Assembly: GCA_964036045.1 (NCBI GenBank)
Contig: OZ038391.1
Span: forward strand, 45,728,711 to 45,792,710
Direction of reading: 5' to 3'
Length of the DNA stretch: 64,000 nt
Source: Eutreptiella sp. 'Long Island Sound 2002'
Lineage: Eukaryota > Euglenozoa > Euglenophyceae > Eutreptiales > Eutreptiaceae
The translations under genes were made by a program, and so were the position numbers. How positions within the stretch are numbered: the first letter of the stretch is position 1; each line of letters begins with the position of its first letter. Below the pieces are notes generated by a model. The model was not told the DNA's origin, ran no database searches, and was given only the letters and a program-made list of their open reading frames with translations. Below, one piece after another: positions 1-64,000 of the stretch.

Positions 1-118
1 AAGGCAGGGCCGAGGCACCGAATTCTGATTTTGTCCCTCTTTGTTTGGGGATCCCCAAGGATGCAGGGGTGATGTAGCATTTGTGCCCTGTTTTGGGCCC
101 ATGAGAAGGCACGGGCTG
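1..118 (-). repeat. Single inverted unit of the 105-bp satellite
   Basis: Read on the minus strand, this stretch matches the unit that makes up the array from 1195 onward: the GGGGATCCCC palindrome, then a CAAAGAGGGACAAAATCAG-type segment, and before it the GGGCCCAAAA segment. It is the only copy in this orientation and lies at the window edge, so it may be the end of a second array running to the left. The two would then be arranged head to head around about 1.1 kb of single-copy DNA. Confidence 0.85.
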
Positions 119-295
119 CGACCATCTGGAATGCGTTGCGCGTGTGTCAAAAATGTAAAGCGGCCTTCGCTTGAGTGCAATGTGTAACACACCACCCGTT
201 TTTGGGTGGTGCACACGACACACGTAGGGACCCACCGCACACACACACACAGTCATCCTCCCCGGCCTTTTTGCGAGTTTCCTCATTCACGGTGT

Positions 296-853
296 TCACC
301 CAGGAGGATGAGACGGAACACACACCAGGCTTTTGCAAAAGGTGGCGCAATGCCTCATTAGACTTTGGGCAAGTAGCGCAGTCGGTAGCATATTGTACCT
401 CCTTGTTGCGCCAAAACTCCACAATATGGACACCTCTTTTGTCTGAAATGGGTAAAACACGCTTCCGCCGAGGCAGAAACCAAGGTGGAGCGTGTAACGA
501 GAACAACAGCGACGGCAAGATTGCAACGTGGACAACCCTCGTTGCCGCAATCGCACCAGGCGGACCATCGACGGTTGAATGCATCTGCGTGAAGAACGTC
601 GAGGACCAAATGCTTTAGGTCCGCAGGTACGTAACCCAGCTTGTTTCCCCATAGTTGTACCATGTGAATCAACGTACCAATAATCCCCACCATTGTAACC
701 CAATGCTACCGAATAGTGACCACAGAGAAGGCCCAAGAAATGGCAGTGGCCATAGTCTCGATGCACACACTCCTCCAATGAGGAAGCAATATCCTTCCAT
801 GGAAGGAAAACGGTACCCCCAACCTGAGGCAAACAAGGAACACACGAAAACAT
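296..853 (-). pseudogene. Decayed minus-strand gene, possible cysteine-peptidase-like fold
   Basis: The minus strand reads an open stretch containing a GHYSVALGYNG run followed by WYVDSHGT. After that point the sensible reading moves to another frame (about 358-693), where a Cys-rich stretch (WCDCGNEGCPRC, then CPYCG) follows. The 'hydrophobic...DSH.G' pattern is reminiscent of deubiquitinase or OTU-like peptidase domains seen in some mobile elements, but that is an impression and not an assignment. There is at least one frameshift, and no clear start or end. A minus-strand open stretch at 877-1137 (Ala/Thr/Ser-rich, no motif) could be an upstream part of the same relic. Confidence 0.3.
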
Positions 854-2659
854 CAGAACACACGGGTGAAACGGAACTAATGCATGATCACAAATGGTTG
901 TGAAGCGGTGAACAAAATGCCGGGGGCAAAATAACCTGCAAATGGTTCGACAATTGCAATGCTTGCCTCGGAGAAAGTAGCACTAGTGGCATTGTTGTTG
1001 GCCCCGAAGATAGCATGAGCGGTAGTGGCCACGGAGGTAGCGTACAGGAGGGAGTACGCCGTCAAAGCCACCGTACCACAACTTAAGGTGCTACCCAAAA
1101 GTGGAGCAATACTCCAACATGCAGTTGTGCAATCCACAATTCCCAGTTGATATTATGTTCTTGTGCACACAAGACCTTGTATTCGTGCATTGCTATACTT
1201 GGGGATCCCCAAATAAAGAGGGACAAAATCAGAAGTGGATGCCTCACCCCTGCCTTCTCGGGGGCCCAAAAGAGGGCGGAAATGCTACGTCACGCCTGCA
1301 TTCTCGGGGATCCCCAAACAAAGGGGGACAAAAACAGAAATGGATGCCTCACCCCAGCCTTCTCAAGGGGCCAAAAATGGGCAGAAATGCTATGTCACCC
1401 CCGCATTCTCAGGGGTCCCCAAATAAAGGGGGACAAAATCAGAAATGGCTGCCGCACCCCTGCCTTCTCGGGGGCCAAAAGAAGGCAGAAAATCTATGTC
1501 ACCCCTGCATTCTCTGGGATCCCCAAACAAACAGGGACGAAATCAGAAATGGGTGCCTCACCCTTGCCTTCTCCGGGGCCCAAAAGAGGCGAGTGGTGCT
1601 ACCCCACCCCTACATGCTCGGGGATCCCCAAACAAGGGGTGCCAAAATCAGAAATGGCTGCCTCACCCTTGCCTTCTCGGGGGCCAAAAAGAGGCCGAAA
1701 ATGCTATGTCACCCCTGCATTCTCAAGGATCCGCAAACAAAGGGGGACAAAATTAAAAGTGGCTGCCTCACCCCTGCCTTCTCAGGGGCCCAAAAGAGGG
1801 CACAAATGCTACGTCACCCCTCCATGCTCGGGGATCCGCAAACAAAGAGGGAAAAAATCAGAAGTGGCTGTGTCACCCCTACCTTCTCGGGGGCCCAAAA
1901 GAGCGTGGAAATGCAACCCCACCCCTGCATGCTCGGGGATACCCAAACAATCAGAAATGCCTGCCTCACCCCTGCCTTCTCTGGGCCCCAAAAGAGGGCG
2001 GAAATGCTATGTCACCCCTGCATGCTGGGGGATCCCCAAACAAAGGGGGACAAAATCAGAAATGGCTGCCTCACCACCGCCTTCTTGGGGGCCCAAAAGA
2101 GGGCACAAATGCTACGTCACCCCTGCATGCTCAGGGATCCCCCAGCAAAGGGGGACAAAATCAGAATTCGCTGCCTCACCCTTGCCTTCTTGGGGGCCCA
2201 AAAGAGGGCGGAAATGCTACCCCACCCTTGTAATCTTGGGGATCCCCAAATAAGGTGGGAAAAATCAAAAGTGGCTGCCTCGCGCCAACTTTCTCCGTGG
2301 CCCAAAAGAGGGCAAAAATGCCACGTCACGCTTGCATTCTCGGGGATGCCCAAACAAAGGGGGACAAAATCAGAATTGGCTGCCTCACCCCTGCCTTCTC
2401 CGAGGCCCCATAGAGGGCAGAAATGCAACGTCACCCCTGCATTCTCGGGGCCCCAAAAGAGGGCAAAAATGCTACGTCATCGCTGCATTCTTAGGGGCAC
2501 AAAAAAGGGCGGAAATGCTATGTCACCCTTGCATGCTCGTGGATCCCCAAACAAAGAGGGACAAAATCAGAATTCGCTGCCTCAACCCAGCCTTCTCGGC
2601 GGTGCAAAGAAGGGCGGAAATGCTACGCCACCCCTACATCCTCGGGCATCCCCAAATAA

Positions 2660-3030
2660 AGAGGGACAAAATCAAAAATGGTTGCCTCAACCCTGCCTTC
2701 TCGGCGGTGCAAAAGAGGGCGGAAATGCTACGTCACCCCTGCATTCTTGGGGATCCCCAAACAAATGGGAATGAAATCAGAAATGGATGCCTCACCCCTG
2801 CCTGTCCGGGGGCCCAAAAGAGGGCGGAAATGCTATGTCACCCCTGCATACTCGGGCATCCCCAAATAAAGGGGGACATAATCAGAATTGGCTGCCTCAC
2901 CCCTGCCTTCTTGGGGGCCTCAAAGAGCGCGGAAATGCTTCGTCACCCCTGCATGCTGGGGGATCCCCAAAGAAAGTGGGACAAAATCAGAAACGGTTGC
3001 CTCACCCTTGCCTTCTCGGGGGCCCAAAAG
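2660..3030 (+). repeat. Higher-order satellite block, copy at 5154-5524
   Basis: Unit variants in this block recur in the same order at an offset of about 2494 bp, for example the CTGCCTGTCCGGGGGCCC variant at 2790 and 5284. This points to duplication of multi-unit segments by unequal exchange. Confidence 0.8.
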
Positions 3031-3109
3031 AGGGCAGAAATGCTACCCCACCCCTGCATGCTCAGGGATCGCCAAACAAAAATGGGCGAAAATCAGAAAT
3101 TGTTGTTAC

Positions 3110-3660
3110 GTCACGCCTTCATTCTCGGGGATCCCCAAACAAAGGAGGACAAAATCAAAAGTGGCTGCCTTACCCCTGCCTCTCCGGGGGCCCAAAAGAG
3201 GGCAGAAATGCTACGCCACCCCTGTATTCTCGGGGATCCCCAACCAAAGGGGGGCATAATCAGAATTGGCTGCCTCCCGCCTGCCTTCTCGGGGGGGGCA
3301 AAAGAGGGCGGAAATGCTATGTCACCCATGCGTTCTCGGGGATCCCTAGACAAAGAGGGACATAAGAAATCAGAAATGGATGCCTCACCCAAGCCTTCTC
3401 GGGGGGGGGCAAAAGAGGGCACAAATGACGCCCCCCCCCTGCATGCTGGGGGATCCCCAAACAAAGGGGGACAAAATCAGAATTGGCTGCCTCACCCCTG
3501 CCTTCTCAGGGGCCCAAAAGAGGGCACAAATGCTACGTCACCCCTGCATGCTCGGGGATCCCCAAACAAAGAGGGACAAAATCAGAATTTGCGGCCTCAC
3601 CCCTATCTTCCCGGGGGCCCAAAAGAGGGCGGTAATGCTACCCCACCCTTGCATGCTTGG
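3110..3660 (+). repeat. Higher-order satellite block, copy at 5750-6300
   Basis: The variant order, including the rare CTCGGGGGGGGGCAAAAGAG unit at about 3400 and 6040, is repeated at an offset of 2640 bp. The offset differs from that of the neighbouring block (2494), so at least two separate exchange events or a later deletion are needed. Confidence 0.8.
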
Positions 3661-4255
3661 GGATCCCCAAATAAGGTGGGAAAAATCAAAAGTGGCTGCC
3701 TCGCGCCAACTTTCTCCGTGGCCCAAAAGAGGGCAAAAATGCCACGTCACGCTTGCATTCTCGGGGATGCCCAAACAAAGGGGGACAAAATCAGAATTGG
3801 CTGCCTCACCCCTGCCTTCTCCGAGGCCCCATAGAGGGCAGAAATGCAACGTCACCCCTGCATTCTCGGGGGCCCAAAAGAGGGCACAAATGCTACGTCA
3901 CCCCTGCATGCTCGGGGATCCCCAAACAAAGAGGGACAAAATCAGAATTTGCGGCCTCACCCCTATCTTCCCGGGGGCCCAAAAGAGGGCGGAAATGCTA
4001 CCCCACCCTTGCATGCTTGGGGATCCCCAAATAAAGTGGGAAAAATCAAAAGTGGTTGCCTCGCCCCAACTTTCTCCGTGGCCCAAAAGAGGGCAAAAAT
4101 GCCACATGACGCTTGCATTCTCGGGGATGCCCAAACAAAGGGGGACAAAATCAGAATTGGCTGCCTCACCCCTGCCTTCTCCGAGGCCCCATAGAGGGCA
4201 GAAATGCAACGTCACCCCTGCATTCTCGGGGCCCCAAAAGAGGGCAAAAATGCTA
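3535..4255 (+). repeat. Local tandem duplication (360-bp period) inside the satellite
   Basis: The block starting at about 3541 recurs at about 3901 with an offset of 360 bp, including the variant unit with AATTTGCGGCCTCACCCC. Part of the same variant cluster also occurs at 2238-2450. The blocks are larger than one 105-bp unit, so this is higher-order structure and not simple unit-by-unit drift. Confidence 0.8.
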
Positions 4256-7200
4256 CGTCATCGCTGCCTTCTCGGCGGCGCAAAAGAGGGCGGAAATGCT
4301 ACGCCACCCCTACATCCTCGGGCATCCCCAAACAAATAGGGACAAAATCAAAAATGGTTGCCTCAGCCCTGCCTTCTCGGCGGCGCAAGAGAGGGCGGAA
4401 ATGCTACGTCATGCCTGCATTCTCGGGGATCCCCAAACAAAGGGGGACAAAATCAGAAATGGTTGCCTCACCCCTGCCTTCTCCCAGGCCCCATAGAGGG
4501 CGGAAATGCTCCGTCGCCCGTGCATTCTCGGGGGCCCAAAAGAGGGCAGAAATGCCACGTCACCGCTGCCTTCTCGGGTGCCAAAAAGAGGGTGGAAATG
4601 CTACCCCCCTGCATGGTCGGAGATCCCCAAACAAAGGAGGACAAAATCAAAAGTGGCTGCCTCACCCCTGCCTTTGCGGGGGCCCAAAAGAGCGTGGAAA
4701 TGCTACCCCACCCTTGTAATCTTGGGGGTCCCCAAACAAAGGAGGACAAATCAGAATTGGCCGCCTCACCCCTGCCTTCTTGGGGGCCCAAAAGAGCGTG
4801 GAAATGCTACACCACCCCTGCATTCTTGGGGATCTGCAAACAAAGGGGGACAAATTCAGAAATGGCTGCCTCACCCCAGCCTACTGGGGGCCCAAAATAG
4901 GGCAAAACTGCTACGTCACCCCTGCATTCTCGGGGATCCCCAAATAAAACGGGACAAAATCAGAAATGGTTGCCCCACCCCAGCCTTCTCGGGGGCCTAA
5001 AAGAGGGCGGAGCAACGTCACCCCTGCATTCTCGGGGATCCTCGCACAAAGGGTGCCGAATTAGAAATGGCTGCCTGACCCCTGCCTTCTCCAAGGCCCA
5101 AAAGAGGGCGGAAATGCTACCGCACGCCTTCATTCTCGGGGATCCCCAAATAAAGAGGGACAGAATCAAAAATGGTTGCCTCAACCCTGCCTTCTCGGCG
5201 GTGCAAAAGAGGGCGGAAATGCTACGTCACCCCTGCATTCTTGGGGATCCCCAAACAAATGGGAATGAAATCAGAAATGGATGCCTCACCCCTGCCTGTC
5301 CGGGGGCCCAAAAGAGGGCGGAAATGCTATGTCACCCCTGCATACTCGGGCATCCCCAAATAAAGGGGGACATAATCAGAATTGGCTGCCTCACCCCTGC
5401 CTTCTTGGGGGCCTCAAAGAGCGCGGAAATGCTTCGTCACCCCTGCATGCTGGGGGATCCCCAAAGAAAGTGGGACAAAATCAGAAACGGTTGCCTCACC
5501 CTTGCCTTCTCGGGGGCCCAAAAGAGGGCACAAATGCTACCCCACCCCTGCATGCTCGGGGATCCCCAACCAAAGGGGGGCATAATCAGAATTTGCGGCC
5601 TCACCCCTATCTTCCCGGGGGCCGAAAAGAGGGCGGAAATGCTACCCCACCCTTGCATGCTTGGGGATCCCCAAATAAAGTGGGAAAAATCAAAAGTGGT
5701 TGCCTCGCCCCAACTTTCTCCGTGGCCCAAAAGAGGGCAAAAATGCCACATCACGCCTTCATTCTCGGGGATCCCCAAACAAAGGAGGACAAAATCAAAA
5801 GTGGCTGCCTTACCCCTGCCTCTCCGGGGGCCCAAAAGAGGGCAGAAATGCTACGCCACCCCTGTATTCTCGGGGATCCCCAACCAAAGGGGGGCATAAT
5901 CAGAATTGGCTGCCTCCCGCCTGCCTTCTCGGGGGGGGCAAAAGAGGGCGGAAATGCTATGTCACCCATGCGTTCTCGGGGATCCCTAGACAAAGAGGGA
6001 CATAAGAAATCAGAAATGGATGCCTCACCCAAGCCTTCTCGGGGGGGGGCAAAAGAGGGCACAAATGACACCCCACCCCTGCATGCTCGGGGATCCCCAA
6101 ACAAAGGGGGACAAAATCAGAATTGGCTGCCTCACCCCTGCCTTCTCGGGGGCCCAAAAGAGGGCACAAATGCTACGTCACCCCTGCATGCTCGGGGATC
6201 CCCAAACAAAGAGGGACAAAATCAGAATTTGCGGCCTCACCCCTATCTTCCCGGGGGCCCAAAAGAGGGCAGAAATGCTACCCCACCCTTGCATGCTTGG
6301 GGAGCCGCAAACAAAGATGGACAAAATCAGAATTGGCTGCCTCACCCCTGCCTTCTCCGGGGCCCCATGTAGGGCAGACTTGCTACGTGTCCCCTCTATT
6401 CTGCGGGATACCCAAACAAAGGGAGACAAAAACAGAAAAGCCTGCCTCAGCCGTACCATCTCGGCGGCCAAAAAAAAGGTGGAAATGCTACATCACCCCT
6501 GCATTCTCGAGGATGCCCAACCACAGGGGGGCAAAATCTAAAGAGGCTACTTCACCCCTGGCTTCTCGTGGGCCCAAAAGAGGGCGGAAATGCTATGTCA
6601 CCCCTGCATGCTCGGGGATCCCCAAACAAAGGGGGACAAAATCAGAAATGGATGCCTCACCCCTGCCTTCTCGTGGGCCCAAATGAGGGCGGAAATGCTA
6701 TGTCAACCCTGCATGCTCGGGGATCCCCAAGTAGAAGGGGACAAAATGAGAAATGGCTGCCTCACCCCTGCCTTCTCGGGGTCCCAAAAGAGGGCGGAAA
6801 TGCTATGTCACCCCTGCATGCTCGGGGATCCCCAAGTAAAAGGGGACAAAATCAGAAATGGATGCCTCACCCCTGCCTTTTCCGGGTCCCAAAACAGGGC
6901 AGAAAAGCGAAGTCACCCCTTCTCGGGGGCCCAAAAGAGGGCAGAAATGCTATGTCAACCCTGCATGCTTGGGGATCCCCAAACAAAGGGGGACAAAATA
7001 AGAATTGGCCGCCTCATACGTGCCTCCTCCGTGGCCCCAAAAAGGGCGGAAATGCTATGTCACCCCTGCATGCCCGCGGATCCGCAAACAAATGTGGACA
7101 AAATGAGAAATGGGTAGCTCACCCCTGCCTTCTCAGGGTCCCAAAAGAGGGCAGAAATGCTATTTCACCCCTGCCTACTCGGGGGCCCAAAAGAGGGCAC

Positions 7201-7600
7201 AAATGCTACGTCACCCTTGCATGCTTGGGGACCCCCAAACAAAGAGGGACAAATTCACAATTGGGTGCCTCACCCCTGCCTTCTCGGGGGCCCAAAAGAG
7301 GGCAGAAATGCTACCCCACCCCTGCATGCTCGGGGATCCCCAAATAAAGTGGGAAAAATCAAAAGTGGCTGCCTCACCCCTGCCTTCTCGGGGGCCCAAA
7401 AGAGGGCAAAAATGCCACATGACGCTTGCATTCTCGGGGATCACTAAAAAAAGGGGGACAAAATCAGAATTGGCTGCCTCACCCCTGCCTTCTCGGGGGC
7501 CCAAAAGAGGGCGGAAATGCTACGTCACCCATGCATTCTCGGGGATCCCCAAGCATGGGGACAAAATCAAAAGGGGTTGCATTGGGGGACAAGGACAAAA

Positions 7601-9525
7601 TTGTGGATATCCAGCCCAACAGTATTTCACCAAAAAATTTTCGCCCAAATGATGTGCTTGCAGCGAACAACATCCTTAAAACCCGCCCACAGAACATTTT
7701 TAAAAAACAGGGGGGGTTTCCGAAACCCCTCGTGGTATGGGATTTCTGAGAACCCCCCTGATCACGTCCAAGTACTAGACAGTTTGTACCTGCATGTAAA
7801 AAACCTTCCACTCTAAACCCCGCACATGGCGATCCCTTAACATCAGCAAAGAAATCCTCAGTACTGTTCCGCTGAACACTCTTTCGGGGATTCTCTTGTA
7901 CGTTCATACAAACGCTACTAATTCCCCTGAAAGAGCTCACAGAAGCAGTCGGGTGAGTACCCAAAAATCTGGCCCTTCTCGGGCTGATCAATAGGTGCCA
8001 CCGTGTGTGAGGAAACAAACCAATGCAGAATTTGTGGAACCCATGGGCCCGGTGTGAGCGCTATCCTGTGGAATCGTTTTTCACAATGCGCTATCATGAT
8101 CCATCGCCCAAAGGGGATGATTGATGGTACCGAAGATCCATACAACAGAAGTGCACCAGAATTCCTTCGCCTCACTGAAAACCCTGCCTGAGGTGGAGGC
8201 CCCTTGTACCCGCACTTCCCTTCATTGCTGACACACAAACATAACCATAACCATGAATAGTGCAGTGTCCATGCCCTCAAATGGCAACAGAAATTCACGG
8301 GAGGACAACGCCCGAATCTACTGCAAATCCCAACCAAAGGCAGAGAAGGCAGAGGAATTGAGCCAACATGGATTCACAACGCAAAGGTTTTGATGCCAAC
8401 CCGGACAACGGTGAGCAAAATAAACTGGATGAATATGGAGCAACGAGAAGAGCCACACTTCTCCATACTCAAAATGGGGTCAGGCCTCAAGCATCCCTGG
8501 AAATCAACAGGGTAGGCAAGATGGGCAGGGACCAAGCCACTAAGGCAGACACTGGCACTCACTTCACAGGGCGCACACGAACCTTGTGGTGCACAACCAG
8601 GCAGGAATACAGGGGCCAGCGTGCGCGTCTCCGTGTCCCTGCAACTCCATACACCTCCAGTAATTCACATCCACGATTGCAACGAAATCGTTCGCAAGAT
8701 GAAAATGCTTCTGCCGTCGTTGACAGTGATAAGAGGAGGGGGTGCACCCTGAGAACCCACAAACCCACCCTAAACAGAATAAAAAGATCGACCACCTGGA
8801 ACGCCCTCCACCCCCCCCATTCCTGATCAACAGAGTCTGGTTACCATTTCTGATGAAAAATGAATGAGAATAACCACTCACCGCCACAATACTTGAGGGC
8901 TATGTCACACACACACACACACACACAGCGTCGAGGGCAGACGTTGGGCTCCAACAAGCGGGTTAATAATCAGCTTTAAGGGTCAAAGAAATTCTTCACA
9001 ATCCTCATCAACAACGAAAGATGCAATTGCGTGTCCAGGTTTTGTTTCATGCATATGTCCAAAAAGATCAGGAGCTATTAGGAAAGCACGAAAATAGATT
9101 TCAACCCATGGTAAAACAAACATTTTTTTGGGAAGATAACCTGTGACTTGAAATGGTTATTGCGGTTGGATTGAGGTCAAGGTTAAACTGGGCGATAGCC
9201 GTTCTTCATGCGTAGCCTTGGGATCCGACAACAAATATGGTCATAATCAATCCAAGAACCCACGCGATACCCCGCTGTTGAGCCTTCAAAGACACTCATG
9301 ACCCTGCAAGCAATGAACCATTGACTTGCATCTGTCCCCATGTTTTCACGATCTCTCATCAATTTGTCAAATCGTCCAGGATGCGGGTGACTGCCAAATG
9401 ATCTGAGGTCATCATTGCGAGCTGCCAACACCACATCATCCCCGAAATCGTGCTTTGAACTCCACATTCGATCCCCAAACACCACTCTGATGCACTAGAT
9501 GCCTACAATCCACAAATGCAAGGGA
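7601..9525. other. No recognised gene
   Basis: Non-satellite DNA with several short open frames. The most coding-like is on the minus strand at 7918-8337 (140 codons, no motif that I recognise). A minus-strand frame at 9183-9485 (about 100 codons) lies just downstream of the PSMD9 stop and could be a separate exon or chance. A CA-repeat lies at about 8908-8927. I assign nothing here. Confidence 0.4.
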
Positions 9526-12262
9526 TCAAATCTGCACAATCTTGCAACCCAAGAGGCCTGGGCCATGCCAGTGATTGGGGGTGAGATCCAGCACGAGCAT
9601 CTGACCTTCCCTGCGCACCTGAGAAACAATAACACAAGCATCAACAAGAATGTTCAGCAGGACGGAGAGGAACTATCGCAAGCAAATGAAAACCAGGTTG
9701 GGCACGATTTGATTGCTGGGCACCATGCCAAGCTGCAAGAACCTTTAGGACACTCCTTTCGGCAGTTTCAACCTAGAGGCGCCGCGAAATACTACTGACG
9801 CTGTCGCCAAACGATGGTGCCGCCACCCCTCGCCACCCGCAGCCGCACCACTTGATTTCTGCTTCAGGAAACCATGCTTACGAGTAACCGGTGCAAATGC
9901 ACGTGCCACACGAAAACGGACACACAAAGGAGGGATACACATCAGGCCAAGAGAAATTGCCAGAAAAGTTCGAACTTGGGCGTCCGTTGGGAAGACACGA
10001 CTAGCAGTGAGGGTAGTGAAGTTGAGATGGCGATGCTGCATGTTGTTGATTGCAAGGTTTGGGCAAAGGAAACTTTGCGGAGCTGGGTTCTGTACGTGGT
10101 TTGCCAGCGTTGGACACGGCTTTCATTCGCTTTTGGTCATTGCTACAAAGTTCATGCATGGAAACACAGGTCTGGTGCTTGCCATGGTCATGTGTGGGAA
10201 CACAGATAGCCCACTGCCACGCCTTCGGCAGGAAATTGAGAGCGCCCTCTTTGGCGGATAGCAGCATACCACGATTTGCATGCGCTTTCCCACGTGATCT
10301 TTCACTGTTTCGGCAACGGTAGCCAGAGTGTTGCCCTACATAGCGGAGTGCACACACCATTCCGAATTGCGTGGAAATATTCGTGTCAAATGATTTGAGG
10401 TATTGCTGCGCACCACCGAGCTCAAACTTGCACAAACTTGCATCTTGCACATGGAGCACCGTAACCTCTACATGGAGATTCTGGCATTACCTCGAAGAAC
10501 GCTGTTACTGTGGAGGGGGTGCGTTTGACACTTTGACACATTTGTGAGCACTTCTAGGTGCAACCACTCAACCGGGCACGTGGACGCACGCAGTAGTGTA
10601 ACCCCAACCTTCGATCGCGTTGTGCATGCAACGTTTCTCCCCTTCATCGGGAAAGAGGGAAACTCGGGCCGTAGCACCATGAGCAACAATTGGTTGACGA
10701 TGGTTCCTTGCCAAACCGTTTTCCACTTTCCGATGAGCAGAGCAGATGCGTCTTCGTGGGGGGGTAGCTACATATGGTATGGCATAAGGCATATGGCATC
10801 ACAACCCGGAAATGACCGATGTTCATCGCGTTCACCCGCTCAACACCGCGGTCACCGTGCGTCTTCGCGCGTCTTCCAAGGGCTAATCATTGGCATTCTC
10901 GACGGGATCCCGAGATACCTTCCACTCCGCATAGTCAAGATCACCATCAAAACCGTAACCACCATTCCACACCTTTTGGGATTTAACGACTCCTTGAAAG
11001 GATACCACTTCGTCTCCGACTTGCAGACCAGCGATAGACGCAGGGGATTGTGCCGTTACGGACTCCACTTTTAGTAGTCCTGGGACAAAGTGAATAGATT
11101 CCAACGTACGACACGATGCGCAACACACCTTGACTGCAACACCACCGCTGAGCACGAGCACTACTTGTGCAACGTTTTGGGGACACACCGGGCAAACGTT
11201 TGCAATCCGCCGCTAACTTTTCACGTGCCGACATCTCAGGCTTTGCTTTTTCCCCGACGGTTGCCGTTGCCGCACTGTGCTCCTACAACCGCAAACGCAA
11301 TTGAAATGCACATATTCAAGGGAAGCGAACGATGTCGGTGGTGCGTGTTTGGGCGTTGTGAAGACACCTGAACCAACCCCTCTCGACGTTGCGCCTCATG
11401 CAATAGTTTCAAGTATTGGTCGATTTCTTTCATGATAGCCTTTTGGTCATTGGTGAGGCAGATGCGGCTCTTACGATTGGTGCGGACCATCCACAAATCA
11501 CAATCCGCCCGCGGAAACCCCTCCCTACGAGCGTGAGGACTTAGGGTAGGCACCATACACACACACACACACACACATACGTACATATGTTTTAATTAAT
11601 TTATGTGTACATGCACCTTGTGGGATACAGAGCATAGCCCCAAAGTTCATCTTTTAGGGGTCACGATTTGAGTGATATGTCCGAACACATGGCATGTCAT
11701 CCGCGCAAGCAAGAGACAACAACTTTCCAAAAAGCGCAACCTTTGATCCAAGAGATAAAACAAGTTGAACTCCCAAAAAGACAAAAAACAAAAACAAGTG
11801 GACTTCCAAAAAAATTAGCCCGGTCGGTATCCGTGGCATATGACACGGGAAATATCCGTGGCACTATGTATTTTATGTTGCGTTGTTGCGTAACATCCTC
11901 AATCGTTTCGGGTACCAACGAAACACCTCGGTAATTATTAGAGAGAAATGATCCATGGCGATAATTATCGTTGAATTTTAGAAGCCCTTGCCCCTATTGT
12001 TTTATTTCTAGTTTATATCAAAAAAAGAGGTTCGCAAGGACCCATCAACAAATCACGCACCACACACACACCGGTCCACGAGCGGCCCACTTACACCCGC
12101 AGGTGTGCTCTCAAGCACCTCTGTTAGCATGCTAATCTCCTCTTCAATCCTTTGCTTTTTACCCATAAGGTCTCTTAGGATGCTTTTAAGATCCTGAGAA
12201 GACTTCGTTTCTTCCAACGGGGTCTCCGCGCTTGTAGAGGACGCCAGAGCATCACTCGTCAT
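9526..12262 (-). CDS. PSMD9: 26S proteasome assembly chaperone, PSMD9/Nas2/p27 type
   Basis: In this family the protein binds the C-terminal tail of the proteasome ATPase Rpt5 through a PDZ-like domain and assists assembly of the regulatory particle base. I read six exons: 12262-12072, 11524-11368, about 11282-11190, 11079-10973, 10335-10270 and 9618-9526. All introns are GT-AG and the phases match at every junction, giving about 235 residues (the family is about 220). The N-domain shows the helical KKQRIEEEI stretch, then GPLVDREGFPR and CLTNDQKAIMKEID. The PDZ part has SPASIAGLQVGDEV. The end is LTPNHWHGPGLLGCKIVQI followed by TGA. The start at 12262 fits the family; an in-frame ATG at 12343 would add 27 mainly hydrophobic residues. 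Introns 4 and 5 are long (about 640-650 bp), the others shorter. It is one of only two intact cellular genes in the window. Confidence 0.93.
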
Positions 12263-13316
12263 AGTAACAAAGCGACACTTGCAAAACAAGTGGGCCCAAG
12301 AGTTGCGAGGAAACAAAAGCACGAAAAAAGAGAAATTCGACATTTGTCCGACCTCGGCATTTCTTTCGTCACACGCACTTCCAACGAAGGCTCAACATTA
12401 TTCAACATTACATCACGTTGAGGTGGAAAAAATTCGACTTAGTTCTTAAGATGTGCAAACGTGCAAACATGGTTGGACATCTTGCTTCAACTTTTCCCGT
12501 AACGTGAAATCTTGCCCAACTATCTTGTCGACGTTTCATTTTGAAAGAGACTATGATTCGCGCGTGTATGCGTGCGTACAATTACTAATGGCAAGGGGAA
12601 CGCCCATGAGCCTTGAGAATTTCAGGTGCAAAGCGATCGTCGAGAGATTGAACAAAAATACAAAAAAAAGGCGTGATGAAACGTTCACGAAGTGTGACCT
12701 GGTACACCTTTCTATGGGACTCGGAGATCATTGGGAGCGAACGACAACATTCGAAGAGCGGAAAGTTGCTGATTTCTTCGCGTCTTCACATCACGGCGGA
12801 AAAACATTCTAAGTGCAATGGATTTCTGCCACGAACCTGATGAAGCCATGCTGACAGTCTCCCGATGGTAAAGGATGTGAAACCAGATCCCTTCCAGTCA
12901 CCGTTGGGGTGAATCTTAGCGGCGGCTTTCGTTCCGGAAATTCCGGTTTACGCAAGTTTCCTCAACAACTTCATACACATCCGATGCGGTGTTTTCGTTG
13001 TACGCACAAAAGAACGCTGCTGCACATACTTGCCGAAGGTTTCGAAGGACACGGGTTCATCGGACTGCGTGAATGAAGACTTCCAATTACAACAAATGCA
13101 TGAACTTTGGCCCACACGCAAGATCTTGTACCTTTGCAATGATGTTTTGTTGGCATCTAGTCCACTGCTCGTGCCGTGCATGAACCTATACAAGCCCAAC
13201 CAAGGAGTAATTTGAAAATGAAATGTTCATGAGAAAGTATCAAGTTTTTTGTTTTGGTAACGTATGTACTATTATCCATGCAACGGTTGCATGCCCTATG
13301 GCGCTAGCAAGACTGG
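12263..13316. other. Intergenic, one unidentified short frame
   Basis: This lies between the PSMD9 start and transposon X. A plus-strand frame at 12453-12812 (119 codons, ending TKCDLVHLSMGLGDHWERTT-type sequence and HHGGKTF) has unremarkable composition and no motif that I know. It is divergent from PSMD9, so it could be a small gene or an exon, but nothing confirms it. A second open stretch at 13030-13215 is equally unsupported. Confidence 0.3.
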
Positions 13317-14810
13317 TTGACACAGGAGGAACTCAAGGACATGGAGTATTGGTGTGACCGTTTAGGAGAAGCGTGGGGTAAGTTGCAATGGGGTGTTACC
13401 CCATGGGTACCTTGGGCTGTTGTGCATAGCGCCTATTTCGCACGCCGGTTTGGCAGTTTGTACATCTTCCGCAGTATTCCAACGGAATACAGGAACCAAC
13501 CGTTCAAAAGGCATCTCAAAAACTTGATGCACGGTTGGTGCCTTCGGCGGCCACGCATCACCCGTCTCGGAATGAGACATGTGGTGCACACCGACGCCTT
13601 GAACATTCCCTGCGTGCGCGCTACAGGGTATTGCCGCGCGATGGCTCAGTGCGCACTACAAAGACATAGCGCGGGTCATAGCGCGCGCTATGGCTCGGGG
13701 TCTTGGGTTTGTAACCCCATGTCCTAATAAGCAGGGCAAAAACGCCTATTTCTCTAAAGTTTCAGATGCTTCCGGCACCGCAAGTGACGTTGTCAATGTC
13801 AGGAAAGATTGCAAACATTTTGGGCCCCCACTATGGGTGGTCCTTGTGGAAGAACGAGGACCTTTTGGCGGACCTAGTTGAGTTTTTTTGCTCAGGGTCT
13901 GCCGTCCAACGGTCTTTGTGGGCCAAGTTGGAAAAAAGGGTCCCCGTGTCTGAAGCAGAGAAGAAGCGTCGCAGGACCGAGGCTGCCAACGCCGTCACAC
14001 CCCTGTCGGTGGTGGACTTGGTCCTGCTCCTGAAGATTCCGAGAAGAAGGTATTATTGCGCGCGCTTTGCATGTGACATTGCGCGCACTTCCGCTCATAG
14101 CACGCGCTTCGTTGACTTCTGCGCGCGCTACGTTCTCATGTTGCACGCGCTATTTTCCTCAGGTACAAAGATTTGATTACTTGGACCCGAAGTAAGGTCC
14201 CCACACACCTTTTTTCTCTACCGTCCTATGCTAGTTTCGCCACACAATGGAACCAGCTTGCAAGTAGGCAGCATTTAGAGGTTGACGTGCACACATATGG
14301 CGCCACGGTCTTTTCGCAGTGGCCCCTGCAGCACTTTTTCGACTATATATTTTCCTTTGATTCCATTGTTTCTAACCTCCAATACCCCAGGGAGTGCCAA
14401 GGAGAGCTGTGGATCATTGTGAGGGGGGATGGGTTGCCTTGTGGGGGGGAATCATGGTGCCAGATGTCCATTTCCTTTGCCAACCATGGTCACTTGGCAA
14501 GGACGTTGTCCTACCACTGGACTGTTAACGTCGCCCTTTGTGGTGAGAAGTCCACCTCTGTGTTGTCTGAGGTCTGGGCTAACAATCTTGCTTTTCTCCA
14601 GAGTGCCATTGACAGTGGTGTGGTTCCCATCCGGGGTGCATCGAGACGCTGCAGGATTTTCTGCGGTGGGGATAGCCCTTGGCTGCGTCGGTTGTCGGGT
14701 GTAACTACACATTGGATGGCAGGTAGTCTGTTCACTTACATGACGTGGTGCAAGTTCATTGCAACATGGTTGCAACAGGATGTGGATAGAACCACCGAGC
14801 GAGATGAGCA
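13317..14810 (+). pseudogene. Transposon X gene, 5' part (split by insertions)
   Basis: Three exon-like blocks read forward. About 13317-13594 contains FGSLYIFRSIPTEYRN and LKNLMHGWCL. About 13806-14052 ends PLSVVDLVLLLKIPRR. 14162 onward contains LWIIVRGDGLPCGG and FCGGDSPWLRRLSG. The intron at 14053-14161 has a clean GT donor and CAG acceptor and consists mostly of GCGCGC-type palindromes. The VRGDG and GGDSPWLR motifs could hold the acidic residues of a DDE transposase, and the layout recalls CACTA/Plavaka-type elements, but the family is not certain. The frame is broken at 14810 by E1 and resumes at 41341, where it stays open across the target site if E1b is removed. Confidence 0.5.
14053..14161 (+). 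repeat. X-specific palindromes filling an intron
   Basis: Between donor AAG|GTATTA and acceptor CTCAG|GTAC the sequence is mainly GCGCGC-cored motifs (TTGCGCGCGCTTTG, TTGCGCGCACTT, TGCGCGCGCTACG). The same motif family occurs at 13600-13700 in another probable intron, with the perfect palindrome CATAGCGCGCGCTATG, and again at about 42130-42180 downstream. Confidence 0.75.
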
Positions 14811-15329
14811 TGTAACTACGAAGCCAACCCCAGATACTGTACATTCGCCAACTCTTGGTCAACTCCATGTCGAGAGCATTCAACTTGCATTTACTTTTGC
14901 ACTGTGTTGTTGCTACGCCTTGTGCATGAAACGTGAGGAACTATTGATATTTTACAGCTTTTGGTTGCGTTGCTTTGTTGTTATGATGCAATGTGTGGGT
15001 TTTTTTGGGTCGAAGCCAACTTTTTGGAAGCCAAGTCAAAGTTGGCGCGCCAACTTGGCACGTGGCGCGCGCCAATTGCCAAGTTGGCGCGCCAACTTGG
15101 CGCGCCAACTCTTGAGTTGGCGCGCGCCAAGTCCGGTTTTGGCGCGCGCCAACTGCCCCATCCTTCCTCTTCTTTTGCACCCTTCATGCATTCCCTTTCC
15201 CTTCTAGGCATTTCACTTTATTATGCCTCCAAAGCAACCCAAGAAGGGCAAGGGGAAGAAGGTGACAGTCACCGACCCCACGTCTGCCCCCGCTGCACCA
15301 CCTAACCCCGAGGTGCAGCCGGTGCTTGA
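14345..15329 (+). repeat. 985-bp direct repeat flanking E4, left copy
   Basis: This is nearly identical to 27371-28355 over exactly the same length (offset 13026 throughout, only scattered substitutions seen). It comprises the last 466 bp of X before the E1b insertion and the first 519 bp of E1b. E4 begins at the base after this repeat ends and stops at the base before the other copy begins. Confidence 0.95.
14811..15329 (+). mobile_element. E1b 5' end (left duplicate), truncated at E4
   Basis: It begins TGTAACTACGAAGCCAA directly after GAGCA, the same junction as at 27836/27837. It contains the E1 leader with GGCGCGCC palindromes (15050-15160) and the first codons of gene A from ATG at 15222, cut off at 15329. 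It belongs to the same insertion event as E1b and is not an independent copy. Confidence 0.92.
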
Positions 15330-15547
15330 TCCTTTATCTACCGGGGGAACGGGGTCATTTTTGGGGTAACCGGTCACTTTTTTGAAGTAGGGGTATATAG
15401 AGGTTTTTTGAGGTGGCGGACTTGTGTAACATAGTGGTTTGCATTGGTTCGTTTACTAGTAATGTACATTAGCACATTTGTCACTTTTCATGCCCTGTGT
15501 TACCCCCACTTGTTATCTAACTTCGTGCCCTTGCCGTGCAGCCCAGG

Positions 15548-15564
15548 TGTAACTACGAAGCCAA
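15548..15564 (+). repeat. E1 left terminal inverted repeat
   Basis: TGTAACTACGAAGCCAA; it matches the reverse complement of 22360-22376 over 17 bp. The first 13 bases are shared with E3, which makes E1 and E3 members of one group. Confidence 0.93.
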
Positions 15565-15777
15565 CCCCAGATACTGTACATTCGCCAACTCCTGGTCAAC
15601 TCCATGTCGAGAGCATTCAACTTGCTTGTACTTGTGCACTGTGTTGTTGCTACGCCTTGTGCATGAAACGTGAGGAACTATTGATATTTTACAGCTTTTG
15701 GTTGCGTTGCTTTGTTGTTATGATGCAATATGTGGGTTTTTTGGGTCGAAGCCAACTTTTTGGAAGCCAAGTCAAAG

Positions 15778-15835
15778 TTGGCGCGCCAACTTGGCACTTG
15801 GCGCGCGCCAACTCCGGTTTTGGCGCGCGCCAAGT
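15778..15835 (+). repeat. E1 palindromes in the gene A leader
   Basis: GGCGCGCC and GGCGCGCGCC cores with AA/TT arms, separated by about ten variable bases, immediately upstream of the gene A start codon. Matching leader clusters are at 15050-15160, 28068-28185 and 49078-49170 in the other copies; their number and spacing vary between copies. Confidence 0.9.
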
Positions 15836-15903
15836 GCCCCATTCTTCCTCTTCTTTTGCACCCTTTATGCATTCCCTTTCCCTTCTAGGCATTTCACGTT
15901 ATC

Positions 15904-18157
15904 ATGCCTCCAAAGCAACCCAAGAAGGGCAAGGGGAAGAAGGTGACAGTCACCGACCCCACGTCTGCCCCAGCCCCAGCCCCCGCTGCACCACCTAACC
16001 CCGAGGTGCAGCCGGTGCTCGATGCCCACATCGCCAACGTGGGCTCCGAGCACTTCCCCGGGGGCTATTTTCCCATCCCCTACACCCTCACCTCCCCGGA
16101 CGCCGAATCCTTCCCCCAGCTCCCCCCCCTCCGCGAACCCCTGGAGGCCGCCCTCTTCGGCAAGTGGGACCGTCCGGGCAATCCCCACTTGGTCTGGCGA
16201 ATTGACGCCACCCGTGTTAACTTCGCCCTGACCAGGGGGGTTCTTAGCAGGTTCTGCTGTGCCGTGATGGGCCGGTACCCCACGACGCTCGCGGTCGAGT
16301 TGAAGCTTTCTCAAGTCACCCTTGAGGCCTTCAACAAGACCCTGAAGCTGTGCACTGCTGCAGCGTCAAAAGAGTTCGTTAACGTTCTCGACCTGCAGGA
16401 GATGCCGCCTCAGGGTCTCGACCCCGAGGAGCAGTGGCTGTGGGTGGATCCAGTCAAAAAAAGTGGCTGGACGCACCGCACGGCCACTGACGCCGTTGTG
16501 CGGTACCAGACGGTGAAGGTGCCGGCGTGGGATGCAGTAGCTCCCACGGAGTTCTCCACCAACCGTCGCCTGCGCACCCACATCCCTGACATCACCCACC
16601 CCACCCTCTACAGCACCGACGCCCCCTTCACCATGCTTGGCATGGGTTGCCCCCACCCCTCCTTCCACAACTCCTACCCCGTCGCCAACCACAACATCCC
16701 CAACCCCCCCATCGTCACGGAGGAGGGTTTTGCCGCGGCGGGCTACCGCCAGTATGACCGCATCATCCCCGAGGATCTGTGGGCCAAACTGGCGGAGCTC
16801 GCCACGGTGGAACTCAACCCGTCGATGCTCGAGGAGGTGGACCTCCGGGCCCCCGGGGAAGGTGGGGGGCGCTATCAGACGACGGTCTCCAGCGTCCCCC
16901 ACTGGCTCCCGGACGACCTGTGGCAGGCTGTTCTGGCCCTGCTGGGGTTCTCCCTCCCACCGCTGCAGGGACTTGAGGCCTTGTGCCCCAAGATCATCGA
17001 GCGGTGGGAGGCAGAACCCTGGAAGGGTTTCCAGATCCCCCACCGCGATTTTGCACTGTCAGTGAAACAGTCACTGCAGTGCATGGTCGTGTTCATCCCC
17101 CTCACCACCTCTCCCCCGTCCAAGTCCCTCCAGGTGTGCCCGGGCACGCAGGGGGGCTATCACGCTGCGAATCGGTGGGATATTGTTATCCAACCGCTTC
17201 GCAGCGTGACGCTCCTCCGCGGGACGGTGATCCACCGCGGTGCGGGCGGGCCTGGCCGGGCACTGTTCATCCCGTTTGCACCCGTTGGCTACCGGTCGCG
17301 CATGCTGACCGTAGAGCCGGAGAGTGTAACGGAGCTGATGAACAATGTTCCGGTGATGCCCTCCGAGCTTCTGGCCGAGGGGGCTGCAGTCGGGTCCCCT
17401 CTGGGCACAGAGGCCAGTGTGAACTACAGCCCCCTCGACCAGGGGTCTGAGGAGGCCGAGGCAGCCGCCACCGACCCCGTGCCTGCCCCCCAAGAGGTGG
17501 ACATGCCGGAGGCGCCGGCGGATGCGGAGGAGAGGCCGGCCGCGCCGGCTGACGCGGATGCCGCCCCCCCCCCCACAGAGTGCGGCACAGGAGGAGGAGG
17601 AGATGCCGGCGGCGCCAGCGGATGCGAAGGCGCCGGCGGATGCGGAGGTGCCGGCGGATGCGGAGGAGAGGCCGCCCCCCCCCCCCCCCGGCAGAGGAGG
17701 ACTTCCTCACTCCCGACGCGATCCCCCAGCCAGTCTGCTTCGTGTCGCAGGCTGAGCAGCCGTTGGACCCCCCGGTGCCCTACATGGGGGACGTCCTCCT
17801 CCTGCAAGAGGGGGTGTCTGCGGGTCTGTTTCTGACCCCCACCGCCCACGCGCACGTGGGGCCCACCACCGCCGCGAGGCGGCCAGAGCGGATGCCTGCC
17901 TCACTCCGCACATCCACCGGTGGTGGCTTCCCCCCCCCGAGGCCACCGACTTCTGCCGCGTGCGCTACACGGCCGGCACGGTGGTGTACTCGTTCGCCGC
18001 ACTGGGCGCTGCGTTCGTGCGGGAGCCAGGGGCCGGCCGCATGGCCTGGATGGCCATGGCCCACTTCACCCCGCCCCTGAGCTCCCAGGACGCCGAGATG
18101 TTGGACCTCGTCCGCGTGGACAAGGCCCGCCGCACCATGTGCTCCTGCAGCGAGAAG
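15904..18157 (+). CDS. E1 gene A, exon 1: 2-oxoglutarate/Fe(II) dioxygenase-like protein
   Basis: The predicted product starts with a Lys-rich tail (MPPKQPKKGKGKK). It has a roughly 330-residue region of unknown fold, then a double-stranded beta-helix core: IPHRDF (His380, Asp382), SLQCMVVFIPLT, VCPGTQGGYH, LLRGTVIHRGAGGPGR (His444, Arg452) and FIPFAPVGY. This is the HxD...H...R order of phytanoyl-hydroxylase, TET/JBP and related dioxygenases, which oxidise small molecules, proteins or modified DNA bases; the substrate here is unknown. The exon ends CSCSEK at a GTGTGC donor. The frame changes in runs of C at about 17566-17576 and again near 17931-17939 (a third long run is at about 17683-17695), so the coding sequence is broken or these runs are miscounted. 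Exon 2 begins at 18513. Confidence 0.72.
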
Positions 18158-18512
18158 GTGTGCCCGCGCGGTGCCTTGCATGCATGCGATGTTGTCACAC
18201 GTGACACGAATTTGGCGCGCGCCAAATAGCAGATTGGCGCGCCAACTTCGCAGTTGGCGCGCGCCAACTTCCATCTTGGCGCGCGCCAAGTCACCGGTTG
18301 GCGCGCCAAGTGTTCGGTTGGCGTGCGCCAAGTCAAGTTTTGGCTCGCCAAATAGCTAGTTGGCGCGCGCCAAGTGCCGTTTTGGCGCCTGAATTTAATT
18401 CGTTGGGTTTTATCGGAAACGTTGTTCTGTGGCTGGTTTTCGAGTTGTCTTCGCTGTTGCAGTGGTGTCGTTGTGTGCATTGTTTTATGCTTGTGTTGTT
18501 GCGCATTTGCAG
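18158..18512 (+). repeat. E1 gene A intron filled with palindromes
   Basis: Donor AAG|GTGTGC, acceptor TTTGCAG|GTCCCC, phase 0. About half of its 355 bp is TTGGCGCGCGCCAA-type palindromes (18205-18390) with short variable linkers. E3 has an intron at the same protein position (37609-37885) with a quite different repeat. Confidence 0.75.
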
Positions 18513-19778
18513 GTCCCCATCCACTACGCCAATTTTCAATTGGAAGTGGACCCGCGTCCGGTGCCCGTGCCGGCCGGGGCGGAGGAGGTGGAGGGGCAGC
18601 CGCAGGAGCAGCGGCAGGAGCAGCGGCAGGAGCAGCGGCAGGAGCAGCGGCAGGAGCAGCAGGAGGGGTTGGAGGTGGATGTGGACGTGGTGGTGGATTG
18701 GGAAGTTCCGGAGGTCCCGGAACCGGCGGACTTCGGGGACGCCTTGCACAGCCCCGACAAGTTCCTGAAGGTGACGTCCGCCGAGGCGACGGCGGTGGAC
18801 GTCGTCGATGGGGGGGGGACGATCATCAGCCGCCTGTTCCAGGCGCAGGTGATTCGGCGGGGTTCGGGACAGAATAGGGTGGTGGAGTGCCCGTTCTGGG
18901 CAGTGGTGCAGGGGAAGGGGGGGGTGCAACCATGGGTTGTCTCCGTTGTGCCCTTTGTGCAGGTACGCCCCCCCTCCACGCACAACCGGCTCCTCCTCTG
19001 CAGCATTGACGCTTTGGGACAGCTGCAGAGGTGGAAGCAGTGTGAGTGGAGCGACGTGCGGGCCATTGCCCCCGCCCCCCACTTGAAGGAGGCAGCGCAG
19101 GCGTTTATGCTCCGCTTCCAGAAGCAGCTCGTGGGGAGAGGGCCGAAGGGGGAGAAGGGGGGCAGGGCCGCATCCGACGTGTCTGGGGACCCCTCCCTGC
19201 AGAGCAAGGGCCGCACGGAGCAGCAAGCTAGGGGCTCCAGGCGCCCTCGCCCCACGACCACCCCCCGGGAGGCAGCACAGGCAGCGCAGGCAGCGGGAGA
19301 CGGGGGGGGGGCACGGGAGAAGGCGGAGATTCTCCGCCTGGAGGCGGAGAACAAGCTGCTGCGCGAGCAGCTGAAGGCGGCGGAGGCCGCCCGCAAGACG
19401 GCACAGGACGCGCTCACCGGTGAGCGCGCCTTGTGGGAGTGGCGGGAGAAGGGGTGGGAAAAGCAGAGGGGGGAGTTGCAGCAGCAGGTGACCGCCACGG
19501 CGCAGGTGCGTGTAGTTGGGGGGGGGGCAGAGGGTAGTGCCGACCCCGACCATGGGCAGCATGTGCTGTACGTGCAGGCGGCGGCGGTGGAGTTGCACTC
19601 TGCACTCAGCGCCCAACGCCATGTGGCCATCAACATGGGGGTCAAAGAGGCCACCCTCACGGAGCTCAAGGGCCTGCTGGACAAGCACCCGGTTGCGCAC
19701 CTGCTTGACCCCAAGCGCATGCGGGCGGAAGAGAGCGAGGGGAGTCAGAGTCAGGGCAGCAAGCGGTCGAAGAAATGA
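18513..19778 (+). CDS. E1 gene A, exon 2: coiled-coil C-terminal part
   Basis: The exon starts right after the intron acceptor (VPIHYANFQLEVDP) and ends with TGA at 19776-19778. An ATG-started open frame also exists from 18429, but that start lies within the intron. Features in order: an acidic Pro-rich start; a short EQRQ tandem repeat (about 18597-18665); a region with VECPFWAVVQGKGG that is recognisably shared with E3 (VTCPFWVLVASRKG) and more weakly with E5; then a long charged coiled coil (REKAEILRLEAENKLLREQL) and a basic tail. No catalytic motif. It could mediate oligomerisation of the dioxygenase or bridge it to the transposase; that is inference from the shared gene order. Confidence 0.65.
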   Translation, partial: VPIHYANFQLEVDPRPVPVPAGAEEVEGQPQEQRQEQRQEQRQEQRQEQQEGLEVDVDVVVDWEVPEVPEPADFGDALHSPDKFLKVTSAEATAVDVVDGGGTIISRLFQAQVIRRGSGQNRVVECPFWAVVQGKGGVQPWVVSVVPFVQVRPPSTHNRLLLCSIDALGQLQRWKQCEWSDVRAIAPAPHLKEAAQAFMLRFQKQLVGRGPKGEKGGRAASDVSGDPSLQSKGRTEQQARGSRRPRPTTTPREAAQAAQAAGDGGGAREKAEILRLEAENKLLREQLKAAEAARKTAQDALTGERALWEWREKGWEKQRGELQQQVTATAQVRVVGGGAEGSADPDHGQHVLYVQAAAVELHSALSAQRHVAINMGVKEATLTELKGLLDKHPVAHLLDPKRMRAEESEGSQSQGSKRSKK

Positions 19779-19799
19779 GCAGGCACTGGCTGGGCATGG

Positions 19800-19992
19800 T
19801 TTTGGCGCGCGCCAAGTGGTAAGTTGGTGCGCCAAATCCTGATTTGGCGTGCGCCAACAGGGGAGTTGGCGCGCGCCAAATGGGAAGTTGGCGCGCCAAC
19901 TTGCCACTTGGCGCGCGCCAACTCAGGACTTGGCGCGCGCCAACTGACGAGTTGGCGCGCGCCAAATCCTTAGTTGGCGCGCGCCAACTGCC
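19800..19992 (+). repeat. E1 palindromes between gene A and gene B
   Basis: About nine palindromes of the TTGGCGCGCGCCAA / TTGGCGCGCCAA family in 190 bp, starting about 20 bp after the gene A stop and ending before the gene B leader. Confidence 0.92.
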
Positions 19993-20097
19993 TGCCAACT
20001 GTGTGCCATCTGTGTGCGAACGTGCAACAACGTTCCGTTGCATGATCCAACCCGCCTGCCACGTCCTCACGTGCCGCAGGTCTTTGTTTGTGCACCA

Positions 20098-21918
20098 TGC
20101 AGCGGCCCTTTGAGCAGCTGGCGCCCTCAAACTACCGCGACAGGCGCGCGCGGCTGGCACGCCTTCGCGAAGTCGTGGGGGAGATTTTGGGGCCACATTG
20201 GGAAGTACACGTCAAACCCGGCCGCCGCCGCATCCACCTCGTTTGCGGGGAGAGCAAACCCCCCACCCCCGATTTGGAGCTGTTGGCCGCGGCCACTCTG
20301 TGGGAGAGCCGCAAAAATGGCGACAGCTTCCGCAAACTGCAGTACAGCCGGGCACACAGCCAATGGAAGTGCCCATGGGGAACCCTGATGCAGGTGCGAA
20401 AGGCATTGTCCGTCCCCCGTGTCACGGAGGTCCATTTTCAGACGGACGAGGACAATGACATTTTTGGGGCCGCATGCAATCTGTGGCAGAAACTGCAGGT
20501 ATTTTCACCCTGCACCAAAGCGTTTCCCGGCGACCGTTCACGGTGACCCGTTACACACGGCCTGTTTTCTGGCATAGGTGATGTGGCACCGTGACGGCCC
20601 CACGTTCCTGACGGACAACGTGTGGGTGGGCATCTCCTTCGACGGGACAAAGCTCCGGCAGGCCTCCTTCGTGCATTTTGCCGTTGGAGACCTGGGGAGT
20701 CATATGCCCTTGGGCTCTTGGATCTTGCTGCGCGGATCCGAGAAGAAGGCCATCATTTCCCAATTGGCCGAGGTCTATGACCTGAACGCGGACCTCACCG
20801 AGGTGGCGCAGCAGCAAATCCCCGATAAAGGGGGTTACCTGCGTAAGGTGATTTGTTTTTTTATAGCAGACACCAAGGCGCAGGTCATTTTGGGGGGTTG
20901 CTCCTCCTTCACGGCCAAAAACCCCGCAGCTACCGTTTGTTGGCTGTGTGGGAAAAATCGGGCAACCATTCTGCACGAATTTGGTTGCGGGATGGGGGTG
21001 ATTGTCGAGGAGTGGCTGTGGGCGGGGATGATCTGCCCGATCGTGCGCCCCGCCCAGCGGCCCCCCGACTATGGGCTGCATGGTGTGCACCGGCAAGTGC
21101 ACAATGGGCTTTCAGCCCTTGTGAACAGCCTCCACACGGTGCATCGGTGGAAAAGGGGAAAGGCCGTGAGGTGGGTGCAATGGTTCCTGGATCCCATTCG
21201 GATCCAGGCACGGACCGCCACCGGGGTGGCGTTGGAAGAGGAGAGGAAGGATAAGAAGAAGGTGCCCCTGAAAATCGAGCAGACGGCGGCTGCCGAGTGG
21301 GTGAAGAGTGAGGGATGGGACACCATGTGTGACCATCTGGAGGGGGAGGGCCTCCTGCAGCATGTCGTTGACATGGGGGGGGTCGACTAACCAGGTGTCC
21401 TGGACGGACGCCTTCCGGCAATGGGGAAAATCCCTGTTGGCAACAAGCGATGTCGTCTGGAAATCCGGACCATTGCAGTTGCCCGACATGAAAATTCTGC
21501 GAACAGAATTGAAAAAAATGGGGGAGGCCCATAAGGCCTGTGAAATGAACGTCACCCTGTGGGCCCATCTGTGGATTGACCACCTGTTGGGATGGGCCCG
21601 CAGGTGGGGGCACATTGGCATTTTTGCCGCCTTCAAAGGAGAGGGCGGCACAAAGCCCTGAAATGTGAAATCTCAAAGCGCAGCTTTCGAGGTGGAAGTA
21701 AAGGCGGCCGGGTGTCCAGACTGCGGGGGGCCAGAGTGCGGGTGAAGGGGGGCAAGGGGGATCGCACGCGGAAGGGGTGGGGGGAAGTGATCCGCTCAGA
21801 TAATCTGGACTGGGGGTTATATAACAAAAAATTTTCGGTTTGGGAGTCGTCGTGGACGAAGCAAAGGGGGTACATAGAGAATAAGGGGGTCTTCGTCCAG
21901 GCTGAACAAGGCATGTGA
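20098..21918 (+). pseudogene. E1 gene B: putative DDE transposase
   Basis: Exon 1 (20098-20498) starts MQRPFEQLAPSNYRDRR. A 79-bp GT-AG intron (20499-20577) precedes exon 2, VMWHRDGPTF. Candidate catalytic blocks, all shared with E3, are WVGISFDGTK (first Asp), FFIADTKAQVILGG followed by VCWLCGK (second Asp and a Cys pair), YGLHGVHRQV, and the ExRHKAL block. In this copy a 7-bp insertion near 21387 creates a stop, and a one-base loss near 21650 changes the frame before the ExRHKAL block. E1c has neither of these two lesions. The product would recognise the element ends and catalyse transposition. The superfamily is not settled: 2-bp target duplications fit CACTA-like or mariner-like elements. 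Confidence 0.65.
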
Positions 21919-22359
21919 CCTCTATATATGATTTATATGATTGATTTGACAGCTTCTTGCACATTCGCAGTCTTTTGCACATTAATCAAAAAAAGATGCT
22001 ACAATGCTTTCTTTGTGCCAAGTGTGCAAGGGCAGGTGAGGGACGGAATTTCCAGTGACAACAATGGTATGCAAGTCGATGGTTTGATCGGTGGGGGGAC
22101 ATTTGGCGCGCCAAGTCGCAAGTTGGCGCGCCAACTTGTGAATTTGCGCGAGCCCAGGCCCGGGAAGCCAACTTTGGGACTTTTGTACCGTGTAGGAGTG
22201 TTTTCAGCACGAGAGGGGCATGAAACCCGGGTTTTTTCAGGGTAAGAAGTTTCCATTTACACCAAAAAGGAGGAAAAAATCCCTAGGTAGCCAGTGTAAC
22301 AACATAATAGACACCCGCCATGATTTGGCTGCATTCCGAAGCAAGTTGGCGAATGTCTC

Positions 22360-22376
22360 TTGGCTTCGTAGTTACA
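22360..22376 (-). repeat. E1 right terminal inverted repeat
   Basis: The reverse complement of the left end. The equivalent ends of E1b (41324-41340) and E1c (52163-52179) carry one or two substitutions (TTTGTAG instead of TTCGTAG; the last base of E1b is G). Confidence 0.93.
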
Positions 22377-23016
22377 GGGTTTTGCGCGGTAACACATACA
22401 TCGGGTAACACCCCCACGGTTACACACCGGGGAACACATCACAAAACTCCAGTTGCCAGATACTTCCACTTGTGGCTCATGAAGTAAATGTTTTCAAGAA
22501 AATCGCAGGCGCACGAGTTTTGCGCCTGCTCCGCGTACGCCCACCGCGTGCTTGTGAATTTTTTCGTCTTGTTTTGACGTTGCAAACCCCCCTTGGACTG
22601 CATTCACCACTTATTAGTGCATTCTTAGATAACTGGTGCCCGGGGAACAGATGTTCTGGGGAACACATCAACCGTAACACACGCGGTAACACCACCTCTT
22701 CACATGTTTTTGCACAAGGGTGTTGTATGGCCACACAATGCCTGTTCCACCCGTCCCCAAGAAGTTCGCCACCTCTGTGAAGAGTGGGTCGTACCTCTCT
22801 AGCGTTCGATGGGGAGACATAGCCCATAAAGGGGCCGCCGCGGTCCTTCAGGTTGTTATTGCCTTGTATGCTGTTTTGTGTGGTTTGAGGTAACACTGCA
22901 GCGCTACCGGTTACACTCCTGGTAACACATTGCATGAATGGTGCATTCGAGGGAACATCGTGGGGCTACCGGTTACACCTTAGGTAACGTGTGGCATTCA
23001 TGTCCCCCTGCCATAG
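22377..23016 (+). repeat. E4 spacer with GTTACC/GGTAAC motifs, part 1
   Basis: Repeated GGTAACAC and GTGTTACC words (for example 22389-22440, 22635-22692, 22889-22990), often as facing pairs. They occur upstream of the E4 acidic-protein gene. The same words are at 15360-15400, at the left end of E4 beyond the nested E1, which shows that they belong to E4. Confidence 0.8.
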
Positions 23017-23619
23017 ATGAAGAAAAAGAAAGGATCCACCTACATCTGTGGGTGGATTTCGAAGGGGAACGCCTCCTCCCTCACAATGCCGCAGCCGCTG
23101 GGCTATGAGGTCGACACTGGGGAATGCATGGACATTGCCACCATGGGGTCCACCACCATCAAGGCTGACCAAGTAGCCAACCAATGGGGTTATTACACAG
23201 GTGGCGAGGGCAGTAGCAGCAGCAGCAGCAAAGGCAAACAGCAGGCAGCCGCAGCCCCCACGTCCCAGCAGCAACAACCCAAGAGACAACAGCCGACCCC
23301 AGCCGGGAAACAAACCCGCCACTACACCCCCCAGATAGCAGCAGCAGCAGCTTCAGCAGCAAGGCAGAGGGGAGAGGGCATGGATGTTGACGAATGCACA
23401 GACGAGGACGAGAACTTTGAGGATGATCCGGCCGAAGCAATGGATGAGGACGACCCAGCCTCGGGCAGAAAAGGAGGGGATGAGGACCCTGCAGATGCTG
23501 ACGACGATGATGCTGACGACAACCCGGGGCCCAAGCCCAAGGCCAGAACAAAGGTAACCAAGGAGGGACACAAAGGCAAAGCCAAACACCCCAGTTTCCT
23601 GATTGAGGGCCCCGCGTGA
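23017..23619 (+). CDS. E4 acidic low-complexity protein
   Basis: 200 codons from ATG at 23017 (directly after a CCATAG that could be a splice acceptor) to TGA. The first 60 residues are ordered-looking (TYICGWISKGN, then MPQPLGYEVDTGECMD). Next come Ser/Gln/Ala/Pro-rich stretches, a strongly acidic block (DECTDEDENFEDDPAEAMDE and a run of Asp) and a basic end. No known domain. Its place upstream of the transposase suggests an accessory protein of E4, perhaps DNA- or chromatin-binding; this is a guess from composition. Confidence 0.5.
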   Translation: MKKKKGSTYICGWISKGNASSLTMPQPLGYEVDTGECMDIATMGSTTIKADQVANQWGYYTGGEGSSSSSSKGKQQAAAAPTSQQQQPKRQQPTPAGKQTRHYTPQIAAAAASAARQRGEGMDVDECTDEDENFEDDPAEAMDEDDPASGRKGGDEDPADADDDDADDNPGPKPKARTKVTKEGHKGKAKHPSFLIEGPA

Positions 23620-24129
23620 GGCGGTAGCACCAGCATCAGCGCCAGACCCACGCGCAAAGAAAAGACCCTGGCTTCAGCTAGCTTTCAGGGGCACTGGAAC
23701 AGGGCTAGGGAGACCATCCGGGAGCAGTTGGGCTGCAGTGTGCAGCAGCTGGCCCACCACTACAAAAGCCGCCTGGATATTGGAGGATGTGGTGTTGTCG
23801 ACACAGCAGGTGAGCAGTTGGAGGGCGAGCCTGCACGACTCCTCAGTGCCAAGCTACGGGAGAAGTTTGCCTTCTGCATCCAAGGCAGGTATTATCTGTG
23901 ATTCCCAAACCTCCATAGCCACTCTCCCACACCAACAGACTAGTGTACCTCACCCTCCGCCCCCTATCTCTTCAGACTTGGTGTGGCGATACCCGTGATG
24001 CTGCACAAGATTGGGGCACGTGGTGCCCATACCGGGGCCCAAGACACTTGTCTACGCCGTCTTCAAGAGAAGTATTATGCAGAATTTGGGGTGCACATGG
24101 ACACTGAAGACATGCGAACTGAAGCATGT

Positions 24130-24690
24130 ATGTCTGTTACCCCGTGCGTTACCGTTGGACTGTTACCCGAAAACGCGTTACCTGAAGTCAAAAATAGAGG
24201 AAACTGGTGTTCCCCGGTGTGTTACCGTTGGGGTGTTACCCGGAAAAGTGTTACCCGCAGTCAAAATTAGTCGAAAATGGTGTTCCTCGGTGTGTTACCG
24301 TTGAGGTGTTACCCGGAGAAGTGTTACCCGCAGTCAAAAACAGACGAAAATGGTGTTCCCCCTTGTGTTACCCCCGCTCCAATGTTGCTTTTCTCTGCCT
24401 ACAGTGAGTCATATCCTGGACAGCATGGCCTGTGAGGGCTGCCGGCACTTGCGCGACGTGGAGGATGACCCGGGGACAGAGCAGGTGGCCAAGGGTCACA
24501 GTGTCGGAGTTCCACGAGCCGCCATAGTGTAACCGCGGGCGCGTTCCCCACGAATCTGTTACCCAGAGTGCAGGAGGAGTGTTTTTCGTGTTACCCGGTG
24601 TGTCACCGCGGGCGCGTTCCCCAGGAATCTGTTACCCAGAGTGCACAAGGACTGTTTTTCGTGTTACCCCGCGTGTAACCGGCGCAGAAA
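24130..24690 (+). repeat. E4 spacer with GTTACC motifs, part 2
   Basis: Two clusters (24137-24370 and 24535-24685). The second is a partial tandem duplication in which CCGCGGGCGCGTTCCCC and CTGTTACCCAGAGTGCA each occur twice. Related words recur at 25505-25545, 25860-26010 and 27040-27250. No coding sequence is seen between them at 24130-24370. Confidence 0.8.
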
Positions 24691-25460
24691 CAGACCTTGG
24701 GGTCGTTCCAGAGCTGGCCAGACGCCTGGCTCTCCTCCGTTTGCGGCTGCATTGCCCGTCCCTGCTCTTGTGCTTCGGGCTGGTCGCTGATCTGGGGTGG
24801 CTGAGCTTGCTGAGCTTGTGCTTCTGCCTCAACTGGTGCAGGTGGCTGGACAGGGTGTGCTTCTGGCTCGTTGCTTATCTGGGTTGGTGGCCGAACTGGC
24901 ACAACTGGTGCAGGTGGCTGGACGGGCTGTGCTGCTGGCTGTGCTGCCTGTGCTTGCAACTGGGCAATCTGCCTCAGCAAATCTTGCTGCTGCTGCTCCC
25001 ACTGCTTCTTTCCCGCCGCCTGGTGTGCCTGCCGCCTTGCCCTCTTCATCTTGTTCCTCTGCTTGCGCCTCTCCTTTGCTTGGAGGGACTCCTCAGATTG
25101 TGAGCTGCTGGTCCCACTGACAGTGGGACACTCGACACTCCGGCACCACCCCACGTAGCTTGTTGTACTTCCTTTTGTATTTGCGCAACCGCTCCCCAGT
25201 TTCCTGCAGATGCTGTACAGTAAGTGGGCGCCACTGCCCGGGGTGCTCCAGGGGTCCAATCCCGGGGTGTGTTGAGCGCAGGTGCAACATCACCCCCACG
25301 TGACGCCACGTGAGGGTAATCCTCTGGTCCAGCTCTTCGGGTGGGAGTTCCGCAAGATCCTGCGTCCTCAGCATCAGCGACTTCACGTCGCTGGGGGTTC
25401 GCCGGCGGCCGCCGGCGCCACTGCGGGCGGCCTCCAAGGCTGACAGGCCAGAGTACAAGT
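24690..25460 (-). CDS. E4 minus-strand frame: Gln-rich coiled coil
   Basis: On the minus strand, 25458-25130 reads RRRTPSDVKSLMLRTQDLAE, then WRHVGVMLHLR and LEHPGQWRPLTVQHL, ending in a basic KYKRKYNKLRG helix. A second frame (about 25110-24690) continues KERRKQRNKMKRARRQAHQA and then a Gln/Pro/Ala-rich tail. The two frames would be joined by a short intron or a frameshift near 25110-25140. No known domain. It is convergent with the acidic-protein gene at 23017-23619. An acceptor-like CCCAG preceded by GTTACCC motifs lies just upstream (about 25500-25510), as in other E4 spacers. Confidence 0.4.
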
Positions 25461-26374
25461 CCTCCTCACTTCTGCCCGCGCCATGTGCGCTATCCGCCTT
25501 GGGTCACTGGGTAACACGAAAAATAGTCCTTGTGCACTCTGGGTAACAAAATTCTGTTGTGTTCTGCAGAATTTGAACCCCCTGCTGACTGCGCAGCACC
25601 TGTTGATCACTCCGCCGAAGGAGCACATGGATGAAGCAAGCAGCGCCAAGGACGACGCCCAGCGGCAGCCTCCGCCTTTCAGTGCAGATCCTGGGGCCCC
25701 TGCTGGTCCTTGCGGCGTGGACACCGACGAACCCGAATGAGTGGTGATGGCGGCGACGGCGCTGTTGGGCCATGTCATTGTGTTTTTTTTTGTGATGCGC
25801 ATTATTATTTATTATTATTATAAATGCCACCCGTTTGTCAGGGTTTGTTAGGGTATTGCCACGGAAACACACCACAAAACACCTGTTTCACTCTGGGTAA
25901 CAGGTTCCTGGGGAACACGCCCGCGGTTACACACCGGGTAACACGACAGGCAGTCCATGTAACAGGATCCTGGGGAACACGCCCGAGGTTACGCACTGGG
26001 TAACCCTGTTGCTTTACTTTGTTGCATCGTGGTGCTCGCCGTGCGTGGGGGGGGGGGGGGGCAATTTTTTTGTTTTGTTTTTGCAAAAATGCCCATCCGC
26101 CCTGGGGTCCGTCCAGCATTACGTCCTATGGTGTTCGTCCGTCGCCGTATACCCCCCAAGTTCGTCCAAGGAGCCCTGAGCGCCGACACCATGGGAGGAC
26201 GTCCGCGGAAAACCTATGGTAGTGTACATGAGGCACTAGACGACGTCTTCAAGCCCATCTTGGTGACCCTATCGGATCACTCAACAAAGAACGGCTGCAG
26301 TGAGTTAATTCCCTTGTTGCTCAAGTACATCTTCTTTAGGGTAATGCTAGGGATGTGGTGACCACGCAGGGTGG

Positions 26375-26950
26375 ATGACGTGTGGCACCCCACGTCATTG
26401 TGTCACCACAAGGGACTTGCCTCCCTTCTTAGCCGAGACCTATGTCCGCAAAGGGGGTTATAGTTTACATGTTTTCAAAAACCCCAAGGTGGGCAGCAAA
26501 CCCCCTCGGGTGGTGCCCTTTGTGTCCAACTGTCAATACGATGGGATGAGGGTACCACACCGGGGGGGTTACTCGCTGCCCCCTATTGTTGCTGCCTACC
26601 GGCAGCTTGCCAATGGGGTTGACAGCGCCAACCAGCTGGCACTGGAGCACCGGGAAACCGGCCGCTTCAAGTGCTGGTCCAAAGCGCTGAAGGCATTCCT
26701 GTATAGGTATGCCATTGTAAATACCTTCACCATTGCTAGGTGCCAAGGCCCGATTTCCCAGAAGAAGTCCCTTTGGGACTTCCAATGGGACATCCTTGAG
26801 GCCTACGTGCAAAAAGGCAACGAAGTGCACGCACCTGTGGTGGTAAACAGCAGGGGAACCTGCGTCACTTGCGGCGGTCGCACTTGGTTCAAGTGCGCCG
26901 CCTGTGGCGTGTCTGTCCATAGTTATCATGCGTGTTTCGCACCTTTGTGA
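26375..26950 (+). pseudogene. E4 transposase C-terminal part, piggyBac-like
   Basis: The frame contains PPIVAAYRQLANGVDSANQL, then a basic KCWSKALKAFLYRYAIVNTF stretch and a terminal cysteine-rich module (TCVTCGG, FKCAACG, then HSYHAC), ending TGA. The 'Y..L..GVD..NQ...' helix followed by an aromatic helix ending near N-T is the usual end of piggyBac-type (DDE_Tnp_1_7) transposases, which also often end in a Cys-rich zinc module. The first acidic residues of the catalytic centre are not visible. An upstream open piece at 26086-26358 (GGRPRKTYGSVHEALDDVFK) is probably a separate exon. Likely truncated. Confidence 0.55.
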
Positions 26951-27370
26951 CACAGTCAGCTGAAGAAGTAATGTGTTTCCTGTGGTCCAGTGTTGTGCAC
27001 AAGGGCCTGGGCAGGCAGAGGGACCTCAAAATAGCCAAGGTAACACATCAGGGAACAAACAAGGGCTCTGAAGGGTGTCTACAAGAGGAAAAGAACAGGG
27101 GTAACACCCTAGGGAACCTGGGGAGCCTAAAATCAGCATCATGGGGAACAACACTGGGGAACACCAATGTGTTACCGGTAACACCCGCGGTAACACAAAC
27201 TGGCACTGGGGGAACAAATAATACCCCTGGGGAACACTACACTCCGACGTGTTCCCCAAGGCACCAATTAGGCAAAAACAAAAAATCCTCAATTTCTCCA
27301 TGGGTATTTAGGGGGTAAAATAGGTTTCCCAGACCCCATGGATTCCCCAGTACTAACCTGAGATAAAGGA

Positions 27371-28355
27371 ATATATTTTCCTTTGATTCCATTGTTTCTA
27401 ACCTCCAATACCCCAGGGAGTGCCAAGGAGAGCTGTGGATCATTGTGAGGGGGGATGGGTTGCCTTGTGGGGGGGAATCGTGGTGCCAGATGTCCATTTC
27501 CTTTGCCAACCATGGTCACTTGGCAAGGACGTTGTCCTACCACTGGACTGTTAACGTCGCCCTTTGTGGTGAGAAGTCCACCTCTGTGTTGTCTGAGGTC
27601 TGGGCTAACAATCTTGCTTTTCTCCAGAGTGCCATTGACAGTGGTGTGGTTCCCATCCGGGGTGCATCGAGACGCTGCAGGATTTTCTGCGGTGGGGATA
27701 GCCCTTGGCTGCGTCGGTCGTCGGGTGTAACTACACATTGGATGGCAGGTAGTCTGTTCACTTACATGACGTGGTGCAAGTTCATTGCAACATGGTTGCA
27801 ACAGGATGTGGATAGAACCACCGAGCGAGATGAGCATGTAACTACGAAGCCCACCCCAGATAATGTACATTCGCCAACTCTTGGTCAACTCCATGTCCAG
27901 AGCATTCAACTTGCATTTACTTTTGCACTGTGTTGTTGCTACGCCTTGTGCATGAAACGTGAGGAACTATTGATATTTTACAGCTTTTGGTTGCGTTGCT
28001 TTGTTGTTATGATGCAATATGTGGGTTTTTTTGGGTCGAAGCCAACTTTTTGGAAGCCAAGTCAAAGTTGGCGCGCCAACTTGGCACTTGGCGCGCGCCA
28101 ACTGCCAAGTTGGCGCGCCAACTTGGCGCGCCAACTCTTGAGTTGGCGTGCGCCAAGTCCGGTTTTGGCGCGCGCCAACTGCCCCATTCTTCCTCTTCTT
28201 TTGCACCCTTCATGCATTCCCTTTCCCTTCTAGGCATTTCACTTTATTATGCCTCCAAAGCAACCCAAGAAGGGCAAGGGGAAGAAGGTGACAGTCACCG
28301 ACCCCACGTCTGCCCCCGCTGCACCACCTAACCCCGAGGTGCAGCCGGTGCTCGA
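27371..28355 (+). repeat. 985-bp direct repeat flanking E4, right copy
   Basis: Counterpart of 14345-15329, beginning ATATATTTTCC immediately after the E4 terminal repeat. It holds X sequence (to 27836) and then the E1b start, and continues without a break into the rest of E1b. Confidence 0.95.
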
Positions 28356-29009
28356 TGCCCACATCGCCAACGTGGGCTCCGCGCACTTCCTCGCGGGCTA
28401 TTTTCCCATCCCCTACACCCTCACCTTCCCGGACGCCGAATCCTTCCCCCAGCTCCCCCCCCTCCGCGAACCCCTGGAGGCCGCCCTCTTCGGCAAGTGG
28501 GACCGGCCGGGCAATCCCCACTTGGTCTGGCGAATTGACGCCACCCGTGTTAACTTCGCCCTGACCAGGGGGGTTCTTAGCAGGTTCTGCTGTGCCGTGA
28601 TGGGCCGGTACCCCACGACGCTCGCGGTCGAGTTGAAGCTTTCTCAAGTCACCCTTGAGGCCTTCAACAAGACCCTGAAGCTGTGCACTGCTGCAGCGTC
28701 AAAAGAGTTTGTCAACGTTCTCGACATGCAGGAGAAGCCGCCTAACGGTCTCGACCCCGAGGAGCAGTGGCTGTGGGTGGATCCAGTCAAAAAAAGTGGC
28801 TTGACGCACCGCATGGCCACTGACGCCGTCGTGCGGTACCAGACGGTGAAGGTGCCGGCGTGGGATGCAGTAGCTCCCACGGAGTTCTCCACCAACCGTC
28901 GCCTGCGCACCCACATCCCTGACATCACCCACCCCACCCTCTACAGCACCAACGCCCCCTTCACCATGCTTGGCATGGGTTGCCCCCACCCCTCCTTCCA
29001 CAACTCCTA
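28249..29009 (+). pseudogene. E1b gene A, 5' fragment, interrupted by E2
   Basis: From MPPKQPKKGKGKK to the HPSFHNSY position it parallels 15904 onward with few differences, then stops at the E2 insertion. The reading continues at 34257-34721, where a CAG codon of the intact copy (17131-17133) is TAG (34719-34721). Confidence 0.85.
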
Positions 29010-29204
29010 TGGGATGCAGCGTTGTAGGGCGTGGTGCGGAACCCCCCCAATTTTGGGTGTTGTTAATATGGTTGGAACCCGGAATTTCACATGTTACATG
29101 GGTGCACTATGATGCAACAATGTGCCTTGCATGTTTCGTTTGCTCGGTATTGCCCGTTTTACACTTTTTGCGATTTGACCTTTGTGTGCTCTAACTAGTT
29201 AGCA

Positions 29205-29341
29205 CGGGGTTAGAACGGGCTTAGAGCACTAGTTATCGCGTGGGTTACCGCGCGATAACCTAGTTATCGCGGGGGTTATCGCGGGGGTTATCGCGCGATA
29301 ACTAGTTATCGCGCGAGTTATCGCGTAGGTTATCGCGCTTC
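29205..29341 (+). repeat. E2 palindromes in the leader
   Basis: Alternating GTTATCGCG and CGCGATAAC words, with the perfect palindrome GTTATCGCGCGATAAC formed by facing copies, plus CTAACTAGTTAG. The cluster sits between the left end and the first gene. Confidence 0.9.
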
Positions 29342-29394
29342 ATTTTATGTTTCCCCTTTTCGCTTTGGCTCTCAAAGCTTTCATATTCTTTGTA

Positions 29395-30720
29395 ATGGCC
29401 CTTGCTGCTGCCCACGCTTGGTGCGAGCACCATCAAAAGCTCCTTGGGGTCCGTCGCCTTGGCGGTCCCGAGGGGTTTACGATGGGTGACGCAAACGTGA
29501 GGCGCCCTGTGGCGACTCGCTTTGAACATGGTGTGGACTTTGGACTCCTTGTCCATAAGTCCCCCTTCATGGCTGACCAGAGAGACCCCCTTGTTCTCAG
29601 CAACTACATCTTCGAGTTGCTACAGGTAAATCCAGGGGTTGTTGGATTCTTGATTCAGCTGCATCCCGAGGATGTGGACGCCGTGTTGGAGTCCGTCACC
29701 GCCCATGCCGAGAAGGGTGCGGGGACGAAGATGACCCTTTATGTGGGTCAGGAGGAAGCGGAGGAAGTGGAGGAGGTGGGGGCTGGGAGGGGGAAGGAGA
29801 AGCCCGACAGCCCCCTCATGATTAGTGTGTAGAAGGGAAGGATCCGACCGGGTAAGGGGAAGGGGAAGTCGGATGGTTGGTTCCCCCAACCCCTCACCCA
29901 CAACACTTGCCGGGTCTGCACTGACGACCCCGAAAACAAGTTCCTCATTCACTCCTTTTTGGAGTGTGAGTGGTATGGGGTCACCACTCCCAACATTATT
30001 TCGGGGCGGGGGGTGATTCTTTTTCCTTTTGGGGCAACACCTCCCCTTATTGGGGAGGCGGAGGAGGTGGTTGCCGCCGAGCCCTTGGGGGCCTTTAATA
30101 GGGACCCCAATGACCTTGTGCTCACTGTGGGGGGAAGGCTGGTGGTAAACCACCTCCTGGAGCACGATTTTTTGAGTGATGTGCAGCTGCAAAGTCTTTT
30201 GGACGATCTGGATAGGGTGCCTCTCTCAGAGAAGGCACCCATTTTCAATGAGAACCCCCCCATTGTCGGCAGGCCCCAAGATTCTGGGACCCGCCGCACA
30301 TTGTATGGCAAGTATGGGGGTGCCAACCACCACAAGCACAACCCCCATGCACAAGCTCCATGATCTGCCAGTCCTCAAAAGGGTGGCAGATTGTGTGCTG
30401 GAGACGGCGAAGAAGACTGTGGTGGGGGGTGTCGGATGGAGCTGCACCTGGTGGCCGGGTGGCCAAGACAGTCCAGTGTGACGGGGCGGTTAGGTGTATG
30501 GGGAAGGTCGTAGCCAAGTGCTACGGCTACGACCGGGCGGTTTTGCACGGCGCCCACAAAGATGGCCTTTGTGTGCCATGCCAGGAGGGGGAGGAGGTGG
30601 AGGGGGGCGAGGAGGAGGTGGTGGTGGAGGACCCCAATGGGGTCATCATTGAGCAATCTGCTCAGTGCTTGCTCCTGCTGGGAACAACCACCGGGCATTT
30701 TTTGTTGTCGGGGTGGAGGA
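29395..30720 (+). pseudogene. E2 gene A, exon 1 (broken), possible dioxygenase relative
   Basis: From MALAAAHAWCEHHQ the frame is open to a TAG at 29830-29832. It continues in the same frame with KGRIRPGKGKGKSDG to a TGA at 30361. A third segment in another frame (about 30480-30720, CMGKVVAKCYGYDRAVLHGA) completes it. The part at 30130-30330 (RLVVNHLLEHDFLSDVQLQS, then TRRTLYGKYG) resembles the N-terminal strand of AlkB-like dioxygenases, but no HxD core is visible. By position it corresponds to E1 gene A. It has at least one stop and one frameshift. Confidence 0.4.
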
Positions 30721-30721
30721 A

Positions 30722-30836
30722 TGTAGGTTATCGCGTTCTAACTAGTTATCGCGGGGTCATCGCGGGGGGTTATCGCGGGGGTTATCGCGTTCTAACTAGG
30801 TTATCGCGCGATTTATCGCGGTAGTTATCGCGTGTT
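30722..30836 (+). repeat. E2 palindromic intron-like spacer
   Basis: It starts at a GTAGGT donor-like site after GGTGGAGGAAT and ends with a pyrimidine-rich TTTTTCTCAG acceptor-like site (about 30865). The content is GTTATCGCG words and CTAACTAGTTA. This is the position at which E1 and E3 have their palindromic intron. Confidence 0.7.
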
Positions 30837-31028
30837 TTTTTTTTGTTTCTTTTGTTTTTCTCAGGCCACCATCCTGTAGCTGCCGCATTTTTTTGTCAAG
30901 GACGAACCCCAGGCGCCAAGGGGGGAAGGCCGGGAAAGCAGACGAAGCGGGGGCCCAAGGTGGTGGTTGTTGAGGCGGAGGCCCCCCCCCCCCCATAGGG
31001 GTAAGGGCCCCACCCCCTCCCCCAAGCC

Positions 31029-31500
31029 GTGGAAGGTGGCGAAGGTGGCAGCCCAGCCCCCCCCGAGGCCCTGGATGTGGAGGCCTTGGGGGCCAGTGTG
31101 GCCACCCACGTGACGGACGCTTGCCAGGTTTTGGTGGAGCAAGCGGCCGCCACGGGTGTTGAGGCCGCACTGGCCAAGGGTCGGTCGGCCGACCACAAGT
31201 CGGCCTTGGCGAACGCCGAAAAGGTCCACGGCAACTCCCAGCGTGCCCTGGACCAGGCCCTCAACCTTGCCAACAAGAGGGGGGAGGAGGTGGAGGCGAT
31301 GAGGGGGGCCCTGAGGGAGGCCGAGAAGGGGAGGCGGAAGGCGGAGGTGGAGGCGGCCCAGCTCAAGGTGGAGGTGGAGGCGCAGCGGAGGTGGGGGGAT
31401 GACCTCCAGCAGCGCCGGGGGTTTGCTGAGGCGCAGGTGCGCACCCTCACCTCCACATGGTGTAGCATCCAAGTTGTTCGCCCCCAAGGGACGGACACCA
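31029..31500 (+). CDS. E2 gene A, coiled-coil exon
   Basis: An Ala/Glu/Lys-rich frame with VLVEQAAATGVEAALAKGRS, NLANKRGEEVEAMRGALREA and KAEVEAAQLKVEVEAQRRWG: a long coiled coil. It corresponds in place and style to exon 2 of E1 gene A and to the E5 coiled coil, which also contains a DLANKRE-type motif. The frame stays open further, to about 31760, but the last part looks non-coding. No catalytic motif. Confidence 0.5.
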
Positions 31501-31739
31501 TGAGCCTTCACGCCCATTTGCGTGATGGGGCGCCCATGGCGCTTATTGTGTGTGTGGGGTCTTTCACCGGGGGTGATTTTTGGGTGGAGAGTGGTGGTCT
31601 GCTGAATCCCTCCCTGAGGGAAAAAAAGCGGCACACCCGTGTGTGCAAGGGTAGGGCGGTGGAGGGTTGGGCATGCAAGGCCACCCCCCAAGCCCCATGT
31701 TTCGTTTGCTCGATATTGCCCGTTTTGCACTTTTTGCGA

Positions 31740-32395
31740 TTTGATCTTTGTGTGCTCTAACTAGTCAGAACGGGGTTAGAACGGGGTCTTTGTGTGCTGT
31801 AACTAGTCAGAACGGGGTTAGAACGGGATCTTTGTGTGCTCTAACTAGTTAGAACGGGGTTAGAACAGGGTCTTTGTGTGCTCGAACAAGTTAGAACGGG
31901 GTTAGAACAGGGTCTTTGTGTGCTCTATCTAGTTAGAACGACGTTAGAACGGGGTTAGAACGGGGTCTTTGTGTGCTGTAACTAGTTAGAACGGGGTTAG
32001 AACGGGGTCTTTGTGTGCTCTAACTAGTTAGAACGGGGTTAGAACGGGGTCTTTGTGTGCTCTAACTAGTTAGAACGGGGTTAGAACGGGGTCTTTGTTT
32101 GCTCTAACTAGTTAGAACAGGGTTAGAACGGGGTTAGAACGCGGTCTTTGTGTGCTCTAACTAGTTAGAACGGGGTTAGAACGGGGTCAGAGCACCAGTT
32201 AGTGCGCATGTGCATAGTGCACTAACCTCTGCTCTAACTCGTTATCGCGGTAGTTATCGCGCTGTCACTGGGTGCTCTAACTAGTTATCGCGGGGGGTTA
32301 TCGCGTTCTAACTAGTTATCGCGGGGGGTTATCGCGGGGGTTATCGCGCGATAAACTAGTTATCGCGGAGGTTATCGCGTGGGTTATCGCGTGTG
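31740..32395 (+). repeat. E2 long spacer: 42-bp tandem repeat plus palindromes
   Basis: About 11 tandem copies (31740-32190) of a 42-bp unit built from CTCTAACTAGTTAGAACGGG, a second GTTAGAACGGG, and GTCTTTGTGTG. GTTATCGCG palindromes follow (32240-32395). It lies exactly between the coiled-coil exon and gene B. Confidence 0.92.
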
Positions 32396-32455
32396 TTTTT
32401 TGGGCCCTTGCTTCAAAACCCTCGCTCATTTCCTGCCCAGGCCCTCTTATTCTTC

Positions 32456-33574
<1,119 letters not shown>

Positions 33575-33944
33575 ATACCAACATGCAGCATGCCGCATTC
33601 TAAACGGCATTGCAAAGCGCACTGAGACCACCCTTCTGGCCCTCCCCCTTGGTACCCCCCGAAATGGAGGAACATTTTTCAGTTTTCCTCCATCCCAACT
33701 GAGTATCGGCATGGGCCTTACAAGAGGAGGCTCAAATTGTTTTAGGGGTTGGTCCTTGGTGAGGCCAAGTATGTCCCTCCGCCACATGCACCATTGCATG
33801 TCCATGAACGCCCTGGAGCAAGGGCTTTAGGGACTGGAGGCAGCCAAGGCCTCAGACATTGATGACTTTGTATGAAAAACGACCATACATGCTTTGTGCC
33901 AAGTGTTTTGTGTTGTTTGTCCTAGTGGGGGACGGAGGAGGGGT

Positions 33945-34062
33945 GCGCGATAACTACCCGCGATAACTGCGCGATAACTGAGTTATCGCGCGATAACTAG
34001 CGCGATAACTAGTTAGAGCAAGGTGCTCTAACTGTGTTCTAACTCTGTTCTAATTGTGCTCT
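33945..34062 (+). repeat. E2 palindromes near the right end
   Basis: GCGATAACTACCCGCGATAAC and GTTATCGCGCGATAAC words followed by GTGCTCTAACT words: the same vocabulary as the other E2 spacers. The stretch 33575-33945 between the TA repeat and this cluster holds no feature that I recognise. Confidence 0.85.
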
Positions 34063-34256
34063 AACTCTTTGACCCCCCCCAAAAAAACCACCCCTACAAT
34101 GAGGGTTATGTGGGGAAAGAAAGGGGATGGGGGGTTTTTGAGGGTGCTGAATCCATTTTTTTAGGTGGTTTGCCCCGAAATTGAGGCTAGGTGGGTGTTC
34201 TGGAAATTGCGTTCTAACTAGGGGTTCCGCACCATGCCCTAGAACGCTGCATCCCA

Positions 34257-35255
34257 TACCCCGTCGCCGACCACGACATCCCCAACCCCCCCATCGTCAC
34301 GGAGGAGGGTTTTGCCGCGGCGGGCTACCGCCAGTATGACCGCATCATCCCCGAGGATCTGTGGGCCAAACTGGCGGAGCTCGCCACGGTGGAACTCAAC
34401 CCGTCGATGCTCGAGGAGGTGGACCTCCGGGCCCCCGGGTTCCAGGAAGGTGGGGGGCACTCTCAGACGACGGTCTCCAGCGTCCCCCACTGGCTCCCGG
34501 ACGACCTCTGGCAGGCAGTTTTGGCCCTGCTAGGGTTCTCCCTCCCACCGCTGGAGGGACTTGAGGCCTTGTGCCCCAAGATCATCGAGCGGTGGGAGGC
34601 AGAACCCTGGAACGGCTTCCAGATCCCCCACCGCGATTTTGCACTGTCAGTGAAACAGTCACTGCAGTGCATGGTCGTGTTCATCCCCCTCACCACCTCC
34701 CCCCCGTCCAAGTCCCTCTAGGTGTGCCCGGGCACGCAGGGGGGCTATCACGCTGCGAATCGGTGGGATATTGTTATCCAACCGCTTCGCAGCGTGACGC
34801 TCCTCCGCGGGACGGTGATCCACTGCGGTGCGGGTGGGCCTGGCCGGGCACTGTTCATCCCGTTTGCACCCGTTGGCTACCGGTCGCGCATGCTGACCGT
34901 GGAGCCGGAGAGTGTAAAGGAGCTGATGAACAGTGTTCCGGTGATGCCCTCCGAGCTTCTGGCCGAGGGGGCTGCAGTCGGGTCTCCTCTGGGCACAGAG
35001 GCCAGTGTGAACTACAGCCCCCTCGAACAGGGGTCTGAGGAGGCCGAGGCAGCCGCGACCGACCCCGTGCTTGCCCCCCAAGAGGAGGACATGCCGCAGG
35101 CGCCGGCGGATGCGGAGGAGAGGCCGGCCGCGCCGGCTGACACGGAAGGGGTGGGGGGAAGTGATCCGCTCAGATAATCTCGACCTCGGGTTGTATAATA
35201 AAAAATTTTCTGTTTGGGAGTCGTTGTGGACGAAGCAAAGGGGGTACATAGAGAA
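34257..35255 (+). pseudogene. E1b gene A, middle part with TAG, fused by deletion to gene B
   Basis: It continues gene A after the E2 insertion and retains the PHRDF and VIHCGAGGPGR motifs (Arg to Cys after the second His). It has TAG at 34719 where the longest copy has CAG. Near 35145 it passes into the last part of gene B (RKGWGEVIRSDNLD-type sequence). It ends at the E3 insertion site. Confidence 0.85.
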
Positions 35256-35479
35256 TGTAACTACGAAGACAAATGGGTAAAGTGAAGTTTCGCTAAAACG
35301 TGGTAAAACACGGTAAATCGAGGTCAAACTTGGTTAAACGGTGTTTGCCATGTCCCTCCATGTGTTTGGGTGGTGGTAGGACAAAGCCATGTCAAATTGA
35401 TGTAAAATGAGGCTAAATCCATGCTTTTTCCGGTAACAGGTTGGGTCGTCTTACGTCAAACCTGGGTCCCCGTCAACTT

Positions 35480-35645
35480 TTGTCTTGTGCCGTGTTTGCT
35501 CCGTTTGCCTTCGTTTGTCGCACGTCAAAACTAGTTTTAGAGTGCGTCAAAACCAGATTTAGCTTGTACTGTAGTGCAATGCAGCTTAAGACAAAACTAG
35601 TTTTAGCGCACGACAAAACGAGGAATAGCACACGCCAAAATGCGC
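35480..35645 (+). repeat. E3-specific repeats in the leader
   Basis: Repeated words of the type TTTTAGCGCACGTCAAAAC or GCACGTCAAAACTAGTTTTAG, a near-palindrome around a GCGC/CGCG core. They lie between the left end and the gene A start. Confidence 0.88.
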
Positions 35646-35681
35646 TTTTTGCTGTTCTCCTTCCTTTTTATAGTCTTCTGG

Positions 35682-37608
35682 ATGCCCCGGAAGAAGGGGA
35701 AGCCAAAGAAGGCAGCACCAAAGGGGGGGAAGCAGGCCAAAATCAACCTGCCCACCGCGGGCGCCAACGACTCATCGTTCGATGACGACAATGAGGCTGG
35801 GCCGGTTGTGCCGGAGGGGCCGGCGGGTGTGGTCCGCACCATGGAGGTGCTTGAGGAGCCCCTGTTGGAGGTGACCCCAGAAGGATTTACAAAGGAGGTT
35901 GTGAAGTTGGAAGATGGGGATCTGAACCAGTGGCCACAATTGTCCGTGCGGATTGAAAACCTGTTGATGGCTTCGGAGAAGGACGGTGTGGTGCATGTAG
36001 CAGTGGTGTACGATGCCACATGTGTCCGTTTGCCTCTCCATCCAGGGTCGCTCACAACGGTCGCTCACACAACCCACAGGCTGTTGGGTTCAAAGGTGGT
36101 TGCGGTTGTCATCAGGATGTGTCGGGCGGATCCCGATATGATCCACCGCCTCGTCTCCATTGGCTGTGGCAACGGGCCGCAGACCGAATGCTGGGCCACA
36201 CACGACATTTCAAAAAATCAATGGGACACTGACCCGGTGGATAGGCCGCTCTGCAGCTATTTGCGGCGGAAAGCGAAAGTCACCAAACCCACAACGGCAC
36301 ATGCGCCCCTCAGGTAATTATAAGGGCCGCAAAGGCCAAGAGTGCGTCGGCCAGGGGCCCATGGTTGCAGTTGCGGCGGCGCAGCTGGAGCACATTGTGC
36401 CGGATGTGACCCATCCCACAAAGTGGGAAACAACGGCCAGCCGGGTGTACGTTCCGATGGGTTCCCCTGGTCCAGCAATCTCCACCAACCCACCTGAACT
36501 GTCCATGGAGGTTCCGGCCGCTCCAAACCAAAGTTGGAACAACTACGATGTCGCTGGCTACCACCTCATGCAGGCCCTCTTCCCCCCGGAGATCCACGAG
36601 CAACTGCAGAACATTGTCAAGCCGGAACGGCAGACGTTGGAGGAGTGGCCTGTCCATGGTGCTGGTTATCCGGGGGTGCGACTGCAAACCCAGCGGGACG
36701 CGGTGACTTGGTTTCCTTTGCCGCTCCAGAACGCCTTGTACACCGCCATCTACGAGCAGTGGGTCTTCCTGAAGGACAGCGACACCTTGGGGACGGTTTT
36801 GTATACCCGGCCAGAGGACACCAATACGGAGGATTGGGCAGGATACGAGCCACTTCACCGCATGCACCACTGGTCCCGCGCGTACGCCCACTTGACACAC
36901 ATGGTCATTGTCCCCCTTCAGGACGTTGAGGCTGCGCAAGCTCTGCAGGTGCAGGTTGGGTCACATCGTGGACAGCACACAGCGAACAAGATGCACACGC
37001 TGCCGATGAAACTTGGGGATGCCCTGCTCATGAACGGGCCTTTGTTCGTGCGCTTTGGTGGTGGTAAGAGCAGGTACCTGGTCTTTACATTTTTGCCGCA
37101 TGGGGTGCGCAAGGTTCTGCCGTGCGTGGAGGGTCCCGAGGTCATGGAGATGGCGTGCAAGCAGCCTCCACTACCGACACCACAGGAGAGGGAGTTCGAC
37201 ATGGGCGAGTGCACGCACGTGCCGGTGCCATGGCAGTATATGGGCGACGTCGTGCATCTCTGTCGGCACATTGCAGACTGCAACATGTGGCTGGCGGTAA
37301 AGGGGGTGCAGTACACGGACATTGCGCCCGATGGCGAGGACGATGTACCAAACTGTTCAACACCTTGGGTGCATCGATGGTGGGTCCCAGCCGTTAGCAA
37401 TGCGAGGGTGCCGCGACTCAATTTGCAAATGGGCGACGTTGCGTTTGCCTTCGTGCCGGCAGCCTGGGGTTTCACGAAACAACCGACCTTCGAAGTGATG
37501 TCCTATTCGCAGATGGCCCACTACTGGGGAGCCCTGACCCCTGTCGACAACCTCCGCAACGCCGCCCAGTGGAAGGTGGACAGGTGGGTGTGCAACTGTC
37601 AGTACCAG
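35682..37608 (+). pseudogene. E3 gene A, exon 1: dioxygenase homologue without the catalytic triad
   Basis: It starts MPRKKGKPKKAAPKGGKQAK (compare E1 MPPKQPKKGKGKK). A frame change near 36290-36320 is needed, then HIVPDVTHPTKW parallels E1 HIPDITHPTLY. The beta-helix region is HMVIVPLQ, QVGSHRGQHTANK and LLMNGPLFVRFGGGKSRYLV. Where E1 has HRD and IHRGAGG, E3 has RMH and FVRFGGG, so the metal ligands are not conserved at the aligned positions. The C-terminal part has WQYMGDVVHLCRH and ends CNCQYQ at a GTGTGC donor, like CSCSEK in E1. Probably a non-catalytic or inactivated member. Confidence 0.55.
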
Positions 37609-37885
37609 GTGTGCACCTACGGTTTACCGTGTTCTGGCGCGCGTCATTCCTTGTTTTAGCGCGCGTCATTCCTTGTTTTAGCGCGCGTCATTCCTTGTTT
37701 TAGCGCACGTCAAAACGTGTCTCGCGTACGTCAAAGCGTGCTTTAAAGTATGTCAAAATGCGCTTTGCTTTGTAGTACACCGCTTTCAACACACGTCAAA
37801 GCAGGTTTTAGCGCACGTCAAAACTGGCTTTAGCGCGCGTCAAAATGCGGTAGCGCAAGTGGAAACATGTTTCACGTTCTTGTAG
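37609..37885 (+). repeat. E3 gene A intron filled with E3 repeats
   Basis: Donor CAG|GTGTGC, acceptor CTTGTAG|GTCCAT, phase 0, at the same protein position as the E1 intron. It contains three near-identical copies of GCGCGCGTCATTCCTTGTTTTA and several GCGCACGTCAAAAC words. Confidence 0.75.
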
Positions 37886-38286
37886 GTCCATCTTCCAGTT
37901 GCGGCCGTGAACCCCTTGTCCTACGGCGCGCTGGAGGACCCAAAGCTGACGCCAAGCAGCCAGCTAGTCATTGCACCGCCGTTGACATCGTCACCCGCAG
38001 GCGAAGGTGCACCGGTCGGAGACGATGCGGAGGGCGACACAGACCCGATGGATCCCACGACCATTTGCACGCCTGACATTGACTTCATGGAGCGTCGGCA
38101 ATTCAAGAAGGAGGCCACGCTCGACAAAACTGCGGTGGAGATTACTGATGCGGATGGCCCGGGTGCTGAGAAAATGATCATCACCTGCGGGCTTCGCAGC
38201 AACATGGACTCATTCACGGTGACTTGCCCATTTTGGGTGCTGGTGGCGTCACGGAAGGGGGAGGAGACCTTGCTTGTCCTTACCTG
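37886..38286 (+). CDS. E3 gene A, exon 2
   Basis: It starts VHLPVAAVNPLSYGALEDP and includes an acidic linker and then RRQFKKEATLDKTAVEITDA and VTCPFWVLVASRKG, matching the ECPFWAVVQGKGG segment of E1. It ends TGA at 38284-38286, much earlier than in E1, without the coiled coil. This is either a true shorter form or a loss. Confidence 0.5.
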
Positions 38287-38372
38287 ACGCCAAAACACGC
38301 TTTAGCGCACGTCAAAACGCGCTTTGGCGTACGTCAAAGCACGCTTTAGCGTGCGTCAAAACACGGCAAACC
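38285..38372 (+). repeat. E3 repeats between gene A and gene B
   Basis: Four copies of CGCTTTAGCGCACGTCAAAAC-type words. The next cluster is at 40325-40465, after gene B. Neither gene contains them. Confidence 0.88.
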
Positions 38373-38417
38373 CGCAAAACACACACTCCAATTGTCCTTT
38401 GTGCCACGCAGACTGCC

Positions 38418-40213
38418 ATGGCATACTTGCAGTATCATGAGTTGGGATCCCGCAACCATACCACCCGCCGTGAGCGCCTAAGGGCTCTGCGTGTGTAGGT
38501 GCACGCTATATTGGGGAAGGACTGGGATGTGCGGCCGGTGCCCCGGCAACGCCGTTCGCTTGAATTGATATGTCATGCAGCAGCTGCCGAACCTCATGCC
38601 GGGCCCGAACTTTGTGCGCAGGCTGCATTGTGGGACATGCGGCGGCAAGGACTTTCCCTGCGCCAGCTCCACTATGATTTCACAACGTCTGTCTGGTGCA
38701 CGCCCATTGCAACAGTGCTTTCGCAGAGGCGTGCGTTAAGTGTGCCCCAGGTCACGGAACTCAGCTTTGAGACGGAGACGTTGCAAGGGTCCCGTTTGCT
38801 TCGTGCCCAAGTGCGGGGGTGCAAAACGTCGTTAAAACAAAAATTGGAGGTGTGGGGGGTGCTCAAAGTGCACTGCGTCGCTCGATAAACCCCCATGAGG
38901 TGCACGCAGTGCGTTTTCCTTTTGTTACGCAGGTAATGTGGGCCACTCGGGCACCACAATCGCATCGTGGAAAAGTTTTGGTGGTGATCGCGATCGATGG
39001 CACGCGGAGCCACAATCGGAGCTTCTTGCACTTCAGCGTGGGGGATGTGCGAAGCTCATTACCCTACGGTTTCGTGGGTGTTCGTGCATGGTCCGGAGAA
39101 AAAGAGTGTCTTGCAGCGGTTGAGTGCGGTGGCCGAATTGAACGATGAGATAAAAGACGTACAACAAACAACGTACATAGATAGTAATGGCTTCGAGTGT
39201 AGCGTTGAGTTTGAGATCATAGCCGATGGGAAGGGGCATGTGGCGTTGAGCGCGTGCAAGGGGTGGACCACTGCCCACCCCTTGGCGGTTGTGTGTTGGT
39301 TGTGTGGGAGGAGTCATGAGGTGTGTGTGAACCAATTTGGCAGCGGACATGTAAGAATTAAGGATGAGTGGGAACACTCGGGCTGGTGTTGAGTGCGGTG
39401 AAGCCTAAACAGAGGCCACCGGAGTACGGGCTGCATGGGGCACACCGCATGGTGTGTTGCGGGTGCACAGGGCTTTACAATGCATTACGTGACCAACATG
39501 CGTTTACAGAAAAAAGAGCGTCGGAGTGGGTCCAGTTCTACCTGGACCCCATAAGAATCCAAGCTCGAACAGTGACCGCGCAGGATGTGGTTGGGGAGGA
39601 TAGGGAGGGAGTGCACATTGAACAGACTGCGGCAGGGGAGTGGATTAAGGCTCAGGGATGGGAGTGCATTGCCGACGAGCTCCAAAACAGCAACCTTTTG
39701 CAACACGACAGTGTGCATAACGGTGTGCGCGTGCCATGGGGGGAGGGGTTCAGGCAGTGGGGGGTGCTTCTGGGAAGGACCGCTAGCCTGGTATGGGAAA
39801 AGGGTTTCTTGACAGCGACCAAGGTGAATGAGTTGAGGGCTGACCTGAAGGTGATGGGGGCACTGCAAAGGGCTTTAGGACTTAGTATTAGTTTGTGGCC
39901 CCACTTGTGGGTAGACCACATGGTTGAGGTGGCAGGGTTGTACGGGGATTTGAGCCTGACGGCGGGGTTCAAGGCAGAGGGGAGACACAAGGCGCTGAAG
40001 CAGGAGGTCAGAAACAGGTCTTTCAAGGGGGGAGGGAAGGGGAGCAGGCTCAGGGTAGTGCGCAAGAGTTGGGGTGAACTCATCCGAAACGACAATATGG
40101 ACTATAGTTTGTTAAATAAGGGGTTTAATGTGTGGGAACCGGCATGGACCAAGCAAGAGGCATACCTGAAGAACAAAAGTGCTTGGAAGCACTTGAAGGG
40201 GGTACAAAAATGA
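38418..40213 (+). pseudogene. E3 gene B: putative DDE transposase
   Basis: Exon 1 starts MAYLQYHELGSRNHTTRRER. An in-frame TAG follows LRALRV at 38496-38498, then GKDWDVRPVPRQRRSLELIC. An 83-bp intron (38850-38932) lies at the same place as in E1. Exon 2 has VLVVIAIDGTRSHNRSF (first Asp), FEIIADGKGHVALSACKGW with VVCWLCGRS (second Asp, Cys pair), YGLHGAHRMV, LWPHLWVDH and GFKAEGRHKALKQEV (candidate third acidic residue), ending TGA. Two frameshifts, near 39085 and 39385, and the TAG mark it as inactive. It is the best-preserved C-terminal half of the family next to E1c. Confidence 0.7.
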
Positions 40214-40720
40214 GAAGACAGATTGTTGTTGTGCTCGTGCCATGTGCCTCAGCGTGCATGATCATGTACATGTGTGTATGTACCCAAGGAAGGGCTACGG
40301 TTGCATTTAACCATGATTTAGCTTAAGACAAAACTAGTTTTAGGGCACGTCAAAACCAGTTTTAGCTTGCAATGCAGGGTTGCAAACCTAGGACAGAAGT
40401 AGGTTTAGGGCACGTCAAAACCTGTTTTAGCGCGCGTCAAAACTAGTTTTAGCGCGCGTCAAAATGAGGTAAAACCAGGGAAAGACCCCGTGTTGACTGT
40501 GGGTGAAGAGAGAACGACCGGACACGAAACACGCCGCCGTGGGGTGATGGCGGCAGCGTTTTGGGTGATTCAAAAGCAAGGAGGCTTGGTTTTTGTTCCA
40601 GAAACATTGTGGAATAAAGGTACAAGTGGGAGGAGGGCAGTAAGTGGGGTTCTCAATTTTTGCCTTGATTTGCCGCAATTTACCGCGTTTTAGCGAAACT
40701 TCACTGTCTTCGTAGTTACA

Positions 40721-41340
40721 AATAAGGGGGTCTTCCTCCAGGCTGAACAGGGGTCCCAAGGCATGTGACCTCTATATATGATTGATATGCCTCCATGGCC
40801 CCCGGTTTTGAGCTACGGCTCCACAGTGTACACTACATCGGGAAGCACAGCTTCTTGCACATTCACCGTCTTTTGCACATTCATCAAAAAAAGATGGAAC
40901 AATGCTTTCTTCGTGCCAAGTGTGCAAGGGCAGGTGAGGGACGGAATTTCCAGTGACAACAATAGTATGCAAGTCGATGGTTTGATCGGTGGGGGGACAT
41001 TTGGCGCGCGCCAAGTCCGGACTTCGCACGCGCCAACTTGCCAGTTGGCGCGCGCCAAGTCCAGACTTGGCGCGCCAACTTGCGACTTGGCGCGCCAACT
41101 TGTGAATTTGCGCGAGCCCAGGCCCGGGAAGCCAACTTTGGGACTTTTGTACCGTGTAGGAGTGTTTTCAGCACGAGAGGGGCATGAAACCCGGAGTTTT
41201 TCAGGGTAAGAAGTTTCCATTTACACCAAAAAGGAGGAAAAAATCCCTAGGTAGCCAGTGTAACAACATAATAGACACCCGCCATGATTTGGCTGCATTC
41301 CGAAGCAAGTTGGCGAATGTCTCTTGGCTTTGTAGTTACG
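40721..41340 (+). mobile_element. E1b 3' end
   Basis: It continues AATAAGGGGGTCTTC of E1 after E3, includes the E1 3' palindromes (41000-41100) and ends TTGGCTTTGTAGTTACG. The final base differs from the usual A. Confidence 0.92.
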
Positions 41341-41341
41341 C

Positions 41342-42180
41342 AGTTGCTAGGGCTCATTGCACCTGGGGCCAAGTGCAGGTCCATGGATATATTTGGTGTT
41401 GTCCAGAGCAGGTTGTTGAAGGTGCCTCTGAGGAGGCGTCACCTCATACCATGTGTTGTGCACTTTCTGATTTTTGTAGGGAGGGAGGTCACTGCCTTGG
41501 TACGCAGATTGGCCAAGTGTGTGCTTCCTAGGACTAGGGTCTCTGTTCAGGCTATTCTTCACAGGTTGGGCTGTCACATAGCACTACAGGGGACGGCAGA
41601 GCCAGATGGGGAAGAGACTTGGTGCCTTCTTAAGGTTTGGGAGGAACTGGCCCCCCTCCTTGGGGGTGACATGAGGATGCACATAGCAGTGGTTGCCATG
41701 TACATACTAATGGGGGACATGTATGGCACAATGTTTGAAGAGGCAGCATTGCAGGCTCCAGAGGTTGCCCAGGCTTTCTAGAGGTGGGTTTAATTTGCCC
41801 CGAAAAAATATCACCTTATATTAACTGGCTGTTGCACAATGCTACAGTCACTATTCAGGCCATACGGCCCTATGGCCTAGGAATGTTTTGGAGGGATCTT
41901 TTGTAAGGGAGCAACAGGGTGCTGAAGGACATTTGGTCCTCCTTTTGTGATAGAGGTGGGGGGGCAGGAAGCCTAGTGTCGCGCCGCATTAAGATGCTGA
42001 GGCAGGTTAATGAGCGTCTGTTCCTGTACTTTGAAGTACCAAGGTGGAACGGGACCTCCAGAAGCAACCTGTGCACTGCACAGAAATTGGCCGACGACGT
42101 TAGGGCATATTTTGCGGACGAGGAACCGTGGTAGCGCGCGCTATTTGTTTTGTAGCTTGCGCTACATGCTATCTAGTGGT
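41342..42180 (+). pseudogene. Transposon X gene, 3' part
   Basis: The frame resumes after the CA target site (QLLGLIAPGAKCRSMDIFGV) and is open to 41781, with EETWCLLKVWEELAPLLGGD and MYILMGDMYGTMFEEA. A second frame (about 41823-42134) reads RPYGLGMFWRDLL, one TAA, then NRVLKDIWSSFCDRGGGAGS. This style (aromatic 'GPL..fW' then 'K..w.S') recalls the C-terminal part of CACTA/Plavaka transposases. It ends in a GTAGCGCGCGCTAT palindrome that looks like the start of another X intron. Confidence 0.45.
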
Positions 42181-42329
42181 TTGCAACTGAATGAGGCGCG
42201 ACAAGGCCACGGTGAGGCCATTGTGAAGTGATGCAAGCGCGTTCGATGACGTTGAGACCAACAGTATGATGGGACAATAAGATTCAATGTGCACGAATTC
42301 GCGTTGCATGTTTTGTATACGGACAGGAA

Positions 42330-42425
42330 GGGTCATAGGAAGGGTCTAGGAAAGGGGGGTTCCTGCCCAAGAACGCCCCCAGGAACCCCCCTTCGTAGCC
42401 AGGAAGGGGGGTTCCTAGGGGGCGT
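42330..42425. repeat. E5-specific repeats near one end
   Basis: Facing GGGGGGTTCCT and AGGAACCCCCC words, forming imperfect palindromes around AAGAACGCCCC. The same vocabulary is at 52380-52560. Confidence 0.7.
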
Positions 42426-43200
42426 TCTTGGCCAAAACGGCATTTCCAACAATGCCCGAAAATGGGCGAACGCCAACCCGGCGCCTGGCGTCCTCCAAAG
42501 TAGGCCCGTTGAAGGTGCCGTGTCTGTGCTCAAAGTGTAACTTCACCCCCCCAAAGGCCACTTCGGCCAAGTTGTCCCGCAAGGCGGCTACAACCCGTGC
42601 ATGCAATGCACTATCCTCAAAAACATTTTGCCCCCCGTTATATCAAATTTGCCGGCCTTTGTTGGCCGTGGTGCCAAGCGCTCAGCATGAGGGACATTTT
42701 TCACCTCATCCAAAATTTGATGAAGCTCCAAAACCAGAGCTTTCCCTGCCTCCCTTGCGGCTTTAGCAAGGTCTGATGCGGCGGTCTCAATGAAACCTTT
42801 TATGGTTTCATTCAGTCGCTTCGCAACAGCATTAGCGATGCGACACGAGCCATGGCCGACGTCGCCCATGCGGTTGCATGGACCAATTGCCCGCAAAAAA
42901 AGAACCCCATCTGCATTTGGGCGGCGCAAAACTAGCACGTTCCAAACAGTTGTTGGAACTGCAACGTACCCACCCAACACTTACCCTTGTGGTAGTTGGC
43001 ACAAAGCATGGCTTTGCCATCGCTTGTCAAGGCACATACACTACGGATGCGATGGCCTAGGTGCCGCACATCCACATCGGACCGCACATCCAAAATTTGT
43101 TGATTAAGGTCCCCCTTAGTGTCAGTGGCCCAGAGACAGTGTGTGTAATCCGGACCATCAAGCGCCCACCACGTCGCCTAGCGTCGCACATCGCCTGCGG
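42415..43200 (-). pseudogene. E5 transposase, C-terminal blocks
   Basis: On the minus strand, LTSDGKAMLCANYHKGKCW (about 43040-42970) is comparable to ADGKGHVALSACKG of E3. MGDVGHGSCRIANAVAKRL (about 42860) is comparable to the YGLHGVHRQV region. HFEHRHGTFNG (about 42530) is comparable to the ExRHK block. The blocks are in different frames, so the gene is broken. The matches are short and the order is the main support. Confidence 0.4.
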
Positions 43201-43814
43201 CTGCTACTCCCTATGACCATATGTCACGTGCACTTCGCACTTTGTGGCGGAGGTTTGCCATAGGGGCGTTGCATCTGCACAGATAAAGATCAGCACTCTG
43301 GAATGCGGGTAAATGGGACAAGGTTTGGATTGAACATTTTGAGCCCGTCCTCTATTTTGCCCCTAAGATTTTCGACAAACTCAATTTCAATTTCCACATT
43401 CTCTCATGGCAACTCGGTTCCTCCTCTTGTCATTGCGATGCTATTGAAGTTTGATGGTACAATGAATGTCCCCTGTGTCCTGTATCACACTGCACCCTTG
43501 CAAATGTCAAACTTCGGTGGTACATTACGTCCCACATGATTTGTCACGCGCTTTTTCCAGAAAGGTCCTTGTGGCACTTCTTCTTGTGTCGTGCAAGTCC
43601 ACCTGACGACGGTTGGGCGTTTTGCTACGGGTGCTTTTGCTCGGTTGTTTTGTACTCGGTCTTGTCTTGTGACACTAAATACAACACACTGCAAGCATGC
43701 AAAAGCAATGGCTCCTCAGCTATAAAAGCATGAAATCTGATACACAAAGTTGTGATTGTACGATTTTCGCCATAAACTCAACCAGACTTGCAAATGTGAA
43801 AGGAAGTATGCACA
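43201..43814. other. Unassigned stretch
   Basis: It lies between E5 transposase fragments and the end of the retroelement. Short open frames exist on both strands (for example 43485-43694 minus) without a recognisable motif. A small direct repeat (CTCCCGTTGTCACATC) is at about 43825-43868. Confidence 0.3.
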
Positions 43815-46800
43815 TCACACGGTGTCCCTCCCGTTGTCACATCTCCCTCTCCTCCCGTTGTCACATCCTTGGCTGTACCAGCGTTTCACTGTCACTAATT
43901 TTACATGGGACAGTAGATCTAAGTCTTTCATCTCCGAGCGGATGGGAAGCCACCTCCAGGACCATGGGTAACCTTTGTAACCACACCCTTCCACCAGTGC
44001 TAGTAAGTTCAGGGCTCTTGCGCCCGGGTTGGAGGCGAGGATGATCGCCTTACGAACCACCGCCGGGATCATAGACTGGAGGACCAGGGGGCGGTTTGGC
44101 GACCATTTGCCATCTGTCCCACATGGAGCAGATAGAATCGGGTAAGAGAGGCTGGTGAGGCACGCCCTTCAACACCAGAGAACCCTGGTTGGAAAGCGAA
44201 CCTTCACACCACGTGATGCTGTCCCTGTCCGGCTCCCACTTCATGGGTATACCATATAGATGTGAGTAAAAGAGCTTCAGGAAAGAGCGCACAGCGGGCA
44301 GTATGTGTGGGGGGGCATTGTGCACAGTGATATAATTGTTGTCCATGTACCTGGCTAGAAAAGCTGCAGGGTCAGAAGTAGAGTCATGGGTATATCTGAT
44401 TTCTGCCACCATGCACCTGAGTGGTTGGAAAGTTTGGAAATATGCAGTGAGAGCCGTTGCCTGTGGACTGCACGATCAAGTATCTTCCCTGCGCGACCCT
44501 CAGGGTGGCAGTCCCACAGACCGACCGCATTGAAGGGGATCTCAGCATGGTCGAACGAAGCACGAAAAAGCAGGTGGACCTCCTGGCTGAACCATCCCTC
44601 CATGCCCATCTAGTGGAACTGGTCCCTGTCAGTAGGCACGTATGCAACAAAAGGAAAAGTAAGTGTCTGCCGTGAAGCAAAGGATAACGCGGGCAGGTCA
44701 TTGGGCCAGTGGGGCCCGAGGTCCTGAAGTTGTTCGTGGCGATTTTCGTCATCCACGAAGTCGTATTCTGCCCCCATAAGCCAAAAGTTCATGAGTTGAG
44801 CGCTCAAATAACCCCCAATGGGTACCCCTTTATCCTACTGCTTCAACACAGTGCCCCAGATAACAAACAGGTTGTTAAAATTGACATCCCAATGGACAAA
44901 ATTGATCACCTCCTCAAGAGTTACAAGTCGGAAGTCCCTGCCTGATGCCTTGCCTACCCTGTCAAGCGATTTCAGGCCTCTTTTGGAGATGCTAAGCCAG
45001 AAACCACGGATTTTCCTATACTTCTTAACCACTTTGGGTGTAGTAATGATTCCATGGAGTATTTTCTCTTTACTTAACTCCCAAAATGCATTGTCCACAT
45101 CCCTCTCCCAAAGGGAGAGTGTTTCAGGATTTCAGTGGCGGATGACATTGTGGACGTCTCTTGTGATTAACGTACTAGGGGCACTCCACATTGGAAAGGC
45201 GATGTGGAATTCCCGCAGTAACAGGCTTAGGCAGCGGCCGATCAAACGCGAGGCATAGCGTAGGGGGTGGTGTTTGTGCGTGATCGCAAGGCGCCACTTC
45301 CAATCGTCTTCTGATGGATTCGTTAGTTTTCCGTTTCAGGAGCCGGAACGCAACAGGGGCATGGTAACAGTGTTTGACCTTTTCCAGGACCGACCAAATA
45401 GACGTAGGGGGCATTCTACCCTTGTTCCACATGCCATGGTTGTTTGCGAAACCCAAAATCTTGTGATCAAGAGCGGAAACAAGGATTTGATACAAGACAT
45501 AGCGGTCAGCGCACCCAGGGGACAATTCAGTCGCAATGAGAGTGAAGTCAGGGTACAGGATGGTTAGCGTATAGAGGGCTGTGTCCCCATGGACCGCACA
45601 GACTGCATGAAGCTTGCATGGCTGCTTATCCCACATGCCCCCTGTCATACCCAACTTACGAAGACGTTCGTTCACTTCCTCAAACCGGCAATTGTCTAGA
45701 GCACGGCATTGTTTCAGAAGCTGGTCTCTGTAGGAGCGTACAACCTGTGCAATCGATGTACTGTCGAGAAGTGGGTCGCAGCCATTGGAAAAGGGGTGGA
45801 GGGTGTCCGCAAGCGTTTCTGTTGCCTGCTTGATGAAAAAATCAGTAGGGAGGGTTGCATTGCGGGCGTTTTGTAGAACGACCTGCAGTAGATGGGAAGG
45901 CATAACCTGGGCCCACTGGTCAGCGGACTTGATGAGCACATGCGATTGTGTGCCCTGAAAGAGTGCAGGGTGCCGTGACCGCAAACAGTTGCAGGGGTAG
46001 GGGATCTGCGTAAAACAGGTTGCCAATTCCGATTGGATGGCATGTGTGTGCTGAGAGAAAAGGAGCACGTCAGTGCCGGAACCTAGACTCTTCACTGAAC
46101 AAGGTTGTTTACGTAGGAACTACGCAGTACTGCTTTCACCGCCGTGACTGTCTGACCTGTCACCATGGACGCCACTTTGGGGGTGGACTTAGGAATGACT
46201 GAAACAGCCAATATTAACCATCGTTGCAATGGCCGCGGCAGGGAAGGGGATTCAATACGTTTTATCATAGAAGACCTCACATGGGTGAGTAGCGGTTTGC
46301 TGTAGGTGGGGAGGAGCAAAGGAATCCGGCGCGGTAAATACAACTTGTAATCTTTTTGGAGGATTTTTTGTACCTTACTGAAAACCCGGTCGAACATCCT
46401 TGAAGAGATGACAAGCTTGCTCTCAGTGAGAAGGTGCAAAAGCTGGGTAGCAGAGAATCCATGTCGGGATTTAGTGAGAAACTCAGAAGCAGTCTGAGCT
46501 CGTGGTTTGTTATCAGCAAGGAGAACTTCATGAGCCAGCCACTCCACATTACGCGGGCCAGAGTAAGGGTTCACGCCGTTCAGTGTGGGACTCACAAGCT
46601 GTTCGGTAACAGATTCGTGCCGGTCTGCCTCATCACGGTTTGTGTAGTGTAGAGGAACGATACTAGCGCGATGTGTGCCGACACGTGCAAGGCCGGGTAC
46701 TTGGGAGAGAGGGCTTGTGTCCCAGTTTTCCCAGAGTACGCAGGTGGCGGCGACACTGGCCGTGGAAGTGTCTGCGTAGTGTGTTTGCTTGGCGTGCATG

Positions 46801-48490
46801 CTCAGCAAGGCGTCTTAGAGGGGTTCGTTTGCATCTAATTTTTGCTCCTAATTGGCCAACGTATGGCGGGAAACGTCCTACCATAGCACAGATGAGAATT
46901 TTTGCTCGGTGGAGTGAGGTTCCTAGCGGTATCTTAGCCAGGCGAGCAATTCTAGCGAGGCGAGGGCAAGGGGAGTCACACAGCAGTTTGTTGGCCTTGC
47001 ATAAATTCTCATCGACTTGAGACCAAGGCACACGGCGTCTTGAAAGCATTTTCTTCCTCTCCGTAGCAATTGAGTCCCATTCGTTCCAGAAAGCGTCCAC
47101 CTATGTGTTTCGTTCCGTGACAATTGGTGTTTTGGTAAAAACAAAAGGTGTCCCACCATCGGCATCCCGGTGTCTTCGTGTGAGGTGCTGTATGGATGAT
47201 TGGATCGAAGCAGAATCATGGGGGGTAAAAGGGTTGGCATCGGAGCGATAGATCACACATAGCTCCCGGTGTCCTGAAACGAGTGCTGGCTTCCGACCCT
47301 GTCCTGACATGTGGTAGAACATGAACCGTCTCATGGAGGTCAATACCAGCATCATTCCTTTTGCACCGTAACCATCAACCCACGCGTTCATCACACGGCA
47401 GTTTTCTCTTCAGTACAGGACATACACATGGGATTCGGTAGTGCTAGGCGTAAGAAGAGCCGCATACAGCAGCGTTAACCAAGAAGACAGCATTTTAGGG
47501 CAGAGGCAATCCGGTCGCACCAGGATGTTCTCTCCTCTGTCAAAAATAGCAGTCTGTAACTCACCGTCTGTAAGCAGCGTGCTACCAAATACCACATCCG
47601 CAGTGGTGGAGGCAGGGTAGGTGGATCCAGGTATAACGGTTAGCGGGGAGCCACCGATGCAACACTTCACGTGAAGAGAGTTGGCAAGGAAATCCTCCCA
47701 ACCCCCCGAAAAAGTGTAGCGTGTGTGCGGTATATCCAATTCATACAAGAGGAGGTTGAGTGTGTTGTATTCACGAAGAAAGGTACCCAGGTCCTCATGG
47801 TCCAATTGTGTGTTAATGGAAAGCCATGAGTGATGATTGTTCACGGCCGCATATAAGCGCCACAATTTTCGCATGCATGGATTGTTTTTGACGTCATAAA
47901 ACCTGGATTGTTCCATAGGGCCCAGTGCACGGGGGGTGCATGCCAGTTGAAGGCAGATGCTGCCAGTTGATGGCGCATCGGTGTGTAACCAAGAGAAGGC
48001 CGCCGTGGCTCGTCCAACAGTCCAAAAAAGCTGTCGTGACTCGCATCAACAGAGAATGTGTGTGAATCAACGCTAAAATTAGACGACTCGTTGGACAAAC
48101 CTGAATAGCAGGGCGTGAGGGGAGTGGAAATGTAATCATCGTGTTGCAAGTTGGAACGGATGTCGGAAATTGAACATTGTAGTGTTTGGATGACAGATTG
48201 CCGCTGAATCATTTCGCTCCATTGCTGGTTTAGGAGCTCGACGAGGTGGGGCGTCAATAGGTTTCGAATTTCTTTGGGAAGGCTCATAGGTCCTGGGTGA
48301 CTAGTTCTTGGACAGTTTTGCAGCGTCTAGGCGATTTTTTGGAGATGAACCAGATTTTTCCAGAGTGAGGCGTGCAGCCTCAGCACATCCGTTTCCGTTG
48401 CTTAAGGGGACCTTGACACCCAGGCCTCCTTTGAAGGGTGGTAACGGGATAGATTCGCCTTGTGGGTCTAAACTCTGTACAACCACGTGA
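43815..48490 (-). pseudogene. Reverse transcriptase retroelement (non-LTR-like), decayed
   Basis: Minus strand. The first part (from MSLPKEIRNLLTPHLVELLN at 48287) has several open pieces without known motifs. The polymerase core lies at 45110-43815: motif A ERDVDNAFWEL near 45100, motif B KGVPIGGYLSAQLMNFW near 44820, motif C RYMDNNYI near 44345, then a conserved-looking tail with ALNLLALVEGCGYKGYPW. Motif C has Asp-Asn where active enzymes usually have Asp-Asp. In-frame stops include TAG before motif B, TAG near 44610 and 47101, and TGA near 45129 and 47410, besides frameshifts. It interrupts E5. Confidence 0.7.
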
Positions 48491-48522
48491 CCATCAGCGT
48501 CATCAGCACCATCACGTGACCA

Positions 48523-48816
48523 TCACCATGTACCGCATGCCGTGCTCAACATGAATTGGCTTTGTACTACTTCAACAAGTGGACATACGGCGGCGGATCG
48601 CGGCGACACAACCCCGGACGACACCTCCAAGGGGGTGGCAACATATGGCAAAAGTTTGTCTCTTCCCGCGAGCAACCCCCTTTTGGTACATTGTCGCTCC
48701 AACTTCAGCATGTTGCGCGTAGGAAGGCTCATATTGCGTGCCGTTTGCAAAATTTGTACCACCTCCTCCGACACGTGGTCGTCATCAAGCTCGCGCATTT
48801 CGCCGGACTTGATCAC
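48523..48816 (-). pseudogene. E5 transposase, N-terminal block
   Basis: It reads MLKLERQCTKRGLLAGRDKL, then AAVCPLVEVVQSQF. This aligns with RALLRMSRRCTQRDLRTVRQ and AAHVPLQSIVQNAI of E2 gene B: the CT.R.L...R....PY pattern and the PL..VQ end are shared. It is the main link that ties E5 to the E1/E2/E3 group. Confidence 0.5.
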
Positions 48817-49261
48817 GAGTGAGTTAATTGTTGTTGCTCCGCACTACTGTAACTACGAAGCCAACCCCAGAATCTGTACATTCGCCAACTCCTGGTCAAC
48901 TCCATGTCGAGAGCATTCAACTTGCTTGTACTTGTGCACTGTGTTGTTGCTACGCCTTGTGCATGAAATGTGAGGAACTATCTATATTTTACAGCTTATG
49001 GTTGCGTTGCTTTGTTGATATGTTGCAATATGTGGGTTTTTTGGGTCGAAGCCAACTTTTTGGAAGCCAGGTCAAAGTTGGCGCGCCAACTCAAGAGTTG
49101 GCGCGCCAATTTGGCGCGCCAACTCTTGAGTTGGCGCGTGCCAAGTCCGGTTTTGGCGCGCTCCAACTGCCCCATTCTTCCTGTTTGTTTGCACCCCGTG
49201 CCCCTTACACCCTTCATTCATTCCCTTTGCCTTCTAGGCATCTCATCGCTTTATTCTTCTG

Positions 49262-50690
49262 ATGCCTGCAAAGCAACCCAAGAAGGGCAAGGGGAAGAAG
49301 GTGACAGTCGTCCCTGACCCCACGTCTGCCCCCGCCAACCCCGAGGTGCAGGCGGTGCTCGACGCCCACATCGCCAACGTCGGCTCCGAGCACTTCCCCG
49401 CGGGCTATTTTCCCATCCCCTACACCCTCACCCCCCCGGACGCCGAATCCTTCCCTCAGCCCCCCCCCCTCCGCCAACCCCTGGAGGCCGCCCTCTTCGG
49501 CAAGTGGGACCAGCCGGGCAATCCCTACTTGGTCTGGCGAATTGACGCCACCCGTGTTAACTTCGCCCTGACTAGGGGGGTTCTTAGCAGGTTCTGCTGT
49601 GCCGTGATGGGACGGTACCCCACGACGCTCGCGGTCGAGTTGAAGCTTTCTCAAGTCACCCTTGAGGCCTTCAACAAGACCCTGAAGCTGTGCACTGCTG
49701 CAGCGTCAAAAGAGTTTGTCAACGTTCTCGCGCTGCAGGAGAAGCCGCCTAACGGTCTCGACCCCGAGGAGCAGTGGCTGTGGGTGGATCCAGTCAAAAA
49801 AAGTGAATGGACGCACCGCACGGCCATTGACGCCGTCGTGCGGTACCAGACGGTGAAGGTGCCGGCGTGGGATGCAGTAGCTCCCACGGAGTTCTCCACC
49901 AACCGTCGCCTGCGCACCCACATCCCTGACATCACCCACCCCACCCTCTACAGCACCAACGCCCCCTTCACCATGCTTGGCATGGGTTGCCCCCACCCCT
50001 CCTTCCACAACTCCTACCCCGTCGCCACCCACGACATCCCCAACCCCCCCATCGTCACGGAGGAGGGTTTTGCCGCGGCGGGCTACCGCTAGTATGACCG
50101 CATCATCCCCGAGGATCTGGGGGCCAAACTGGCGGAGCTCGCCACGGTGGAACTCAACCCGTCAATGCTCGAGGAGGTGGACCTCCAGGCCCTCGGGGAA
50201 GGTGGGGGGCGCTCTCAGACGACGGTCTCCAGCGTCCCCCACTGGCTCCCGGACGACCTCTGGCAGGCAGTTCTGGCCCTGCTGGGGTTCTCCCTCCCAC
50301 CGCTGGAGGGACTTGAGGCCTTGTGCCCCAAGATCATCGAGCGGTGGGAGGCAGAACCCTGGAAGGGCTTCCAGACCCCCCACCGCGATTTTGCACTGTC
50401 AGTGAAACAGTCACTGCAATGCATGGTCGTGTTCATCCCCCTCACCACCTCCCCCCCGTCCAAGTCCCTCCAGGTGTGCCCGGGCACGCAGGGGGGCTAT
50501 CACGCTGCGAATCGGTGGGATATTGTTATCCAACCGCTTCGCAGCGTGACGCTCCTCCGCGGGACGGTGATCCACCGCGGTGCGGGCGGGCCTGGCCGGG
50601 CACTGTTCATCCCGTTTGCACCCGCCGGCTACCCGTCGTATGTTGACCGTGGAGCCGGAGAGTGTAACGGAGCTGATGAACAGTGTTGTC
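49262..50690 (+). pseudogene. E1c gene A, truncated
   Basis: It parallels 15904 onward (MPAKQPKKGKGKK). Codon CAG of the longest copy (YRQYD) is TAG at 50090-50092; the frame then continues openly through PHRDF and VIHRGAGGPGR to the deletion junction. The dioxygenase core residues are retained. A second CAG to TAG change (GQLQRW) is at 50779, in the remnant of exon 2. Confidence 0.85.
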
Positions 50691-50861
50691 ATGGGTTGTC
50701 TCAGTTGTGCCATTTGTGCAGGTGCGCCCCCCCTCCACGCACAACCGGCTCCTCCGCTGCAGCATTGACGCTCTGGGATAGCTGCAGAGGTGGAAGCAGT
50801 GCGAGTGGAGCGACGTGCGGGCCATTGCTCCTGCCCCCCACTTGAAGGAGGTAGCGCAGGC

Positions 50862-51618
50862 CGTGAGGTGGGTGCAATGGTTCTTGGATCCCATTCGGAT
50901 CCAGGCACGGACCGCCACCGGTGTGGCGTTGGAAGACGAGAGGAAGGATAAGAAGAAGGTGCCCCTGAAGATCGAGCAGACGGCGGCTGCAGAGTGGGTG
51001 AAGAGTGAGGGATGGGACACCATGTGTGGCCATCTGGAGGGGGAGGGCCTCCTGCAGCATGTCGTTGACATGGGGGGGGTCGAGGTGTCCTGGACGGACG
51101 CCTTCCCGCAATGGGGAAAATCCTTGTTGGCAACAAGCGATGTCGTCTGGAAATCCGGACCGTTGCAGTTGCCCGACATGAAAATTCTGCGAACAGAATT
51201 GAAAAAAATGGGGGAGGCCCATCAGGCCTGTGAAATGAACGTCACCCTGTGGGCCCATCTGTGGATTGACCACCTGTTGGGATGGGCCCGGAGGTGGGGG
51301 CACATTGGCATTTTTGCCGCCTTCAAAGGAGAGGGGCGCCACAAAGCCCTGAATTGTGAAATTTCCAAGCGCAGCTTTCGAGGTGGAAGTAAAGGCGGCC
51401 GGGTGTCCAGACTGCGGGGGGCCAGAGTGCGGGTGAAGGGGGGCAAGGGGGATCGCACGCGGAAGGGGTGGGGGGAAGTGATCCGCTCAGATAATCTGGA
51501 CTGGGGGTTGTATAATAAAATTTTTTCGGTTTGGGAGTCGTCGTGGACGAAGCAAAGGGGGTACATAGAGAATAAGGGGGTCTTCGTCCAGGCCGAACAG
51601 GGGTCCCAAGGCATCTGA
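50862..51618 (+). CDS. E1c gene B, 3' part (intact C-terminal half)
   Basis: The open frame covers AVRWVQWFLDPIRIQARTAT, LKIEQTAAAEWVKSEGWDTM, LWAHLWIDHLLGWARRWGH, FKGEGRHKALNCEISKRSF and a basic RGARVRVKGGKGDRTRKGWG region, ending TGA. It lacks the lesions of the longest copy in this region. The Glu in GEGRHK is the candidate third catalytic acid. The N-terminal half with the two Asp blocks is deleted, so it cannot be a transposase alone. Confidence 0.75.
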
Positions 51619-52379
51619 CCTCTATATATGATTGCTATGCCTCCATGGCCCCCAGTTTTGAGCTACGGCTCCACAATGTATACTACTTTCATTATCGGGA
51701 AGCACATCTCTTGCACATTGTTTTACACATTCTTTTGCACATTCCACAAAAAAAATGGAACAATGCTTTCTTCGTGCCAAGTGTGCAAGGGCAGGTGAGG
51801 GACGGAATTTCCAGTGACAACAATAGTGTGCAAGTCGATGGTTTGATCGGTGGGGGGACATTTGGCGCGCGCCAAGTCCGGACTTGGCGCGCCAACTCGG
51901 GAGTTGGCGCGCGCCAACTTGCGACTTGGCGCGCCAACTTGTGAATTTGCGCGAGCCCAGGCCCGGGAAGCCAACTTTGGGACTTTTTTACCGTGTAGGA
52001 GTGTTTTCAGCACGAGAGGGGCATGAAACCCGGGGTTTTTCAGGGTAAAAAGTTTCCATTTACACCAAAAAGGAGGAAAAAATCCCCAGGTAGCCAGTGT
52101 AACAGCATAATAGACACCCGCCATAATTTGGCTGCATTCCGAAGCAAGTTGGCGAATGTCTCTTGGCTTTGTAGTTACAACAATGCCCGCATCCCCAAGC
52201 ACTGTGCCCACAATGAGTTGAAGAAGTTTGTGTCTTTGGCACTGTGCATTGGCCTCTAGCTCCCAGTGGGGGTCACACAATGGACAGTGCCTACAAAAGT
52301 GGCAACTGCCTTTTGCATTGTGTGAAAAGTGCGCCCTGCCGAGAAATGCATACGCAGAATGGGACAGGAAGTATACAGG

Positions 52380-52560
52380 AAGTATACCGGAAGTATATAG
52401 GAACCCCCTTTCTGCACGGGAACCCCCTCCTTTCTTGCCTACAAACTATCCTAGGAACCCCTTCCTAGACCCCTTTCTGTCCACGAACCCCCCCTCCCTT
52501 CCTGCCTACAAACTATCCCAGGAACCCCTTCCTAGACCCCTTTCTGTCTGGGGTGTAGTA
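52380..52560. repeat. E5-specific repeats in a gene spacer
   Basis: A partly tandem block: CTTTCTTGCCTACAAACTATCC-like and AGGAACCCCTTCCTAGACCCC words each occur twice, preceded by short GGAAGTATA repeats. It lies between the E5 accessory gene and transposase, the same kind of position as the E1, E2 and E3 repeats. Confidence 0.7.
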
Positions 52561-53089
52561 AGAAACTTTGCACAAAAAAGATCACAGCATAGCACAGCAC
52601 AACCTAGTGGTCAACTCAGCAGACACCCAGATGTCAATTGCTTCGGTATGTAGTTGTGGGCCACCAATGTTCACTGCTCCCACCCCTCCCCTCCACTTGA
52701 ATTTAATAAGAAATATAACACCATAACCATTTTGGTTCCTTCGACAGAGTGAACCCCACCATGCATGCATGAAAGTGCATAGTGCACAAATCTCGGTGGT
52801 GTCCCCAAGGGGTAGGCTATATCGAGCCACCCACTCGTGACACCACCTTAGGCACCTTGTGCAGAGCGATACTAATGTCCTACGCGAGGTCTCGCGCACA
52901 CGGAAGCACTACGGGGCAAACCCAAAAAAACCTGGCTCATTATGCACCGCGGCCCACAGCCGTTAGCGCGATCACACACGAATACCGGCAGGCGCATGCG
53001 TGCGACTCTAGGGAGTGGCCTGCTCATAGCACACTTGCACTGCAACCCACGGGACACAACTCCCATTTCAAGTTTCTCTCCGTCTTACC

Positions 53090-54159
53090 ACGCCACATCC
53101 CCAGTGCCACTCATACTGCTTACTTGGTGGGGCTATTGCCCTGGCCATTGGTCCTGTTGAGGATGCTCAACGCCCGGCCACACTCTTCAGCCTTCTCTTG
53201 CAGGAGAGCCTCTGCCCGCACCTTGTCCGCAACGGCTTGCTTGCCTTCTGCCTCTGCAGCCTTCAACTGCTCCCGCAATTCATTCACTTGTTCTCGCAGT
53301 CCACATATAGTTGCCTCCTGTTACACGACAATCTCCCTCGCTTCGCGCTCCCTCTTGTTCGCTAGGTCCACGGCCCGCTCTGCCCGTGTCTTGCTGCCGG
53401 AGGCCATGGCCTTCTCGACGACGTCCTGTACAATCTCTCTCATTGTTGCCCGCAGCGCATCCTTCAGCTCAGGTGCCAGTTGCGAAACCAAGGCAGTTGC
53501 ATCGACCGCATCCCGAGAACCACGAATGGGGCTGTCCTGCACACGACGCTTGCTAGGGGACTCTGGTGGTTTTGCTGCTTTGCGTTTCTGTGCTGGTGCT
53601 TTGCAGAGATGCGCTCCGATGGTTGGGTCAATTGGGTGGGTGGGGGAGACAGTAGGGTGCAAAGGGTGCCAGGCTCCTTCTTCACATGAGATCACCCACC
53701 CAACTGGCCTTGTTCTTGCCGCCTGCGATACTTGTCCAACCATCCGTCAAATTCATTGTGGACCTCCAAGGGGACACCAGCATCCAATCCCGTCATCCTT
53801 GCCAGACTCTTCAGGGTCTTGAAGGTGGTGCTCTCGCTGTACACCAAGAAGGACCACGTGTTGCTTTCCTTGGCGTGGGCAATAAGGCACAAGTAGTCGG
53901 CGACCACATACTGCTTCCCGTCTCCCGCATGCCCCTTCAGAAGAGCCGCCATACTGTCGGTGCAAGCCACTGGCAAACGTAGCTGCAAAGGGACAACCGA
54001 CTTTCCCTGTCGCACGCTCAGAGTGCAGTCACGGTGGGCGACAAGGGTCAGGGTGTGCGCTACTCCAGTGGCACGCACGGCGCCGGTATGGTGCCGCGCA
54101 GCTCCGTATGCTGGGGGCGCCCACTCCCGCGATCCTCCTCCGGGGCAGATGGGCCTCAC
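53090..54159 (-). pseudogene. E5 accessory gene with coiled coil
   Basis: On the minus strand, 54159-53700 contains VADYLCLIAHAKESNTWSFL, comparable in place to the CPFWAVV segment of E1. Another frame (53743-53321) gives LAPELKDALRATMREIVQDV and RAVDLANKREREAREIVV, then a TAA at 53321-53323. The same frame continues without interruption into the coiled coil EQVNELREQLKAAEAEGKQA and GRALSILNRTN, with a second TAA shortly before a TGA. It corresponds to the coiled-coil part of gene A. Confidence 0.5.
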
Positions 54160-54273
54160 CGCAGAGGCTCCGGGTCTACGCCTACCCCCAGGGCAACTGA
54201 GAGTTCCACCCTAGTGGGCCGCTCATCACGCCGCTCGACCTGGAGGCGCGGGAGCTCGGTTGGGTAGATTGTC

Positions 54274-56238
54274 GTGGCACCACCCTCCAGTTCTGGGTGC
54301 CCTGGCTGCGCCGCGAAATCCCGCGGGGGCAGTCACTGCCGCGGGCGGCGAGGCGGACACGCTCTATGGGACGTGACGGGCGCGAGGAGGACGCGGACGC
54401 GGCTGGCGACAAGCGCCCACACAGGGCCTGATGACGTGGGGAAGCGGCTACGTGAATGTGAATGCACACGAGCGCTCCGCAGAGTGCGACGGGGACGCTG
54501 CGCCATGGTCGAAGACGCACTCATGGACATCTTCGACTCTCTCGGGGACAGTCATGGTGGGGATGCGGCGTGGGAGGAATTCGTGGAGGTGCTGCAGGCC
54601 CTGGCCGACGAAGGCCTCGACGTGGACGACGACATGCTCTACGACGAGCCCACGCCCAGACCCCGTAAAGCTTCGTTCTCACACATTCCAGAGGCGGCAG
54701 CCGCGGGACTTGGACCGGCGGGCAGGGCGTTGCGAAATCTCTGTGGCGCCGCTGTGTGCCGCGCGGGCTGCGGGCTATCTATCGGGCTGGGGTGTCCCAC
54801 GCACAGCCGGGGCTGCGTCGACACAAACGGGGATCCCCGCAACTGCTTCGCATGTTCCAGTCGATCCACACGATGACCAAAGGGGTAAAACCCACTTCAG
54901 CACCGCCTACGGCAACCGCATTCCTGCATCCCAAATCCAGCTCGAAATGCAGGTGCCTGCAGAACACCACTGGCATAAACGCGCTGGACCCGCGCCCTCC
55001 ACCAAAGGCTCGACTACCAGTGCTGAATCAAATACGGGACATCTTCGCCACAGAGGCTCCGGGGAGGCTTTGGATGTGCAAGCTCGACCTCAGCAACGCT
55101 ACTGGAGCATCAGACTGCCGCAGAGCCAGAGAAGGACGTTCGTCATAAGGGCGGGGCGGCAACGCTGGCGGTATACTAGCCTGCCATTTGGCCGGGAATA
55201 CTGTCCGGTCATCTGTCAACGCCTGGTACAAGGCATCGTCTCGTCCACGCTGTGTGGGTATTCCGCCACCTGGCACGTCTACCCTGACGATGTCCTGATC
55301 ATAGCACGCTCGCAGAAGGTAGCGACACAAGCCATTCAGGCGGCGGCGCAGGCGCTGTGTGCAGCAGGATTCGTCATAAGCCCAAATCAGAAATGGAGCC
55401 CACCACGGACATCACTTTTATCGGAAAAAGACTGAACTCTGTAACTAGGTCCATCTCAAATACGACGGAAATGATGACGGCGGCCACGCGGCTGTTGGTT
55501 CACGCGCTGGGCCGCAGACGGATCTGCCGAAGGCAAATGGCCCGCCCGCTGGGCAGGTTGCAATGGGTGCTCAAGCCGCTGGCGGGAGGGGCGCCTTTCC
55601 TCGCGGGGTCATACCGAAGCATGTGCGCAGGATCACACTGGTTCACACGCGCGCTGGCGAGGTCTACGGGCACGGCGCTTGTGTTGGGCTTCCCGCAACA
55701 CGCTCTTCACTGCGCCACAGGCGCATGCAAGCGCACGTTTACTTTTTTCAGCGACGCGGCCCTAGATGGCGACGGGTTCCGGGCAGGGGTCGTGGGGGCC
55801 CTAGGTACATATTGCTCGTACTGATGCCCTCAGTGGGTATCTTCCCTTCAGCAGGCGGAGCTCTATGCTGCCTACGCCGCGATGAAAGTGGAAGCAGGGA
55901 ACCGCCTCCCCTCAATTGCCGTGGGAATCGATAACGACGCCTCCCGCATCTAGGCTTCAAAGATGTGGGCAACGCCGGATTCAATTGTACAGCGCTGTCT
56001 GCTCCGCCGCATTTTCTGGTTGCGGGCCTGGAGCAATCTGCAGGTGTCCACGTTTCGGGTGCTGTCCGCTTACAATCCTGCGGACCCCCTGAGTAGATGT
56101 TTTCGCGGGGCGTCATGGAGTGACGCCACAGCTGAGGCCGAGCGACGGCGCTCCGCCTGGGGGACCTCGCAGGCACCTTTTGACGCGCTTCACACATCTG
56201 CACCGCTCCCCGGCGTCTTCACATGTGCGCGCTCATGA
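54274..56238 (+). pseudogene. Reverse transcriptase-RNase H polyprotein remnant
   Basis: It starts with an unassigned segment (MVEDALMDIFDSLGDSHGGD at 54505). The polymerase core follows: LWMCKLDLSN (motif A) with a one-base loss right after it, RYTSLPFGREYCPVICQRLV, and YPDDVLIIA (motif C) near 55280, then GFVISPNQK and FIGKRL. The RNase H part has FFSDAALDG, QQAELYAAYAAM, GIDNDAS and SAYNPADPLSR, so its four acidic positions are present. There are stops at 55822 (TGA) and 55951 (TAG). The RT style, with LPFG and the NPADPLSR end, fits DIRS- or pararetrovirus-like elements. No integrase or tyrosine recombinase is seen. Confidence 0.65.
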
Positions 56239-56245
56239 CCGCCTC

Positions 56246-56345
56246 ACACACACACACACACACACACATGCACACACACACATTGCGTCGGGCCCGCTGG
56301 CCCGCACACACACAACGTCAGGCGCGCTGGCCCGCACACACACAA
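56246..56345 (+). repeat. CA-rich microsatellite
   Basis: Blocks of CACACA separated by two related copies of a GGCCCGCACACACAC segment. It lies just after the end of the retroelement coding region. Confidence 0.9.
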
Positions 56346-56606
56346 ACACACAAGACCCCCCTCTTCGGCCGGTCCCTGGCCTGCTGCAGGCCGCTGTAGC
56401 CTTATCTGGATGGTATGCAGGCCAACCAGCCAAGGCCACCGGACAGGCTGCACTCTCTCCCTCCGCCCAGGGCCACAGGCAGCTTTCAGATGCTCGCTGG
56501 ACTCCTTCTACCGTGAGCACGGCGTTTTGCCCTGTCGTGACTTCTGCTTTCCGGCGAGGCTAGGCTTTCCCGCGTAGCCCTATACTGGCTCGCATTCGCT
56601 CGCTGT

Positions 56607-56734
56607 TTTGTGAGTATTGCTCGAAGAAGCAGACTGTTGCAGTCACTCTAGCAGCATTTTCCAAACCTATATAGCGTTGTTGCCTGCCTGTGCACTCCTG
56701 AGCTCCCTTTCGCCCGCCCCGACCGACTGAACTG
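56607..56734 (+). repeat. 128-bp direct repeat, copy 1 (LTR-like)
   Basis: From TTTTGTGAGTATTGCTCG to CCCCGACCGACTGAACTG. It is nearly identical to 57037-57164 over the same length. Between the copies lie about 300 bp with a third short copy (GTGAGTATTGCTCGAAGAAG at 56986). The repeats follow the RT-RNase H remnant and may be its terminal repeats or a small tandem element. Confidence 0.85.
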
Positions 56735-57036
56735 ATGTTCCAAAGGAACGCAGGTTCTGTGCACAGGGCGGGGTGGGGGAAAGAGAGATGCAACAGTTTA
56801 CACTTGGACTGCTGCCTCTATCTTTGCAGTCCTTTTATTCTGTGAGCGCCTAGTCAGTTGTATAGACGTCTGCAGACGCCCTCCCACCCGCCCTCTGAAG
56901 CTGGCCTCTGGCCGGGCATGCAATTCCAACAGCAATCCGGTGCAGGAGTGTTCTCGTGGGGAGCGTACAACGACCGCAGATCAGTTGTGAGTATTGCTCG
57001 AAGAAGAAGTGTGTCAATTTTTTTTCGTCCTTTTAT

Positions 57037-57164
57037 TTTGTGAGTATTGCTCGAAGAAGCAGACTGTTGCAGTCACTCTAGCAGCATTTTCCAAAACTGT
57101 ACAACGTTGTTGCCTGCCTGTGCACTGCTGAGCTTCCTTTCGCCCGCCCCGACCGACGGAACTG
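57037..57164 (+). repeat. 128-bp direct repeat, copy 2
   Basis: Partner of 56607-56734, differing at a few positions in the middle (AAACTGTACAACG instead of AAACCTATATAGCG). Confidence 0.85.
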
Positions 57165-58701
57165 CATAACCTGGTTACAGACTGAGCTAGTCCTCACTAT
57201 GTGCTAGATCCGCTACCATAGTCATTTGTGGGATCATCGTAGCGCCGGACAGCTCTGAACCTTGATTCCGAAACATTGTTGCCGGATGGCGGGTTTCTGA
57301 GACTAGGCGCTCTTTTCATCTCATGACATTGGGGCACAAATTAAGAATGCTTTTCGACAGCAGCTGATACCGAGGAGATAGTGGAAAACCAGCATTTGCC
57401 TAAGCGAATGAGGCCCCACCTGTGAGGACGTTCGTATCACAGTTGCCGGTCCTAGTTGTGATACTGGCTGTGATGAAGGACAGGTAGTAACAAGAATGGA
57501 GAGTGATATGGATTAGGTTGACTCACGCTAAGACTGATTAGCACATTGTTCTACGGACAACAGCAGAAACGTCATTCAACGTTGTTCTACTCTGTAGTGC
57601 CTTGCAATGCATGACAAGGGTTCTTCCGCCAACATTAGAAAGGGTGCTACCTATCCGTCCATCAGAAAGTTTCCAAGGGTTTGATGGTCTTGTGAACAAT
57701 GAATGAATCAGGGCTGTCCAACGATGGGACACATCATTGTAGATTCTCACTTAGAACAAGTTGAGTGGGCATAATGAGCCATCCAAGCTTCATCCCACCC
57801 CTCCTTTCCCCTAAAACTGAGTTTTCCCCTTTGAGGGTGTGGGGGTATTTTTTGTTCGAATTGTACAAACGCTTAATTCCCAAGTTTTACTTTTTGGGCT
57901 ATGGTGCACGGATAGATGCAAAACTGGCCTATGTAGCATTTCCCAAATATTTAGGCCCGTCTTAGTATGAAGTGCATGTGAAAGCCAAAGCTGGATACAC
58001 TTGAGAAGTGCCCTCTTAATATTGTGTAACATCGACGTTGTGAAGTGAGGGCATGTGCTTGTGGGAGGACTGGCATTATACCAAGGTGCATGCAAATGTT
58101 TGCAAAATTGAGCATTATGTCAAGGCTCGGCACACCGGTTTGCAAGCTGTTGCCTTTGGTCTCTCTTTTGGTGCCATCGTTATGTCTTTCTTCTACCCCC
58201 CCCCCCCTCCCCCTAGAATACCCCCCCCCTGCACAGTCCCCCAAGGGACACCGTCACTTGCACATTTGCCCCCCAAAGTGGCAAGCCTTGAAAAGCCTCC
58301 ACCAGTTACCAGCAAGCATGTTGAAGCACAGTGCGGAGCCTGGTGCATAGTCCCCCGCGGAGGTGGGACACCGTCCCTTGGGAACAGTCCTCCGGGCGTG
58401 GGGAACACTGTCACGCATTGTTGGGGGGCTGTTCCAGGGGGCCGCCGGGGGGGGGGGTATTTGCAGGGCCTCCCTTAGCGTGTAGGCAGCAACTGCATGT
58501 GCTTCATTTCCAAAAGTAGGCAACATCGTGTGTTTGGTGAACCAGCGTGGCATGCAAACTTCACCATCGCGAGGTGCACAAAGCGCCCAGTGTGCTGCTT
58601 CTTTCGTGTGACGCAACGGGGGATTTGCCTTGCACTGCGCTCAGCTCCTTTTTTTTTTTGCAAACAAAGCTTCTGCATTGTGATTGCAGTGAATTTCTGG
58701 T
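57165..58701. other. No recognised gene; C-rich tracts
   Basis: The sequence up to about 58000 has no open frame worth reporting. 58190-58460 contains runs of C and G and repeated CCCCGGG/GGGACACCGTC-type words. These resemble the private repeats of the transposons, but I see no element ends. The last 200 bp, with a T-run at about 58650, are the upstream region of the phosphatase gene. Confidence 0.4.
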
Positions 58702-59379
58702 ATGCCTTCTGACGGCATCACACATGTGACCTTGTTGCGCCACGGTGAAAGCCTCGCGCAGTCGGCAAGAGCACTGGGGCAAAACCGGCACGATGAGTCG
58801 TTTCGGGATTGCCACTTGAGTAAAAAGGGAGCGGAGCAGGCGAGGCGAGCTTGGGATGGCAGGCCACCTCCACAGCTCATCGTGGTTAGTCCTTTGACAA
58901 GGGCTCTTGCGACGACTTTGTTGTGCTTCCATCAATTCCCTACGGTGCCAATCGTTTGCCACCCGTTAGTCATGGAGGCAGTGACAGTGGAGGATTGCAT
59001 TCCTGAGAACATGCCACGTTCATTAAGTGAATTGGCCGCGGACCCGCAATTATGCATGCATCCCGCTTTTGGGACCATCGATTTCACGATGCTTGGCCCT
59101 GAATGGCCCAAGGACGTGTTTTCCACATCTCCACTATCAAAGGTATCGTCGTTTCTAACATGGCTTTCGAACCGGCCAGAAGCGAGCATCGTGGTCGTGT
59201 CGCATTATTACACCATTCGAAGTCTTGTAAATTGCGATCGTGTCAAAAATTGTGTACCGCTCGAGTATCGCCTCGTGCGCCAAAAGCTCATACCAATAAG
59301 TGATGCACCTGATTGTCCGAAGCAGAAGGAGGCGGCAAAAAACAGCCACAAGGGTGGCCGTCGCCTCATGACCTGCTGA
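58702..59379 (+). CDS. Histidine phosphatase superfamily protein
   Basis: 225 codons in one exon, ATG to TGA. TLLRHGES (Arg13, His14) is the phosphohistidine motif of the phosphoglycerate mutase-like fold. SPLTRALATT supplies the second Arg (67), a Glu in MEAVTVED (92 or 97) is the likely acid, and VVVSHYYTIRSLV supplies the second His (168). These enzymes remove or transfer phosphate through a phosphorylated histidine; substrates range from sugar phosphates to proteins and cannot be told here. The C-terminal 40 residues are basic and look disordered. Intact, with none of the lesions seen in the transposons, so I take it as a functional host gene. Confidence 0.9.
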   Translation: MPSDGITHVTLLRHGESLAQSARALGQNRHDESFRDCHLSKKGAEQARRAWDGRPPPQLIVVSPLTRALATTLLCFHQFPTVPIVCHPLVMEAVTVEDCIPENMPRSLSELAADPQLCMHPAFGTIDFTMLGPEWPKDVFSTSPLSKVSSFLTWLSNRPEASIVVVSHYYTIRSLVNCDRVKNCVPLEYRLVRQKLIPISDAPDCPKQKEAAKNSHKGGRRLMTC

Positions 59380-60110
59380 TGGAGATCCTGAGGGAGGGGG
59401 AGGGCTGGATGCGGCGATCATAGTTGCCTGATCAGAACGAGTAGAGTAGGCAAGCAGCCGCACGGGAGTGGGGACAAAGCCCCTGGGCAAGGGATGGGGC
59501 ATCCAGACTGGTTCCATCGCAACTCATCCAGCAACTGTTGGGAGGGCGACAACAATGTGACCATTGGGCCGGGGATCCCACTCTCAGCCGTAACACTAGC
59601 TCCCGCCCCCTCCCCAGGCCCACACCCACACCCCTCCATCCACACTACCCCAGAACCATGCAGGTACGCCTCCACAAACACCAAACCAGAGATACCAGCC
59701 GGCAAACCTGATCCATTGGCAGCCTTTTACCCTCTTGGTGTCCACTCCCCTGACCAGCACTGACAGGATTCGCATTCAATCTGCCTCGTCTGGGGGCTCA
59801 TGCTGCAGTTGCTGTGACAAGAGCTGTGGATGAAGTCCTTTTGATTTCTGCAGTTGCCTCCAGTTTGAGGCCGGAGACTGAGCTGCCAATTTTGCGTTGC
59901 GAAGTTGGTCATGTATGGGCCCATCTTCCGATGACAGGACCTATCAACTGATTTCTTGATCCTTCTTTACCCATGTTCGCACTTTTCTGTGCAGATGCTG
60001 CAATTCTCCCACTTGTAGCCCTGAGTTTGCCCTCTGTCTACCACTAGTATCCACTGAGACAAAAGCATACAATCCATCCGTGCACCTGTCTCCTACGACA
60101 TGCGCTCAAC
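59380..60110. other. No recognised feature
   Basis: The 3' flank of the phosphatase gene. Several short open frames on both strands are Pro/Ser-rich and without motifs. I see no RNA gene. Confidence 0.4.
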
Positions 60111-60112
60111 TG

Positions 60113-60115
60113 TTG

Positions 60116-60154
<39 letters not shown>

Positions 60155-60161
60155 TTGTTGC

Positions 60162-60192
<31 letters not shown>

Positions 60193-60200
60193 CTTGTTGT
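60113..60200 (+). repeat. CTG/TTG trinucleotide repeat
   Basis: About 11 CTG units passing into TTG units with CTG and TTC interruptions. Poly-Leu, poly-Val/Ala and poly-Asn frames arise from it on both strands and are not genes. Confidence 0.96.
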
Positions 60201-60224
60201 TACTGGTGTGTACCAACCCCCCTG

Positions 60225-60570
60225 GTGTTTTTACCAAAGACCCCCCCCCCCAATTCCTACCAATTTTTACTACCCCCCCCCCTCCACCCCATTTTAACCA
60301 AAAAAATCCCAGTAAGGTTTGGGGTTTTTTTAGGTAAGATTCGGGGGTTCTGTTGGTAAGAACTGGAAGTTTTTTCAGTAACATTGGATATCATTTGGTT
60401 TTTTTGGGTAGCCTTTGAAGAGGCGGGGGGATTTGGTAAGATTTCTTTTTTTTCGTAAGGTTTCGGGGTTTTCTTGGTAAGAACTGAGGTGTTTTTTTGT
60501 CAGATTGGGGGGGGGGGGGGGTTGGTAAAACCGTTTCAAGCGCCAGGGATTTTGGCCACAGATTTCAAAC
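60225..60570 (+). repeat. Degenerate T/G-rich repeat
   Basis: Recurring GGTAAGA words separated by runs of T and G (for example GTAAGATTTC, GTAAGAACTG twice), with long C runs at the start and a G run at about 60507-60520. It forms the transition from the trinucleotide repeat to the 41-bp satellite. Confidence 0.6.
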
Positions 60571-60574
60571 CCAC

Positions 60575-63500
60575 CATTTTTTTGTGGCCCCTCAATTTGG
60601 GGTTATGGACTCCCACGCTTCGGTGTGGCCCCTCAAGTTGGGGTCATGAACTCCCACGCGTCGGTGTGGCCCTCTCAAGTTGGGGTCATGAACTCCCACG
60701 CTTCAGTGTGACCCCTCAAAGTTGCGGTCATGGACTCCCACACTTCGGTGTGGCCCATCAATTTGGGGCTATGGACTCCCACGCTTCGGTGTGGCCTCTC
60801 GACTTGGGGTCATGGACTCCCGGGCTTCAGTGTGGCCCCTCAAGTTGCGGTTATGGACTCCCATGCTTCGGTGTGGCCCCTCAAGTTGGGGTCATGGACT
60901 CCCACGCTTCGGTGTGACCCCTCAAAGTTGGGGTCATGGACTTCCACGCTTCGGTATGGCTCCTCAAGCAATGGACTCCCACGCTTCAGTGTGGCCTCTC
61001 GACTTGCGGTCATTGACTCCCGCGCTTCGGTGTGGCCCCTCAAGTTGGTGTTACGGACTCCCGGGCTTCAGTGTGGCCTCTTGACTTGGGGTCATGGACT
61101 CCCACGCTTCGGTGCGACCCCTCAAGTTGGGGATATAGACTCCTACGCTTCGGTGTGGCCCCTCAACTTGGGGTCATGGACTCCCATGCTTCGGTGTTGA
61201 CCCTCAAGTTGGGGTTTTGGACTCCCACGGTTCGGTATGACCCCTCAAAGTTGGGGTTATGGACTCCCATGCTTCGGCGTGGCCCCTCAAGTTGGGGTTA
61301 TGGACTCCCGGGCTTCGGTGTGGCCCTCGACTTGGGGTCACGGGCTCCCACGCTTCGGTGTGACCCCTCAAGTTGGGGTCATGGACTCCCGGGCTTCAGT
61401 CTGGCTTCTCGACTTGGGGTCATGGGCTCCCACGCTTCAGTGTGACCCCTCAAGTTGGGCTTATGGACTCCCACGCTTCGGTGTGGCCGCTCTACTTGGG
61501 GTTATGGGCTGCCACGCTTTGGTGTGACCCCTCAAGTTGGGGTTATGGACTCCTGGGCTTTAGTGTGGCTTCTCCACTTGGGGTCATGGGCTCCCACGCT
61601 TCGGTGTGACCCCTCAAGTTGGGGTCATGGACTCCCACGCTTCGGTGTGGCCGCTCTACTTGGGGTTATGGACTCTTGGGCTTCGGTGTGGCCCCTCAAC
61701 TTGGGGTCATGCACTCCCATGCTTCGGTGTTGACCCTCAAGTTGGGGTTTTGGACTCCCACGGTTCGGTATGACCTCTCAAAGTTGGGGTTATGGACTCC
61801 CATGCTTTGGTGTGGCCCCTCAACTTGGGGTTATGGACTCCCGGGCTTCGGTGTGGCCCTCGACTTGGGGTCACGGGCTCCCACGCTTCGGTGTGACCCC
61901 TCAAGTTGGGGTCATGGACTCCCGGGCTTCAGTGTGGCTTCTCGACTTGGGGTCATGGGCTCCCACGCTTCGGTGCGACCCCTCAAGTTGGGGTTATGGA
62001 CTCCCACGCCTTGGTGTGGCCGCTCTACTTGGGGTTCTGGAGTGCCACGCTTCGGTGTGACCCCTCAAGTTGGGGTTGTGGACCTGGGCTTCAGTGTGGC
62101 TTCTCGACTTGGGGTCATGGGCTCCCACGCTTCGGTGTGACCCCTCAAGTTGGGGTCATGGAGTCCCACGCTTCGGTGTGGCCGCTCTACTTGGGGTTAT
62201 GGACTTCCACGCTTTGGTGTGGCTTCTCGACTTGGGGCCATGGACTCCCACGCTTCAGTGTGGCCCCTCAAGTTGGCGTCATTGAATCCCATGCTTTGGT
62301 GTGACCCCTCAAGTTGGGGTTATGGACTCGTGGGCTTCGATATGGCCTCTTGACTTGGGGTCATGGACTCCCACGCTTTAGTGTGGCCCCTAAAGTCATG
62401 GCTAAGGACTTCTACGCGTCGGTGTGGCCCCTCAAGCAATGGACTCCCATACTTGGGTGTGGCCCCCCAAGTTGGGGTGATTGACTCCCATGCTTGAGTG
62501 TGGCCCCTCAAGCAATTTACTCCCACGCTTTGGTGTGACCCCTCAAGTTGGGGTTATGGATTCCCGGGCTTCAGTTTGGCCTCTCGACTAGGGTTCATGG
62601 ACTTCCACGCTTTGGTGTGACCCCTCAAGTTGGGGTTATGGACTCCCATGCTTCGGTGTGGCCGCTCAAGTTGGGGTTATGGACTGCCACGCTTTGGTGT
62701 GGCCCCTCGATTTGGGGTCATGCACTCCCACCCTTCGGTTTGACTCTTCAAAGTTGGGCTGATGGACTCCCACGCTTGGCTGTGTCCACTCCAGTTGGGG
62801 CCATGAACTCCCGCGCTTCGGTGTGACATCTCAAAGTTGCGGTTATGGACTCACATGCTTTGAAGTGATCCCTCAAGTTGACATTATGGACTCCCGGGCT
62901 TTAGTTTGACTTCTAGACTTGGGGTCATGGGCTCCTACGCTTTGGTGTGACCCCTCAAAGTTGGGGTTATGGACTCATACGCTTCCGTGTGACCATTCAA
63001 AGTTGGGTTTATGGACTCCCACGCTTCGGTGTAGCCCCTCAAGTTGGGGTCATGGATTCCCACGCTTCGGTGTGGTTTCTCGACTTGGGGTCATGGACTC
63101 CCACGCTTCAGTGTGGCACCGTAGTCGGGGTCATGGATTTCCACGCCTCCAGCAATGGACTTTCACGCTTCGGTGTGGCCCCCGAAGTTAGGGTGAGGGA
63201 CTTGCATGCTTCGGTGTGGCCTCCCAATTGGGCGTGATTGACTCCCATGCTTCAGTGTGGCCCCTCAAGTTGGGGTTATGGCCTCGTACCTTTTGGTTTG
63301 ACCCCTCAAGTTGGGGTTATAGACTTCCACGCTTCCGTGTGGCTCCTCAAGCAATTCTCTCCCACGCTTGGGTATGACTCCTCAAGTTGGGGTTATGGGG
63401 TCCGAGGCTTCGGTTTGGCCTCTCGACTTTGGGTCACGGACTCCCATGCTTCGGTGTGGCCCCTCAAGTTGGGGTTCTGGACTGCCACGCTTCGTTGTGG

Positions 63501-64000
63501 CTTCAGGTCGGGGTCATGGACTCCCACGCTGCAGTGTGGCCCCTCAGGTTTGGGTCATGGACTGCCACGCTTCAGTGTGACCCCTCAAGTTGGGGTTTTG
63601 GACTCCCACGCTTCAGCGTGTCTTTTGCAGTTGGGGTCACGGAGTCCCGCGCTTCGTTGTGACCCCTCAAAGTTGGGGTTTTGGACTCCCATGCTTCGGT
63701 GTGACTCTTCAAGGTAGGGTTATTGACTGCCACCTTTTGGTGTGTCCGCTCAAGTTGGGTTTATGGACTCCCACGCTTCGGCTTGACCCCTCAAAGTTGA
63801 GGTTATGCACTCCCATGCTTCAGTGTGGCCCCTCAAGTTGGCATCATGGACTCCCATGCTGCAGTGTTGTTCCTCAAGTTGGGGTCATGGACTCCCACGC
63901 TTCGGCGTGGCCCCTCAAGTTGGCGTCATGGACTCCCATGCTTCGGTGTAGCTCCTCAAGTCGGGGTTATGGATTCCCGGGCTTCAGTGTGGCCTCTTGA
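60575..64000 (+). repeat. 41-bp satellite array, runs off the window
   Basis: Unit of about 41 bp: ATGGACTCCCACGCTTCGGT, then GTGGCCCCTCAAGTTGGGGTC. About 80 copies with point variants (GGCC/GACC, CACGCTTC/CGGGCTTC) and a few deleted units. Since 41 is not a multiple of three, an open frame passes through all three phases of the unit, giving a 41-residue protein period; the many 60-170 codon frames are by-products. Multi-unit blocks repeat, for example 61170-61470 resembles 61715-62000. Confidence 0.95.

Follow-up and report, generated by a model that had tools for sequence, protein, structure and literature searches.

Family-private motif arrays in non-coding parts of Eutreptiella DNA transposons as likely sites of self-recognition

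Transposon families in a genome window of Eutreptiella sp. carry arrays of short motifs in their non-coding parts that are private to each family. These arrays most likely serve self-recognition by an element-encoded protein, perhaps allowing the elements to escape host silencing. More specifically, we consider it probable (roughly 0.6) that the arrays are recognition sites for a protein of their own family, whose likeliest job would be anti-silencing, probably via gene A. Among the roles initially suggested for the motifs, that of self-recognition sites for an encoded protein fits best, in view of the private motif, a fixed 8-bp gap between sites and the change of the motif between sister families at the same gap.

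Motif arrays and their positions in the elements

In a first-pass annotation of the window, i.e., the whole 64,000-bp stretch of DNA analyzed, five elements were described, each with a palindrome of its own that is repeated many times. We resolved these into an outer element X, three copies of E1 (E1a, E1b, and E1c), and single copies of E2, E3, and E4. A private motif was confirmed for E1, E2, and E3, whereas the support for E4 and X was weak, as the exact palindromes of E4 (TGTTACCGGTAACA) and X (CATAGCGCGCGCTATG) have a single window copy each. Exact GTTATCGCGCGATAAC (E2) is present there twice.

The E1 palindromes TTGGCGCGCGCCAA (n = 20; 14, 4, and 2 in E1a, E1b, and E1c) and TTGGCGCGCCAA (n = 19; 9, 5, and 5) were located exclusively within E1 in the window, every one of them in the leader, the gene A intron, the spacer between gene A and gene C, or the 3′ end. 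The shorter E1 half-site TTGGCGC was less private (87 of 95 in the window within E1). All 31 window copies of the E2 half-site GTTATCGCG and all 6 of the E2 motif CTAACTAGTTAG lie within E2, 9 of 10 copies of CGTCAAAAC and 7 of 7 of TTTTAGCGC within E3, and 21 of 23 copies of GTGTTACC within E4. The check for sharing between the window elements thus placed the longer E1, E2, and E3 motifs all or nearly all in their own family. Genome-wide, the exact motifs were counted against the same letters read backwards, with 4684 versus 1 for E1, 5029 versus 0 for E2, 190 versus 1 for E3, and 222 versus 5 for E4. Of 12 regions chosen by E1 palindromes, 11 contain E1 ends, coding sequence, or arrays, the exception being L008.

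The proposed absence of the motifs from exons was supported by counts in the window and loci L005-L052, some of which overlap, with exons defined by tblastn at an identity of 60% or more. No site was present in the own-family exons of E1 (28,547 bp), E3 (52,441 bp), E2 (5,392 bp), or E5 (10,200 bp), a sister family found in this analysis, i.e., in 96.6 kb, compared to 174, 198, 75, and 29 sites, respectively, in non-exon DNA within 1.5 kb.

E1a (14811..22376, plus strand; TIR TGTAACTACGAAG...) contains gene A and gene C. It may consist of two joined E1 pieces, because a second E1 5′ end lies inside it at 15548; its left and right flanks do not match. Measured from the 5′ ends at 14811 and 15548, its leader arrays lie at distances of 231 bp (15042..15152, 6 units) and 230 bp (15778..15833, 3 units), respectively. 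Downstream lie gene A exon 1 (15904..18157, plus strand), which encodes the predicted dioxygenase fold (ORF residues 266-470) and then a part ending in CxC and whose reading frame shifts past ~17550, the gene A intron (18158..18512, plus strand; GT...AG by sequence) with an 8-unit array at 18212-18373, and the motif-free exon 2 (18513..19778, plus strand). The spacer between gene A and gene C holds 9 units (19802..19987); the transposase-like gene C (20097..21918, plus strand) has an interrupted reading frame and a motif-free intron (20499-20577, plus strand), and a 3′ array of 2 units follows at 22103..22134. E1b (27837..41340, plus strand; TSD CA) lies inside X, is split by E2 and E3, and has arrays at 28068-28178 and 41001-41098. 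E1c (48848..52179, plus strand; TSD AC) carries an internal deletion and retains only the two end arrays (49078-49166 and 51862-51937).

In En/Spm, the TnpA sites are repeated and subterminal at both ends. The arrays described here might similarly be sites for a transposase or a TnpA-like accessory protein joining the ends, with the internal arrays being spare or regulatory. At all seven E1 5′ ends where an array was found, the distance from the end to the start of the leader array is 229-231 bp; for 10 of 10 E1 3′ ends, the start of the 3′ array is 252-361 bp before the end; and the deletion copy E1c kept just these two arrays, all of which agrees with end pairing. However, the E1 arrays of 6-10 units in the intron and the gene spacer are kilobases away from both ends, and we regard end pairing as unlikely, though the most probable of the alternatives.

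E2 (29010..34256, plus strand; TIR TGGGATGCAGCGTT, TSD TA) carries arrays of the half-site TTATCGCG at 29233-29337, 30728-30832, 32242-32391, and 33946-34008 and a 42-bp tandem containing CTAACTAGTTAG at ~31740-32205. The sites of E3 (35256..40720, plus strand; TIR TGTAACTACGAAGAC, TSD AA) are located at ~35513-35640, 37633-37865, 38279-38373, and 40318-40470, the second group being enclosed by the gene A intron (37609-37885, plus strand). Both gene A exon 1 (35682..37608, plus strand) and the transposase-like gene C (38418..40213, plus strand) of E3 have interrupted frames; sites were present in 30 of 30 E3 loci. E4 (22377..27369, provisional boundaries, no strand assigned) is a fragment in which the repeating part is the half-site GTTACC/GTTCCC (51 sites with mixed spacings); it gave a weak DDE_Tnp_1_7 (piggyBac-like) match at 26351-26947 (E 0.033; 13.9 bits against a cut-off of 22.4). 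X (13600..42200, plus strand, boundaries approximate) has a degenerate set of sites, five of them in one intron (14050-14162, plus strand; cluster 14055-14153 with steps of 23, 19, 21, and 22 bp), plus sites close to both ends (13666-13692 and 42131-42165). Outside the window, L049 was rejected as a copy of a third family, as it proved to be E1, and the candidate further families L050 and L051 showed no clear motif of the array kind. In the window no Rfam family reached the cut-off and no tRNA was found.

Geometry of the arrays

E1 sites (12 or 14 bp) are separated by exactly 8 bp in 133 of 139 close pairs, and the same gap is used by E3 and E5; the steps in E2 are mostly 12-13 bp. This 8-bp gap rule is new, as is a family-specific half-site of the shape TTnnCG, where nn is GG in E1, AT in E2, AG and GA in E3, and TG/TA in E5, and the CG is kept in each half-site. 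The shape was formulated post hoc and is not special to these elements, because the left-flank satellite likewise has an excess of two words of this kind (TTCTCG, 50 versus 4.2 expected; TTTCCG, 32 versus 8.9). The AG word was not enriched in X. A cluster scan of word shapes gave 86 for TTnnCG, 35 for TTnnGG, 30 for TTnnGC, 11 for ATnnCG, 6 for AAnnCG, 5 each for CAnnCG and TAnnCG, and 1 each for TCnnCG and GTnnCG, a contrast that is not clean.

The number of units per array ranges from 2 to 10 and differs between copies. Such variation, a partly conserved E3 spacer, and the repeated TTnnCG words in an ordinary satellite of the window would suit neutral minisatellites that spread by unequal exchange and have no function. 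In E1, however, the spacer is fixed in length and 6 of its 8 positions have at most 0.34 bits, versus 1.57-2.0 bits at the motif positions, the latter being inflated by the picking of sites with at most 2 mismatches. We consider functionless repeats the least probable of the explanations. Logos of unselected neighbors 22 bp off were weaker than those of picked sites, with E1 diluted by 12-bp units and E5 represented by 19 windows only; in E3, 0.35-1.5 bits were obtained in the 14-bp core and some spacer positions were equally high. Since some E3 spacer letters are conserved, tandem duplication alone could account for part of the E3 array.

Another suggestion was that of RNA hairpins in introns or leaders that affect splicing or small RNAs. 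In its favor, two adjacent units of E1 could pair as a 14-bp stem around an 8-nt loop (mean folding energy −29.6 kcal/mol, n = 23). These E1 pairs are fully paired by construction, because they are exact palindromes. The suggestion fits the sister families badly: the energies fall to −11.2 kcal/mol in E3 (n = 51), whose units all point in one direction, and to −2.1 kcal/mol in E5 (n = 2), while the arrays and their gap persist. Arrays are, moreover, present in the 3′ end and between the genes, and hairpins appear very improbable as their purpose. Binding of a host transcription factor, for instance E2F, which would tie transposon expression to the cell cycle, is improbable too, if marginally less so. 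The E1 motif resembles the E2F consensus, which is close to TTTGGCGC, but sister families in the same genome hold the gap and alter the very letters that a shared factor would read.

Gene A and a putative anti-silencing role

The candidate for a protein that reads the sites is the product of gene A, which is present in the same elements as the arrays. For the group of E1, E3, and E5, structure prediction points to a 2-oxoglutarate/Fe(II) dioxygenase fold, the double-stranded β-helix being seen in two models of low overall quality (mean pLDDT 49.2 and 56.0). FtmOx1 and further 2-oxoglutarate oxygenases headed the structure matches listed; TET/JBP was absent among these and had no Pfam match, and neither model showed a DNA-binding fold. 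An HxD...H pattern occurs in E1 (HRD..IHRG), E5 (HCD or HRD..IH), and E2 in L012 (HRD..VHRG) and is absent from both E3 gene A copies read (window and L047). As E3 nevertheless has sites in all 30 loci, catalysis would be dispensable in some families unless E3 borrows it. E3 gene A shares 28% identity with E1 gene A across 269 columns. Pfam scans of the element proteins gave nothing above cut-off and, for alignment A2, only scattered weak matches, with PhyH in 1 of 52 members; the gene A profile had zero matches among PDB sequences at E up to 10. The same profile matched no E2 frame in the sequence retrieved, and hhalign paired gene A with its E2 counterpart weakly, at a probability of 1.3% (E 0.04); the link to E2 therefore rests on the metal motif, the CxC end before the array, and sub-threshold Pfam matches.

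Binding of the array by the own-family protein would enable an element to distinguish its own copies from the remaining genome, with the middle letters nn of the half-site as the private part. A distance of about two helical turns between neighboring sites would allow bound dimers to line up. Coding constraint on the exons would leave the leader, the 3′ end, the gene spacer, and one intron as places for the sites. Once bound, the protein, which is probably that of gene A with the dioxygenase domain predicted in it, may keep or make the copy transcriptionally open; we infer that gene A binds the sites, that binding counters silencing, and that the chemistry would be oxidation of methylcytosine. 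The motifs may also be CpG targets for modification, as suggested initially, in view of the CG in every half-site and the fold predicted for gene A.

The model for such a role is VANC/VANDAL of Arabidopsis, where VANC keeps or makes VANDAL copies transcriptionally open, and on the best reading the arrays would work like this anti-silencing system without being a member of it. In VANDAL elements, family-private arrays of short motifs occupy introns, the DNA between genes, and the non-coding termini and mainly avoid exons, unit numbers vary, motifs differ among related families, and arrays of the VANC21 motif YAGTATTAY have one orientation (PMC5735166, PMC10398659). E1, E2, E3, and E5 resemble this in their private non-coding arrays with none in exons. 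In contrast to the unidirectional VANC21 arrays, the sites here are palindromes or have two arms, and their gap is fixed at 8 bp. The TIR is also different, gene A has a predicted dioxygenase fold, and no DUF1985 or DUF287 match was found by Pfam at E up to 1.

Fungal DNA transposons with TET/JBP likewise carry a 2-oxoglutarate/Fe(II) dioxygenase gene, and some of them (ESTA) encode CMC-type transposases and duplicate a TA target (PMC12730594). The present elements share with them a gene of this kind, here as a predicted fold, and differ in matches led by FtmOx1 and other oxygenases; private motif arrays do not appear in the accessible part of their description (PMC12730594). In open-licence literature, at the level of the titles and abstract beginnings listed, nothing matched a PhyH-type gene in DNA transposons or such arrays, and a first search there gave no match for KDZ.

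More tentatively, the families might use a modular address code. The common array format would be a TTnnCG half-site in units of ~two helical turns, its two variable letters would denote the family, and the dioxygenase-type protein of each family would oxidize methylcytosine at the address CG and unsilence its own family alone. If self-recognition with anti-silencing holds true, a self-addressed system as known from Arabidopsis VANDALs would have arisen again in unrelated transposons. In E1, E3, and E5, small changes of the site can be compared with changes in the reader protein, which makes it testable how a transposon limits its activation system to itself. The element proteins might also be usable as sequence-specific epigenome tools.

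Termini and the transposase-like gene C

En/Spm TnpA is an element-encoded protein associated with demethylation (PMC10398659). The likeness to En/Spm thus comprises such a protein, whose link to demethylation would be putative here, and repeated sites near both ends. Unlike En/Spm, the elements have long internal arrays as well, and their termini are not CACTA (E1/E3 TGTAACTACGAAG, E2 TGGGATGCAGCGTT). E1, E3, and E5 have a common terminal-repeat start and 2-bp target duplications, that of E5 being TA in L052.

A 2-bp target site duplication is also characteristic of Mirage-like CMC elements. CMC transposases (EnSpm, Mirage, Chapaev, Transib) are described as DDE enzymes with C(2)C and H(3-4)H between the second D and E (PMC12730594). 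Gene C differs from these in its HxxH spacing and in the absence of a Pfam match, and resembles them in the order D, D, C(2)C, H, E and in the 2-bp TSDs of the elements (CA in E1b, AC in E1c, AA in E3, TA in E2 and E5). An RVT_1 match in one Pfam scan belongs to a different element.

Private palindromes of the transposons

Elements in the window were called from terminal repeats and target duplications. X is the outer element; E1 copy b (27837-41340, TSD CA) sits in it and contains E2 (29010-34256, TSD TA) and E3 (35256-40720, TSD AA). E1 copy c spans 48848-52179 (TSD AC), and E4 was placed between E1 copy a and a duplicated segment of X. Copy a (14811-22376) is rearranged, as its flanks are unmatched and a second E1 5′ end lies at 15548. 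A reverse transcriptase fragment was found at 54431-55435 (RVT_1, E 1.1e-07). The minus strand of 42300-48850 holds several long frames of up to 314 residues; three that were scanned gave no Pfam match. E2 includes a long TA dinucleotide run (33392-33560).

The first-pass annotation had assigned each transposon its own palindrome motif, repeated outside exons. In the window, perfect matches to the E1 palindromes (14 bp, 20 sites; 12 bp, 19 sites) were confined to E1 copies, the E2 half-site GTTATCGCG fell in E2 in 31 of 31 cases, and 9/10 and 7/7 of the E3 half-sites lay within E3. The annotation is thus confirmed in part: the case is strong for E1, E2 and E3. It is weak for E4 and X, whose exact palindromes occur once each; of the 23 GTGTTACC sites, 21 lie within E4. 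In X, one intron carries five degenerate sites, spaced in steps of 23, 19, 21 and 22 bp, and further sites lie towards the ends of the element.

The genome (2.28 Gb, 2205 contigs) looks eukaryotic from its size and its introns. Exact motif counts in it were compared with a control in which the same motif letters were read backwards: 4684 vs 1 for E1, 5029 vs 0 for the E2 16-mer, 93+97 vs 1+0 for E3 TTAGCGCGCGTCAA, and 222 vs 5 for E4, whose motif nearly always occurred once per place among the matches listed. Twelve regions were retrieved around E1 palindromes among the matches listed: 11 contain E1 ends, coding sequence or arrays, and one (L008) has none of these.

Private-motif arrays are also strong in E5, a sister family elsewhere in the genome (TTTACGCACGCAAA, 329+265 vs 0+2). 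Motifs were counted against exons of their own family (tblastn matches of ≥60% identity in the window and 48 loci, L005-L052) and against non-exon DNA within 1.5 kb. As the annotation had proposed, exons were avoided: E1 had 0 sites in 28,547 bp vs 174, E2 0 in 5,392 bp vs 75, E3 0 in 52,441 bp vs 198 and E5 0 in 10,200 bp vs 29, in copies that are not all independent (L017 lies within the window and L018 within L047, L006 overlaps L007, and the search with the protein of E3 gene C, a transposase-like gene, returned the same match rows for L026-L028). The remaining sites, 34 of E1 and 20 of E2, lay elsewhere in these loci.

Array geometry and sister families

Allowing ≤2 mismatches, the window and L005-L016 contained 179 E1 palindromes, and 133 of 139 neighbours <60 bp apart were separated by exactly 8 bp, for 12- and 14-bp sites alike. 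The 133 spacers were of 61 kinds, among which just two positions stood out, the second (T) and the seventh (A). E1 arrays comprise 2 to 10 units; the one in the leader begins 229-231 bp from the 5′ end (7/7 5′ ends found), and the one on the 3′ side 252-361 bp before the 3′ end (10/10 3′ ends found). Across 30 loci, 8 bp was also the commonest E3 gap (137 cases, against 22 at 51 bp and 10 at 29 bp, the next most frequent), and the asymmetric E3 site had the same orientation as the transposase in all 115 cases.

The E3 gene C protein had at least 175 matches in the genome. E3 copies were mostly 84-96% identical, some 60-80%; many matches at 46-50% were a mix of E1 copies and E5, the three loci fetched being E1 (L049) and E5 (L048, L052). 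E5 has the TIR TGTAACTACGAAGTA and TSD TA (L052), and its motif shows one 8-bp gap per copy and 65-68-bp steps; further 22-bp pairs were listed in the genome. The transposase relative P0052 shares no more than 50% identity with its matches here, suggesting that the superfamily extends beyond this genome.

Aligned E1 TTGGCGCGCGCCAA, E3 TTAGCGCACGTCAA and E5 TTTACGCACGCAAA share TT..CG..CG..AA. In the fetched sequence, TTnnCG(nn)CGnnAA pairs numbered 208 at 8 bp, some counted twice (L001-L004 lie within L005), and ≤3 at any other gap of 4-12 bp, vs 0 in the backward control; by half-site letters they were mostly E1 or E3, with E5-like letters in only three. Sixteen TTnnCG words, a shape derived from E1, E2, E3 and E5 themselves, were counted against expectation: GG in E1a (60 vs 8.3), AT in E2 (33 vs 1.0), GA and AG in E3 (16 vs 4.0; 12 vs 1.1), TG and TA in E5 of L052 (32 vs 5.6; 11 vs 1.8), and AC and TT in E4 (8 vs 1.4; 7 vs 1.6). 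X showed no comparable excess among these words.

Possible readers of the arrays

The E3 and E5 pairs are predicted to fold more weakly, which speaks against a function of the arrays as RNA hairpins. The simplest account is an element-encoded dimeric protein that would read its own family's sites, because the motif is private and avoids exons, the gap is fixed while E1 spacers are free, and sisters differ in letters at the same gap. VANC21 offers the closest worked example: it binds arrays of YAGTATTAY in the non-coding DNA of VANDAL21 and removes methylation (PMC5735166, PMC10398659). Spm TnpA is a second (PMC10398659). The likeness to VANC/VANDAL is one of working, as far as anatomy goes; by protein content the present families are not members.

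Since gene A is predicted to carry a 2-oxoglutarate/Fe(II) dioxygenase fold, local oxidation of methyl-C by its product is a reasonable guess; such oxidation is discussed for TET/JBP-bearing fungal transposons (PMC12730594). E3 gene A (35682-37608 and L047) lacks the HxD metal motif, which speaks against a need for catalysis in every family; E3 loci nevertheless retain sites. The E2 copy of the window lacks the dioxygenase segment, which is present in that of L012.

Similar repeats outside the named elements

TTCACG also clustered in nine fetched loci; clusters of other word shapes were seen as well. The TTCACG half-site clusters, outside the named elements, lie at L049:974-1299 (steps of 10-11 bp) and in L006, L007, L016, L023, L026-L028 and L038; in L049 the cluster is followed at ~1800-1900 by repeats of TATACGGCCGTATA, another CG-centred palindrome. 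A satellite at 1-7600 carries 32 of the 33 GGGGATCCCC sites of the window, most commonly 105 bp apart, and this left flank further shows an excess of TTCTCG (50 vs 4.2 expected) and of TTTCCG (32 vs 8.9).
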